Source: an uncultured Microbacteriaceae bacterium
Lineage (GTDB): Bacteria > Actinomycetota > Actinomycetes > Actinomycetales > Microbacteriaceae
Length of the DNA stretch: 53,393 bases
Direction of reading: 5' to 3'
NCBI GenBank assembly: GCA_937872445.1
Contig: CALMSL010000064.1
Coordinates: 1-53,393 of the forward strand
Shown here: in pieces, positions 1 through 53,393 of the stretch
How positions within the stretch are numbered: position 1 is the first letter of the stretch
Layout of the letters: each line of letters begins with the position of its first letter
Notes under the pieces: generated by a model
The model's database searches: none
What the model was told of the DNA's origin: nothing
Seen by the model: the letters and a program-made list of their open reading frames with translations, nothing else
Program-made: the position numbers and the translations under genes

Positions 1-350
1 AGCGAGATGATCTTCATGAACTTCTTGTCGCGAAGCTCACGGCCGACCGGCCCGAAGATGCGGGTGCCGCGGGGGTCACCATCCGCCTTCAGAAGCACTG
101 CGGCATTCTCGTCAAACTTGATGTAGGAGCCGTCCGGTCGACGGGTCTCCTTCTTGGTGCGGACGATGACGGCCTTGACGACCTCGCCCTTCTTCACGTT
201 GCCGCCGGGGATCGCATCCTTGACGGTGGCAACGATCACGTCGCCGAGGCCGGCGTAACGCCGCCCGGAGCCGCCGAGAACGCGAATCGTGAGCAACTCC
301 TTGGCGCCGGTGTTGTCGGCGACCTTTACTCTGGATTCCTGCTGAAGCAT
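1..350 (-). CDS. rplN: 50S ribosomal protein L14, 3' end outside window
   Basis: L14 binds 23S rRNA and sits at the subunit interface of the large subunit. The reading frame begins at an ATG (348-350) preceded by GAGGAA and translates to [18 protein letters not shown], the standard L14 N-terminus. It continues through [20 protein letters not shown] and [19 protein letters not shown], and then leaves the window about five residues before the expected C-terminus of a roughly 122-residue protein. It lies 32 bases downstream of rpsQ and is the last visible gene of the S10 operon. The call is certain; only the 3' end is missing. Confidence 0.97.
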
Positions 351-382
351 TGTCTATTCCTCTTCACGAGTAGGCGGGAAGC

Positions 383-676
383 CTACTTGGCCTTCTCGAC
401 GATTTCGACCAGACGCCAGCGCTTCGTGGCGCTCAGCGGACGGGTTTCACTGATGACGACGAGGTCACCGATGCCCGCCGAGTTGGACTCGTCGTGCACC
501 TTCACCTTGGAGGTACGGCGGATGATCTTGCCGTACAGGGGGTGCTTGACGCGGTCTTCGACCTCGACGACGATCGTCTTGTCCATCTTGTCGCTCGACA
601 CGTAGCCGCGTCGAATCTTCCGGTAGCCGCGGTCAAGGGTTGCCTCGGCAGCGACCTTATCTTCGGTCTTCGCCAT
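383..676 (-). CDS. rpsQ: 30S ribosomal protein S17
   Basis: S17 is a primary 16S rRNA-binding protein of the small subunit. The 97-residue product carries the S17 OB-fold signature: [20 protein letters not shown] near residues 24-43, then [19 protein letters not shown], and [18 protein letters not shown] toward the end. A short N-terminal extension ([20 protein letters not shown]) precedes the conserved core, which is common in actinobacteria. Its ATG overlaps the rpmC stop codon by one base (TAATG), so the two are probably translationally coupled. Confidence 0.97.
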
Positions 677-1059
677 TAGTTGGCCTCCTTAGTCTTGAGT
701 GCTCCAGCCGGCTGTGCTTCTGCCAGCTCCGCGTCGTCGGATGCGGCGGGAGCCTCATCCTTCACCGCGCTGTCCTTCTTCACGGCCTTCTTCTTCGCCT
801 TCGGTTCGGCCTTCGCGGGAAGTTCGACGCCGACCGGAGTCGCCCGGATGCCGAGCTCGCGTTCGCGAATGATCGTGTAAATCCGCGCGATGTCGCGCTT
901 CACGGCGCGAAGCCGGCCGTGGCTTTCGAGCTGGCCGGTCGCCGACTGGAAGCGGAGGTTGAAGAGTTCTTCCTTCGCCTTTTTCAGTTCGTCGACAAGT
1001 CTCTCGTCTTCAAAAGTGTCGAGCTCATCCGGGTGGAGCTCCTTGGAACCGATCGCCAT
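676..1059 (-). CDS. rpmC: 50S ribosomal protein L29 with long charged C-terminal tail
   Basis: L29 binds 23S rRNA near the exit of the polypeptide tunnel. Residues 1-75 are a normal L29: [20 protein letters not shown], then [20 protein letters not shown] and [20 protein letters not shown]. The start is the ATG at 1057-1059, which overlaps the rplP stop (TAATG). The same frame stays open further upstream, but only inside rplP and without a fitting ribosome-binding site. The protein is 127 residues, whereas typical L29 is about 65-80. The extra residues are a low-complexity Ala/Lys/Glu tail ([20 protein letters not shown] and onward), probably disordered. Identity is certain; the role of the tail is unknown. 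Confidence 0.95.
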
Positions 1060-1478
1060 TATGCGTCGCCCTCCTCGCGCTTGATGATGCGTGCCTTGAG
1101 GGGCAGCTTGTGGATGGCCCGGGTGAGTGCCTCGCGAGCGACGGTCTCGTTGACCCCGCTCAGCTCGAACAACACGCGGCCCGGCTTGATGTTCGCGACC
1201 CACCACTCCGGTGAACCCTTACCCGAACCCATGCGGGTTTCGGCTGGCTTCTTCGTGAGCGGGCGGTCCGGGAACACGTTGATCCAGACCTTGCCGCCAC
1301 GCTTGATGTGACGGGTCATGGCAATACGGGCAGCCTCGATCTGGCGGTTCGTGACATACGCGGGCGTGATCGCCTGGATGCCGTAGTCGCCGAACGACAC
1401 CTTCGTGCCGCCGGTCGCCTGGCCGGTGCGCCCAGGGTGGTGCTGCTTGCGGTGCTTGACTTTACGTGGAATCAGCAT
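1059..1478 (-). CDS. rplP: 50S ribosomal protein L16
   Basis: L16 organises the tRNA-binding region of the large subunit. The 139-residue product opens [20 protein letters not shown] and contains the L16 signatures [20 protein letters not shown] and [20 protein letters not shown], with FELSGV near the C-terminus. Length matches the family (about 137-139). It starts one base after the rpsC stop and ends overlapping the rpmC start codon by one base. Confidence 0.97.
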
Positions 1479-1479
1479 G

Positions 1480-2244
1480 TCAGGCCTCTGCTCCTACTGC
1501 CGCGGGAGCGGCATCCGTGCGGGGTCCGCGGCGCGGCCGGTCTGCGCCATCCCGGCGCTCGGGGCGCTGGGACTTGGCGGCGGCCTGCTCGCGGGCGAGC
1601 TCGCGGTTCGTGATGTCGCCCTTGTAGATCCACACCTTCACGCCGATGCGGCCGAACGTCGTGCGGGCCTCATAGAAGCCGTAGTCGATGTTCGCGCGCA
1701 GCGTATGCAACGGGACGCGGCCCTCGCGGTAGAACTCGGAACGGCTCATTTCAGCGCCGCCCAGCCGACCGGAAACCTGGATGCGCACACCCTTCGCTCC
1801 CGCGCGCTGAGCGCCCTGGAGGCCCTTGCGCATGGCGCGACGGAACGCGACGCGCGCGCTCAACTGCTCGGCAATGCCCTGCGCGACCAGCTGCGCCTCC
1901 GCCTCCGGGTTCTTCACCTCGAGGATGTTCAGCTGGATCTGTTTGTCGGTGAGCTTCTCCAGGTCGGCGCGGATGCGCTCGGCCTCCGTGCCGCGCCGCC
2001 CGATCACAATGCCCGGGCGCGCCGTGTGGATGTCGACGCGAACGCGGTCGCGCGTCCGCTCGATCTCGATGCGGGCAACGCCGGCGCGGTCGAGAGTCGA
2101 CTTGAGCAGGTTGCGGATCTTCACATCCTCAGCGACGAAATCGCTGTAACGCTGTCCGGCCTTCGTCGAGTCGGAGAACCACCGCGAAACGTGATCGGTC
2201 GTGATTCCGAGACGGAACCCGTACGGGTTTACTTTCTGTCCCAT
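1480..2244 (-). CDS. rpsC: 30S ribosomal protein S3
   Basis: S3 lines the mRNA entry channel of the small subunit. The 254-residue product begins [20 protein letters not shown]. It has the KH-domain motif [20 protein letters not shown] near residues 72-92 and the S3 C-domain [20 protein letters not shown] followed by [15 protein letters not shown]. The last 35 residues form an Arg/Ala/Pro-rich tail, as in other actinobacterial S3 proteins. Its ATG overlaps the rplV stop (TAATG). Confidence 0.97.
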
Positions 2245-2639
2245 TACTTCTTCCCTGCCTTCTTCGAGGCCTGCTCGACGTGGGCATCGGTTGGCGTCGA
2301 CAGCACGATGGTGATGTGACTCGTACGCTTCAGGATCTGGAATGCCCGACCCTGCGCGCGCGGCTGGAACCGCTTGAGCGTTGCGCCGTCATCGACGAAC
2401 GCCTTCGCGACGAACAGGTCCTGCTCGTCGAGGTAGCTGTTCTCGTTGTCGGCCTTGACCCTGGCGTTCGCCATGGCGGATGCCACGAGCTTGTACACCG
2501 GCTCGCTCGCACCCTGCGGGGCGAATTTCAGAATGGCCAGCGCTTCTGCAGCCTGCTTGCCGCGGATCATGTTGACGACACGACGAGCCTTCTGAGGCGT
2601 CACGCGGATGTGTCGCACGCGGGCGATCGACTCCACCAT
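2244..2639 (-). CDS. rplV: 50S ribosomal protein L22
   Basis: L22 contacts all 23S rRNA domains and its beta-hairpin lines the exit tunnel. The product is 131 residues ([20 protein letters not shown]...) and ends with [19 protein letters not shown] and a short lysine tail. A GTG seven codons upstream is in frame, but the stretch between the two codons is itself the ribosome-binding site (AAGGAGG, about 8 bases before the ATG at 2637-2639). The ATG is therefore the start. The gene lies 25 bases after rpsS and overlaps rpsC by one base. Confidence 0.96.
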
Positions 2640-2664
2640 TTCTTCTCCTCCTTTCGCCACCGCG

Positions 2665-2946
2665 TCAGCGGCGACGGCCCTTCTTGTCGTCCTTCTCGTG
2701 GCCGCGGAAGGTGCGGGTGGGGGCGAATTCCCCGAGCTTGTGTCCGACCATCGTCTCCGTGACGAAAACCGGAATGTGCTTGCGGCCGTCGTGCACCGCG
2801 ATCGTGTGGCCGAGCATTGCCGGGACGATCATGGAACGGCGCGACCAGGTCTTGATCACGTTCTTGCTCTTGGCCGTGTTCTGCGTGACCACCTTGCGGA
2901 GCAGGTGATCGTCGACGAAGGGGCCCTTCTTAAGACTGCGTGGCAT
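2665..2946 (-). CDS. rpsS: 30S ribosomal protein S19
   Basis: S19 sits in the head of the small subunit and contacts S13. The 93-residue product is [19 protein letters not shown] through [40 protein letters not shown] and [20 protein letters not shown]. It is full length and canonical. It lies 27 bases downstream of rplB in the S10 operon. Confidence 0.97.
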
Positions 2947-2973
2947 CTTCTGTACTCTGTCCTTTTCCCTGGC

Positions 2974-3813
2974 CTACTTGCGCTTCTTGCCGACGGTACG
3001 GCGACGAACGATGAGCTTGTCGCTCTCGAGATTGGGCTTGCGAGTGCGACCTTCCTTCTGGCCCCACGGGCTCACCGGGTGGCGTCCACCGGAGGTCTTG
3101 CCCTCGCCGCCACCGTGCGGGTGGTCGACCGGGTTCATGGCGACGCCGCGGACGGTCGGGCGAACACCCTTCCAGCGCATCCGGCCTGCCTTGCCCCAGT
3201 TGATGTTCGACTGCTCGGCGTTTCCGACCTCGCCGATCGTCGCGCGGCAGCGCGCATCCACGTTGCGGATTTCGCCAGACGGCAGGCGGAGCTGCGCGTA
3301 CGGGCCGTCCTTGGCAACGAGGCGGATGCTGGCGCCCGCGGAACGCGCCAGCTTGGCGCCTCCGCCCGGCTTGAGCTCGATCGCGTGCAGAACGGTACCA
3401 ACGGGGATGTTGCGCAGCGGCAGGTTGTTGCCCGGCTTGATGTCGGCGGACGGTCCGGACTCGACGATGTCGCCCTGCTTGAGCTTGTCCGGCGCGATGA
3501 TGTACCGCTTGGTGCCGTCAACGAAGTGCAGGAGCGCGATGCGCGCCGTGCGGTTCGGGTCGTACTCGATGTGAGCGACCTTCGCGTTGACGCCATCCTT
3601 GTCGTTGCGCTTGAAATCGATCACGCGGTACTGGCGCTTGTGGCCACCACCGATGTGGCGGGTCGTGATGCGACCGGCGTTGTTGCGGCCACCGGTTTTC
3701 GGCAGCGGGCGCAGCAGCGACTTCTCCGGGGTCGAGCGCGTGATCTCGGCGAAATCTGCAACCGAGGAGCCGCGTCGACCGGGGGTCGTTGGCTTGTATT
3801 TGCGAATAGACAT
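2974..3813 (-). CDS. rplB: 50S ribosomal protein L2
   Basis: L2 is a primary 23S rRNA-binding protein needed for peptidyl-transferase assembly. The 279-residue product opens [20 protein letters not shown]. It contains [20 protein letters not shown] near residues 43-62 and the catalytic-centre loop [20 protein letters not shown] with its conserved histidine near residue 230. It ends VGKKRK. Length and order match the family. It lies 19 bases after rplW. Confidence 0.98.
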
Positions 3814-3832
3814 GTGTTCTCCCTTACGCGCC

Positions 3833-4132
3833 CTAGCCGACAGCCGTGAAGATGTCGATGGAGCCGGACTTGAGCGTGACGATGGCGCGCTTGGTGTCCT
3901 TGCGCTTGCCGAGGCCGAACTTCGTGCGGCGCGTCTTGCCCTTCTTGTTCAGGGTGTTGACGGACGCGACCTTCACGTTGAAGATCTTCTCGACGGCAAG
4001 CTTGATCTCGGTCTTGTTCGAGCGGGGGTCCACCTCGAAGGTGTACTTGCCCTGGTCGATGAGTCCGTAGCTCTTCTCGGATACGACCGGCGCCAGGATG
4101 ACGTCGCGGGGATCCTTGTAGGTGGCGCTCAT
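3833..4132 (-). CDS. rplW: 50S ribosomal protein L23
   Basis: L23 sits at the tunnel exit and is the docking site for trigger factor and SRP. The 99-residue product has [20 protein letters not shown] at the N-terminus, then [20 protein letters not shown] and [20 protein letters not shown]. Its ATG overlaps the rplD stop by four bases (ATGA), indicating coupled translation. Confidence 0.97.
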
Positions 4133-4821
4133 GCGCTGGCCTCCCTGGTGCTCGTGCTGCTCGCGGCGGCAGTCGTGTTCGCCGTCTCGGTCTTCGCGGA
4201 GACGAAGGCGTTGAATGCGCCCTTCGTGAAGATGATGTCGTCGCTCACGAGAACGTCGTAGGCGTTCAGCTGGTCGACCGGGAGAACGTGGATGCTCGGA
4301 AGGTTCCGAACGCTCTTGTAGCTCACGTCGTCGCTGCGCTCCAGAACGACGAGCACGTTCTTGCTGGTCGCGATGTCCGCGATGAGAGCGGCGACAGCCT
4401 TCGTCGACGGTGCATCGCCGACCGACAGGGAGTCGATGACGTGGATGCGGCCGCCGCGGGCACGGTCGGACAGCGCACCGAGGAGTGCTGCCGCGATCAT
4501 TTTCTTGGGGGTGCGCTGCGAGTAGTCGCGGGGCTGCGGCCCGTGGACGACGCCGCCACCACGGTGCTGGGGCATCCGGATCGAGCCCTGGCGGGCGCGA
4601 CCGGTTCCCTTCTGCTTGTGCGGCTTGCGGCCGGAGCCGGAAACCTCGCCGCGCCCGAGGGTGGCGTGCGTTCCCTGGCGTGCGGCGGCGCGCTGCGCGA
4701 CGACAACCTGGTGGATGAGCGGAATGTTGGTCTGCACATCGAACACCTGGCCGGGAAGCTCAACGGAGCTGACCTTCTTGCCCGTGGTGTCGATGACGTC
4801 GAGAGTCGTGGTCTCAGCCAT
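4129..4821 (-). CDS. rplD: 50S ribosomal protein L4
   Basis: L4 binds 23S rRNA domain I, and its loop lines the exit tunnel. The 230-residue product has the L4 tunnel loop [20 protein letters not shown] followed by [20 protein letters not shown] around residues 61-100, and the C-terminal [20 protein letters not shown] Thr/Ala/Ser-rich tail of about 20 residues follows. A good ribosome-binding site (GGAGG) lies nine bases before the ATG. It starts four bases after rplC ends. Confidence 0.97.
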
Positions 4822-4825
4822 GGCC

Positions 4826-5482
4826 TTAGGCCTCCTTCACTGACGTGCGAACGAAGACGATGCGGCCGCGAGCGCCGGGGACGGCGCCCTTCACGAGAAG
4901 GAGGCCCTTCTCGGCGTCGACAGCGTGGACGGTGAGGCCGAGAACCGAGACGCGGTCTCCGCCCATCCGGCCGGCCATCCGCATTCCCTTGAACACGCGG
5001 CTCGGGGTCGACGATGCGCCGATCGAGCCTGGTTTGCGGTGGTTGCGGTGCGCGCCGTGGCTCGCGCTGACGCCCTGGAAGTTGTGGCGCTTCATGACGC
5101 CGGCAAAGCCCTTGCCCTTGCTCGTGCCGACGACGTCGACGCGCTTGCCAGCCTCGAAGATGTCGACCGCGAGTTCCTGCCCGAGCGCGTACTCTGCGGC
5201 ATCCGCTGTGCGAACCTCGGTGAGGTGGCGGCGCGGCGTGACGCCGGCCTTGGCGAAGTGCCCCGTGGCCGGCTTGTTTGCCTTGCGCGGGTCGATCTGG
5301 CCGTACGCGATCTGCACCGCGCTGTAACCGTCGACCTCTGGGGTGCGTACCTGGGTGACGACGTTCGGGGAAATCTCAATCACCGTCACCGGGATGAGTT
5401 TGTTGTTCGCGTCCCACACCTGGGTCATGCCGAGCTTCGTGCCCAGCAGCCCTTTCGTGGTCTTGGTGGTCTCAGTTGCCAT
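4826..5482 (-). CDS. rplC: 50S ribosomal protein L3
   Basis: L3 is an early-assembly large-subunit protein reaching to the peptidyl-transferase centre. The product includes [20 protein letters not shown] near the N-terminus, then [40 protein letters not shown] and [20 protein letters not shown]. Two in-frame ATGs exist, at 5489-5491 and 5480-5482. The site AAGGAC is only two bases before the first and about ten before the second. The shorter form begins [14 protein letters not shown], as relatives do, so I use 5482. The protein is then 218 residues. Confidence 0.94.
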
Positions 5483-5514
5483 GATTTTCATAGTCCTTGT
5501 AGCTCAGCCGGCGC

Positions 5515-5823
5515 TTAAAGCTTGATCTCGATGTTGACGTCCGCGGGCAGGTCGAGACGCATGAGCGAGTCGACGGCCTTCGGGGTCGGATCGATGATGT
5601 CGATGAGCCGTTTGTGGGTGCGCTTTTCGAAGTGCTCCCGGCTGTCCTTGTACTTGTGAGGGGAACGGATCACGGCGATCACGTTCTTCTCCGTGGGGAG
5701 CGGCACGGGGCCGACCACTGTGGCGCCGGCGCGGGTGACCGTGTCCACGATCTTGCGTGCCGAGCTGTCAATGACCTCGTGGTCATATGACTTAAGTCGG
5801 ATGCGGATCTTTTGTCCCGCCAT
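5515..5823 (-). CDS. rpsJ: 30S ribosomal protein S10
   Basis: S10 is a small-subunit head protein that also acts in transcription antitermination (NusE). The 102-residue product is [20 protein letters not shown] through [40 protein letters not shown] and [12 protein letters not shown]. The frame stays open far upstream, but that part has no recognisable protein; the canonical ATG is at 5821-5823. It is the first gene of the S10 operon. Confidence 0.97.
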
Positions 5824-6234
5824 AGCCTGACTCTCTCTCTGTAGTACATGGAGCATCCATTCGGATGCGCTCGTTGCCGAAGCACCTGCCTGCCGAAAGC
5901 ACTGTTGCTTTCGCACCACTGTTGTTGTTTCACGTGCCAGCGGATTGCTCTGCTCGCACAACGTTTTTGTGCCGTGCTTCACCCACCCCCGCGCTCGGGC
6001 GTGTCGCCCGCCCGGAACACGCGTGTTACCACGGTTGTCTCGAGTGTCGTTGGTTGGTGTGCGCCTCAACCTGGGCTTTCACCCGGATGGCGCGTGTTCT
6101 GCTACCCGCGGCCTAGGACACAATCCGGAAGGATCAGACCCTATGCACTGCCTGGCAGTGATTCGCCCGCTGGCACAGCAAGGCAAAGTATTGAACTAGA
6201 AGAGTCTGCCACACTGTGGGACCTGCTGCAACCC
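5824..6234 (-). promoter_or_regulatory. Long non-coding leader/promoter region of the S10 operon
   Basis: No supportable gene lies in this stretch. Read in the direction of rpsJ it holds two clear hairpins. One at 5894-5913 has CGAAAGC pairing with GCTTTCG across a six-base loop. One at 5853-5868 has GCATCC pairing with GGATGC around ATTC, ending 30 bases before the rpsJ start. A GC-rich dyad (CGGGCGTGTCGCCCG) lies near 5995-6010. I see no confident -35/-10 pair; AATACT near 6185-6195 is a weak candidate. The length and hairpins suggest a regulated leader, but known S10 leader control by L4 is a gammaproteobacterial mechanism and is not demonstrated here. Confidence 0.5.
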
Positions 6235-6307
6235 GGGCGTGTCGTCTCAGAGCGGAGGCCATTTCTGGCCTCCGCGACGACACGCCCCGACGCCGTCCCG
6301 GCGTCGG
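6235..6307 (+). repeat. Two-hairpin dispersed repeat, copy 1
   Basis: Hairpin A is GCGGAGGCCA (6252-6261) pairing with TGGCCTCCGC (6266-6275) around TTTC. Hairpin B is CCGACGCCG (6287-6295) pairing with CGGCGTCGG (6299-6307) around TCC. In this copy hairpin A is also enclosed by a 12-bp outer stem (GGGCGTGTCGTC at 6235-6246 with its complement at 6276-6287). The same order, core GGCCATTTCTGGCC and loops recur at 11063-11122 (inverted) and 34251-34309. It lies between the AbiEi-like gene's 3' end and the S10 leader. Confidence 0.75.
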
Positions 6308-6327
6308 CAAACTCGAGTCACAGTCGG

Positions 6328-6346
6328 TCCGCGACGACACGCCCCG
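6328..6346 (+). repeat. 19-base direct repeat of part of repeat copy 1
   Basis: TCCGCGACGACACGCCCCG occurs here and, identically, at 6271-6289 inside repeat copy 1, with a 57-base period. The duplicated piece covers the right arm end of hairpin A and the linker. This suggests slippage or partial duplication of the element, next to the 3' end of the AbiEi-like gene (stop at 6412). Seen directly in the sequence; meaning unknown. Confidence 0.7.
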
Positions 6347-6411
6347 CGGTCGGCGAGCGATGCCCAGACGGACGAGCGATGTCGCCGCGGCGCTATCCCC
6401 CGTCCGCTTCA

Positions 6412-7353
6412 CTATCGCTCGCGTCGAAGACCTGCAGACACGAGCAATCGCTCAAGTCGATGAACGTCGGATGCGACCGGCCACGTCCAGCGAACCATTC
6501 CACACCCCGTCGCGAGGCGGATGGCATCCTCGCGCAACTTCTCCTCGATGACGACCTCGGCAACCTCCCGACCCTGGAGGTAGCGATTTCGAGTGTACTT
6601 TGCCATTCCGTCGAACTCGCCCAAAAGCGCGCTGTCCTTCCATCCGAAGTCGGTGTGCCAGGTCCGTCCCTCTCGATCGATGACCTCGACCTGCAAATCC
6701 GGCGCGGGAAGTCCCGCTCGAGCGATCTGAACTCGACTAAACGATTCGCCCGCCGACCCGGATCGACCGTCAGCAAACTCGCCAACACGTCGCAGACGTC
6801 GAACGCCCCGCTGGTTCGCCAACTGGTCGGCCGCCTCGATCACGAGTCCATGCTCGACGTGGAGGGCCGGATCGCGGTCCTTGCGATGCCGTGCGATCGC
6901 AAAATCGACCACGGCCACCCCTGTCTCAAATCGCGCGGTCCGCGCCAGATCCACAACCGTGCGGAGAGGCGACGTGACGAACAATCCGTCCCTTTGCACC
7001 ACCTCATCGTCACGGAGCGAGGCGAGGTGGCGGACGACTCGGCGCGTTGAACGCTGCCCCGACGTCGGATTTACCGTGACGTGGATTGCACTCGGCCACA
7101 CACCGACAATCGGGATCCCCCACAACGCGGCGGCGCTCCAGTGCGAAAATACCTGAACCGTGCGAGTCGTCTCCGCGAACGCCCGGACCTGCGCCCGGTA
7201 TTTCTCGTCCGGATCAAGCACGTTCCACTCGCCGGCTTCGAGGAACCGCCCGCGTGCCAGGCGCACCATGATCCCGCGTTCCGCACTACGTCGAAGCGCA
7301 CGATCGTCGCCACCCTCACGCGCGAGGTCTGCAACGCGGATGATGCCATTCAC
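6412..7353 (-). CDS. AbiEi-like winged-helix protein with PD-(D/E)XK-like C-terminus
   Basis: About 313 residues. The N-terminus (IIRVADLAREGGDDRALRRS, then GIMVRLARGRFL) resembles the winged-helix AbiEi antitoxin domain. The segment VFSHWSAAALWGIPIVGVWP is typical of the large actinobacterial family named for it. The C-terminus has TDFGWKDSALLGEFDGMAKY and VVIEEKLREDAIRLATG. This spacing of D, E-x-D and E-x-K suggests a PD-(D/E)XK nuclease-type fold. No AbiEii partner is adjacent, so toxin-antitoxin function is doubtful. I place the start at the GTG 7351-7353; a GTG at 7447-7449 is possible. It stands alone between the str and S10 operons, and its substrate is unknown. Confidence 0.75.
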   Translation of the reverse strand: MNGIIRVADLAREGGDDRALRRSAERGIMVRLARGRFLEAGEWNVLDPDEKYRAQVRAFAETTRTVQVFSHWSAAALWGIPIVGVWPSAIHVTVNPTSGQRSTRRVVRHLASLRDDEVVQRDGLFVTSPLRTVVDLARTARFETGVAVVDFAIARHRKDRDPALHVEHGLVIEAADQLANQRGVRRLRRVGEFADGRSGSAGESFSRVQIARAGLPAPDLQVEVIDREGRTWHTDFGWKDSALLGEFDGMAKYTRNRYLQGREVAEVVIEEKLREDAIRLATGCGMVRWTWPVASDVHRLERLLVSAGLRRER

Positions 7354-7480
7354 GGAGCAAGTGTCGCGTGCTTTGCGCAGGTCCCGAGTCGCTGTAGGTG
7401 CCAGTGGTGTAGTCCGTGCGCCGTTACTGCCTGTGGAGGGCACATACACTTGCCGCCGAGAGATACCCCTCCGGACGAGG

Positions 7481-7500
7481 GATAGTGCCTAGGCACTATC
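7481..7500. promoter_or_regulatory. Perfect 20-bp palindrome, probable operator
   Basis: GATAGTGCCTAGGCACTATC equals its own reverse complement. It lies in the 252-base gap between the tuf terminator and the AbiEi-like gene, 128 bases before the preferred GTG and 32 before the alternative one. A perfect dyad of this size without a spacer is typical of a dimeric repressor site. No regulator gene is adjacent, so the protein that binds it cannot be named. The rest of 7354-7564 shows nothing else convincing. Confidence 0.6.
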
Positions 7501-7564
7501 TGCCATCCGGACCACTATCGGTCGGCGCTCGCTGAGAAAGAAGAACACAGGACAACAAGAAAGA

Positions 7565-7590
7565 GGGGCCGGGCCTTTCGGCCCGACCCC
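7565..7590 (-). terminator. Rho-independent terminator of the str operon
   Basis: Read on the minus strand, GGGGTCGGGCC pairs with GGCCCGGCCCC around GAAA (11 bp with one G-U). It is followed by TCTTTCTTGTT. The stem begins 16 bases after the tuf stop codon. It fits a classic intrinsic terminator well and ends the rpsL-rpsG-fusA-tuf unit. Confidence 0.92.
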
Positions 7591-7605
7591 TCCACGAAGC
7601 AGAAA

Positions 7606-8799
7606 CTACTTGACGACCTTGACGACCTTGCCGGCACCAACGGTACGGCCACCCTCGCGGATGGCGAAGCCGAGTCCCTCTTCCATGGCGATCGGCTGAA
7701 TCAGCTCGACCGTCATCTCCGTGGTGTCACCGGGCATGACCATCTCGGTGCCCTCGGGCAGCGAGATGACGCCGGTGACGTCCGTGGTGCGGAAGTAGAA
7801 CTGCGGACGGTAGTTCGCGTAGAACGGGTTGTGACGGCCACCCTCATCCTTCGACAGGATGTAGGCGGTTCCCTCGAACACCGTGTGCGGCGTGACCGAG
7901 CCCGGCTTGACGACAACCTGGCCGCGCTCGACATCCTCGCGCTTGGTGCCGCGAAGCAGCAGACCACAGTTCTCGCCTGCCCACGCCTCGTCGAGCTGCT
8001 TGTGGAACATCTCGATCCCCGTGACGATCGTCTTCTGCGTCGGGCGGATGCCGACGATTTCGACGTCCGAGTTGATCTTCAGGGTTCCACGCTCGGCGCG
8101 GCCGGTAACAACCGTTCCACGGCCGGTGATCGTGAAGACGTCCTCGATCGGCATGAGGAACGGCTTGTCCTTGTCGCGCACCGGGTCCGGCACGGAGTCG
8201 TCGACGGCCTGCATGAGGTCGAGGATGCTCTGCACCCACTTCTCGTCGCCCTCGAGAGCCTTGAGCGCGGAGACCTGGATCACGGGGGCGTTGTCGCCGT
8301 CGAAGCCCTGGCTGGAGAGCAACTCGCGGACCTCAAGCTCCACGAGCTCCATGATCTCGGCGTCGTCCACCATGTCGGACTTGTTGAGCGCGACGAGCAG
8401 GTACGGAACACCGACCTGCTTGGCGAGCAGCACGTGCTCGCGCGTCTGCGCCATCGGGCCGTCGGTGGCGGCGACCACGAGGATCGCACCGTCCATCTGA
8501 GCGGCACCGGTGATCATGTTCTTGATGTAGTCGGCGTGCCCTGGGGCGTCAACGTGCGCGTAGTGGCGCTTCGGGGTCTCGTACTCGACGTGCGAGATGT
8601 TGATCGTGATGCCGCGCTGACGCTCTTCAGGTGCCGAGTCGATCGACGCGAAATCGCGCGATACGTTGACGGCTGAAGGGTACTTGTCAGCAAGCACCTT
8701 GGAGATCGCTGCGGTGAGCGTGGTCTTTCCGTGGTCAACGTGTCCGATCGTTCCGATGTTGACGTGCGGCTTAGTCCGCTCGAACTTGGCCTTAGCCAC
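7606..8799 (-). CDS. tuf: Elongation factor Tu
   Basis: EF-Tu delivers aminoacyl-tRNA to the ribosome as a GTP complex in the cytoplasm. The 397-residue product has [10 protein letters not shown] (G1, near residue 20), [20 protein letters not shown] (G3), [12 protein letters not shown] (G4) and VSALKAL (G5). EF-Tu domains 2 and 3 follow, ending [20 protein letters not shown]. The start is GTG at 8797-8799 with GAGGAGG upstream. It is last in the str operon, 104 bases after fusA. That gap has a short hairpin (GGGCGCAAACCCGCGTCC) and could hold a separate tuf promoter, though I cannot define one. Confidence 0.98.
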
Positions 8800-8903
8800 T
8801 GTGGTCCTCCTCAGGACTTCTCAGGTTGGAACACTGGACGCGGGTTTGCGCCCAGGGCACCTACGGGATGTTGTCTTATGTTACGGGATACTGCGTTCGG
8901 GCG

Positions 8904-11018
8904 TTACTCGCCCTTGTTCTTCTGGATAATCTCGTCGGCAACCGCGCGCGGCACCTCGGAGTAGCTGTCGAAGCCCATCGAATACACGGCGCGGCCCGAG
9001 GTCTTCGACCTCAGGTCGCCCACGTATCCGAACATCTCCGACAGCGGCACGAGCGCCCGGATGACCTTCACACCGGTGGCATCCTCCATGGACTGGATTT
9101 GGCCACGCCGTGAGTTCAGGTCGCCGATGACGTCCCCCATGTATTCCTCCGGGGTGCGCACCTCGACGGCCATGAGCGGCTCGAGCAGTACGGGGTTCGC
9201 CTTGCGGGCGGCCTCCTTGAAGGCCATCGATCCGGCGATCTTGAACGCCATCTCCGAAGAGTCGACGTCGTGGGCTGCGCCATCCAGAAGGATGGCTTTC
9301 ACACCCACCATGGGGTAGCCGGCGAGCACGCCGACCTGCATGGCGTCCTTCATTCCGGCGTCCACCGAAGGAATGTATTCGCGAGGAACACGCCCACCGG
9401 TGACCTTGTTCTCGAACTCGTACGTGTTCTCCGAGGAGAGCTCGAGGGGTTCGAGAGAGATCTGCACCTTCGCGAACTGGCCCGACCCACCCGTCTGCTT
9501 CTTGTGGGTGTAGTCGTGTTTGTCGACAACGCGCTTGATGGTTTCGCGGTACGCGACCTGCGGCTTGCCGACGTTCGCCTCGACGTTGAATTCCCGCTTC
9601 ATGCGGTCCACCAAAATGTCGAGGTGCAACTCGCCCATGCCCTTGATGACGGTCTGCCCGGTGTCGATGTTTTGTTCGGTGCGGAACGTCGGGTCTTCCT
9701 CGGCGAGCTTTTGGATCGCAAGACCCAGCTTTTCCTGGTCGGCCTTCGTCTTCGGCTCGATCGCCACCTCGATGACCGGCTCGGGGAACGTCATCGACTC
9801 GAGGACGATTTGCGCGTTCGGGTCGCACAGGGTGTCGCCGGTCGTGGTGTCCTTGAGCCCGATGACCGCGTAAATGTGCCCCGCGGTGACCGAGGGGACC
9901 GGGATCTCCTTGTTGGCGTGCATCTGGAAGATCTTTCCGATGCGCTCCTTCTTCTGCTTCGTCGAGTTGGCGACCTGGCCGCCGCTGTCGAGATGCCCGG
10001 AGTACACCCGGATGTAGGTGAGTCGCCCGAAGAACGGGTGCACGGCCACTTTGAACGCGAGGGCCGCGAACGGGTCCTTCGGGTCGGGGTGCCGCTCGAT
10101 GATGACCGACTCGTCGCGCGGGTCGAAGCCTTCGACCGCCGGAACATCCAGCGGGTTCGGCAGGTAGTCGATGACGGCATCCAGCATGGGCTGCACGCCG
10201 CGGTTCTTGAACGCCGAACCGCACAGCACCGGATACATGGTGCTCGAGATCGTGAGCTTGCGGATGCCCGACTTGATCTCGGCAACCGTCAGCTCTTCAC
10301 CGGCGAAGTACTTCTCCAGCAGCGCGTCATCCGTTTCCGCGACCGCTTCAAGGAGGTGCTGGCGGTACTCGGCCGCTTTCTCCTTGAGGTTCTCCGGGAT
10401 CTCCTGAACGTCGTACTTCGCCCCCATGGTGACGTCGCCCTTGGAGTCCGCTTCCCACACGAGGGCGCGCATCTCGACCAGGTCGACAACTCCGAGGAAG
10501 TCGTTCTCCGCTCCGATGGGCAACTGGATGACCAGCGGCTTCGCGCCAAGGCGCTTCACGATGGTGTCCACCGTGAAGTAGAAGTCCGCGCCGAGCTTGT
10601 CCATCTTGTTGACGAAGCAAATGCGCGGCACGTCGTACTTGTCGGCCTGGCGCCAGACCGTCTCGGACTGGGGCTCAACACCCTCCTTGCCGTCGAACAC
10701 GGCGACCGCGCCGTCGAGCACGCGCAAGCTCCGCTCCACCTCGACCGTGAAGTCGACGTGGCCGGGGGTATCGATGATGTTGATCTGGTTCTTGTTCCAG
10801 AAGCAGGTGACGGCGGCGGAGGTGATCGTGATGCCCCGCTCCTGCTCCTGCTCCATCCAGTCCGTCGTTGACGCACCATCGTGCGTCTCGCCGATCTTGT
10901 GGTTGACGCCCGTGTAGAACAGGATGCGCTCGGTCGTTGTCGTCTTACCGGCATCGATGTGCGCCATGATCCCAATGTTTCGGACCTTGCTCAGGTCGGT
11001 GAGCGCTTCCTGTACCAC
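8904..11018 (-). CDS. fusA: Elongation factor G
   Basis: EF-G drives translocation and ribosome recycling. The 704-residue product shows G1 [17 protein letters not shown], the switch I segment [18 protein letters not shown]3 [20 protein letters not shown] and G4 [11 protein letters not shown]. Domains II-V follow, including [20 protein letters not shown] and the C-terminal [12 protein letters not shown]-type segment, seen here as [20 protein letters not shown]. Length fits the family. It lies between rpsG and tuf; repeat copy 2 occupies the rpsG-fusA gap. Confidence 0.98.
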
Positions 11019-11062
11019 TGTGATTCCTTACGTTTGAGTGTGAAAAGTTACAATGCGAACAG

Positions 11063-11122
11063 CCGAAGCCCGAGACGGGCTTCGGAGCTGGCGTCGCGGC
11101 GACGGCCAGAAATGGCCTTCGC
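11063..11122 (-). repeat. Two-hairpin dispersed repeat, copy 2 (inverted)
   Basis: Read on the minus strand, hairpin A is GCGAAGGCCA-TTTC-TGGCCGTCGC (11099-11122, one mismatch). The linker CGCGACGCCAGCT follows, and then hairpin B CCGAAGCCCG-TCT-CGGGCTTCGG (11063-11085, 10 perfect pairs). It fills much of the rpsG-fusA intergenic gap (11019-11136), so it must be transcribed within the str operon mRNA. Linker and core match copy 3, while the hairpin B arms are different yet fully paired. Confidence 0.75.
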
Positions 11123-11136
11123 TCATAGCTCCAGCG

Positions 11137-11607
11137 CTACCACCTGTAGTGAGCGAAGGCGCGGTTCGACTCAGCCATCTTGTGGGTGTCCTCGCGGCGC
11201 TTCACCGCGGCACCGAGACCGTTGGATGCATCGAGGATCTCGTTGGTGAGGCGCTCGGTCATGGTCTTCTCGCGGCGAGCCTTCGCGTAGGTCGTGAGCC
11301 AGCGAAGCGCCAGGGTGTTCGCACGGTGCGGCTTCACTTCGACGGGGACCTGATACGTCGAGCCACCAACTCGACGGCTCTTCACCTCGATTGTCGGCCG
11401 GACGTTGTCGAGAGCCTTCTTCAGGGTCACAACGGCATCCGCGCCGTTCTTCGAGGAGACGCCGGCGAGGGCGTCATACACGATCTTCTCGGCGAGACCC
11501 TTCTTGCCGTCGAGCAGGATCTTGTTCACGAGCTGGCTGACGATGGGAGCTCCATAGACCGGGTCGGCCACAACGGGGCGCTTCGGTGCTGGTCCTTTAC
11601 GAGGCAT
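11137..11607 (-). CDS. rpsG: 30S ribosomal protein S7
   Basis: S7 nucleates assembly of the small-subunit head. The 156-residue product opens [20 protein letters not shown]. It has [40 protein letters not shown] and NAFAH-type ending [10 protein letters not shown]. This matches the 156-residue bacterial S7. It overlaps rpsL by one base (TAATG). Confidence 0.98.
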
Positions 11608-11981
11608 TACTTCTTGTCCTTCTTTGCGCCGTAGCGGCTGCGGGCCTGCTGACGGTTCTTCACGGCCTGGGTATCGAGCGCACCGCGCACGATCTTGTAG
11701 CGCACACCGGGGAGGTCCTTAACACGTCCGCCGCGCACGAGCACCATCGAGTGCTCCTGAAGGTTGTGGCCTTCGCCCGGGATGTAGGCGGTCACCTCTG
11801 TGCCGTTGCTGAGCTTGACGCGAGCAACCTTGCGCAGAGCCGAGTTCGGCTTCTTCGGGGTGGTCGTGTACACGCGGGTGCACACACCGCGCTGTTGGGG
11901 GTTGGCCTTCAGGGCAGGCGTCTTGGTCTTGGCGACCTTCGGATTGCGACCCTTTCGGACCAACTGCTGAATGGTTGGCAC
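11607..11981 (-). CDS. rpsL: 30S ribosomal protein S12
   Basis: S12 sits at the decoding centre. The start is a GTG at 11979-11981, with AAGGAG eight bases upstream. It gives the standard [13 protein letters not shown]-terminus and exactly 124 residues; an earlier in-frame GTG is not needed. [17 protein letters not shown] and [20 protein letters not shown] are intact, including the lysines whose change gives streptomycin resistance in other bacteria. From this alone the strain would be predicted streptomycin-sensitive at rpsL. It is first in the str operon. Confidence 0.97.
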
Positions 11982-12238
11982 TGATGTAACTCCTTGAATT
12001 GACTGCACGGTGACAGTTGGTACTTATTTTTCACTCCGCACAATGAAAAACGCTGTGCGAGTGACGTGACCCACCGCGGGACATATAGTCCCTGGCTTCA
12101 TTGGTGGGTATGCCGTGGGGGCGCTGGGGCGGCGGTAAAACCGTCCCGGTCGAGCCCAATTCGTAGCTGGTGCCTCAGTGCTCGCCCTCCCGCGATTTTG
12201 GGCACAGGACAACGTGCGGCAAAGCGCACACCTAGAAA
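11982..12238 (-). promoter_or_regulatory. Untranslated leader of the str operon
   Basis: About 250 bases lie between the predicted transcription start near 12232 and the rpsL GTG. A 62-codon open frame at 12024-12212 has no homology-like features or ribosome-binding site and is not called. Short GC-rich dyads occur (for example around 12140-12155), but no single dominant hairpin stands out. Long leaders are common before actinobacterial str operons. Confidence 0.5.
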
Positions 12239-12267
12239 AGAATAGTCCCTCACCCCGCCACGGTCAA
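12239..12267 (-). promoter_or_regulatory. Sigma-A-type promoter of rpsL
   Basis: On the minus strand, TTGACC (12262-12267) and TATTCT (12239-12244) are separated by exactly 17 bases, close to the housekeeping consensus TTGACA/TATAAT. It lies between the 3' end of the upstream membrane-protein gene (12278) and rpsL. This indicates that the str operon is transcribed independently of the pilus operon upstream. Confidence 0.82.
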
Positions 12268-12277
12268 ATGGCTCCCC

Positions 12278-12757
12278 TCACCTGGCACGCGACCGCGACA
12301 GGTCGATGACCGGCAAAAGCAGAATGACCAGACCGGCGAGAGCGGCAGAAGCGATCACGAACGGGCTTGCCAGATACTTCCCGAAGAATTCGACGGCGGT
12401 GAGAATCCGATCCTGGCCGAAAACATAGACGATCGCACCGGTGAGCGGGCTCACAACGTACACGATCAGCGTTGTGGCACTAGCGCGTCCCACCGGGATC
12501 CGGCGCGGCCCCGGTGCAGGACGCAACCCGCCCAGCACGGAAACGAACACGACGGAGAGTGCCGCCACCGCCATCACCGGACCAACCAGAGGTCCGGCAT
12601 CCCGTTCCGAAATGACGTCGCGATCGATGAGCAGGCTCACGAAACCGTCCACGGCCATCAGGATCGCACCGTAGAGCACGGCCACCATCACTGCGATCAG
12701 CAGCGCCCGCGAAAACGAGCGGGGGCGGACCGGATCAGACGGCGGCGACTCCGCCAA
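12278..12757 (-). CDS. Four-helix membrane protein, DUF6121-like
   Basis: About 159 residues from a TTG at 12755-12757 (GGAAGAG lies upstream). The frame is open further upstream but would overlap the preceding gene heavily. Four hydrophobic segments are visible: ALLIAVMVAVLYGAILMAV, LVGPVMAVAALSVVFVSVLG, TLIVYVVSPLTGAIVYVFG and FVIASAALAGLVILLLPVI. It resembles the small uncharacterised DUF6121 membrane family of Microbacteriaceae; this is from memory and unverified. It overlaps the preceding gene by 23 bases, so it is probably the last gene of the pilus operon. No function is assigned. Confidence 0.65.
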   Translation of the reverse strand: MAESPPSDPVRPRSFSRALLIAVMVAVLYGAILMAVDGFVSLLIDRDVISERDAGPLVGPVMAVAALSVVFVSVLGGLRPAPGPRRIPVGRASATTLIVYVVSPLTGAIVYVFGQDRILTAVEFFGKYLASPFVIASAALAGLVILLLPVIDLSRSRAR

Positions 12758-13571
12758 ACTCTGCTCTCTTCCGTGCCTCTTCGTTCTCAAACGCCTGCCA
12801 GGCCTCAAAGTTGCGTTCGCGGACGCGGCGGCCACGCCGGGCGATCGCGGCTCCGAACCAGATCGACGTCTCCCTGGCGAGGAGCCCCGCAGCAATCAGC
12901 GCAGGGTTGAGCGCGAACAACACGAAGTCATGCGTTGCCTCGCGCGCCGTGAGCCCGAACCCGCCTGCCATCAGCAACAGTGCCCCGATGGACGCGAAAT
13001 AGGTAATGGCCGCGATGATGAGGGACCCAATGACCCAGGCCCACCAGCTGGCGCGATTCACGAGAAGAGCCCACAGGATCATGAGCACGAGGAAGGCGAT
13101 CACGGGGATGTAGAAGAGCGGCCCGACGAGGAACTTCACCAGCGCATCCGGCACGACGGGCGGATTCACGAAGATGATGAGCAGCGCAGCAACTCCCGCA
13201 TACACCGCCGCGAAGACGACGGCCGCGGCGAATGCCAGCAGCGTCCCGATTCCTCGATTTCCTTTACGCTTTGGCGGTGTCGGTGCTGTGACATACACCG
13301 TCTGCACCGGGGCGGGAGCGATCTCGCCCGTCTGGGCGGGGGCGGCGGTTTCTGCGACCGGTTCCTCTCCTGCGACAGGGGCGACGGTTTCTGCGGCCGG
13401 CTCCTCGCCTGCGTCGGCAGCGCCGGAGTCCTCGGCCGGCGACTCAGCGACGGCCTCATCTGCAGCATCGTCCTGGGCGGCGACGTTTTCCTCGGCGACC
13501 TCGACGGCAGCCGCGTCCTGAGCATCATCCTCCGGCTTCTTGTCGTCCGGCGTTGCTTTGTTGGCGTTCAT
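12735..13571 (-). CDS. Hypothetical membrane protein with acidic repetitive N-terminus
   Basis: About 278 residues from the ATG at 13569-13571, which has GGAGGT just upstream. Residues 1-95 are Ala/Glu/Asp/Pro-rich and repetitive (ETVAPVAGEEPVAETAAPA), probably a disordered cytoplasmic region. Four hydrophobic segments follow (GTLLAFAAAVVFAAVYAGVA, LFYIPVIAFLVLMILWALLV, WVIGSLIIAAITYFASIGAL, VLFALNPALIAAGLLA), then a basic tail RRGRRVRERNFEAWQAF. I do not recognise the family. It begins 82 bases after pilO ends, on the same strand, so it may be cotranscribed with the pilus genes. Confidence 0.75.
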   Translation of the reverse strand: MNANKATPDDKKPEDDAQDAAAVEVAEENVAAQDDAADEAVAESPAEDSGAADAGEEPAAETVAPVAGEEPVAETAAPAQTGEIAPAPVQTVYVTAPTPPKRKGNRGIGTLLAFAAAVVFAAVYAGVAALLIIFVNPPVVPDALVKFLVGPLFYIPVIAFLVLMILWALLVNRASWWAWVIGSLIIAAITYFASIGALLLMAGGFGLTAREATHDFVLFALNPALIAAGLLARETSIWFGAAIARRGRRVRERNFEAWQAFENEEARKRAEFGGVAAV

Positions 13572-13653
13572 CCGTACCTCCACATGCGGGACCCCGTGGC
13601 CCGGCTAGGGTCACTCTAGCAATGGATGCTGGGCTGGCGACAGATGGAAGCCG

Positions 13654-14316
13654 CTAGGGGGACGGACTCGGGGTCGGTTTCGTATCGAGTGATCCGACCG
13701 GTGTCGGCGTGGGCGGCGGTGCCGACGGGTCAACAAGCACGTAGACGTAGCCGGTTATGGAGCCGGTATAGCCGGCGGGCGCACCATTCTTGTCCGTGGC
13801 GGTCTGATCCTGCGCGACCGTGAGCTTGGTCACGAGGAAAAGCCGATGGCCGTACTGCAGGTCGCTGACGAAATTCATCACTTGCTCCTGCGTACCGGCG
13901 ACCGTCAGGTCGATGGTGATCGCCACGAAGTTGTCCGCCGTGATCGCCGGGTTGACCGTCGCGGCCGGAGCCGCAATATACCGCTGCCCGTCACTCGCCG
14001 CGAACTTCGTCAGCGAGACGCCGCTTGCCGCCTCGAGCTGATGGAGCTGCCCGAGGAACGTGGAGAGCTCATCCCCGGGCGGAAGGCCCAGTTGCGCGTC
14101 GGCGAGGTCGGCCTTCAGCTTGTCCAGGTTCTGAAACTGCTTCTTGAGTTCCGCAAGTTTGACTTCGTGGAGTTGGTTCTGATGTTCGACGCTCGCCCGC
14201 TGATCATTTGCCGCAGCCATTTCGTCGAGTTTGGGCGACACTCCCAAAAACCAGCCCATGGCGAGGATGACAACGCCGAGGACACCGGCAATGAGCAACC
14301 AGAATTTGTTGTTCAT
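13654..14316 (-). CDS. pilO: Type IV pilus assembly protein PilO-like
   Basis: PilO pairs with PilN in the inner alignment complex that links the cytoplasmic PilM ring to the pilus base. The 220-residue product has a short cytoplasmic N-terminus, one membrane segment (FWLLIAGVLGVVILAMGWFL) and a coiled-coil stretch (residues 30-70, KLAELKKQFQNLDKLKADLA). A small domain with VSLTKFAASDGQRYI follows, and the Pro/Thr/Ser C-terminus PTPTPVGSLDTKPTPSPSP ends it. I use the ATG at 14314-14316, nine bases after GGGGG. A GTG two codons earlier overlaps the pilN stop and is the alternative. Sequence identity within this family is low, so the call leans on context. Confidence 0.82.
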   Translation of the reverse strand: MNNKFWLLIAGVLGVVILAMGWFLGVSPKLDEMAAANDQRASVEHQNQLHEVKLAELKKQFQNLDKLKADLADAQLGLPPGDELSTFLGQLHQLEAASGVSLTKFAASDGQRYIAAPAATVNPAITADNFVAITIDLTVAGTQEQVMNFVSDLQYGHRLFLVTKLTVAQDQTATDKNGAPAGYTGSITGYVYVLVDPSAPPPTPTPVGSLDTKPTPSPSP

Positions 14317-14318
14317 GT

Positions 14319-15110
14319 TCACTTACCCCCGTTTGAACTGGCTGACGGACTCGGGCTCGGCGATGGCGTGGCGGGTGCGGCCGCTGCCTGTTCCTTGGCC
14401 TTGAGTGCGGCGTCCTGGTCCGCCCTGGACTTGTCGCGCTCGGCGAGGGCGACCTTGTCGAATCGATCCAGGAGGGCATCCCGGTTGATGTGCATGGTGA
14501 TCGTCACCTCATAGAGTGCCGTGTCTTTGTTGAGAGTGAGCGACCCGGGGGATGCGTCGACATACCCATAGAGCTTCGACAGGCCGTCAAGCCATTTCTC
14601 GACATCCGGAAGCGACTGGGATGTTGCCGTGAATTTGAGTTCACCGATCCGATTGCCCTGCAGCGGAACCTGGGGCTGATCGAAAGCGGCGAGAGGGGTG
14701 GCCGTCTCTGCCACGACGTTCGTGATGAGTGTGCCGGCGGGGAGGCTGCCCTGGATGTCGCTCAGGTACGCCTTCCAGTCGATTTCGGTCGACATCCCCA
14801 CCTGGCGAGCGGCCGTTGCGGTCGTCAGCAGGTTCGTCACCTGTTTGACCTCGGAGTACTTGCCCTGCTCCGCGATGAGTTCCTGGGTGCGCTTGTTGGC
14901 GGCGTCGAGCTCATTCTGCGCGCCGAGCGCGAAAATTGTGGCGCCGGCGTATGCGGCGATGACGAGGAGCACGGCGAGAACGAGAAGCGCGATGGCATTG
15001 CGCCGCACGATCCTGCCCTGCGCGGCTGCCCCCACCTCGGGCGGAAGCAGGTTGGCGCGTGCGGGTCCGCCAATGATGAGCTTGCCGCCGGTGTCGGTAT
15101 CGCGACTCAT
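14319..15110 (-). CDS. pilN: Type IV pilus assembly protein PilN-like
   Basis: PilN binds PilM through a short cytoplasmic motif and pairs with PilO. The 263-residue product carries the expected motif near residue 20 (ANLLPPEV, matching the family's I-N-L-L-P). One membrane segment (AIALLVLAVLLVIAAYAGAT) and a coiled-coil with KRTQELIAEQGKYSEVKQV follow, and then the fimbrial-assembly domain (STEIDWKAYLSDIQGSLPAG). The C-terminus is Ala/Pro/Ser-rich and low complexity. It overlaps pilM by four bases (ATGA). Confidence 0.9.
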   Translation of the reverse strand: MSRDTDTGGKLIIGGPARANLLPPEVGAAAQGRIVRRNAIALLVLAVLLVIAAYAGATIFALGAQNELDAANKRTQELIAEQGKYSEVKQVTNLLTTATAARQVGMSTEIDWKAYLSDIQGSLPAGTLITNVVAETATPLAAFDQPQVPLQGNRIGELKFTATSQSLPDVEKWLDGLSKLYGYVDASPGSLTLNKDTALYEVTITMHINRDALLDRFDKVALAERDKSRADQDAALKAKEQAAAAPATPSPSPSPSASSNGGK

Positions 15111-16153
15111 GCTGCTGCACCCCCCAAAGCCAGCCCAAGTGCCACATTCATTCCGAGTTGGCTCTGCGTGCCTCTCGACGCGTCGCGCGCCACCTCGATG
15201 CTTCCGAACGTGTCGCCGAGCACAACCGGGATGCGGGTCATTTCCGACAGGGCGTCCGCGAACCCGAGAAGCTGAGCCCCGCCGCCGGTGAGGACGATGC
15301 CCGAATACGGTTCGTTCTGCCGCGTGTTAGCAAAGAAGCTGAGCGTGTTCTTGAGGCTCGTGAGAAGGTTTCCGGTCACCTCGCGAATGATCGCGATCGT
15401 CGGCGCCTGCTCGGGCGGCACCGTCACGCCACCCAGACCGAGGGAACGCTTGGTTTGTTCGGCATCGGCCTCGGAAATGTTCAGCCGGTCGATGAGCGCC
15501 GTCGTCAAGTCGTGGCCGCCGTTGGCGATGATCCGTACGAACTGCGGAATGCCGCCGCTCGTCACGATCACGTTCGTGGTGCGGGCACCGATGTCGATGT
15601 GGGCCACATTTCCGATCATGCGGGACGGCGAGGTGAGCCTCGTGAGTGCGAACGGAATGAGGTCGACGCCCACAGGGACAAGCCCGGCCAATTGAACTGC
15701 CTTCACGTTGGCCAGCACGGAATCCTTGATCGCCGCGACGAGCAGGCCGTTGACGATCGGCCCGCCCTCGGTCGCGCTCTCCGAAATCGGGTAGAAGTCG
15801 AGGAGGGCGTCAGCCACCGGGACCGGAAGCATCTCCTGCACGTGGGTGGGAAGGGATTCGCGGATCTCCTGCTGGCTGAGCTTCGGGACCGAAAGGTCGC
15901 GAACCAGAACCTTCGCGTTTCCCACGCCGAGAATGACCTCTTTGCTCCCGAACTTTGCGGCGTTCCAGAGTTGCCGAAGCGCTGCGGCGACGGTGTTGAC
16001 CTCGAGGACCTCACCGTTTTTGACTGCGCCCTCCGGCAGAGCAAGCGAGAAGAACCGTGCGACGGATGGGCGCTTCGAACCGACGCCGGTCACCTCCACC
16101 GCCCTGATGCTTCCGGAGCCGATATCCACTCCGACAAGTTGCGTGCTGGCCAT
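15107..16153 (-). CDS. pilM: Type IV pilus actin-like protein PilM
   Basis: PilM is an actin/FtsA-fold cytoplasmic ATPase-like protein that forms the ring under the pilus motor. The 348-residue product has the phosphate-1 loop LVGVDIGSGSIRAVEVTGVG at residues 5-24, and QEIRESLPTHVQEMLPVPVA. Phosphate-2 HIDIGARTTNVIVTSGGIPQ and adenosine motif GIVLTGGGAQLLGFADALSE follow. The start is the ATG at 16151-16153, with AGGGGA four bases upstream. It is cotranscribed with the prepilin peptidase and pilN. Confidence 0.93.
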   Translation of the reverse strand: MASTQLVGVDIGSGSIRAVEVTGVGSKRPSVARFFSLALPEGAVKNGEVLEVNTVAAALRQLWNAAKFGSKEVILGVGNAKVLVRDLSVPKLSQQEIRESLPTHVQEMLPVPVADALLDFYPISESATEGGPIVNGLLVAAIKDSVLANVKAVQLAGLVPVGVDLIPFALTRLTSPSRMIGNVAHIDIGARTTNVIVTSGGIPQFVRIIANGGHDLTTALIDRLNISEADAEQTKRSLGLGGVTVPPEQAPTIAIIREVTGNLLTSLKNTLSFFANTRQNEPYSGIVLTGGGAQLLGFADALSEMTRIPVVLGDTFGSIEVARDASRGTQSQLGMNVALGLALGGAAA

Positions 16154-16161
16154 CACATCCC

Positions 16162-16980
16162 CTAACTGATTCCGACCAGAGTGAGATACCCCAGTGCGAT
16201 CTCACGTCCAAAAACTATTCCCACCCATGCACCCAACAGCATCCATGGGCCGAAGGGAATCCCCGTCTTGCGTGTCGCCCGGCGCGTGGCCAGAAGAAGG
16301 ACAGAAAATATCCCCCCCAGTAAGAATGCAGCAAATGCGCCCACAAGCAAAGAACCCCATCCGAGGTACCCCAGCGCGAGGCCGACCACCGCCGCCAACT
16401 TGACGTCGCCGAATCCCATCCCGCTCGGGTAGATGACGACGAGAAGGAAGTAGAACAGGAAAAGTGCGGCACCGGCCACGATCGCCCACAGGAGCGCAAA
16501 CCAGTCTCCGGTGGCAAAGCTCACGAGGGCGAGGAGGATTCCGACGATGGCGATCGACGGGACGACGAGGCGATTCGGGAGTTTTCTCGTGTCCAGGTCG
16601 ATGAGGGCGAGCGCGATGGACACCGCTGCGAAGTACAGATACGCCGGGAGCAGCCAGAGCCCTGCCGGCCGAGTCGCCGACCACAGTGCGACTCCGACGA
16701 ATGCGAGCGCTGTTCCGAGCTCAACGAGCGGGTATCGAACTGAGATCGGCTCACCGCAGTCCCGGCATGTGCCGCGAAGGATCAGCCACGACACGATCGG
16801 GATGTTGTCTCTGGCTCGGATCGGGTGCTGGCATTTCGGGCACGCGCTCGGCGGCGAACTCAGCGACATCCCGTTCGGGACGCGCCACACCACGACGTTC
16901 AGGAACGAGCCGATCGCGAGTCCGAGCACGCCGACAAGAATCGCGACGATCAGGACGACGCCGCTCGTCGGTTCAGTCAT
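16162..16980 (-). CDS. pilD: Prepilin peptidase/N-methyltransferase PilD
   Basis: This membrane aspartic protease (family A24) cleaves the prepilin leader after Gly and methylates the new N-terminus. The 272-residue product has the cytoplasmic zinc loop with paired cysteines (CPKCQHP and GTCRDCGEP) around residues 48-80. The two catalytic aspartates lie in ALIDLDTRKLPN and GMGFGDVKLAAVVG. About eight hydrophobic segments are visible. Both the methyltransferase and protease parts are intact. It overlaps the upstream minor-pilin-like gene by four bases (ATGA). Confidence 0.95.
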   Translation of the reverse strand: MTEPTSGVVLIVAILVGVLGLAIGSFLNVVVWRVPNGMSLSSPPSACPKCQHPIRARDNIPIVSWLILRGTCRDCGEPISVRYPLVELGTALAFVGVALWSATRPAGLWLLPAYLYFAAVSIALALIDLDTRKLPNRLVVPSIAIVGILLALVSFATGDWFALLWAIVAGAALFLFYFLLVVIYPSGMGFGDVKLAAVVGLALGYLGWGSLLVGAFAAFLLGGIFSVLLLATRRATRKTGIPFGPWMLLGAWVGIVFGREIALGYLTLVGIS

Positions 16981-18692
16981 GGCCGATAGCTGCCGTCCGC
17001 GTTCATCGCCGCCGGCGTGTCCATCCAGGTGGTCACACCGTAGGTTGTCGTCACGGGTGACAGGAACTTCGGCGGTGCCGTATACCGGAAGCGCGGATCG
17101 TAGTTGTAGTTCTTCGCGTAGCCGCTGTAGATGGTTCCGTCGCTGTAGCCCGTTCCGACCGGCCCGCGGAACTTCTGGGCGATGGCACCCTTGACGGTGA
17201 GAGTGCCGCGGTTCCCCGTGTACCGGAAGTTCTGCACCTGGAACGTGTGCAGTACCGAAATCATGGCGGCGTCGATTTCACGGTTGGATCCGGAAAGAAG
17301 TTTGTTGCCATAGCGATCCATCGGGTTCCACACCCACACGGCATTGTTCCCGACGAGACCGAGAACATCGGTGCTGTCGTTCTTGTACACGAGGTCGCCC
17401 GTGACGTACACGTAGTTTTCGGCTGCAACGGTCAACTGGCCGTGCATCGTCCCCTCGACGAACACGTCTCCATTTGTGCACCCGTATGCTGACGAACTGA
17501 CCGATTCATAGCGGATCGGATACCCGATCGGATTGCCGTTCGAAGCGCAGGACGGCTTGCCGCTTTCCTTATTGCCCCAGTAGTTGACGTCGGTTTTCAC
17601 CGTCGGCACGTTTTGCACGTACACCATGTTCCGGTCGAGGACGTTGATGGTCGCGCCCCCGGAGGAGCGAAGGCTCGAAATGGAGCCGCACATGGCGGGC
17701 GTGGATCCGCCGGTTGCCGAATCCCCCGTCACCTGGGTCATCTTGGTCCACGGCGACCGCACGGTCATCGTCCCGTCCCCGTTGAACTCGATGCTCGTGG
17801 GCCCGGTGTAAAGGCACCCAGGCCGCGGAACGCCGGAGGTGGTGAGGTCCGAACGCACCTCCCGCTTCATCTGGGAGTTCGTCGCCGGCATGCCGACGCT
17901 GTTCGAGTAGGAGAGATCGCCCGAGTTGAAGTGGGCTGAACCGCACCCGCCGGGAATGTCGTAGAGGCGCCCGCCACCCTGATCCAGGCTGTTGGATGTG
18001 GTGACCTTGCCGTTGAAGTTCGCTTCGCAAATGAGCAGAGTGTCGTTCGAGTGCAAGGGTCCGTTGATCACGTCGTGTGGCGCGAACTGGATTCGACCGC
18101 AACTCGAGGAGCGGCCGGCCCAATCGTATTTGACGCAGCTTGACGGCTCGCCGCTGATTTCCGGATCCTGGATCTCGTAGTCGGTGAAGTACAGGAAGTC
18201 GATGAAGCCCGTCTGGCGCAGATCCGCGATCACGCTGCGCGTGACGCCGTTCACGAGTCCGGTGGAGCGAACCCGGATGACGCCCGTGTCGAAATAGTCT
18301 TCGGTATTCACTTCGTAACGGTACTTGGCGGTCCCAGCGCTCCCGGCGACATCGGCCCACGTCCCTCCCGTGCCGATTCCGAAGGCTGGGTTCACCTGAG
18401 TGCCGGTTGGCAGGGTCACGGCGCTCGTGCCGGTGAACGTTGAGGCGGGATTGCCGTACTGAACGTAGAAGCTGTCGTTGGAGAGCCTGCTCTGGTATTC
18501 CTCAACTCCGGCGTAGGCCGCGGACAGCGCGGCATTCGCCGCCTGATCCTGGCGCGCCTTCATGGTTCCGCTGATCGACGCGGTGACCGCGACCGTGGCG
18601 AGAATCATGAGGACGGCGCCGATGGCGATGACGATGATGAGCGCAAATCCGCCCTCGGAGCGCCCGAGTCGGGCCTTCACGAGTGTCAGCAT
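16977..18692 (-). CDS. Large PilX-like minor pilin
   Basis: 571 residues. After the basic leader MLTLVKARLGRSEGG comes FALIIVIAIGAVLMILATVA, the class III-like helix seen in PilX-type proteins. Position +5 after the predicted Gly-Gly/Phe cut is Ile rather than the Glu usual in major pilins. The large outer part has many spaced cysteines (SSCVKYD, SSCGRIQ, LICEANF, GGCGSAH, RPGCLYT, AMCGSIS, SCASNGN, YGCTNGD), which suggests disulfides outside the cell. A C-terminal segment resembles repeated beta structure. It is probably a pilus-tip or priming-complex component. It lies with the other minor pilins. Confidence 0.75.
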   Translation of the reverse strand: MLTLVKARLGRSEGGFALIIVIAIGAVLMILATVAVTASISGTMKARQDQAANAALSAAYAGVEEYQSRLSNDSFYVQYGNPASTFTGTSAVTLPTGTQVNPAFGIGTGGTWADVAGSAGTAKYRYEVNTEDYFDTGVIRVRSTGLVNGVTRSVIADLRQTGFIDFLYFTDYEIQDPEISGEPSSCVKYDWAGRSSSCGRIQFAPHDVINGPLHSNDTLLICEANFNGKVTTSNSLDQGGGRLYDIPGGCGSAHFNSGDLSYSNSVGMPATNSQMKREVRSDLTTSGVPRPGCLYTGPTSIEFNGDGTMTVRSPWTKMTQVTGDSATGGSTPAMCGSISSLRSSGGATINVLDRNMVYVQNVPTVKTDVNYWGNKESGKPSCASNGNPIGYPIRYESVSSSAYGCTNGDVFVEGTMHGQLTVAAENYVYVTGDLVYKNDSTDVLGLVGNNAVWVWNPMDRYGNKLLSGSNREIDAAMISVLHTFQVQNFRYTGNRGTLTVKGAIAQKFRGPVGTGYSDGTIYSGYAKNYNYDPRFRYTAPPKFLSPVTTTYGVTTWMDTPAAMNADGSYRP

Positions 18693-18694
18693 GG

Positions 18695-19390
18695 TTACTG
18701 TCCCGTCCTGTTGATTCCCAGATTCGGCAGGCCGATCACGCTTTGAAATGCCACCGGATTTCCGGTGGACGCATCATCGGATTTGAGTTTGAAGTAGACC
18801 TGCACGGCGGCGACTGTGGGCAGCTGCGCTGCGGTGAGCCCTGAGCTTGGCATCGTGAGCGGCGCATTGTTGGAGTCGAGGTAGGTGAAGAGTTCCGGTT
18901 CTGACCCGGTGGGCGGAACGAGCGCACCGGTCAGGATGCGGGTTGAGGCGGCGGTCGACTGGAACGCCCAGAATCCGCTCGACACCGCGTAGGAGTCATA
19001 CCGAACCTCGATGAGACGCCCCTGACCATCGATGGTGAACGCGAGCTTGGTGGGCTTCGGGTTTGCCGCGTTCACGTCGATGTAACTGATCACGGTGAGC
19101 AAATTGTTTTTCGCGGTGACGAACGCCGGGTCGTCCACCGCCTGGCCGGAGACCGGGTTGCTCGCGGCAAACCGCAGCGCCTTGGACAGCTCGTTGAGAC
19201 CGAGGGATGCCGCCTTCGTGCTTGTGTTGATCGACGTTCCGGTCGCCACGACGCGCGAGGTGCTCATGAACATCCCGGTGATGAGGGTCAGAACAATCGC
19301 GAGAATTGCCAGGGTCACCATGATTTCGACGATGCCGAGCCCGGCCTGATCCTCTCGCAGGCGGCGAACGTTCGCGAGGCGTGCGTTCAC
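18695..19390 (-). CDS. PilW-like minor pilin
   Basis: 231 residues. The N-terminus REDQAGLGIVEIMVTLAILA is a type III prepilin signal: cleavage after Gly, Glu at +5, then a long hydrophobic helix IVLTLITGMFMST. The body is a mostly beta domain that I cannot assign further. It uses a GTG start overlapping the preceding gene's stop (GTGA). Position between the PilV-like and PilX-like genes matches the minor-pilin order found in other type IV pilus operons. Confidence 0.8.
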   Translation of the reverse strand: MNARLANVRRLREDQAGLGIVEIMVTLAILAIVLTLITGMFMSTSRVVATGTSINTSTKAASLGLNELSKALRFAASNPVSGQAVDDPAFVTAKNNLLTVISYIDVNAANPKPTKLAFTIDGQGRLIEVRYDSYAVSSGFWAFQSTAASTRILTGALVPPTGSEPELFTYLDSNNAPLTMPSSGLTAAQLPTVAAVQVYFKLKSDDASTGNPVAFQSVIGLPNLGINRTGQ

Positions 19391-20766
19391 GGCTTGACCT
19401 GACGAGGATCCAGGGTCAGGATGTCTCCCGAGGACGTCTCCTGTGCTGCGGTCTTTGGCGAGAGTTTGGAGATCGACAGTTGATTGTATGGAGTCGATGA
19501 GCTCCAGGAGGCGTACAGCTTCCAGGACCCGAATGGCAACGCGATCTTGACATCTTCACCCGCGCCGCGCAGCCCGAAGGAGTACTGCTTCACAACGTCG
19601 CAGCCGGGATCGGCCGTTCCGCTCGGCCCGGAGCTTTGCGACACCGCGAGCAGGTATCGCGGCCATCCGGGCATTTCCACCTCCACGACGCCCATCGGGA
19701 CGGCCGCAGGGTCCGCGGTGCCGCCGGGTACTGCCGCAACCGCCGCCGGTCGCACACCGGCGAGGTAGTCGACCCCGTCCGTCGTGCCGGCCGGCCACTC
19801 TGCCGGGTCCACCGACTTGCAGAAGTTCGCTGGCGTTGCCGGGTCGTTGTAGACGCCGGCAAGGACCTGGTAGCCGGCGGGGAACGGGAACATCGTGACG
19901 GAACTGGGAGCGTTCGGTTTGACGCTCGTCCCGTACGTGCTGACGAAACTGGCGTCGAGGTTGCTGGGAACGATGCTCGAATCGCTGTAGTTGGTTGCGT
20001 AGTGGACCGGGAAGGTCGCACCAAGGTCGATGGTCATCATCGCGGAACTTGCGGAGCTCTTCGCGACGCTCACGAGAACGGAAGGCGTGGGGTTCTGCGT
20101 CACGTCCACGTAACCGGACTTGGTGACGGTCACGTTGTAGTTGCCCGGATTGACCATGAGCGCGTACGTGCAGCCGAGGGAGTCGGTCGCGGCGGGCTGG
20201 GATGCAAGCGAAGTCGCACCATTTGCCGGCGTAGCCGGTGTAACCGTGACGGTTGCCCCGGCAACCGGTCCGCCGGAAGAATCCGAGACGGTGATGAGAA
20301 CGGTACCGAGATCAGGATTGTTGATTCGAACGCCGGGGTCGATGACCGTGTCTGCGTGAACCGTCGGAGTACTTGAGGTCATTCCCGTCCAGGCCACGGT
20401 AACATTGACGCGCTTGTAGCGGAGGATTCCGCCTCCCGCGCCGCAGCGCTGATCCACGTTCGGGTCGGAGACCCAGCGTGCGGTTCGCTGGATCGTGTAA
20501 GTGATGCCGTTGATGGTTTCGGTCGTGGTCTTGTCGACGAGATTGAACAGGTTGTCGATCGACCGCGTGAGGTCGATCTCCTGAGAAGCCAGGTTCGCCG
20601 CCTGCTGGCGGGCGGTGGAGTCCTGGGTGAGGTTGAGGGCCGCGATCATCGTGTAGCCGATGCCGGTAGCGATGAGCGCAAACACCAGCATGGCGACGAT
20701 GACCTCGATGAGGCTGAGTCCGGCTTCCGCCGACTGCTTCGCAAGCCTTCTGCGTAGAGCGTTCAC
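19387..20766 (-). CDS. PilV-like minor pilin with carboxypeptidase-regulatory-like domain
   Basis: 459 residues. The prepilin signal is SAEAGLSLIEVIVAMLVFAL (cleavage after Gly, Glu at +5). The middle holds a beta-sandwich domain, roughly residues 150-240. Visible in it are VLITVSDSSGGPVAGATVTV, YALMVNPGNYNVTVTKSGYV and VSVAKSSASSAMMTIDLGA. This pattern of G-A-T-V-T-V with a P-G-x-Y turn is typical of carboxypeptidase-regulatory-like folds. Such domains often sit in surface adhesins, so this pilin may present a binding domain on the pilus. The start is GTG with GGGGGAA upstream. It is followed by the PilW-like gene with a four-base overlap. Confidence 0.8.
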   Translation of the reverse strand: MNALRRRLAKQSAEAGLSLIEVIVAMLVFALIATGIGYTMIAALNLTQDSTARQQAANLASQEIDLTRSIDNLFNLVDKTTTETINGITYTIQRTARWVSDPNVDQRCGAGGGILRYKRVNVTVAWTGMTSSTPTVHADTVIDPGVRINNPDLGTVLITVSDSSGGPVAGATVTVTPATPANGATSLASQPAATDSLGCTYALMVNPGNYNVTVTKSGYVDVTQNPTPSVLVSVAKSSASSAMMTIDLGATFPVHYATNYSDSSIVPSNLDASFVSTYGTSVKPNAPSSVTMFPFPAGYQVLAGVYNDPATPANFCKSVDPAEWPAGTTDGVDYLAGVRPAAVAAVPGGTADPAAVPMGVVEVEMPGWPRYLLAVSQSSGPSGTADPGCDVVKQYSFGLRGAGEDVKIALPFGSWKLYASWSSSTPYNQLSISKLSPKTAAQETSSGDILTLDPRQVKP

Positions 20767-20892
20767 GCTTCCCCCTGGGTGTTGATTGTCGAACAGTGGA
20801 ACTACGACACCTTCGGGTGGCCGGTATCGGAGTTAACTGCTGCTGATGGGGTGCCACACCGGGTGGCACCCCATCAGGCCGTTAGTGCAGCC

Positions 20893-21324
20893 TTACGGGC
20901 AGACGCCCGTCTGAACGCCCTGGCTGTCAGTCACGTGCAGCTTGGTGCCGGTCTTCGACACCGCGTCAATGCAGAATGCTGCACCCGGCGTGGCCGGAGC
21001 GGTCCCCTTGAACACCAAACCGGCGGTCGTGACGCCATCGCCGAGAGTGAAGCCGTACGCTCCAAGAGCAGTGGTGCTCAAGGTCGGCGCGGTCGTCGGG
21101 TTGTCCGTGAACCATGCGACAACCGCGATCTTCGCGTTCGCCAGGTCGGACTTCACACTGCTGTCCGTTGCGCTGTTCTGAACGTTGATGTAGATCGGGA
21201 TCGCGATGGCCGCGAGGATTCCGATGATGATAACGACGACCAGAAGCTCGATGAGGGTGAAGCCCTCTTCGCGCTTGAGGCCTTTGCGCCGGTCATTCAG
21301 CGCCTTATTCATGCGAAGCAACAT
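20893..21324 (-). CDS. pilA: Major type IV pilin
   Basis: 143 residues. After the leader MLLRMNKALNDRRKGLKREE the mature sequence starts at the Gly/Phe junction with FTLIELLVVVIIIGILAAIA, a textbook pilin helix with Glu at +5. The globular part is short (about 100 residues). It has one cysteine near AAFCIDAVSKTG and one near the end (QTGVCP), which likely form the D-region disulfide. The ATG at 21322-21324 has AGGA eight bases upstream; earlier in-frame starts lack a site. It lies alone between gaps of 126 and 172 bases, so it may be expressed separately from its neighbours. Confidence 0.93.
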   Translation of the reverse strand: MLLRMNKALNDRRKGLKREEGFTLIELLVVVIIIGILAAIAIPIYINVQNSATDSSVKSDLANAKIAVVAWFTDNPTTAPTLSTTALGAYGFTLGDGVTTAGLVFKGTAPATPGAAFCIDAVSKTGTKLHVTDSQGVQTGVCP

Positions 21325-21496
21325 TTTACTTTTCCTGTCTTGTAGTAAGGAACATGGACAGGGCCCCCAATTGACCCCCCTCAAACATGCTGGCCCCGGT
21401 TCCCGCCGTATGTAATCCCGCAAAGGGGGCACATCCGGCATTTCCACGCCCCCAGTGGTGGGGGCAACGGAGCCCGATATTCAGTTGTGGATGGAA
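21325..21496 (-). promoter_or_regulatory. Structured pilC-pilA intergenic leader
   Basis: On the minus strand, two hairpins follow pilC. The first (21448-21465) is GCCCCC pairing with GGGGGC. The second (21405-21439) is a nine-position stem, GCCGGATGT with ACATACGGC and one mismatch, that encloses a smaller CCC/GGG hairpin. A G-rich run (GGGGGG near 21370-21380) follows before the pilA ribosome-binding site. There is no U-tract, so this is not a simple terminator. It could be a 5' leader or mRNA-processing element that lets pilin be made in excess. I do not recognise a known riboswitch. Confidence 0.5.
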
Positions 21497-22729
21497 CTAC
21501 TTGTTCAGCAGCGTGAAGATGTTGAAGATCGGCAGGTACAGCGCCACGATCATTCCACCCACGACAACGCCGAGGAACGCGATCATGAGCGGCTCGATGC
21601 TCGCCGTGAGCGACTCCGTGGCGGACTGCACCTCTTCGTCGTAGAAGTCGGCGATCTTCGCGAGCATCTGCTCGAGCGCACCGGCGTCCTCCCCGACCGC
21701 GACCATCTGGGTGACCATGGCGGGAAAGACCTTCTCGTGAGAGAGCGGTTCCGCGACCGTGCGGCCCTGACGTACGGACTCGGCGACCTTGCGCAGCGCC
21801 TCCTCCATCACCCAGTTGCCGGAGGTCTCGCCCACGATTGTGAGCACCTGGAGGATCGGAACGCCGGCCGCCATCATCGCCGAGAAGTTTCGGCTGAACC
21901 GGGCGATCGCGATCTTCCGGAACAGGTTTCCGAACACCGGCAACTTGAGCTTGAGCGGATCGACAACTTTCCGCACGCGCTCCGTGTTTTTGTTCCTGCC
22001 CCACCAGACCGAGAACACGATCGATGCGACGAGGAGGATCGGAATGAACCACCACATCTGGGCGGAGAGCCACACCAGCATCTGGGTTGGCAGTGGGAGT
22101 GAGGCGCCGAACCCCGCAAACATCTTTTGGAAGATTGGCACGATGAACACGAGCATCGCGATGACGGAAATGATCGCCATGATGAACACGATCACCGGAT
22201 ACGTCATGGCCGACTTGATCGTGCCGCGCAGCTTGACTTCCGCCTCGAAGTTCTTCGCCACGGACAGAAGCGCGTTGTCGAGGAACCCGCCGGTCTCACC
22301 GGCCCGGATGAGGCTGATCATGATGGGAGGGAAGACGCGGTCGTGCCGCGCCGCAGCATCCGACAGCGACGAGCCGGACTCAACCTCTCGGGTGATCGAG
22401 ACGAGGATCTTCTTCAGTTCCTTGCTCTCGGTCTGCTCGGTGATGATGTTGAGCGTTCGCAAAAGCGACAGACCGGACGTGATCATGGTCGCCATCTGGC
22501 GGCTCATGACCGCGAGGTCCTTGAGCTTGACCTTGCTTCCGAACGAACCCAGATTGATTTCCATCTGGAGCCCGGTGCCGCCCGACGCCTCCTGGATGGA
22601 CAGCGGGGAGATGCCCATGGTCCGCAGGCGGTTCGCGACCGCCCCCTCCGTCATGGCATCGATGCGGCCCTTGACGAGCTTGCCCTCGGTGTCGCGCCCC
22701 TTGTACGCGTACGTTGCTGCAGTCGCCAT
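21497..22729 (-). CDS. pilC: Type IV pilus platform protein PilC
   Basis: PilC is the inner-membrane platform that couples the motor ATPases to pilin addition. The 410-residue product has an N-terminal ATYAYKGRDTEGKLVKGRID, followed by two type II secretion F domains. The first runs about residues 70-195 (VMSRQMATMITSGLSLLRTL). The second runs about 275-400 (ARFSRNFSAMMAAGVPILQV). Three hydrophobic segments are visible, including VIVFIMAIISVIAMLVFIVP. It begins one base after pilT ends. Confidence 0.95.
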   Translation of the reverse strand: MATAATYAYKGRDTEGKLVKGRIDAMTEGAVANRLRTMGISPLSIQEASGGTGLQMEINLGSFGSKVKLKDLAVMSRQMATMITSGLSLLRTLNIITEQTESKELKKILVSITREVESGSSLSDAAARHDRVFPPIMISLIRAGETGGFLDNALLSVAKNFEAEVKLRGTIKSAMTYPVIVFIMAIISVIAMLVFIVPIFQKMFAGFGASLPLPTQMLVWLSAQMWWFIPILLVASIVFSVWWGRNKNTERVRKVVDPLKLKLPVFGNLFRKIAIARFSRNFSAMMAAGVPILQVLTIVGETSGNWVMEEALRKVAESVRQGRTVAEPLSHEKVFPAMVTQMVAVGEDAGALEQMLAKIADFYDEEVQSATESLTASIEPLMIAFLGVVVGGMIVALYLPIFNIFTLLNK

Positions 22730-22730
22730 G

Positions 22731-24410
22731 TCAGTGCGCCTTTCGAGTGAAGCCGTCGCCGAAGTCTGCGGCGGCAGCGGCCATTTGCGACGCCACCTCG
22801 CCGCCGCCCGGATCCGCGCGGTGAATCAGCCGCTTGAGGCCCTCGAGGTCGTGGGCCTTTTCGATTGCGGCGGCGTGGGTGATCTTTCCTTTGTCGACGA
22901 GCTCGGCAAGGTGCTGGTCCATCGTGAACATGCCCATTTCGCGCCCGGCCTGAAGTGCCGTGGGAATCTGGTAGGTCTTCCCCTCGCGGATGAGGTTCGA
23001 GATGGCGGGAGTCATGAGCATGACCTCCGTCGCCACGACACGGCCCTTCCCGCTGGCGACCTTGATGAGGGTCTGGCAGACCACGCCCTGCAGGGTTGCG
23101 GCGAGCTGCGCACGCACCTGGTCCTGCTGGTGCGGCGGGAACACGTCGATAACCCGGTCCACCGTCTGCGCGGCATCCTGGGTGTGCAGCGTTGCGAACA
23201 CCAGGTGACCGGTTTCGGCTGCAGTCAATGCGACGGAGATGGTTTCGAGGTCGCGGAGCTCGCCGATGAGGATCACATCCGGGTCCTGCCGAAGCACATG
23301 CTTGAGCGCCTGGCTGAAGCTGTGCGTGTCACTGCCCACCTCGCGCTGGTTGATGAGCGAGCGCTTGTTGCCGTGCATGAACTCGATCGGGTCCTCGACC
23401 GTGACGATGTGGTCCGTGCGCGTGCGGTTCACGAGGTCGATGAGCGCCGCCAGAGTGGTCGATTTTCCCGAACCGGTTGGACCGGTCACGAGCACGAGAC
23501 CGCGGGCCAGGGTTGCGAAGCGGGCAACCGTGTCCGGAACCCCCAGCTGCTCGAGCGGCTTGATCTCGGTGGGGATGAGACGGAAAGCGCCACCGATCGC
23601 GTCGCGCTGCTGGTAGAAGTTCACGCGGAATCGGGCATTCTCGGAAACCGCAAACGCGAAGTCGAGTTCCAGTTCCTTCTCGAACGTCTCCTTCTGCGAC
23701 TTCGTGAGAAGACTCTGGAGCGCCTTGGTCACACGGTCGCGACCCCACACCTCCGCACCGTCGACGGGCTGGAGGGCGCCGTCGATGCGCAACATCGGCG
23801 GCGCGTTCGAGGTGACGTGCAGGTCGGACGCGGTGAGCCGGACAACTTCCTGCAGTGCGGAGATGAGGTCCGCGTCGGCGTTCGGATGCGGCGAGAAACC
23901 GGTCTCCACCCGACCGAGAGGATCAATGTCCTCCAGCAGGGTTTCCAGGCTGGGCGGCGCCATCAGCGGTATCGCCGGACTCGCGTCGGCGGTGCCGCCC
24001 GCCGGCGGGGTGGGCGCGGGCGCTGACTGCGCCACGGGAGCAGGAGCGGACACAGCGGGGGCGGCCTGCGGCGGCGCCATCGAGGGCGGCGGAGCTGAAA
24101 CTGGCGGGGCGACGACCGGCGGTGCCATGGAGGGCAATGGCGCCGCAACGGGCGGCGCTGCGACCGGCGGTGCCATCGGCGGCAACGGTGCCGCGGGTGG
24201 CGGCGCAGCTGGCGCCTGCTGCTGAGCGGGCGGGATGACCACCTGCGGACTCGGCGCGGCGGGCATTGTTGGCGGAGGCGCGGTCTGATACGCCGTCGGC
24301 GTGGCCGGTGGCGTGACGGCCGAGGCAGGGCTCGGCCCGCCGGCAGCCGGACCCGGCCGAAGGCTCTCCTCCGCCGTCATGACCGGAATTTCATGTACTT
24401 GCTTGTTCAT
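22731..24410 (-). CDS. pilT: Pilus retraction ATPase PilT with Pro/Ala-rich N-terminal extension
   Basis: PilT hexamers power pilus retraction. The C-terminal part, from about residue 165, is a normal PilT: Walker A TGPTGSGKSTTLAALIDLV, the Asp box VEDPIEFMHGNKRSLINQRE, Walker B DVILIGELRDLETI and the His box FATLHTQDAAQTVDRVIDVF. The PilT-specific AISNLIREGKTYQIP also appears. The protein is 559 residues against about 350 usually. The first 160-plus residues are Pro/Ala-rich repeats such as APPVAAPLPSMAPPVVAPP, likely disordered. The DNA of this part is correspondingly repetitive near 24000-24300. The start ATG has GGGGGAACC upstream. It could serve as a tether or partner-binding arm; no domain is recognised in it. 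Confidence 0.93.
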   Translation of the reverse strand: MNKQVHEIPVMTAEESLRPGPAAGGPSPASAVTPPATPTAYQTAPPPTMPAAPSPQVVIPPAQQQAPAAPPPAAPLPPMAPPVAAPPVAAPLPSMAPPVVAPPVSAPPPSMAPPQAAPAVSAPAPVAQSAPAPTPPAGGTADASPAIPLMAPPSLETLLEDIDPLGRVETGFSPHPNADADLISALQEVVRLTASDLHVTSNAPPMLRIDGALQPVDGAEVWGRDRVTKALQSLLTKSQKETFEKELELDFAFAVSENARFRVNFYQQRDAIGGAFRLIPTEIKPLEQLGVPDTVARFATLARGLVLVTGPTGSGKSTTLAALIDLVNRTRTDHIVTVEDPIEFMHGNKRSLINQREVGSDTHSFSQALKHVLRQDPDVILIGELRDLETISVALTAAETGHLVFATLHTQDAAQTVDRVIDVFPPHQQDQVRAQLAATLQGVVCQTLIKVASGKGRVVATEVMLMTPAISNLIREGKTYQIPTALQAGREMGMFTMDQHLAELVDKGKITHAAAIEKAHDLEGLKRLIHRADPGGGEVASQMAAAAADFGDGFTRKAH

Positions 24411-24444
24411 CAGGTTCCCCCTCAGGACCTTGTGGACCGAAAAA

Positions 24445-26115
24445 TCAGGCCACCACTCGCAAAATCTCTTCGACCGATGTGAGCCCCATTTGTGCCTTCA
24501 TCCAGCCGTCCAACCGCAGCGGGATCATCCCCTGCGAACGTGCAGTGCGGGCGATTTCCGCTGCGGACGCCCTCTCCACCGCCAGGCGCTCGATCTCTTC
24601 CGTCACGAGCATCACCTCGTGCACCGCAATGCGGCCGCGGTAACCGGTCCCCGAGCAGGTTTGGCAGCCCACGGGCTGAAACAGTGTGGGGATCGGCTGG
24701 CTCGGCTCGAACCCCACCCGCAGGTTTGCCAGATCGTTCGGATTGGGCTGGTACGCCCCCTTGCACCGATCGCACAGTCGACGGGCGAGCCGCTGAGCGA
24801 CCACGCAGTCCAGTGCGGAACCGACCAGGAACGGTTCGATGTCCATTTCCGTGAGGCGCGTCACGGCGCTTGGCGCATCATTCGTGTGCAGCGTCGACAG
24901 CACGAGGTGCCCGGTGAGTGCGGCCTCGATCGCGATTTGCGCAGTCTCCTGGTCGCGGATCTCACCGATCAGCACGACATCGGGGTCGGACCGCAGGATG
25001 CTGCGCAGCGCGCTCGCGAACGTGAGGCCCGCCTTCGGGTTGACCTGGACCTGATTGATTCCCGGCATCCGATATTCGACCGGGTCCTCGACCGTGATCA
25101 CGTTGATCTCCGGCTTCGCCACTGCGTGCAGGGTCGTGTACAGGGTCGTGGACTTACCCGAACCGGTCGGCCCCGTCACGAGGATCATCCCGTACGGTTT
25201 CGTGAACGACGAACGGAACGCGCTCATGTTCTCGTCAAGCATCGCGAGGTCGCCCAGCGACATGGTCGACTCTGCGTTGTCGAGAATACGCATGACGACT
25301 TTCTCTCCCCACACGGTGGGAAGGGTCGCGACGCGCAGGTCGATCTTGCGTCCGCCATGGCTGACCGACATGCGGCCGTCCTGGGGCTTGCGGCGCTCGG
25401 CGATGTCGATATCGCTCATGATCTTGAGGCGCGAAATCACGCCGTTCTGGATGGTCTTCGGGGCCTGCTGCATCTCGTGCAGAACGCCATCGATGCGGTA
25501 CCGAACATTGAGTTGCCGTTCGGCGGGCTCGATGTGGATGTCCGAGGCGCGGTCCTGAATCGCCTGGCTGATGAGCAAATTGACGAAGCGCACGATGGGC
25601 GCGTCATCCTGCTGCGGCTCCTGCGTGCCGACCAGCGCGAGATCGGTGCCGGCATTCTCCTCTTCGAGCTCCGTGGTGAGGTCGCTGAGTTCGCCATCCG
25701 CCCGGTGGAAACGGTCGATCGCACTGATCAGGTCGCTGCGCTCGGCAACGACGAGATGGATCTGCAGGCGGGTTGCCGCGCGAACGTCGTCAATCGCGAA
25801 GACGTTGCCGGGGTCGACCATGGCGAGTGTTAGGGAGTCCTCACTCATGGCGATCGGCAAGACCTCGTGACGGCGACACAGCGAGGCCGCAACCTGAGAC
25901 ACTGCAGTGCGATCGACCGGGTATTCCAGCAGCTCCACGAACGGCAGGCCCGCAAGGGCCGCACGCGCGGATGCCACCTGAGCTTCAGTGAGTACTCCCT
26001 GATCGATCAGGGCGCGGACAGAGTTCTCTTCCTCTCCCCACCCACCGGAAACGGTGTCGAGACTCTCGATCGGCATTACGCCACGAAGAATCAGAATCTC
26101 GGTCAATGAAGCCAC
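24445..26115 (-). CDS. pilB: Pilus extension ATPase PilB
   Basis: PilB powers pilus extension at the cytoplasmic face. The 556-residue product has an N-terminal domain of the T2SSE/MshEN type (residues 1-150, with RALIDQGVLTEAQVASARAA and LPIAMSEDSLTLAMVDPGNV). Some members of this domain class bind cyclic di-GMP. The motor follows: Walker A VTGPTGSGKSTTLYTTLHAV, Asp box VEDPVEYRMPGINQVQV, Walker B DVVLIGEIRDQETAQI and His box VLSTLHTNDAPSAVTRL. A tetracysteine zinc site CDRCKGAY with CQTCSGTGYRGR distinguishes PilB from PilT. The start is GTG with GGGGGAAG upstream. It is first in the pilus operon. Confidence 0.95.
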   Translation of the reverse strand: MASLTEILILRGVMPIESLDTVSGGWGEEENSVRALIDQGVLTEAQVASARAALAGLPFVELLEYPVDRTAVSQVAASLCRRHEVLPIAMSEDSLTLAMVDPGNVFAIDDVRAATRLQIHLVVAERSDLISAIDRFHRADGELSDLTTELEEENAGTDLALVGTQEPQQDDAPIVRFVNLLISQAIQDRASDIHIEPAERQLNVRYRIDGVLHEMQQAPKTIQNGVISRLKIMSDIDIAERRKPQDGRMSVSHGGRKIDLRVATLPTVWGEKVVMRILDNAESTMSLGDLAMLDENMSAFRSSFTKPYGMILVTGPTGSGKSTTLYTTLHAVAKPEINVITVEDPVEYRMPGINQVQVNPKAGLTFASALRSILRSDPDVVLIGEIRDQETAQIAIEAALTGHLVLSTLHTNDAPSAVTRLTEMDIEPFLVGSALDCVVAQRLARRLCDRCKGAYQPNPNDLANLRVGFEPSQPIPTLFQPVGCQTCSGTGYRGRIAVHEVMLVTEEIERLAVERASAAEIARTARSQGMIPLRLDGWMKAQMGLTSVEEILRVVA

Positions 26116-26407
26116 GGAACTTCCCCCTAAAGTTGTTCCCCCAGCGGCGCACCCCTCGATTCGGGTTGAGCGAAGAAACCGCGCCGAGAGGCAAATCTAA
26201 CTCGCGCGTGTCATTGCACGCCATACCCGCTATCGGGGGGTATACGGCGCCGGGATCTCGCTGAAGGCCGCGTCAGCCCCCAAGGGTCTCGACCATGACG
26301 CGGCTTGTTCTTCGCGCTGGCGAACGTTCGGGGTCATGAGGGACAACGGCCGTCATGGTTGGGGCAGGCCGTCACCGACGGGGCGTCGTCGCGGAAGTAC
26401 CGGTTGA
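26116..26407 (-). promoter_or_regulatory. rpoC-pilB intergenic region, probable pilus operon promoter
   Basis: No gene is supportable here. An inverted pair ACCATGACG (26292-26300) and CGTCATGGT (26351-26359) could form a stem over a 50-base loop. A second imperfect dyad (TACCCGCTATCGGGGGGTA, near 26224-26242) lies about 110 bases before the pilB start. AGTTAGATT near 26193-26201 on the minus strand is a possible -10 region, but no convincing -35 fits. The pilus operon promoter is expected here because no other upstream gap exists. Confidence 0.45.
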
Positions 26408-26537
26408 GCTGGGAGCGTGACGCAGGGATAGTCAATCCTCCGCTCAATCATTGAGAGCCTGGTCCGGACCGCAAGGATCCAGCCCAGGCTCTCAAAACTC
26501 GCTCGCAGATCAACTATCCCTGCGTCACGCTCCCAGC
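26408..26537. repeat. Nested palindrome directly after rpoC (25-bp outer arms)
   Basis: The outer arms 26408-26432 and 26513-26537 are perfect reverse complements over 25 bases; the left arm starts GCTGGGAGCGTG and ends AGGGATAGT. Inside them, 26451-26462 (TTGAGAGCCTGG) pairs perfectly with 26484-26495, and the central 21 bases hold TCCGGA and GGATCC. The outer arm begins two bases after the rpoC stop codon. There is no U-tract after either arm, so it is not a standard intrinsic terminator. It could be a terminator or mRNA-stabilising fold, or a MITE-like insertion; no target-site duplication is visible. Confidence 0.8.
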
Positions 26538-26539
26538 GC

Positions 26540-30436
<3,897 letters not shown>

Positions 30437-30485
30437 TGTTTCTCCTAATGCCTAAATCTGGATTGAGTCGTTGATGGGCCGTGAA

Positions 30486-33400
30486 CTAGATCTCGTCGAT
30501 GGACGAGTTCTCGAACCGGGCGGAAATGTTGATTCCGAGCTCTTCCGCTGCGCGGAACACCTCGTCATCCGTGTCCTTGAGGCTGACCGCCTGGCCGTCC
30601 GAGGACAGCACCTCGACGTTCAGGCACAGCGACTGCATCTCTTTGATGAGCACCTTGAAGCTCTCGGGAATGCCGGGCTCCTGGATGTTCTCGCCCTTGA
30701 CGATCGCCTCGTACACCTTCACGCGGCCGAGGATGTCGTCCGACTTGATCGTGAGAAGCTCCTGCAGCGCGTACGCGGCACCGTATGCCTCGAGCGCCCA
30801 CACTTCCATCTCACCGAAGCGCTGGCCGCCGAACTGGGCCTTGCCGCCCAGGGGCTGCTGCGTGATCATCGAGTACGGTCCCGTCGAGCGTGCGTGGATC
30901 TTGTCGTCGACAAGGTGGTGCAGCTTCAGGATGTACATGTAGCCGACCGAGACCGGCTCCGGGAACGGCTCGCCGCTCCGACCGTCGAACAGCCGGGTCT
31001 TGCCGGTGGAGTCGATCAACCGGTCGCCGTCGCGGGTCTTCGTGGTCGAGTTGAGGAGTCCCTCGATCTCGGCCTCTGCCGCACCGTCGAACACGGGGGT
31101 CGCCACCTTCGTCCCTGGCGCAGCCTTGAGGGCGTTGTCCGGAATCGTCGCAGCCCACTTCGGCTTGCCTTCGACTTCCCAGCCCTGCTTGGCCACCCAG
31201 CCGAGGTGAGTCTCCAGCACCTGGCCGAAGTTCATGCGGCCGGGGATGCCGAGCGGGTTCAGGATGATGTCGACGGGCGTCCCATCCGCGAGGAACGGCA
31301 TGTCCTCGACGGGCAGGATCTTCGAGATGACGCCCTTGTTGCCGTGACGGCCGGCAAGTTTGTCACCCTCGGTGATCTTCCGCTTCTGCGCGATGAACAC
31401 GACCACGCGCTGGTTGACGCCGGAGCCGAGCTCGTCGTCGCCATCCGTCGCGTCGAACACCTTGACGCCGATGATCGTTCCCGCTTCGCCGTGCGGAACC
31501 TTGAGGCTCGTGTCACGAACCTCGCGGCTCTTCTCGTTGAAGATCGCGCGCAGCAGTCGCTCTTCGGCGGAGAGCTCCGTCTCGCCCTTCGGCGTGACCT
31601 TGCCGACGAGGATGTCGCCGGGGTTCACTTCGGCGCCGATGCGGATGATCCCGCGCTCGTCGAGGTCGGCAAGCAGTTCGGGGCTCACATTGGGGAGGTC
31701 ACGGGTGATCTCCTCCTTGCCGAGCTTCGTGTCGCGGGCATCGACCTCGTACTCCTCGATGTGAATCGAGGAGAGCACGTCGTCCTTCACCAGGTTTTGG
31801 CTGAGGATGATCGCGTCTTCGAAGTTGTGACCCTCCCACGGCATGAACGCGACCAGCAGGTTCTTGCCGAGCGCAAGCTCGCCGTTCTCGGTCGCCGGGC
31901 CGTCGGCGATGACCTCGCCGGCCTCAACCCGGTCGCCCTCGTTGACGATCACGCGGTGGTTGTAGCTCGTGCCCTGGTTGGAGCGGTCGAACTTGCGCAG
32001 GTAGTAGTCCTGCGTTCCGCCGGCGTCCAGCTGGATGGTGACGACATCCGCCGACACTTCGGAGACCACTCCGGCGGCGTCCGCCGTGAGCACGTCTCCC
32101 GCGTCGATGGCGGCATATCCCTCCATACCGGTTCCGACGAGCGGGCTTTCGCTCATGAGCAGCGGAACAGCCTGACGCTGCATGTTCGCGCCCATGAGGG
32201 CCCGGTTCGCGTCGTCGTGCTCGAGGAACGGGATGAGCGAGGTCGCCACCGACACCATCTGGCGCGGCGACACATCCATGTAGCCGATCTCCTCGACGGG
32301 GAACAGGTCGACCTCTCCGCCCTTGGAGCGGGCAAGAACCCGGTCCTCGGCGAAGTGCGAGTCGCCCGTGAGCGGCGCGTTGGCCTGAGCCACCACGAAC
32401 TCGTCTTCCTCGCTCGCGGTGAGGTAGTCGATCGTGTCCGTGACCTTGCCCTTGACGACGCGGCGGTACGGGGTCTCGATGAATCCGAACGAGTTGATGC
32501 GGGCGAAGGACGCGAGCGAACCGATCAGGCCGATGTTGGGGCCTTCCGGGGTTTCGATCGGGCACATGCGGCCGTAGTGCGACGGGTGAACGTCGCGCAC
32601 CTCGACGCCGGCGCGCTCGCGGCTCAGACCGCCAGGGCCGAGCGCGGAGAGGCGGCGCTTGTGGGTGAGCCCGGCAAGCGGGTTGTTCTGGTCCATGAAC
32701 TGCGACAGCTGGGAGGTTCCGAAGAACTCCTTGATCGCCGCGACGACCGGACGCACGTTGATGAGCGTCTGCGGCGTGATTGCCTCGATGTCCTGAGTCG
32801 TCATCCGCTCGCGAACGACGCGCTCCATGCGGGAAAGGCCGGTGCGCACCTGGTTCTGGATGAGCTCGCCGACGGCGCGGATCCGGCGGTTGCCGAAGTG
32901 GTCGATGTCGTCGATGTCGAGGCGGATGTCCACCTTCTTGCCGTTGCGGGTGCCCGGAATCGTCTTCTGCTCTTCGTGCAGAGCGACGAGGTACTTGATC
33001 GTCGCGATGATGTCTTCCTGGCTGAGCACCGAGTTCGCCAGAGGGGCTTCAATCCCGAGCTTGCGGTTGATCTTGTAACGACCGACCTTCGCGAGATCGT
33101 AACGCTTCGAGTTGAAGTAGAAGTTGTCCAGGAGCGCGCGCGCTGCCTCGGCGGCAACCTGCTCGCCCGGGCGCAGCTTGCGGTAGATGTCCTTGAGCGC
33201 CTCCTCCTTGGTGAGGATGGCATCCTTCTCCAGGGTGGCCTCGATGGAGGCGTAGCCCTTGAACGTTTCGAGGATTTCCTCGCTCGTCATGCCGAGCGCC
33301 TTCAGGAACACCGTCACCGACTGCTTGCGCTTGCGGTCGATGCGCACGCCGACCTGGTCGCGCTTGTCGATCTCGAACTCGAGCCAGGCGCCGCGGCTCG

Positions 33401-33992
33401 GGATGATGCGGGCAGAGTAGATGTCCTTGTCGGAGGTCTTCTCCTGCGCGCGGTCGAAGTACACACCGGGCGACCGAACGAGCTGCGACACGACGACGCG
33501 CTCCGTGCCGTTGATCACGAACGTGCCCTTTGGCGTCATGAGCGGGAAGTCGCCCATGAACACGGTCTGAGTCTTGATTTCACCGGTGAGGTGGTTCATG
33601 AACTCGGCCTCGACGTAGAGCGGAGCGGAGTAGGTCTTCCCCTTCTCCTTGCACTCGTCGATCGAGTACTTCTTCTCCTCAAGGAACGGGTTCGTGAACG
33701 AGAGCTGCATCGTCTCGCCGAGGTCCTCGATGGGGGAGATCTCTTCGAAGATCTCCTCGAGTCCGGTGAGGGACGGAAGGTCCTGGCGCCCGGCAGCTTT
33801 CGCTTCCGCCGCACGCTCCTTCCACAGGTCGTTGCCCACAAGCCAGTCGAAGCTCTCGGTCTGCAGTGCAAGCAGATCGGGAACCGTCAGTGTGTCTGTG
33901 ATCTTCGCGAACGAGAGACGCTCAGCGGAGCGACCGTTCTTGAGGGGCTTCTTGGATGAATTCGAGGTGGATGCGTTGCGCGCAGCAGCCAA
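30486..33992 (-). CDS. rpoB: DNA-directed RNA polymerase subunit beta
   Basis: The 1168-residue product has [20 protein letters not shown] followed by [18 protein letters not shown]. This is the rifampicin-binding cluster with the wild-type Asp, His and Ser of the resistance hot spots, so rifampicin sensitivity is predicted. Other landmarks are [40 protein letters not shown] and [20 protein letters not shown]. The N-terminus ([20 protein letters not shown]) is a short actinobacterial extension. The ATG has CCGGAGG upstream. It is first in the rpoBC operon. Confidence 0.98.
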
Positions 33993-34063
33993 GGAAATAA
34001 CCTCCGGCGGCCCTTTTCAGGCCAGTTACAGTCGGTGATATGTGGGCAAACGACTCACCAGTA

Positions 34064-34098
34064 CCCCCGGGCCGTAACCCATGGAGTAGTGCCGGGGG
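34064..34098 (-). promoter_or_regulatory. Hairpin in the rpoB leader
   Basis: CCCCCGGGC (34064-34072) pairs with GCCGGGGG (34091-34098), with one bulged base and an 18-base loop. It sits about 70 bases before the rpoB ATG and inside the predicted 170-base leader. No U-tract follows, so it is a pause or stability element at most. The remainder of 33993-34168 shows no gene. Confidence 0.5.
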
Positions 34099-34168
34099 AC
34101 TGAGCTGTCCTGGCACGCGCGGCCGACCGCAATATGAAGGCAGAGAACATCTGGGAGCGCAAGGATCA

Positions 34169-34197
34169 ACTATAGGACGAATCCGGCGACGTGTCCA
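34169..34197 (-). promoter_or_regulatory. Sigma-A-type promoter of rpoBC
   Basis: On the minus strand, TGGACA (34192-34197) and TATAGT (34169-34174) are spaced by exactly 17 bases, one mismatch each from consensus. Transcription would start near 34162, giving a leader of about 170 bases before rpoB. It lies in the 327-base gap between rpoB and the ureohydrolase gene. Confidence 0.85.
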
Positions 34198-34250
34198 CTT
34201 AAATCTTGACCGAATCTGAAATCTGCGCTATAAGCGCGCTGGAGCATGAA

Positions 34251-34309
34251 GCGAAGGCCATTTCTGGCCTTCGCGCGACGCCAGCGCCGGCGGCCGTCTC
34301 GGCCGCCGG
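34251..34309 (+). repeat. Two-hairpin dispersed repeat, copy 3
   Basis: Hairpin A is GCGAAGGCCA-TTTC-TGGCCTTCGC (34251-34274, ten perfect pairs). The linker GCGACGCCAGCG follows, and then hairpin B CCGGCGGCCG-TCT-CGGCCGCCGG (34287-34309, ten perfect pairs). It ends ten bases from the stop codon of the ureohydrolase gene, so it also could act as that gene's 3' stem-loop. Compared with copy 1, hairpin A differs by an A-to-G change matched by T-to-C on the other arm. Confidence 0.78.
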
Positions 34310-34319
34310 GAACCCTTAC

Positions 34320-35324
34320 TCAGCCGGAATCCTTCGCGCGGTTCTTGTACGCCATCGCGGCGAGCGCCTCCCAGATAAGGCCGTGCGCGTTGTTGACGGT
34401 GATGTCGGCGTGGTCGTACGCGGGAGCAACCTCCATGACGTCCATGGCGACCACATTCGTGTCCAGCACGATCTGACGAACAATGCGGAGCAGGTCGATG
34501 GGCGCGAATCCGCCGGGCGCCGGAGTGCCGGTGGCCGGTGCGAAGCCGGGGTCAAGCACGTCAATGTCGATGGAGAGGTAGATCGCATCCGTTCCGTCGA
34601 GGGCTTCGGCGACGACATCCTTCATGACCTCTTTCGCGCCCCGCTCCCACACCTCCTGCATCGTGTGGTGGCGAAGACCGTTGTCGCGCATCCACTTCTG
34701 GTCCTCCTCGCCTGGCCAGTAGCCGCGAAGGCCGACCTGGATGAAGTTATGGCCGGGGATCGCGCCCGACTCGATGAGCCGGCGCATGGGCGAACCGTGG
34801 CTCGCGAGATTGCCGTCGATCTGGTCGGCCGTGTCCGCGTGGGCGTCGAAGTGGATCATGCCGACGTTGCCGAAACCGTGGTGCTCGGCGACCGCGGTGG
34901 CCGCCGGCCAGGTGATCGAGTGGTCGCCGCCCAGGATGATCGGGATGATGCCGCGGCTGGCGATCTCGGAAACCCGCTGGTGGATCGCCTCCTTCGAGGC
35001 CTCCCACATGCCGTGGCTCATGATCGCGTCGCCGTAGTCGACCACCTCGAGGTGGTCAAACATCTCCACCTGCAGGTCGAGGTGGTACGTGCCAGGGTCG
35101 TACGCGTTGGCCCGCATCGCGCGCGGGCCGAAGCGGGCACCGGGGCGGTTCGTCGTGTTGTCGTCCCACGGGGCTCCGACGATCGCGACATCCGGCTGCC
35201 ATTCATCGAGCTGCTCCGGCTCCGTCAGCAGCGGGCGCATCCCGAACGTGGCGGGGCCGTGAATGGACGAGGAGTCGAGTTGCGCGCGCATGCCCGGCGG
35301 GAGGTCGCGCTTCGGTGCGGTCAT
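34320..35324 (-). CDS. Agmatinase/ureohydrolase family enzyme
   Basis: The ureohydrolase superfamily (arginase, agmatinase, guanidinobutyrase and relatives) hydrolyses guanidino compounds to urea at a binuclear metal centre. The 334-residue product has all metal-binding motifs: GGDHSITWPAA, HFDAHADTADQ and SIDIDVLDPGFAPATGTPAP. It also has EVAPAYDHADITVNNAH near the C-terminus. The N-terminal HGPATFGMRPLL and NRPGARFGPRAMR segments resemble agmatinase-like and guanidinobutyrase-like members, so the substrate is not certain. The ATG has no ribosome-binding site and may be leaderless. It is transcribed divergently from the next gene. Confidence 0.88.
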   Translation of the reverse strand: MTAPKRDLPPGMRAQLDSSSIHGPATFGMRPLLTEPEQLDEWQPDVAIVGAPWDDNTTNRPGARFGPRAMRANAYDPGTYHLDLQVEMFDHLEVVDYGDAIMSHGMWEASKEAIHQRVSEIASRGIIPIILGGDHSITWPAATAVAEHHGFGNVGMIHFDAHADTADQIDGNLASHGSPMRRLIESGAIPGHNFIQVGLRGYWPGEEDQKWMRDNGLRHHTMQEVWERGAKEVMKDVVAEALDGTDAIYLSIDIDVLDPGFAPATGTPAPGGFAPIDLLRIVRQIVLDTNVVAMDVMEVAPAYDHADITVNNAHGLIWEALAAMAYKNRAKDSG

Positions 35325-35331
35325 GAGTCAA

Positions 35332-35361
35332 TTGTGGCAGTGTCGGAATGTGAAGGTAAAT
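35332..35361 (+). promoter_or_regulatory. Candidate promoter in the short divergent gap
   Basis: TTGTGG (35332-35337) and GTAAAT (35356-35361) are spaced by 18 bases on the plus strand. Transcription would start at about 35368-35371, on the GTG chosen as start of the next gene. The agmatinase gene begins at 35324 on the other strand, so both genes must be expressed from fewer than 50 shared bases. This is a moderate-quality match. Confidence 0.45.
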
Positions 35362-35370
35362 CGGTCCATC

Positions 35371-36207
35371 GTGCTGAAGTCCAGCGGATATCGGGCCGTG
35401 ATCGAACCCGACCGCTGGGTGCCGGGCGCGTACACCCTCGTCGTCGACGGCACGCCGCAATCGCACGTGAACCTGGACGACCCGACCCAGCTCTTCTTCG
35501 AGTACGTGCAGCGGATGGGTGTCGTGATCGACCGCCTCGGATTGCCGGGCGAACCGATCACCGCGGTGCACCTCGGCGCGGGCGCCCTCACGCTCCCGCG
35601 CTACATCGAGGCCACCCGGCCCGGGTCGCGGCAGCAGGTCATCGAGTTGGAGAGCGATCTGGTGGATCTGGTCCGCTCGGCGCTTCCCTGGTCGCGGCAG
35701 GCGTCGATCCGGCTGCGGTATGGGGACGCCAGGGATGTCCTGACCCGGCTGCCGAATGGGCTTCTGGGTGCCGTCGATCTTGTCGTCGTGGATGTTTTTG
35801 CCGGCGCGCGCACCCCCGCGCACGTGACCAGCGCGGAGTTCTACCGATCCATCGTCCCGCTGCTTTCGGAGGACGGGATAGTCCTCGTGAACGTGGCGGA
35901 CGGGCCGGGGCTGGCGTTCGCCCGCGGCCAGACGGCAACCCTGAACTCCGTCGTCGAACACGTCGCGGCTCTCGCCGAGCCGAACATCCTGAAGGGTCGC
36001 CGCTTCGGGAACGTCGTGCTGGTGGGATCCCGAACACCGCTCCCGCTCGACTGGCTGCCGCGGCTGCTGGCCGGCGGTCCACACCCCTCGAAAGTTCTCA
36101 CCGGCCGGGAACTGAAGGACTGGACCGCGGGCGCCCCGGTCGTCACCGACTCGACGGCGGTGGCATCGCCCCTCCCCTCCGCGAGCGTGTTCCGCACGCG
36201 TTCTTAG
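35371..36207 (+). CDS. Spermidine-synthase-like methyltransferase-fold protein
   Basis: About 278 residues. VVDGTPQSHVNLDDPTQLFF matches the beta-strand entry of spermidine synthases. ITAVHLGAGALTLPRYIEAT is the nucleotide-binding glycine loop, and VIELESDLVDLVRSALPWSR and YGDARDVLTRLPNG follow the Rossmann order. The aminopropyltransferase DxxDP active-site motif is not preserved (DLVVVDVFAGARTPAHV), so true spermidine synthesis is doubtful. I choose the GTG at 35371, which may be leaderless; earlier in-frame starts at 35350 (GTG) and 35323 (ATG) exist. Proteins of this type are common next to unrelated genes in actinobacteria. Confidence 0.75.
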   Translation: MLKSSGYRAVIEPDRWVPGAYTLVVDGTPQSHVNLDDPTQLFFEYVQRMGVVIDRLGLPGEPITAVHLGAGALTLPRYIEATRPGSRQQVIELESDLVDLVRSALPWSRQASIRLRYGDARDVLTRLPNGLLGAVDLVVVDVFAGARTPAHVTSAEFYRSIVPLLSEDGIVLVNVADGPGLAFARGQTATLNSVVEHVAALAEPNILKGRRFGNVVLVGSRTPLPLDWLPRLLAGGPHPSKVLTGRELKDWTAGAPVVTDSTAVASPLPSASVFRTRS

Positions 36208-36262
36208 TAACTCTCTGCAACATCCACCCCACCGCTCCCGCAAACTCCTGAATGATGGACGT

Positions 36263-37390
36263 ATGCGGAGGCCGGTATTGAGCGTCGTGGCGGGCATGCT
36301 CGCCCTTGCCGTGGCGGGGTGCGCCGCGGAGGTTCCCCGCGAGCCGAGCGCAGTTCCGGCCCCGTCGCCTTCAGCGAGGCCCACGCAGACTCCGTTCGCC
36401 GGGCCGGTGATGCCTGCCGGTTCCCCCACCGCGCTGATCTCCGGGCTGTCCGCTCCGTGGTCGGTCGTGCGGCTCCCCACCGGTTCGGCGCTCATCAGCG
36501 AACGCGACACCGGGAAAATTCTCGAGTACACCGCGGCAGGCGCTGTGCGCGTGGTCACGACCGTCGAGGGGGTCGCCCACGGCGGCGAGGGCGGCCTCCT
36601 CGGCCTCGCGGTGCTCGACACCGGCACCCCCGACTATCTGTACGCCTACTACACGACGGCGAACGACAATCGGATCGTGCGCATGCCGCTCCTCGGGAGC
36701 CCCGGGGACTACCGTCTCGGAACTCAGCAGGCAATTCTCACCGGCCTGGCCAGGGCAGGCAACCACAACGGCGGCCGGATCGCGTTCGGCCCGGATGGCA
36801 CGCTCTACGCGACGGTGGGCGATGCGGGGCAGCCGTCCCGCTCGCAGGACCTTTCCTCGCCGAACGGCAAGATCCTCCGGATGAACCCCGACGGCAGTGT
36901 GCCGACGGACAATCCGTTCCCCGGCTCGCTCGTGTACTCGTACGGGCACCGGAACCCGCAGGGGCTCGCCTGGGATTCGAACGGCCAGTTGTGGGCATCG
37001 GAGTTCGGCCAGAACACCTGGGATGAATTCAATCGCATCGAGGCGGGAAAGAACTACGGGTGGCCGGTTGTCGAAGGAATCGGCGGCAAGCCCGGATACG
37101 TCGACCCCGTGCTCCAGTGGGCGACATCCGAGGCGAGCCCGAGCGGGCTGGCCTACGTGTCCGGCACGTTCTTCCTCGCCTCGCTCCGCGGCCAGCGGCT
37201 GTGGGCGATCAACACCGCGGGCACGCCCCACTCCACCGCGTGGTTCGCGGGCGAGTTCGGCCGCCTGCGCGACGCGGTGCCGGGGCCGAACGGCACACTG
37301 TGGGTGCTGACGAACAACACTGACGGACGCGGCAGCCCGCGTTCGGGAGACGACAAGCTGTTGCAGATCACGCTCGTGCCCGGCACGTAA
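36263..37390 (+). CDS. PQQ-type sugar dehydrogenase lipoprotein
   Basis: The 375-residue product starts with a lipoprotein signal: MRRPVLSVVAGMLALAVAGC with lipobox AVAGC at residues 16-20, followed by a Pro/Ser linker. The body is the six-bladed propeller of the glucose/sorbosone dehydrogenase (YliI/aldose sugar dehydrogenase) family. Landmarks are LSAPWSVVRLPTGSALISER, HGGEGGLLGLAV, NHNGGRIAFGPDGTLYATVG, YGHRNPQGLAWD and LWASEFGQNTWDEFNRIEAG followed by KNYGWPVVEG. It would act outside the membrane. No PQQ-synthesis genes are visible in the window, so cofactor supply and substrate are unknown. Confidence 0.88.
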   Translation: MRRPVLSVVAGMLALAVAGCAAEVPREPSAVPAPSPSARPTQTPFAGPVMPAGSPTALISGLSAPWSVVRLPTGSALISERDTGKILEYTAAGAVRVVTTVEGVAHGGEGGLLGLAVLDTGTPDYLYAYYTTANDNRIVRMPLLGSPGDYRLGTQQAILTGLARAGNHNGGRIAFGPDGTLYATVGDAGQPSRSQDLSSPNGKILRMNPDGSVPTDNPFPGSLVYSYGHRNPQGLAWDSNGQLWASEFGQNTWDEFNRIEAGKNYGWPVVEGIGGKPGYVDPVLQWATSEASPSGLAYVSGTFFLASLRGQRLWAINTAGTPHSTAWFAGEFGRLRDAVPGPNGTLWVLTNNTDGRGSPRSGDDKLLQITLVPGT

Positions 37391-37423
37391 CCCGCGCGGT
37401 GCCCGGCACGAGATAATCGGTCA

Positions 37424-37984
37424 GTGGACGAAAGCAGACAACGACCCGATGCGCCGTCCCGCTGGCGCCGGGTGAGTCGGCTTTGGCGCCGCTCCCGAGC
37501 GCTCCTGCCGATGAACAGCGACGTCGAGGTGGGCCGTACCGTCGTCGGAGTACCGATCCCGATCCGCATCCGCCCGGGATTCCTGATCCTGGCAGCGGCC
37601 GGCGGGGCTATCGGCGCTGGCGCGCGCTATCTCCTCACCCTGGTCGCTCCGACCTGGGAGACGCTGTCCGCGGGCACCGTGGCCGTCAATCTGCTGGGCC
37701 CGTTCTTTCTCGGCACATTGCTCCAGACACTCTCCCAGGGTGCCGAGACGGCCCACCGCCGCAGATTGCGGCTGCTTCTCGGCGTGGGATTCCTCGGAGC
37801 GTTCACGAGCTACGCCGAATTGGCATTGGATGTGATCACCGTCTCGGAAAACGGACACGCCCTGATCGCCGTCAGCTATGCACTTCTCACCATCGTCGCC
37901 GGTGCCGCCGCAACCTGGTTCGGGATCTTCAGCGCCGCCCGCTGGGGCCGGATCCGGCAACGACGTCAGGGGGGCGTCGGATGA
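37424..37984 (+). CDS. crcB1: Fluoride exporter FluC/CrcB subunit 1
   Basis: FluC channels expel fluoride as antiparallel dimers of four-helix subunits. The 186-residue product has a longer basic N-terminus (about 50 residues). The motifs GGAIGAGARYLLTL and TVAVNLLGPFFLGTL follow, with the conserved pore Asn, then GVGFLGAFTSYAELALD. The usual phenylalanine box (T-T-F-S-T-F) reads T-S-Y-A-E-L here, so both phenylalanines are replaced. It overlaps the second subunit gene by four bases (ATGA), which fits a heterodimer. The start is GTG. Confidence 0.88.
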   Translation: MDESRQRPDAPSRWRRVSRLWRRSRALLPMNSDVEVGRTVVGVPIPIRIRPGFLILAAAGGAIGAGARYLLTLVAPTWETLSAGTVAVNLLGPFFLGTLLQTLSQGAETAHRRRLRLLLGVGFLGAFTSYAELALDVITVSENGHALIAVSYALLTIVAGAAATWFGIFSAARWGRIRQRRQGGVG

Positions 37985-38355
37985 TGTTCACCACGCTCGT
38001 CGTCGCTGTCGCAGGCGGCATCGGGGCCGCACTCCGACTTGCTCTCAATGTGACGGTTCACGGAAAGGTACCGACCCGATACCCGGTCGCGTTGACGATC
38101 ATCAATGTCAGCGGTTCCTTTGTCCTCGGATTGATTTCCGGCCTTGCCGGTTCCCACCTGTTGACGCCCGAGTGGGGTGTCGTTCTCGGTGTCGGCCTGG
38201 TCGGCGGGTATACCGCGTTCAGCACGACGAGTTTTCAGACTCTTCGCCTGGTGCAGGAGCGCCGCTGGTGGGCCGCCGTCTCAAACTCGTTCGGGATGAT
38301 CGTGGTCGCCGTCATCGTCGCCGGTCTCGGGCTGTGGCTCGGCCGGTCACTCTGA
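37981..38355 (+). CDS. crcB2: Fluoride exporter FluC/CrcB subunit 2
   Basis: The 124-residue product is a compact four-helix FluC subunit. GGIGAALRLALNV, IINVSGSFVLGLISGLAG (pore Asn) and GVGLVGGYTAFSTTSFQTLR are all visible. This copy keeps one phenylalanine of the Phe box (A-F-S-T-T). Its ATG overlaps the stop of subunit 1 (ATGATG, with the second ATG an alternative start). The two subunits are probably obligate partners, as in other Gram-positive bacteria with paired genes. Confidence 0.9.
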   Translation: MMFTTLVVAVAGGIGAALRLALNVTVHGKVPTRYPVALTIINVSGSFVLGLISGLAGSHLLTPEWGVVLGVGLVGGYTAFSTTSFQTLRLVQERRWWAAVSNSFGMIVVAVIVAGLGLWLGRSL

Positions 38356-38448
38356 TCCCTCTCCTCCCCACCCCAGGAAGACGGTCGAATCCCCCAGCCG
38401 TGCCGCGCCTATGCCGGCAGGCGGCCACGGCGCGGCTATCGTCGAATC

Positions 38449-38949
38449 GTGGCTGATCTTGTGCGCGTGCGGCGGTGGGCAGATGCCCTCATCGCCCTGC
38501 ATCTCGACCCGGCCGAGTGGTCTTTCGGTTTCGATTCGGCGAAAACGCGCGCCGGCCTGTGCAACTACCGGGCGAAGCGCATCACCGTCTCGAAGTACCT
38601 CGCCATCCGTTTCGACGACGATGACATCCATCAGGTGCTGCTGCACGAGGTCGCCCATGCGATGGCGGGGGTGCGGTCCGGGCACGGCCCGAAATGGAAG
38701 TCGATTGCGCGGGAGCTCGGCTACGTCGGCTCGCGCACGCATGACGGTTCGGTGGCGGATGAGCTCGCCCCCTGGATCGGAACCTGCCCGAAAGGGCACG
38801 AACTGTACCGCTACCGCAAGCCGACCAGGGCGATGGCGTGCGGCAAGTGCTCCCGCCGCTTCGATCCGGCGAATGCGATTTCCTGGCGGTATCGCGAGGT
38901 GACTGCCGCGGCCCGCCGCCGCGCGGCATCCTCCGCGGCGGGGCGGTAA
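38449..38949 (+). CDS. SprT-like zinc metallopeptidase-domain protein
   Basis: The 166-residue product has the zinc-peptidase motif HQVLLHEVAHAMAGVRSGHG (HExxH with a third ligand downstream). The C-terminal zinc ribbon has cysteines in GTCPKGHELYR and MACGKCSRRF. This domain order is that of the SprT-like family, whose eukaryotic member Spartan degrades DNA-protein crosslinks; bacterial roles are mostly unproven. The start is GTG at 38449. It lies 93 bases after crcB2 and 17 before the CGNR gene, on the same strand. Confidence 0.88.
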   Translation: MADLVRVRRWADALIALHLDPAEWSFGFDSAKTRAGLCNYRAKRITVSKYLAIRFDDDDIHQVLLHEVAHAMAGVRSGHGPKWKSIARELGYVGSRTHDGSVADELAPWIGTCPKGHELYRYRKPTRAMACGKCSRRFDPANAISWRYREVTAAARRRAASSAAGR

Positions 38950-38966
38950 CCGAATAAACTGGTTAC

Positions 38967-39563
38967 GTGACCGTGTCGGCTGCACCGCCCGTGATCACCG
39001 GCCAATGGTTCGATCCGCCGACCGAATCGCGCTGGTGGTTCGACTCCGGATCCCTCGCGCTCGATTTCGCCTACACGGGAGCGCTCGCGGGGAACCCGGA
39101 AACGCTGCACTCGCCGGCAGACCTCGGCCGCTGGCTCGCGGCGCGCTTTCCCACGATCGACCCTGAACTCTCCGAGCGGGAGTGGAGCGACGCCCTCGGC
39201 TTCCGTGCCGCGGTCGCGCAATTGGCCCTGGCCGCCGCAGACCACAACGACCTTCCCGCGCCCCAGATCGATGTCATCAACCTGTTCGCCGCGCTCGCCG
39301 ACCTGCCCCCGGTGCTTCCGGGCGGGACGCGGCAGGCCGGGGCGAGCCGCGGCAGACCGACCCAGGCGCTGGCGTCGATCGCGCGGGATGCGGTCACGAC
39401 GTTCGGGCCCACGTCGCGGTCCCGGATTCGCGCGTGTTCGGCCGAGGACTGCCCACTGGTGTACCTGGACACCTCCCGCAGCGGATACCGCCGCTGGTGC
39501 TCCATGCAGCGGTGCGGCAATCGCGCGAAAGTGCGTGCCCACCGCGCCCGCTCTACTCGATGA
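38967..39563 (+). CDS. CGNR zinc-finger (ABATE-type) transcriptional regulator
   Basis: The 198-residue product has an N-terminal ABATE-like domain with WWFDSGSLALDFAYTGALAG and LHSPADLGRWLAAR. The C-terminal CGNR zinc finger is IRACSAEDCPLVYLDTSRSG followed by YRRWCSMQRCGNRAKVRAH, in which the four cysteines and the name-giving C-G-N-R are visible. These proteins are presumed stress-related DNA-binding regulators; the target is unknown. It uses a GTG start and converges with the ComB-like gene, overlapping it by 11 bases at the 3' ends. Confidence 0.9.
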   Translation: MTVSAAPPVITGQWFDPPTESRWWFDSGSLALDFAYTGALAGNPETLHSPADLGRWLAARFPTIDPELSEREWSDALGFRAAVAQLALAAADHNDLPAPQIDVINLFAALADLPPVLPGGTRQAGASRGRPTQALASIARDAVTTFGPTSRSRIRACSAEDCPLVYLDTSRSGYRRWCSMQRCGNRAKVRAHRARSTR

Positions 39564-40125
39564 CCGGACCGAGGAACGCCTGTTCCTTCACCACCGGCAC
39601 GTCACCGGAAACATCCAGTTCGGCGGCGAGGTGGACCTCCTGCGACCGGCCCTGCTCGAGCAGCCGCCGGCCGTTCGCGGAAGCGGAGATGAGGTGGCCG
39701 ATCCCCGTGTGGAGCGCGGTGAAGGATGCGCAGGCCGCGGCGGCTTCCGGCGAACAGTAATCGATCCCCACGGCGGCGAGCGCATCGATGATGGCGCCAG
39801 CTCCGAATTGATCTTCCACCGCGAATCGGATGCCGTCGCCGCGGGAGTCCCCCGCGGCGATGACGGCAACCGCCACCCGATCGCCCTTGCCCGCCTGTCG
39901 TTCCAACACCCATTCGGCAACGGCGGTGCGGTTGCGCAGCGAGCCGGCAACGATTGCCGCCCCGTTTGGCAACTCCCGGGCGGTACGGCGGGCGGAACCG
40001 TCGCCGCCGTGGCCATCAGTGTCGAGCACATCGACGACCACGATCACGTCGACATCCGCTCCGACCTGTGCCGCGCCGTCGACGCCCCAGCCGAATCGCA
40101 CCTGATACTGGCTCTGGTCGTGCAT
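39553..40125 (-). CDS. ComB-like 2-phosphosulfolactate phosphatase family protein
   Basis: The 190-residue product has GADVDVIVVVDVLDTDGHGG, corresponding to the D-V-L strand-loop of the ComB family. NGAAIVAGSLRNRTAVAEWV and AVAVIAAGDSRGDGIRFAVE follow, with DQFGAGAIIDALA. ComB makes sulfolactate in coenzyme M synthesis in archaea. Bacterial homologues are widespread and mostly of unknown substrate, so coenzyme M is not implied. I take the ATG at 40123-40125; a GTG two codons earlier is also possible. It lies 58 bases after the aldehyde dehydrogenase gene on the same strand and could be read through from it. Confidence 0.78.
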   Translation of the reverse strand: MHDQSQYQVRFGWGVDGAAQVGADVDVIVVVDVLDTDGHGGDGSARRTARELPNGAAIVAGSLRNRTAVAEWVLERQAGKGDRVAVAVIAAGDSRGDGIRFAVEDQFGAGAIIDALAAVGIDYCSPEAAAACASFTALHTGIGHLISASANGRRLLEQGRSQEVHLAAELDVSGDVPVVKEQAFLGPVIE

Positions 40126-40183
40126 GGTCACCCCGCACTCATCGGCAGGGTGGCGGGAATGCGACGCTCAGTCATGGCACGTG

Positions 40184-41671
40184 CTACGCGACCGAACCCC
40201 AGTTCCGGGACTCCCCGGCCGGGGTGCGGTGCTGCGGCACGCCCCACGGGTTGTCATCCCGCAGCGGCTCCGGAAGCATTTCCTGCGGCGCATTCTGGTA
40301 CGCGACCGGGCGGGTGAACCGGGAGATCGCGGCGGTCCCCACGGATGTGCTCGAATCGTTCGTCGTCGCCGGCCAGGGGCCGCCGTGCTGCATCGCGGGT
40401 GTGACGGCCACTCCCGTCGGCCAGCCACCGAACAGCACGCGGCCCGCGCTGCGCGAAATCCAGTCCACCAGGTGCCGCACGGCAGGGGAATCTTCGCCGG
40501 AAGCGGCGTGCACCGTGCCGGTGAGGTTGCCTTCGAAAAGGTCCTCCGCCACTGCCGCGAGCTCGTTCGCGTCGTCGTACTCGACGACAATCGACAAGGG
40601 CCCGAATGACTCGTCGAGGAGCGCCTCGCGGTGTTCCCTGAGGACAGTCACCGGCACGGAAACGACCGTGGGTGTCGCCCAGCCCTGACCGTCGTCGTCG
40701 ACTCGGAGGTCGCCTTCGGCAAGCACTTTCACACCCGGCGCCGAAAGTACGGCGTCACGCCGGGACCGGTAGCCGGAGGTGATGCCCGGGTTCAGGAGCC
40801 GGTGCTCCGCAACGGAGGCCGCGCGCGAAGCGATGCCCTCGGCAAGCGCCGAGCCTGCGGGGGCGAACAGGAATCCCGGCTTCGTGCAGAGCTGTCCCGC
40901 GGATCCTGAAACGCTCGTGATGAACCCGTCGAGGATGCCGTCGGCGTTTTCCTCGAGCGCGGCCCGGGTGACGAACACCGGATTCACGCTGCCGAGCTCG
41001 CCGTAAAACGGGATGGGCGTCGGTCGTGCGGCGGCGATATCGGCGAGCATCCGCCCGATTCGGATCGATCCCGTGAAGCTTCCCGCCTTGATGCGCGGGT
41101 CGTTGAGCATGTCCACCCCGGCCTGCTGGCCGGAGATGAGCTGCAGCGTGCCCGTCGGTGCGCCCGCAGACTCGAGCGCCGTCGCCACGACGTCGGCGGT
41201 CTGCACGGACAAACGCGGATGCCCGGAGTGCGCCTTCACGATGACCGGGCACCCTGCCGCGAGCGCCGCCGCGGTGTCTCCACCTGCGACGGAGAACGCG
41301 AACGGGAAGTTGCTGGCCGCGAAGTTCAGCACGGGGCCGACCGGGATGCGGTAGCGGCGGACGTCGGGACGCACGCCGAGGACGAAGTCCGGGTCCGCGT
41401 CATCGATGCGCACATCGAGGTACGTGCCGTCGACCACGGTTTCCGCGAAGAGTCTGAGTTGCACCGCGGTGCGTTTGAGTTCGCCGGAGAGCCGCGCCTC
41501 GGAGAGCCCCGTCTCCTCCATCGCGGTCGCGACGAGCTCGCTCTGGGCCGCCATGAGCGCATCCGCCGCCGCGACGAGCGCCTTCGCCCGCTCGCGCGGC
41601 GGGGTCGCGGCCCACCGCGGTGCGATTTCGGCCGCGCGGGCGGCGATGGCGTCGAGATTCTGGGTGGTCAT
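40184..41671 (-). CDS. 2-oxoglutarate-semialdehyde (2,5-dioxovalerate) dehydrogenase
   Basis: This NAD(P)-dependent aldehyde dehydrogenase would catalyse the last step of hydroxyproline breakdown, oxidising 2-oxoglutarate semialdehyde to 2-oxoglutarate. The 495-residue product has the substrate-binding NFAASNFPFAFSVAGGDTAA (Asn121), GSFTGSIRIGRM, the general base Glu225 in PFYGELGSVNP and the catalytic Cys262 in SGSAGQLCTKPGFL. This motif form is typical of the 2,5-dioxovalerate branch. A strong AGGAGG lies six bases before the ATG. Enzymes of this branch also serve sugar-acid pathways; the neighbouring epimerase, deaminase and dehydrogenase genes decide the assignment. Confidence 0.88.
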   Translation of the reverse strand: MTTQNLDAIAARAAEIAPRWAATPPRERAKALVAAADALMAAQSELVATAMEETGLSEARLSGELKRTAVQLRLFAETVVDGTYLDVRIDDADPDFVLGVRPDVRRYRIPVGPVLNFAASNFPFAFSVAGGDTAAALAAGCPVIVKAHSGHPRLSVQTADVVATALESAGAPTGTLQLISGQQAGVDMLNDPRIKAGSFTGSIRIGRMLADIAAARPTPIPFYGELGSVNPVFVTRAALEENADGILDGFITSVSGSAGQLCTKPGFLFAPAGSALAEGIASRAASVAEHRLLNPGITSGYRSRRDAVLSAPGVKVLAEGDLRVDDDGQGWATPTVVSVPVTVLREHREALLDESFGPLSIVVEYDDANELAAVAEDLFEGNLTGTVHAASGEDSPAVRHLVDWISRSAGRVLFGGWPTGVAVTPAMQHGGPWPATTNDSSTSVGTAAISRFTRPVAYQNAPQEMLPEPLRDDNPWGVPQHRTPAGESRNWGSVA

Positions 41672-41687
41672 GGTGCGCCTCCTGGCG

Positions 41688-42689
41688 TTAGAACTGGAAA
41701 CCGGTGGGGAACGGGTCGCTCGGGTCGAGCAGGTACTGGCCGATCCCGGTGATCCACGCGCGGCCGGTGATGGTGGGGATGACGGCGGGCAGTTCCCCGA
41801 CCGACGTCTCCTTGATGAGCCTGCCCGTAAAGCACGAGCCGATGAACGACTCGTTCAGGAAGTCCTCGTTCAGGGCGAGCTCGCCGCGCGAGTGCAGCTC
41901 GGCCATGCGCGCCGACGTGCCCGTGCCGCACGGCGAGCGGTCGAACCAGCCGGGGTAGATCGCCATGGCGTGGCGGGAGTGCTTCGCGTCCGACCCCGGC
42001 GCGATGAACTCCACGTGGTGGCAGTGGTCGACGCCCTCGATCTCCGGATGATGCGGCGGGTCCGTCTCGTTGATCGCGGTCATGATCGCGAGCCCTGCGG
42101 CCATGATTTCTTCCTGGTTCGCCCGGTCGAACTCGAGCCCGACCGCGTCCAGGTCCACCATGGCGTAGAAGTTTCCGCCGAACGCGAGGCTGTAGGGGAC
42201 CGTGCCGTAGCCCGGCACCTCGATGCTCGCATCCAGCCGCACCGTGAACGACGGCACGTTCTCGATCGTGACCGAATCCGCGTGCCCGTCGGTCACGTCA
42301 ACGCGGGCGATCACGAGACCGGCCGGCGTGTCGAGCCGGATCGTGGTGACCGGCTCGGTCACCTCCACCATTCCGGTTTCCACGAGCACGGTCGCGACGC
42401 CGATGGTTCCGTGCCCGCACATGGGCAGGCATCCGGACACCTCGATGTACACGACACCCCAGTCGGCGTCCGGTCGGGTCGGCGCCTGCAAAATCGCGCC
42501 GCTCATCGCCGAATGCCCGCGCGGCTCGTTCATGAGCAGCAGCCGAATGTCATCCAGGTGCTCCATGAAAAACAGGCGCTTCTCGTTCATGGTTGCGCCG
42601 GGGATCACCCCCACACCTCCGGTGACGACCCTTGTGGGCATCCCTTCGGTGTGGGAGTCCACCGCGGTGAACATTCGGCTGGATCGCAT
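41688..42689 (-). CDS. 4-hydroxyproline 2-epimerase (proline racemase family)
   Basis: It would convert trans-4-hydroxy-L-proline to cis-4-hydroxy-D-proline by a two-base mechanism. The 333-residue product keeps both catalytic cysteines: Cys91 in GCLPMCGHGTIGVATVL and Cys254 in FDRSPCGTGTSARMA. Trans-3-hydroxyproline dehydratases of the same family usually replace one Cys by Thr or Ser, so two cysteines favour an epimerase or racemase. The N-terminus is FTAVDSHTEGMPTRVV. It lies between the deaminase and the aldehyde dehydrogenase, with gaps of 2 and 16 bases. A proline racemase cannot be excluded by sequence alone. Confidence 0.88.
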   Translation of the reverse strand: MRSSRMFTAVDSHTEGMPTRVVTGGVGVIPGATMNEKRLFFMEHLDDIRLLLMNEPRGHSAMSGAILQAPTRPDADWGVVYIEVSGCLPMCGHGTIGVATVLVETGMVEVTEPVTTIRLDTPAGLVIARVDVTDGHADSVTIENVPSFTVRLDASIEVPGYGTVPYSLAFGGNFYAMVDLDAVGLEFDRANQEEIMAAGLAIMTAINETDPPHHPEIEGVDHCHHVEFIAPGSDAKHSRHAMAIYPGWFDRSPCGTGTSARMAELHSRGELALNEDFLNESFIGSCFTGRLIKETSVGELPAVIPTITGRAWITGIGQYLLDPSDPFPTGFQF

Positions 42690-42691
42690 AC

Positions 42692-43615
42692 TTAAACCTT
42701 ACGAGTTGCGATGTAGTCGAGCGCCTTTTTGGTGTCCGCGGTGACCTGCTGGTGCTGCTCCGGCGTGAGCGGCCCGCGCGGCGGACGGGTCGGGCCGCCG
42801 TAGGTGCGGCCGTGGATGTCCATCGACAGCTTGATGGCCTGCACGAACTCGGTTTTCGTGTCCCAGCGGAACACCGTGACGAGCTGCTCGTAAATTTCGA
42901 ACGCGGCGGGGATGTCGCCCGCCTTCACGAGGTCGTAGATCGCGACCGCTTCCTTCGGGAACGCATTCGGGTATCCGGCGAACCAGCCCTCGGCTCCCAC
43001 CACGAGCGACTCGAACAGCAGGTCGTCCGTGCCGCAAATGACGTCGATGTCGCACAGTTCCTTGATCGCCAGGATGCGGCGGATGTCGCCGGAGAACTCC
43101 TTGATCGCCACGACCTCAGGGATCTCGGCGAGGCGCGCGATGAGTTCAGGCATGAGGTCGATCTTCGTGGAGAACGGGTTGTTGTACGCCATGATCGGCA
43201 GGCCGACCTCGGCGACCTTCGCGAAGTGCTCGACGATTTCGTCATCGTTCGCCTTGTAAATCGTGGGGGGCAGGAGCAGGAGCCCGTCCGCGCCGTCCTC
43301 CTTCGCGTACTCCGCCCACTTTTTCGCGGTGTGCCAGCCGGTGCCGTGCACGCCCGCGATAACGATTCCGCGCCCGTCCACCGCTTTCACGGCGACCTGG
43401 ATCACCTTGCGGCGCTCCTCGTCGGTGAGTGCCTCGTACTCGCCGAGCGATCCGTTCGGGCCGACACCGCGGCATCCCTCGTTCATGAGGAAGTCGCAGT
43501 GCTCCGCAAACTTGTCCCAATCGACGGCGAGGCCGGCCGGGGCTGACGCATCCTCCTTGAAGGGGAGCGTGGTGGCGACGACGACGCCTCCGAGGTCGAA
43601 ATTCCGGTCAGTCAT
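42692..43615 (-). CDS. DapA-family 1-pyrroline-4-hydroxy-2-carboxylate deaminase
   Basis: In this pathway the enzyme deaminates and dehydrates 1-pyrroline-4-hydroxy-2-carboxylate to 2-oxoglutarate semialdehyde. The 307-residue TIM-barrel product has GVGPNGSLGEYEALTDEERR and the Schiff-base lysine Lys172 in VVAIKEFSGDIRRI. Tyr144 lies in PIMAYNNPFSTKIDL. These fit the DHDPS/NAL family. 5-Dehydro-4-deoxyglucarate dehydratase is the main alternative reading from sequence; the locus context argues for the deaminase. It overlaps the FAD/2Fe-2S dehydrogenase gene by four bases (ATGA). Confidence 0.85.
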   Translation of the reverse strand: MTDRNFDLGGVVVATTLPFKEDASAPAGLAVDWDKFAEHCDFLMNEGCRGVGPNGSLGEYEALTDEERRKVIQVAVKAVDGRGIVIAGVHGTGWHTAKKWAEYAKEDGADGLLLLPPTIYKANDDEIVEHFAKVAEVGLPIMAYNNPFSTKIDLMPELIARLAEIPEVVAIKEFSGDIRRILAIKELCDIDVICGTDDLLFESLVVGAEGWFAGYPNAFPKEAVAIYDLVKAGDIPAAFEIYEQLVTVFRWDTKTEFVQAIKLSMDIHGRTYGGPTRPPRGPLTPEQHQQVTADTKKALDYIATRKV

Positions 43616-45048
43616 GGTGTGCCTTTCCTTGCTGTTTTCTGGCTTGACAGATGGGCGAGTTCGCCGATCCGGAGTGGTGAAGCTAGTGGTCTGCGGTCGC
43701 TCATGGCGCCGTCGCTGAGCTCACGATTCTGGTTCAGTGCGCACAGGAGTTCCTCCGATGTTCTGCCGCACATCCGCCCCTGGCAGATCCCGAGGCCCGC
43801 CCGCGTGCCGAGCTTGAGCGAGCGGAACGACTCCGACTGTGTCGCCGCCGCCGCCGCGCGCATGCTGCCGAAATCGACTTCTTCGCACCGGCAAATCAGC
43901 GTGGAGTCGGTGAGCCAGTCCGACCAGCCCGACCGGATGCCGTGCGCCGCTTCGATTCGGTGCGCGAACCCGGTGAAGGCGCGGCGGCGGCGGATGGCGG
44001 CGGTCGGCGGCGCGGAAACCGACTCAGTCGCGAACCCGGCCGCGAAGTGGCCGGCGATCTCACCCTCGGCGAGCGCGAGATCGACCCCGCCGATGCCGGT
44101 GATCTCCCCGGCCGCGTACACCCCGTCCGTCGTGGTGCGCTGGTTCCCGTCGACCGCGACGAATCGATTCGGGGTGAGCTCGCACCCCGCGGCGATCGCG
44201 AGCTCGATTCTGGGAGTGAATCCGTGGCTCACGCACACCGCATCCACCTTGAGCGTGTGCTCCGTTCCGGGGATGGGCGCCCACTGCGCATCGACTTTCG
44301 CGACCGTGACGGACTCCACCCGGTCGGTGCCGTGTGCCGCGATGACCGCGCGGCCGAGACGGTAGGGGATCCGGTGGCGAACGTGCCCTGCGGCGTATCC
44401 GGCGAGCTCGAGGCCCTTCCCGGCGGCACCGAGGAGCTGCCAGGGTCTCGGCGACCATCCGCGGGCGAGTCGCGCCGCGCGGTTTGCTTCCAGCACGCCG
44501 ATCACCCGGGAGCCCGCCCTGGTGAGCGACTGCGCGACCGGCAGGAGGAACGGGCCCGCCCCGGCGACGACCACGCGCTCGCCGACCGCGAGCCTCTCGC
44601 CCTTCGCGAGCGCCTGGGCCGCTCCGCCGGTGTACACGCCCGGCAGATCCCATCCCGGGAACGGAAGTGTCCGGTCGTGGGCCCCCGTCGCCAGCACGAG
44701 AGCATCCGGCCGGAACACCCGGCGCTCCCGACGGGCGCCATCCGGTTCGCCGATCACGGCGTGCACCGCGACACCGTCGAACACCTCGATCGCCCACACC
44801 TGGGCGGAGCGGATGATCGTCACGGTCGGGCTGCTTTCGAGCGCTTCGCCCAGTGCCCGAAAGGTGGACCAGCCATGGTGGAGGTACTTCTCGTTGCGGG
44901 CAGGGCGGGTTTCGGGAAGGTGCCGCCAAAACTGGCCGCCGAGCGCGTCCGAGGAATCCAGAAGCACGACGGAAGCACCGGCGTCACTCGCGGCACGCGC
45001 TGCCGCGAGTCCGGCCGGGCCCGCGCCGATGACGAGCACCTCGCTCAT
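43612..45048 (-). CDS. D-hydroxyproline dehydrogenase, FAD/[2Fe-2S] subunit (HcnB-like)
   Basis: 478 residues. The FAD-binding MSEVLVIGAGPAGLAAARAA is at the N-terminus, with a second dinucleotide fold near residue 150 (RVVVAGAGPFLLPVAQSLTR). The C-terminal BFD-like [2Fe-2S] region has cysteines in LICRCEEVDFG and GICQGRMCG. This architecture is that of the alpha subunit in heteromeric D-hydroxyproline or D-amino-acid dehydrogenases related to hydrogen cyanide synthase HcnABC. The frame is open upstream, but the ATG at 45046-45048 overlaps the small ferredoxin-like gene's stop (ATGA). The three subunits are adjacent and would oxidise cis-4-hydroxy-D-proline. Confidence 0.87.
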   Translation of the reverse strand: MSEVLVIGAGPAGLAAARAASDAGASVVLLDSSDALGGQFWRHLPETRPARNEKYLHHGWSTFRALGEALESSPTVTIIRSAQVWAIEVFDGVAVHAVIGEPDGARRERRVFRPDALVLATGAHDRTLPFPGWDLPGVYTGGAAQALAKGERLAVGERVVVAGAGPFLLPVAQSLTRAGSRVIGVLEANRAARLARGWSPRPWQLLGAAGKGLELAGYAAGHVRHRIPYRLGRAVIAAHGTDRVESVTVAKVDAQWAPIPGTEHTLKVDAVCVSHGFTPRIELAIAAGCELTPNRFVAVDGNQRTTTDGVYAAGEITGIGGVDLALAEGEIAGHFAAGFATESVSAPPTAAIRRRRAFTGFAHRIEAAHGIRSGWSDWLTDSTLICRCEEVDFGSMRAAAAATQSESFRSLKLGTRAGLGICQGRMCGRTSEELLCALNQNRELSDGAMSDRRPLASPLRIGELAHLSSQKTARKGTP

Positions 45049-45371
45049 GCGGCACCGCCTCGAGGTTGCGGGTCGCGCGCGGTGACCACGACATCGCCGT
45101 CGCAGGCTTTGCGCTGGCACGCGCGGACATCGCTCAGCCCGTTCACTTCGACGAGGCAGTCGAAGCACACGCCGATGCCGCAGAACACGCCGCGCGGCCG
45201 ATCCAGTTTCGCGGTCTGTCGGAAACCCAGCCGGTCCCCGGCCATCATGATCCCGGCAATGCTCTGGCCGAGAATGCCGGTCGCCACGTGGCCGTCCACG
45301 GTGATCGAGACCGTGGTGGAACTGCTCGGCTGGATCGGATCCTTCTCGCTCGGGAGCATGCGCGCCGCCAT
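45045..45371 (-). CDS. D-hydroxyproline dehydrogenase, small [2Fe-2S] subunit (HcnA-like)
   Basis: 108 residues. SITVDGHVATGILGQSIAGI is the ferredoxin-like strand pair, and the cluster ligands are Cys64, Cys69, Cys72 and Cys85 (FCGIGVCFDCLVEV, then RACQRKAC). This is the usual gamma subunit of HcnABC-like dehydrogenases, passing electrons between the two flavins. The ATG at 45369-45371 overlaps the preceding stop (TGATG). The gene is small and easily lost inside a longer artificial frame. It is cotranscribed with both flavoprotein subunits. Confidence 0.88.
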   Translation of the reverse strand: MAARMLPSEKDPIQPSSSTTVSITVDGHVATGILGQSIAGIMMAGDRLGFRQTAKLDRPRGVFCGIGVCFDCLVEVNGLSDVRACQRKACDGDVVVTARDPQPRGGAA

Positions 45372-46555
45372 CAGGCCACCGCCGTCAGGTGCGGTTCGAG
45401 GCTCTTGCGGGCGAGCGAATACGGCGCGGGGTCGCACGGCGCTGCCTCTCCCGCAATCAGCGCGGCGATCAGTTCGCCGGTGATGGGGGCGAGCCCGATT
45501 CCGGCGCCCTCGTGACCTGTCGCGTGCCACAGCCCGGGCATCCGATGATCCGGGCTTACGAGCGGCAGGTGATCCGGCATGAACGGCCGGAAGCCGCCGT
45601 AGGTGCGGATGACCGCCTGGTCGGCGAGGAACGGGAACAGCCGGATCGCTTTCGCCGCGACCTGGGCGATGGTGTCCACGCGCAGCCGGTCATCGAAGCC
45701 GAGCTGTTCGCGGGAGGAACCAATCAGGACATTGCCGGACTCGGTCGACTCGACGACGCCGGAGGTTTGCAGTGCCGCGTCGCCGGAGCCGACGGCGCCC
45801 ACGTAATCCGCGTCGTACACCTTGTGGAAGATTCGTTTCGGCGTCCGGGAGGTTACGAGAACCATTCCGCGCCGCGGCCGCACCGGAAGCGTCACGCCGA
45901 GGGTGCGGGCGACCTCGCCTGACCACGGGCCGGCGGCGACGATGATCGCGTCGGCGCGGAGCTCGCCCTCGTTCGTGGCGATGCCCAGAAGCGTGCCGTT
46001 CGCATCGAGGATGGGCCCGGAGAGGTTCACGTTCTGCCTGACGCGCGCGCCGTGCCGCCGCGCGGAGGCGAGAAGCGCTTCCGCCGCGTTCACGGGGTGC
46101 ACCTGGGCGTCCTGCGGGTAGTGGACCGCGGCCGTGATTGCGGGGTTGAGGTCGGGTTCAAGGCTCAGCGCTTCCGGCACGGACAGTTCGCGGGCATCCA
46201 CCCCGGCGGACCGCTGGGCGGCGGCGAAGCGCAGGAGCGGGGCCGCGCCGTCCTCGGTCGTCGCCACGACCAGTCCGCCCTTCGGTTCGTATTCGATCCC
46301 GGGGAACCCGTCGCCGAGTTCGTCGGCAAGTTCGCGGACCAGCGCGGGCCAGCGTTTCGCGGCGGCGAGGGCCATGACGAGTTCGGGTCCCGGCGCCTTG
46401 TCGGAGACGAGGAGATTGCCTTCGCCGCGAGCGGTCGTGGCCGATGCCGCGGTGGAACGATCGATCACGGTGACATCGAGTCCGGCCATCGCCAGGCTTC
46501 GCGCGCAGGCGGCACCGACGATGCCGGCGCCGATCACGATGGCGCTGCCCACCAT
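45371..46555 (-). CDS. D-hydroxyproline dehydrogenase, FAD catalytic subunit (HcnC/DadA-like)
   Basis: 394 residues of the DAO-type FAD oxidoreductase family. SAIVIGAGIVGAACARSLAM is the N-terminal Rossmann motif, and ATTARGEGNLLVSDKAPGPE follows. IIVAAGPWSGEVARTLGVTL and PVRPRRGMVLVTS lie mid-sequence. FRPFMPDHLPLVSPDHRMPG and HATGHEGAGIGLAPITGELI are the C-terminal FAD-contact motifs. It is first in the catabolic operon. GGAGG lies eight bases before the ATG, and an operator-like dyad lies 30 bases upstream. The substrate is inferred from the adjacent epimerase; proline or sarcosine oxidase-like alternatives exist in the family. Confidence 0.87.
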   Translation of the reverse strand: MVGSAIVIGAGIVGAACARSLAMAGLDVTVIDRSTAASATTARGEGNLLVSDKAPGPELVMALAAAKRWPALVRELADELGDGFPGIEYEPKGGLVVATTEDGAAPLLRFAAAQRSAGVDARELSVPEALSLEPDLNPAITAAVHYPQDAQVHPVNAAEALLASARRHGARVRQNVNLSGPILDANGTLLGIATNEGELRADAIIVAAGPWSGEVARTLGVTLPVRPRRGMVLVTSRTPKRIFHKVYDADYVGAVGSGDAALQTSGVVESTESGNVLIGSSREQLGFDDRLRVDTIAQVAAKAIRLFPFLADQAVIRTYGGFRPFMPDHLPLVSPDHRMPGLWHATGHEGAGIGLAPITGELIAALIAGEAAPCDPAPYSLARKSLEPHLTAVA

Positions 46556-46584
46556 GTCCCGTCACCTCCCGCAGTCCCGTCAAT

Positions 46585-46602
46585 AATATGTAACATACTA
46601 CA
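46585..46602. promoter_or_regulatory. Predicted GntR operator before the catabolic operon
   Basis: AATATGTAACATACTACA matches the site at 53323-53340 (AATATGTGGCATATTACA) at 15 of 18 positions. It contains the dyad TATGT-A-ACATA. It lies 30 bases before the start of the first catabolic gene. The 102-base gap also contains the region after livF's upstream neighbour, and no other strong signal is seen. A FadR/FCD-type GntR protein is encoded in the same locus and is the obvious candidate binder. Confidence 0.65.
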
Positions 46603-46657
46603 AGGCGATTCGCCCGCCGGGCAAGGCATTCGCGGCCCGCATTCGCGCTCCGGGACG

Positions 46658-47368
46658 CTACGCGCCGAGGTAGGCGTCGATGATCCGCGGGTCGGCAATC
46701 ATGTCCTTCGCGTTGCCTTCGAGGGTCGTCGCGCCCTCCTCGATCACGTAAGCGCGATCCGTCACTTTCAGTGCGGCGCGCGCGTTCTGCTCGACGAGCA
46801 AAACGGTCGTTCCCTCGTCCCGGATGTCGCTGATCACCCTCATCACCTGGGCCACGATCAACGGCGCGAGACCCATCGACGGTTCATCCAGCATGAGCAT
46901 CTTCGGCCCCGCGATGAGCGCGCGGCCGATCGCGAGCATCTGCTGCTCGCCGCCGGACAGCGTTCCGCCCTGCTGCGCCTTCCGCTCATCCAGGAGCGGC
47001 AGCAGTTCGTAGACGTGCTTCAACCTCTTCTGGATCAGACCGCGATCCTTCACGAGGTACCCGCCCAGCAGCAGATTCTCGTGAACCGAGAGCGTGCTGA
47101 AGATGCGGCGCCCCTCCGGCACGTGGATGAGCCCTGCGGCGACCACGTCCCACGGTTTGCCTTTGGAGATGTCAGCGCCGTTGAACGTCACCGTTCCCGA
47201 CTGCGGGTTCATGAGCGCCGAGGCCGTCGACAGGGTTGTCGTCTTCCCGGCGCCATTGTTCCCGAGGAGCGCCACGATCTCGCCTTCCTCGACCTTCAGG
47301 CTCAGTCCGCGCAGCGCCTGAACCTTGCCGTAGAAGACTTCAACATTGTCGAACTCAAGCATCGCCAT
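46658..47368 (-). CDS. livF: LIV-type ABC transporter ATP-binding protein
   Basis: 236 residues. It has Walker A LLGNNGAGKTTTLSTASALM, Q-loop region GLIHVPEGRRIFSTLSVHEN, signature TLSGGEQQMLAIGRAL and Walker B MLMLDEPSMGLAPLI with the switch His replaced by LLVEQNA, as is normal for LivF. The ATG at 47366-47368 has GGAGGT eight bases upstream and overlaps the end of livG by 14 bases. It is last in the importer operon. The substrate is inferred from context to be hydroxyproline or a related imino acid. Confidence 0.93.
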   Translation of the reverse strand: MAMLEFDNVEVFYGKVQALRGLSLKVEEGEIVALLGNNGAGKTTTLSTASALMNPQSGTVTFNGADISKGKPWDVVAAGLIHVPEGRRIFSTLSVHENLLLGGYLVKDRGLIQKRLKHVYELLPLLDERKAQQGGTLSGGEQQMLAIGRALIAGPKMLMLDEPSMGLAPLIVAQVMRVISDIRDEGTTVLLVEQNARAALKVTDRAYVIEEGATTLEGNAKDMIADPRIIDAYLGA

Positions 47369-48152
47369 GAGCCGGCACCTCCTCGTCTTCGTCATCCTTG
47401 CCGAGATACGCTTCGATCACGGCGGGGTTCGCTTTCACTTCGGCCGGGGTGCCGTCGGCAATTTCCTTGCCGAAGTTCATCACGACGATGCGCTCGGAAA
47501 CCTCCATCACGAGGCCCATGTCGTGTTCGATGAGAACCACCGCAGTCCCGAGGTCGCGGATGCGGCGAACCAGTTCGAGCAGCGACTGCTTCTCCGAGTG
47601 GTTGAGGCCCGCGGCCGGTTCGTCCAGCAGCAGGAGCTCCGCCTTTCGCGCGAGTGCCCGCGCAATCTCGACCTGCTTCTGCTGCCCATACGACAGGTTG
47701 CGGATCGGAACCCCGCGACGGCCCCGGTACCCGACGAAGTCGAGCCAGTAGTGGGCTTCGGCGGTGTAGTGCGCTTCGCTGCGCCTGAACCGCGGCGTGT
47801 GGAAGATCGCATCCAGGAAGTTCTGGCCACCGTACAGGTGCATTCCGGCCCGCACGTTGTCGAGCACCGTCATGTCGTGGAACAGCCTCAGGTTCTGGAA
47901 CGTGCGCGACACGCCCTCGTGGGCGATGTCCGCGGGGCGCTTGCCGGTGATGTCCACCCCGTTGAGCAGGACGGATCCGCCGGTCGGCTTGTAGAACCCC
48001 GTGATGCAGTTGAACGCCGACGTCTTCCCGGCGCCGTTCGGCCCGATGACCGCGATGATCTCCTTCGCATTCGCGGTGAAGCTGAGGCCATCGACGGCCT
48101 TGACCCCGCCGAACGCGATTTCGAGGTCCCTGACCTCCAGTACGGCGCTCAT
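47355..48152 (-). CDS. livG: LIV-type ABC transporter ATP-binding protein
   Basis: 265 residues. It has Walker A AVIGPNGAGKTSAFNCITGF, GVSRTFQNLRLFHDMTVLDN (the LivG-typical Q-loop), signature NLSYGQQKQVEIARALA, Walker B LLLLDEPAAGLNHSEK and switch VLIEHDMGLVMEVSERIVVM. The A-G-L-N and IEHDM forms separate LivG from LivF. It overlaps livM by four bases (ATGA). Confidence 0.94.
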   Translation of the reverse strand: MSAVLEVRDLEIAFGGVKAVDGLSFTANAKEIIAVIGPNGAGKTSAFNCITGFYKPTGGSVLLNGVDITGKRPADIAHEGVSRTFQNLRLFHDMTVLDNVRAGMHLYGGQNFLDAIFHTPRFRRSEAHYTAEAHYWLDFVGYRGRRGVPIRNLSYGQQKQVEIARALARKAELLLLDEPAAGLNHSEKQSLLELVRRIRDLGTAVVLIEHDMGLVMEVSERIVVMNFGKEIADGTPAEVKANPAVIEAYLGKDDEDEEVPAHGDA

Positions 48153-49207
48153 TTCTTCAATCCGTTCGCCAGCGCGGCCAGTTCCCGTTCGGCCTTCGTG
48201 CGTTCGGCCTCAGCGCCCCTCGGCGGCCAGAACCCCTGCGGGCGGAACACCATGACGACGACGAGCAGGATGCCGAACAGCAAATACCGGTAGGACGAGA
48301 AGTCCCGCAGGAACTCCGGCAGAAGGCTGATGGCCAGAGCACCGAGAACGACGCCCTTCATGTTCCCCATGCCGCCGAGCACGACCGCCATGAGCACGAG
48401 CGCCGACTGGAGGAAGACGAAGCTCATCGGAGAAATCGCGGTCAGGTGGGAGGCGAACAGCATCCCGCCGAACCCGCCCCAGACTGCACCGAAAATGTAC
48501 GCCAGGAGCTTCACCTTGTAGGTGTGGATGCCCATCGCCTCGGCGGCATCCTCATCCTCCTTCACGAACTTCCACGCCCGCCCAAGGCGGGACCTGCCGA
48601 GCCGGGCCGCCGCGAGCACGAGGCCCGCGACGATGATGACCGTCAGGTAGTAGAAGATCACCGGGTTCTGGAAGTCGATATGACCGATCACGAGGAAGCC
48701 GGGAATTCCGAAGATCCCGGACGGACCGCCCGTGATGGTGAGGTTGTTGGCGGTGATCCGGGTGATTTCGCCGAACCCCAGGGTCACAATGGCCAGGTAG
48801 TCGCTGCGCAGCCGAAGCGTTGGCGCTCCGATGATGAGTCCCGCGAGGATGCACATGACGATCACGGCGGGCAGCGTGAACAGCACCGGCAACTCGAACG
48901 CCTTGGAGATGATTCCCGCCGTGTACGCGCCCACCGCGAGAAACGCGATGTACCCGAGGTCGAGAAGGCCGCAGTACCCGACGACGATGTTCAATCCGGC
49001 AGCCAGCACCACGAAGATCGCCGCCGTCGTCATGATGTTGAGCGCATAGGGCGTGGCGATGAGGAATGGCATCAGGAGGGCGATGCCCAGCGCGACCAGG
49101 CCGATGTACTTATTCTCGAAAATGCTGCTGAGCCAGGCGCCGAAACCGCGCTTTTTGGCCTCCGCCTCCACCGTGTGGATGCTTTCCGTGCTGTTGTCGA
49201 TGGTCAT
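48149..49207 (-). CDS. livM: LIV-type ABC transporter permease
   Basis: 352 residues. The N-terminal cytoplasmic tail of about 35 residues is polar, and eight or more hydrophobic segments follow. The LivM signature GYCGLLDLGYIAFLAVGAYT lies near residue 80. The C-terminal loop has AWKFVKEDEDAAEAMGIHTY and GGMGNMKGVVLGALAISLLP. The ATG at 49205-49207 is one base after the livH stop; a GTG three codons earlier is the alternative. It pairs with LivH in the membrane. Confidence 0.92.
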   Translation of the reverse strand: MTIDNSTESIHTVEAEAKKRGFGAWLSSIFENKYIGLVALGIALLMPFLIATPYALNIMTTAAIFVVLAAGLNIVVGYCGLLDLGYIAFLAVGAYTAGIISKAFELPVLFTLPAVIVMCILAGLIIGAPTLRLRSDYLAIVTLGFGEITRITANNLTITGGPSGIFGIPGFLVIGHIDFQNPVIFYYLTVIIVAGLVLAAARLGRSRLGRAWKFVKEDEDAAEAMGIHTYKVKLLAYIFGAVWGGFGGMLFASHLTAISPMSFVFLQSALVLMAVVLGGMGNMKGVVLGALAISLLPEFLRDFSSYRYLLFGILLVVVMVFRPQGFWPPRGAEAERTKAERELAALANGLKK

Positions 49208-49208
49208 G

Positions 49209-50111
49209 TCACACACGCTCCGTCACGCGCTCGCCGAGGATGCCCGTTGGCCGCAGGGTAAGGAAGAGGATGAGCACGGCGAACGCGAACGCATCCCGCC
49301 ACTGCCCGCCCACGAGTTGGGAACCGATCGATTCGACGAGGCCGAGAACCAGTCCGCCGAGCATCGCGCCCCGGATGTTGCCGATGCCGCCGATCACGGC
49401 CGCGGTGAACGCTTTGAGGCCGATGATGAACCCCATGAGAAAGTCGATTTTGCCGTAGTACGCGCCGGCCATCACGCCCGCAGCGCCCGCGAGGGCCGAA
49501 CCGATGAAGAACGTGCGGCTGATCACCTTGTTCACGTTGACCCCCATGAGCAGGGAGCCCTTCATGTCGAGGGAGATCGAGCGCATCGCCCGACCGGTCG
49601 ACGTTCGCCTGATGTACAGATCGAGAGCGAACATGAGAACGCCGGCGATGAGCATGAGGATGATTTGCGGAAGCGTGACCCTGGCACCGAGCACCAGAAC
49701 GAAGTCACCGTCCAGACGCACCGGGAATCCGCGCGGGTTGGGGCTCGCAATGGCTGAAACGCCATACTCGAGAGCGAAGGACGCTCCCACCGCCGTTATC
49801 AGCACCGCCAGTCGCGGGGCGCCGCGCAACGGCTTGTACGCCAGCTTTTCGACGATGACGCCGATCGTGCCGGTGAGCAGCATGCTGATCATCATGACGA
49901 CGATGAGCGCAAACAGCCCGAGCGCCTGGAACGTCCCGCCGAGCGAGGTCAGAATCGCGTAGCCGATGAACGCGCCGACCATGTAGATGTCGCCGTGCGC
50001 GAAGTTCAAGAGTTTGATGATGCCGTAGACCATGCTGTAACCCAGCGCGATCAGGGCGTAGAAGGAACCGACGAACAACCCGTCCCAGATGACTTGAGTT
50101 ACTTGATCCAT
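49209..50111 (-). CDS. livH: LIV-type ABC transporter permease
   Basis: 300 residues. MDQVTQVIWDGLFVGSFYAL begins the first helix, and ALGYSMVYGIIKLLNFAHGD is the LivH signature. SISLDMKGSLLMGVNVNKVI and AAVIGGIGNIRGAMLGGLVL are the conserved cytoplasmic loops. The start is the ATG at 50109-50111, with GGAG nine bases upstream; the longer open frame lacks support. It is separated from the binding-protein gene by 82 bases containing a strong hairpin. Confidence 0.93.
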   Translation of the reverse strand: MDQVTQVIWDGLFVGSFYALIALGYSMVYGIIKLLNFAHGDIYMVGAFIGYAILTSLGGTFQALGLFALIVVMMISMLLTGTIGVIVEKLAYKPLRGAPRLAVLITAVGASFALEYGVSAIASPNPRGFPVRLDGDFVLVLGARVTLPQIILMLIAGVLMFALDLYIRRTSTGRAMRSISLDMKGSLLMGVNVNKVISRTFFIGSALAGAAGVMAGAYYGKIDFLMGFIIGLKAFTAAVIGGIGNIRGAMLGGLVLGLVESIGSQLVGGQWRDAFAFAVLILFLTLRPTGILGERVTERV

Positions 50112-50142
50112 AGCAGTCTGCTCCGTTGCAGTGATAACGGCA

Positions 50143-50182
50143 GGATGCCGTGGTCGGTATTGGCGCGCCGACCACGGCATCC
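50143..50182 (-). promoter_or_regulatory. 15-bp intercistronic hairpin after the binding-protein gene
   Basis: 50143-50157 (GGATGCCGTGGTCGG) is the perfect complement of 50168-50182, with a ten-base loop. It lies 11 bases after the livJ stop and 31 bases before the livH start. No U-tract follows, so some transcription should continue. Hairpins here are typical of ABC importer operons in which the binding protein must be made in excess; they either terminate part of the transcripts or protect the livJ mRNA from 3' decay. Confidence 0.82.
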
Positions 50183-50193
50183 GCCATCAGGTG

Positions 50194-51363
50194 TTACTGA
50201 AGGTCGTCGAACAGCTGGAAGTCGCCGTTCTTCATGACCAGAATGACGAATCCACCGTTGGCGAGCGTGTGCTCCGGCGTGAACGACAGCGGACCGGAGA
50301 ACGCCTTGAAGTCCTTGATGCCTTCCAGCGCCTTGATCACGTCATCCGTCTTCGTGTTGCCCGCAGCCTTGAACGCGGCAGCGGCCAGACGAACGGCGTC
50401 GTACGACTGCGTCGAGTACGGCTTCGGGTCATCGCCGAAGGCCTTCTTGTAGTCGGCGATCCAGCCCTCTGCACCCTTGATGGTGTTGGGGGTCGGAGTC
50501 ATCGTCGCGAAGACGCCCTCCGCTGCGGGGCCGGCGATTGTGGCCAGCGTCGGGTCGGCACTGCCGTCCGCGACCATGATGTGGCCCGTGTAACCGGCCT
50601 TCTTGAGCTGGTCGATGATCAGACCGCCCTCCTGGTAGTACCCGGTCCAGTAGAGCAGGTCGGCGTTCGAGCCGATGATGTCCCTGACCACCGAGGAGTA
50701 GTCGCTCTCACCGGCGTTGACCGATGTCTTCAGAACGACCTTCGCCGCGCCGTCCGCTTCGATCTGCTTTGCGGTCTCGGTCGTGATGTCCACCGAGTAG
50801 CTGGTGTTGTCATCGACGAGCGCAACCGACTTGTAGCCCTGCTTCTTGATGAACTTCAGCGCCGCGGTCGACTGCTGCAGGCCGGTCCCGTTGATGAGGA
50901 ACACGTTCTTCAAGCCCTCCTTGACGAGGTCCTGCGAGTTCGCCGCGGGGATGATCATCGGGATGCCTGCCTTGTTGAAGATCGGCAGGGTGGGGAGCGT
51001 CGCGCCGGAGCAGTAGCCGCCGACGGAAATGACAACTCCGCTCGAGACGAGCTTGTTGGCGCTCGCGACGGCCTGCTGCGCGTCACACGCGCCGTCGGCG
51101 ATCTGAAGTTCGAGCATCCGGCCGTTCAGAACGCCGCCAGCCTTGTTGATTTCATCGACGGCCATTTTCGCGCCGTTGGCCATGCTCGCGCCGGTGGGGG
51201 CGCTGCTGCCGGAGGTCGGGACGATCATCCCGATCTTGATGGGGCCTGAGTCGGTGCTGGTGCCGCCACCGCCGCCCAAGAGCCCGCCGCTGCACGCGGA
51301 TGTCGCAAGCAGGACCGCTGTGGCAATGCCCAGCATCCCGATCGTGCGCTTTCGGAAGTTCAT
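50194..51363 (-). CDS. livJ: LIV-type ABC transporter substrate-binding lipoprotein
   Basis: 389 residues. The signal peptide MNFRKRTIGMLGIATAVLLA ends in lipobox TSAC near residue 24, with a Gly-rich linker after it. The type I binding-protein fold is shown by IKIGMIVPTSGSSAPTGASM, KMAVDEINKAGGVLNGRMLE and SVALVDDNTSYSVDITTETA. STQSYDAVRLAAAAFKAAG lies near the C-terminus. It is anchored in the outer leaflet and would bind the imported substrate. AAGGAG lies nine bases before the ATG. It is first in the importer operon and has its own promoter at 51444-51472. Confidence 0.94.
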   Translation of the reverse strand: MNFRKRTIGMLGIATAVLLATSACSGGLLGGGGGTSTDSGPIKIGMIVPTSGSSAPTGASMANGAKMAVDEINKAGGVLNGRMLELQIADGACDAQQAVASANKLVSSGVVISVGGYCSGATLPTLPIFNKAGIPMIIPAANSQDLVKEGLKNVFLINGTGLQQSTAALKFIKKQGYKSVALVDDNTSYSVDITTETAKQIEADGAAKVVLKTSVNAGESDYSSVVRDIIGSNADLLYWTGYYQEGGLIIDQLKKAGYTGHIMVADGSADPTLATIAGPAAEGVFATMTPTPNTIKGAEGWIADYKKAFGDDPKPYSTQSYDAVRLAAAAFKAAGNTKTDDVIKALEGIKDFKAFSGPLSFTPEHTLANGGFVILVMKNGDFQLFDDLQ

Positions 51364-51440
51364 TTTCTGCCTCTCCTTTGATGGTGAAAACGGGGCGACG
51401 TGCAGACGGGCTGTGCGCCGTCTTCAGACACTCCACTCGC

Positions 51441-51472
51441 TGTAGAATATGACATGTCACATGTGGGGTCAA
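51441..51472 (-). promoter_or_regulatory. livJ promoter with operator-like dyad in the spacer
   Basis: On the minus strand, TTGACC (51467-51472) and TATTCT (51444-51449) are separated by exactly 17 bases. The spacer holds ACATGTGACATGT and the perfect dyad TGACATGTCA. The segment CATATTCTACA resembles the half-site in the other two predicted operators. A repressor bound here would block RNA polymerase directly. The -35 hexamer overlaps the stop codon of the GntR gene. Confidence 0.75.
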
Positions 51473-52143
51473 CTCGCACTGTCCGCACCGGGGCCCCACC
51501 ACGCCAGGACATGGGCAAAATGGCTGGCCATCAGCGAGCTGAGCGCCTCGCCGTCGCCGCTCTCCATCAGATCGAGCATCTCGTGATGCTCCCGCCCCGA
51601 CTTGCTCAGCTCGGGGGTGTTCGTCATTTTCGCGAGACCCACCATCCTGGTCTGGGACCGAAGCTCCCGGATCAGCTCGACGAGGCGGCGGTTGCCGTGG
51701 AGTCCGATGAGGCCGAGATGGAACTCGCGGTCGGCGTCCAGAAACTCCGTCAGGTTTCCGGCATCCGCGTGCTCGCTGATGAGGTCGGCCAGATGCCGCC
51801 ACTTCGAGATCTCCTCAACGGAGATCGTCGTCGCGAGGCTCGCCATGATGGGCGCCTCGAGCAGCGTCCGGATCTCGATGATCTCCTGGAGGTCCTGGCG
51901 GCTCACCTCGGTGACGCGGAAACCCTTGTTGGCGACGGACTTCACAAAGCCCCGCTGCTCCAGGTCCAGCATCGCCTCGCGCACGGGCGTCGCCGACACC
52001 TCGAATTCGGCCGCCATCGCGGGAACCGTCACCATGGCGCCGGGAGCGAGCTCGCCCGAGACAATGGCTGCGGCGAGAGATTCCCGGATGCGCTCGCGGA
52101 AGCTCGCGACCTTGTCCACCTTGCGAATGCTTGTCATGTTCAT
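51469..52143 (-). CDS. GntR-family (FadR/FCD) transcriptional regulator
   Basis: 224 residues. The winged helix is at residues 10-75 (ASFRERIRESLAAAIVSGEL, VPAMAAEFEVSATPVREAML, LEQRGFVKSVANKGFRV). The all-helical FCD ligand domain follows, with candidate metal ligands in FLDADREFHLGLI, GREHHEMLDLM and LMASHFAHVL. Such regulators commonly respond to small carboxylates, including pathway intermediates. It overlaps the enolase-superfamily gene by four bases (ATGA). Presumably it controls the three hydroxyproline units through the AT-rich dyads described at 46585, 51441 and 53323. Confidence 0.9.
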   Translation of the reverse strand: MNMTSIRKVDKVASFRERIRESLAAAIVSGELAPGAMVTVPAMAAEFEVSATPVREAMLDLEQRGFVKSVANKGFRVTEVSRQDLQEIIEIRTLLEAPIMASLATTISVEEISKWRHLADLISEHADAGNLTEFLDADREFHLGLIGLHGNRRLVELIRELRSQTRMVGLAKMTNTPELSKSGREHHEMLDLMESGDGEALSSLMASHFAHVLAWWGPGADSAS

Positions 52144-53255
52144 CCTGCGTCCTTCGAGTCGATCGTGAAGATCGGGTCGAGGCCTTGTGCCGACACGTCG
52201 ATGCCGAGGCCGGGGCCGGTGGGCGCTGAGCCGCGTCCGCCGACCGACCGCGGGGAATATCCTGCCACGTGTCCATTCGTCCAGTCATTCATGAACGACG
52301 CGTTCTGGAAGTTTTCCGGGCGGGTACTCGCGGCCAGATGGGACACTGCGGCCGTGACGATGTCGCCGCCCCAGGCATCCTCGACCGACACCATCATGTC
52401 CAGTTCCTGCATGAGGTCGCGCATGCGCGCGGCCTCGGTGAGCCCGCCGACTCGGCTGATCTTGATGTTGATCGACACAGCACCCGCCGCGTGCTTCGCG
52501 TGGAAGACATCCTCGGACGTGAGAATCGACTCGTCGAGCACGAGCGGCAACTCGGAGTGGCGCATCGCGAAGATGCAGTCCGCGGTGGACCGGCACGGTT
52601 GCTCGATGAACACCGGCAGCCCCGCCATTTCGCGAAGCGCGATTTGGGCTGCGCGCAGGTTCCACCCGCCGTTGGAGTCGGCCACGATGAGGCTTTCCCG
52701 TTCAGCAACGTCGACGACCGCGCGCGTACGGGCCGCATCGTCGTGCGGGTCGTTTCCCACCTTGAGCTGGAACCGGTGGATGCCCGCCTCCTGCCGTTCA
52801 ACGACGAACGCCGCCATCTCCGCCGGACTACGCAACGGAACCGCCTCATAGAGCGGGAAGTCTTCCTGAAGCACTCCGCCGAGCAGCGCGGAGATCGGCA
52901 GCCCTGCGGCCTTGCCGAGAAGGTCCCAGCACGCGACGTCAATCGCCGATTTGGCATATCCCCCGCCGAGGAGCGCGTGATCCATCGCCCGGCGAACGAC
53001 GGAAATGTTCGTCGGGTCGAGCCCGATGAGTACGCCGGCGAGCGTGTGCAGGGCAGCCCGAACTTCGGCCCAGTGCGTGGGCAGGTAGCGGTTGCCGAGG
53101 GGAGTGATCTCACCCCAGCCTTCGAGTCCTTCGTCGGTACGGAGGCGCACGAGTGTGCCAACCTCGGTCGTCGCGGCGCGGCTGCCGGACATCACGTATT
53201 CTCCGTGCGCGTACTTCAGGTCATACCCGAAGCAGTCGACTGCGATGATCTTCAC
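52140..53255 (-). CDS. Enolase-superfamily (mandelate racemase/MLE) enzyme
   Basis: 371 residues. Metal ligands appear as Asp193 (IVADSNGGWNL), Glu218 (PVFIEQPC) and Asp241 (PLVLDESILTSEDV). The acid/base lysines are Lys165 in HRFQLKVGNDP and Lys265 in INIKISRVGG. The first Lys of the usual K-x-K is Gln163. A lysine pair facing across the barrel fits an epimerase, racemase or cycloisomerase. Known relatives include proline-betaine and 4-hydroxyproline-betaine 2-epimerases (HpbD). No betaine demethylase lies in the window, so the true substrate is open. The start is GTG. It is first in the unit with the GntR gene. Confidence 0.85.
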   Translation of the reverse strand: MKIIAVDCFGYDLKYAHGEYVMSGSRAATTEVGTLVRLRTDEGLEGWGEITPLGNRYLPTHWAEVRAALHTLAGVLIGLDPTNISVVRRAMDHALLGGGYAKSAIDVACWDLLGKAAGLPISALLGGVLQEDFPLYEAVPLRSPAEMAAFVVERQEAGIHRFQLKVGNDPHDDAARTRAVVDVAERESLIVADSNGGWNLRAAQIALREMAGLPVFIEQPCRSTADCIFAMRHSELPLVLDESILTSEDVFHAKHAAGAVSINIKISRVGGLTEAARMRDLMQELDMMVSVEDAWGGDIVTAAVSHLAASTRPENFQNASFMNDWTNGHVAGYSPRSVGGRGSAPTGPGLGIDVSAQGLDPIFTIDSKDAG

Positions 53256-53322
53256 GGGCCTGCACTCCCCTTTCCCTGCATCCTGTATCTCGCCGGAACC
53301 GCGAGGGGTCGGCTACCATGCC

Positions 53323-53340
53323 AATATGTGGCATATTACA
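53323..53340. promoter_or_regulatory. Predicted GntR operator between divergent genes
   Basis: AATATGTGGCATATTACA contains the dyads AATATG-TGG-CATATT and, one step wider, ATGCCA-ATATG-TGGCAT (53318-53334). It matches the site at 46585-46602 at 15 of 18 positions. It lies 68 bases before the enolase-superfamily gene on one strand and just before (or over) the start of the partial gene on the other, so one bound repressor could control both. Confidence 0.65.
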
Positions 53341-53346
53341 GGGCCG

Positions 53347-53393
53347 GTGCGCACGCGCGACTTCCACACCGCCGGTGAACCGTTCCGCATTGT
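53347..53393 (+). CDS. Start of a second proline racemase-family gene, cut by window edge
   Basis: From the GTG at 53347 the frame reads MRTRDFHTAGEPFRI before the window ends. The motif D-x-H-T-A-G-E-P-x-R-I is the N-terminal signature of the proline racemase family, including trans-3-hydroxy-L-proline dehydratases and hydroxyproline epimerases. An in-frame ATG at 53326 would add seven residues (MWHITGP) but would put the operator inside the gene. CATATT at 53332-53337 could be a -10 element for a leaderless GTG start. Only 15 residues are visible, so the enzyme type cannot be decided. Confidence 0.65.
   Translation, partial: MRTRDFHTAGEPFRI

Follow-up and report, generated by a model that had tools for sequence, protein, structure and literature searches.

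The described systems closest to the element reported here are palindromic repeats of bacterial genomes and the hairpins found at actinobacterial transcript ends. REP/BIME elements, associated with the tyrosine transposase RAYT, are short imperfect palindromes with many intergenic copies per genome and compensatory changes in their arms, and REPs carry a GTAG-type foot. TRIT is reportedly a conserved terminator-like motif of Mycobacterium tuberculosis, described by Gardner et al. in 2011 (RNIE); it is enriched near gene ends, in a species with few classical terminators. The motif is named in passages of PMC3526491. According to passages of PMC8269248, U tracts are missing in Streptomyces clavuligerus from 353 of the 535 3' ends that are highly structured, and hairpin clusters are proposed as terminators in passages of PMC8355165. 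The element described below resembles REP/BIME in the features listed above and, like REPs, occurs in many dispersed palindromic copies (14 in its own genome and as many as 66 in another of the genus), but it differs in its three helices, its preference for stop codons and the 3' ends of genes and the absence of a Y1_Tnp gene from 8/8 genus genomes; the GTAG-type foot was not seen by eye. It would resemble TRIT, as that motif is described, in being a conserved structured motif near gene ends in an actinobacterium, although the host of TRIT belongs to another order of Actinomycetota. With tail-less ('I-shaped') actinobacterial 3' ends it shares very stable GC-rich hairpins, without a U tract and near transcript ends; those, however, are single hairpins of free sequence, whereas the element is a fixed-plan three-helix repeat with conserved loops.

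Three copies lie in the window, by which we mean the whole 53,393-nucleotide stretch analyzed. Copy 1 (6235..6307, + strand, 69 bits by covariance model) folds into a helix P1 with arms at 6235-6246 and 6276-6287, hairpin A at 6252-6275 (loop TTTC, 6262-6265) and hairpin B at 6288-6306 (loop TCC, 6296-6298), and is antisense to both of its flanking genes, an S10 gene (5515-5823, -) and a tuf-type gene (7606-8799, -). An ORF between these two genes (6412-7353, -) had no Pfam match. Copy 2 (11063..11139, - strand, 90.3 bits; hairpin A 11099-11122, hairpin B 11063-11085, P1 3' arm 11087-11091) occupies the rpsG-fusA spacer in sense orientation to both genes, with the rpsG stop codon at its 5' edge, 19 nt ahead of the core, and one A.G mismatch in hairpin A. 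Copy 3 (34234..34309, + strand, 97.7 bits), with P1 arms at 34236-34242 and 34281-34287, hairpin A at 34251-34274 (loop TTTC, 34261-34264) and hairpin B at 34288-34308 (loop TCT, 34297-34299), is located between an arginase-family gene (34320-35324, -) and rpoB (-), directly past the arginase-family 3' end. The window contains the exact core GGCCATTTCTGGCC, a 14-mer, three times, and 100 dinucleotide shuffles never produced it; fold z-scores against shuffles were -8.9, -4.1 and -5.8 for copies 1, 2 and 3, respectively. A window scan with filters off returned three strong matches, followed by one of 23.7 bits on the reverse strand of copy 3; the bit scores of the window copies are partly so by construction, because copies 1 and 3 (loci L013 and L007) and copy 2 (L011) also belong to the model training set.

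The initial annotation had placed three copies at these sites, and all are real (98, 90 and 69 bits by the model). The extent it gave for copy 1 was retained, whereas copies 2 and 3 reach further 5' (11139-11063, -, and 34234-34309, +), because the supposed linker between the hairpins pairs with an upstream arm. This third helix, P1, was missing from the proposed plan of two hairpins and a linker: its 5' arm lies upstream of hairpin A and its 3' arm is the former linker. The P1 arms read GGGCGTGTCGTC/GACGACACGCCC in copy 1, GCTGG/CCAGC in copy 2 and GCGCTGG/CCAGCGC in copy 3. The element spans about 75 bases; P1 encloses hairpin A, and hairpin B comes next. In 5' to 3' order, about 5-9 unpaired bases separate the P1 5' arm from hairpin A, which has about 10 pairs and the loop TTTC. 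A spacer of 0-7 bases leads to the P1 3' arm, and hairpin B starts immediately after it, with about 9-10 pairs and a TCT or TCC loop closed by G-C. The commonest form, present in many genera, is GCGCGCTGGAGC-TNNRA-GCGAAGGCCATTTCTGGCCTTCGC-CGCGACGCCAGCGC-CG...GTCTC...CGG. The hairpin A apex was ATTTCT in 107/116 copies and that of hairpin B GTCTC or GTCCC in 98/116; an apex fitting CGTCNCG was located in 127 of 156 copies, as CGTCTCG in 84, CGTCCCG in 41 and another sequence in 2. Hairpin B arms are, as first reported, unrelated between copies yet complementary in each, but the apex they carry is nevertheless conserved. In variants of the type seen at L107, L131, L166 and L208 (GCGCGGTGG...GACCCCAGCGC), a paired C-to-G / G-to-C change shifts P1 to a second pairing register with bulges.

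The core had been called invariant, which holds only among the three window copies, since 57 exact cores stand against 139 model matches in the same 8 genus genomes. Non-core stems such as GCGACGGTCA/TGACCGTCGC, GCGAAGGCAA/TTGCCTTCGC and GCGGAGGGCC/GGCCCTCCGC keep their pairing. Of the non-core copies in the genus, 58 are distinct and full-length; their stems were mostly rewritten without loss of pairing, and the loop TTTC was retained in 44/58 and the apex GTC(T/C)C in 45/58. These copies come from alignment A3, in which 90 distinct rows were reduced to 83 (25 core, 58 non-core) by dropping 3 fragments and 4 rows from other genera, many G004 copies having been picked because they are without the core. 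The clearest rebuilt stem belongs to the rpsG-fusA copy of G001, located through its gene and independently of the repeat search, where hairpin A is GAGCGC-TTTC-GCGCTC and both the loop and the hairpin B apex are unchanged. The compensatory nature of the arm changes, also claimed initially, was borne out by two-sided changes in 134 cells, compared with 25.3 in shuffles, and by paired cells at 97.2%, compared with 28-50% in slid versions, both in a 54-row alignment preselected for complementary stems. The initial copies were found by their exact core, so that core conservation in sets A1 and A2 is by choice; set A1 was further restricted to copies with 6 or more perfect pairs in each of the P1 and B helices, a filter that 85 of 156 copies passed, and the 54 of these that were aligned served to build the covariance model. 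With no stem preselection, hairpin B pairs were Watson-Crick in 83-99% of 127 copies, and over 181 distinct copies aligned to the model the figure was 87-99% by helix. Alignments A2 and A3 were fitted to the model and their pair counts lean towards it. Most likely, the stems drift under selection for pairing while both loops are held.

Model searches returned 14 matches in the own genome, where 6 exact cores were found, and 139 matches (E <=0.01) in the 8 genus genomes, 7 of which were positive (14, 12, 1, 20, 66, 17, 0 and 9 matches per genome); the reversed control pattern was absent from all 8. Many further copies thus exist, rather than none genome-wide; the initial annotation had named such an outcome of a model search of this genome and of other Microbacteriaceae as support for its reading. 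In the family, the exact core was present in 51/299 genomes, with 7 single hits for the reversed control pattern, and model matches, reaching E ~1e-19 at full length, in 67/299 genomes and 31/85 genera, up to 16 matches per genome being counted in this survey. Three of 297 genomes drawn from the order were positive, namely the own genome, one more family member and one genome of another family with a single weak match (E 9.5e-4). Among the genomes searched, the many copies were confined to one family. A named collection yielded 99 stretches with the 20-mer, and the 80 titles listed mostly name Microbacteriaceae genera or unspecified Actinomycetota. Three off-family titles (L098, L100 and L101) were rejected as hosts, having the 20-mer only and no match to the plan. 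A fourth, L155, is titled Acidobacteria and carries full copies, but the title is probably wrong because its contig coordinates coincide with those of G073, placed in Microbacteriaceae by GTDB.

No named repeat with this plan had been known to the initial annotation, and neither Rfam nor the open-access literature searched, in which no published description of the element was found, supplied one. Rfam 15 gave no match in the window at gathering score, the best being at copy 3 with E 0.27, far below gathering, and in four other element loci it matched SRP RNA and a tRNA only, leaving the element unmatched. ANTAR-target RNAs, whose two hairpins must each have a hexaloop with A1 and G4, were considered and rejected: hairpin A reads ATTTCT, with T at position 4, hairpin B has a triloop, and P1 is extra.

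The position of the copies relative to genes was read from calls by a codon-usage caller made for this analysis. Enough flank was available for 135/156 copies, 20 of which lay inside called ORFs, some being chance 14-mer matches or within doubtful ORFs. Of the 109 copies with both neighbours called, 45 sat between convergent genes and 9 between divergent ones, while the tandem copies comprised 32 in sense and 23 in antisense orientation. Gaps with an element were convergent in 34/69 cases, compared with 19/196 other gaps of the same loci (OR 9, p 3e-11), and divergent in 8/69, compared with 62/196 (p 8e-4). A stop codon was found 0-30 nt ahead of the core in 51/77 sense copies and 0-20 nt ahead, that is within the element, in 40/77; in several sense copies the element supplies the last residues of the host protein (e.g. 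...RALEL, ...TLEL). For antisense copies, 27/68 facing stops were 40-80 nt away on the far side of the core, shortly after hairpin B. This strong tie to gene 3' ends, missed in the initial REP/BIME-like reading, points to a terminator-like or 3'-end role rather than a plain extragenic palindrome. Measured against classical intrinsic terminators, the element has the stable GC-rich hairpin just past the gene but not the U tract: the T share at positions +1 to +4 was 47, 28, 12 and 10%, with no U tract after hairpin B, in the 86 of 156 copies that have a long hairpin B.

Copies were found 3' of guaA, der and aspartate kinase genes in several genera (names by NCBIfam), and there P1 extends into the coding end. 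At guaA the P1 5' arms, including the stop codon, read GGAGTGAAAACGC, GGAGTGACCGCGC, GGAATGACCGG and GGAATGAGC, among others, with a 3' arm that matches each. The model detected the element at 5 of 108 guaA ends (one per genome, from 110 genomes searched), 2 of them with the exact core; in a sixth case, L346, a 13-pair P1 was seen by eye without a model match, and the remaining 102 do not show the plan, many having ordinary U-tract hairpins. The rpsG-fusA spacer held the element in 5 of the 7 genus members in which rpsG was found and lacked it in 2, G004 giving no rpsG match. Among 24 other rpsG-fusA spacers, those two genus members included, 16 folded at <=-29 kcal/mol (raw energies, no shuffle control), with hairpins that were unrelated and in two cases built from another palindromic repeat. 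From the rpsG-fusA spacers and the guaA ends it follows that the element takes a site at which other actinobacteria have a strong hairpin of some kind. As a separate observation, most of the actinobacterial rpsG-fusA spacers examined (L241-L269) hold a strong hairpin of unrelated sequence. The shared rpsG-fusA hairpins may be a sign of a common 3'-end or attenuation function within the str operon.

On balance, and with moderate confidence, we favour a dispersed, structured, tail-less and probably two-way terminator or 3'-end element of Microbacteriaceae that spreads like REPs, on account of its position, its two-way symmetry and the niche it shares with strong hairpins; we class it as a dispersed palindromic element with a gene-end role. 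In its RNA form, hairpin A (loop UUUC) would be closed by P1 and followed by hairpin B (apex G-UCU-C or G-UCC-C). Positioned at stop codons or straddling them, and in gaps between convergent genes, such a strong hairpin cluster without a U tract probably ends transcripts in either direction, caps their 3' ends against exonucleases, or does both, and it is gained, lost, tandemly duplicated and nested as a modular unit. The absent U tract is no strong objection, because most structured 3' ends of S. clavuligerus are without one in passages of PMC8269248. Counting against a terminator, besides the missing U tract, are the parity of G.T and A.C cells described below, the 20/135 copies in ORFs and the 9/109 in divergent gaps. 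Copy 2 also counts against it, since full termination within the operon would be harmful; partial attenuation or processing is more likely there than full termination.

The foremost rival, although we consider it unlikely, is a selfish palindrome of REP type: an enzyme that works on single-stranded hairpins would move it, and its place at gene ends would reflect only that insertion is tolerated there. Comparison with G003, a close relative with about 94-99% identity in the flanks of shared copies, speaks for such mobility: 9/14 own copies have a match in G003, while the L233 copy is absent from it (15 bases in place of the 83 of the own genome) and also from G001, and the L009 copy is absent from G003 along with about 400 bases. 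These two presence/absence sites are joined by tandem units of about 64-86 bases, copies in both orientations, and nesting within another palindromic repeat, whose arms flank 7/148 copies, compared with 17/28,725 random places. Spread thus fits the REP likeness first proposed, but RAYT, the one defining feature tested and, if nearby, named as supporting evidence by the initial annotation, was not found: a search for Y1_Tnp (PF01797) was negative in 8/8 genus genomes (87-97% complete) and positive in 5/14 control genomes. Nor was a clean target duplication visible at the L233 empty site, the one site read in detail, where the flanks have diverged. Tolerance alone, moreover, predicts neither a convergent share of 49% among element gaps nor the fitting of stems to the guaA coding end. 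A candidate autonomous transposon, consisting of two Pseudolysinimonas kribbensis copies 2.86 kb apart, was rejected; the two loci are overlapping reads of one pair.

The adapted stems could also be taken further, to a mobile RNA that embraces the stop codon: its loops would be fixed, its closing stem remade to complement the final codons and the stop codon in the gene it marks, possibly via fold-back copying of the gene end, and the same helix would couple the termination of translation and transcription. We regard this proposal as distinctly improbable.

Quite improbable, too, is a regulatory RNA in which the two loops would bind a protein or RNA, either in ANTAR-like antitermination or in a post-transcriptional regulon. 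The loops are better kept than the stems (44/58 and 45/58 in the non-core genus copies), but their conservation may reflect loop stability, the A1/G4 loop rule of ANTAR is not obeyed, the copies are at 3' ends rather than in leaders, and the named neighbours (rpsG, the arginase family, guaA, der and aspartate kinase) form no obvious regulon.

A cruciform or hairpin DNA-site role has been proposed for some BIMEs, and the element might likewise act at the DNA level, offering a nucleoid, gyrase or repair factor a cruciform or a single-stranded hairpin, with arms corrected by mutual copying. Apart from the long near-perfect stems and the two orientations, the equal numbers of G.T and A.C cells (77 and 74), which give no sign of selection on one RNA strand, agree with this idea; such parity would be expected if both strands or the DNA matter, or if drift dominates the counts. 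By context the G.T:A.C counts were small, 10:6 for sense tandem, 8:5 for convergent, 3:2 for divergent and 1:2 for antisense tandem copies. Hairpin B, however, leans in the RNA direction (34 G.T, 22 A.C), although not significantly (p 0.14), and a bias to stop codons and convergent genes is not expected of a DNA site, so we hold this explanation to be very improbable.

That the copies are only generic, unrelated terminators alike by chance is next to impossible and already contradicted, for although GC-rich hairpins are common at gene ends, the core was absent from 100 shuffles, the reversed control gave nothing in 8 genus genomes and 7 single hits in 299 family genomes, full-length model matches reach E ~1e-19, and only 2 of the 24 hairpins of at least 8 perfect pairs in 196 element-free gaps have a TTTC/GAAA loop.

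How transcripts end without U tracts in GC-rich actinobacteria is poorly described. The conserved loops, the freely covarying stems and the naturally occurring copies, some mismatched and others not, adjoining guaA, der, lysC-type aspartate kinase genes and rpsG-fusA, would make U-less termination testable. If the tail-less terminator reading is true, the element would exemplify how terminator-like elements spread and find renewed use in different genera, and the covariance model would let genome annotators mark gene ends.

Some minor observations concern the surroundings of the copies. Beside copy 1, CGCGACGACACGCCCC is directly repeated at 6273-6288 and 6330-6345, and the matching stretch in G003 (L026) holds two hairpin A units, which makes copy number variable here. 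Arrays of two or three units follow aspartate kinase, guaA and der genes (L170, L020/L150, L184 and L032). The second palindromic repeat, GGTCGAGTAG / GGTTGAG / CCCTGAG with TCGAGACC / CTCGAAACC / CTCGAAGGG, brackets some copies at L009, L010, L035, L049, L123, L187 and L195 and also makes the rpsG-fusA hairpin in L249 and L256. At L201 and L211, a partial copy directly upstream of a full copy ends in the hairpin A loop after CATTTCT, as though a copying or joining event had halted there.
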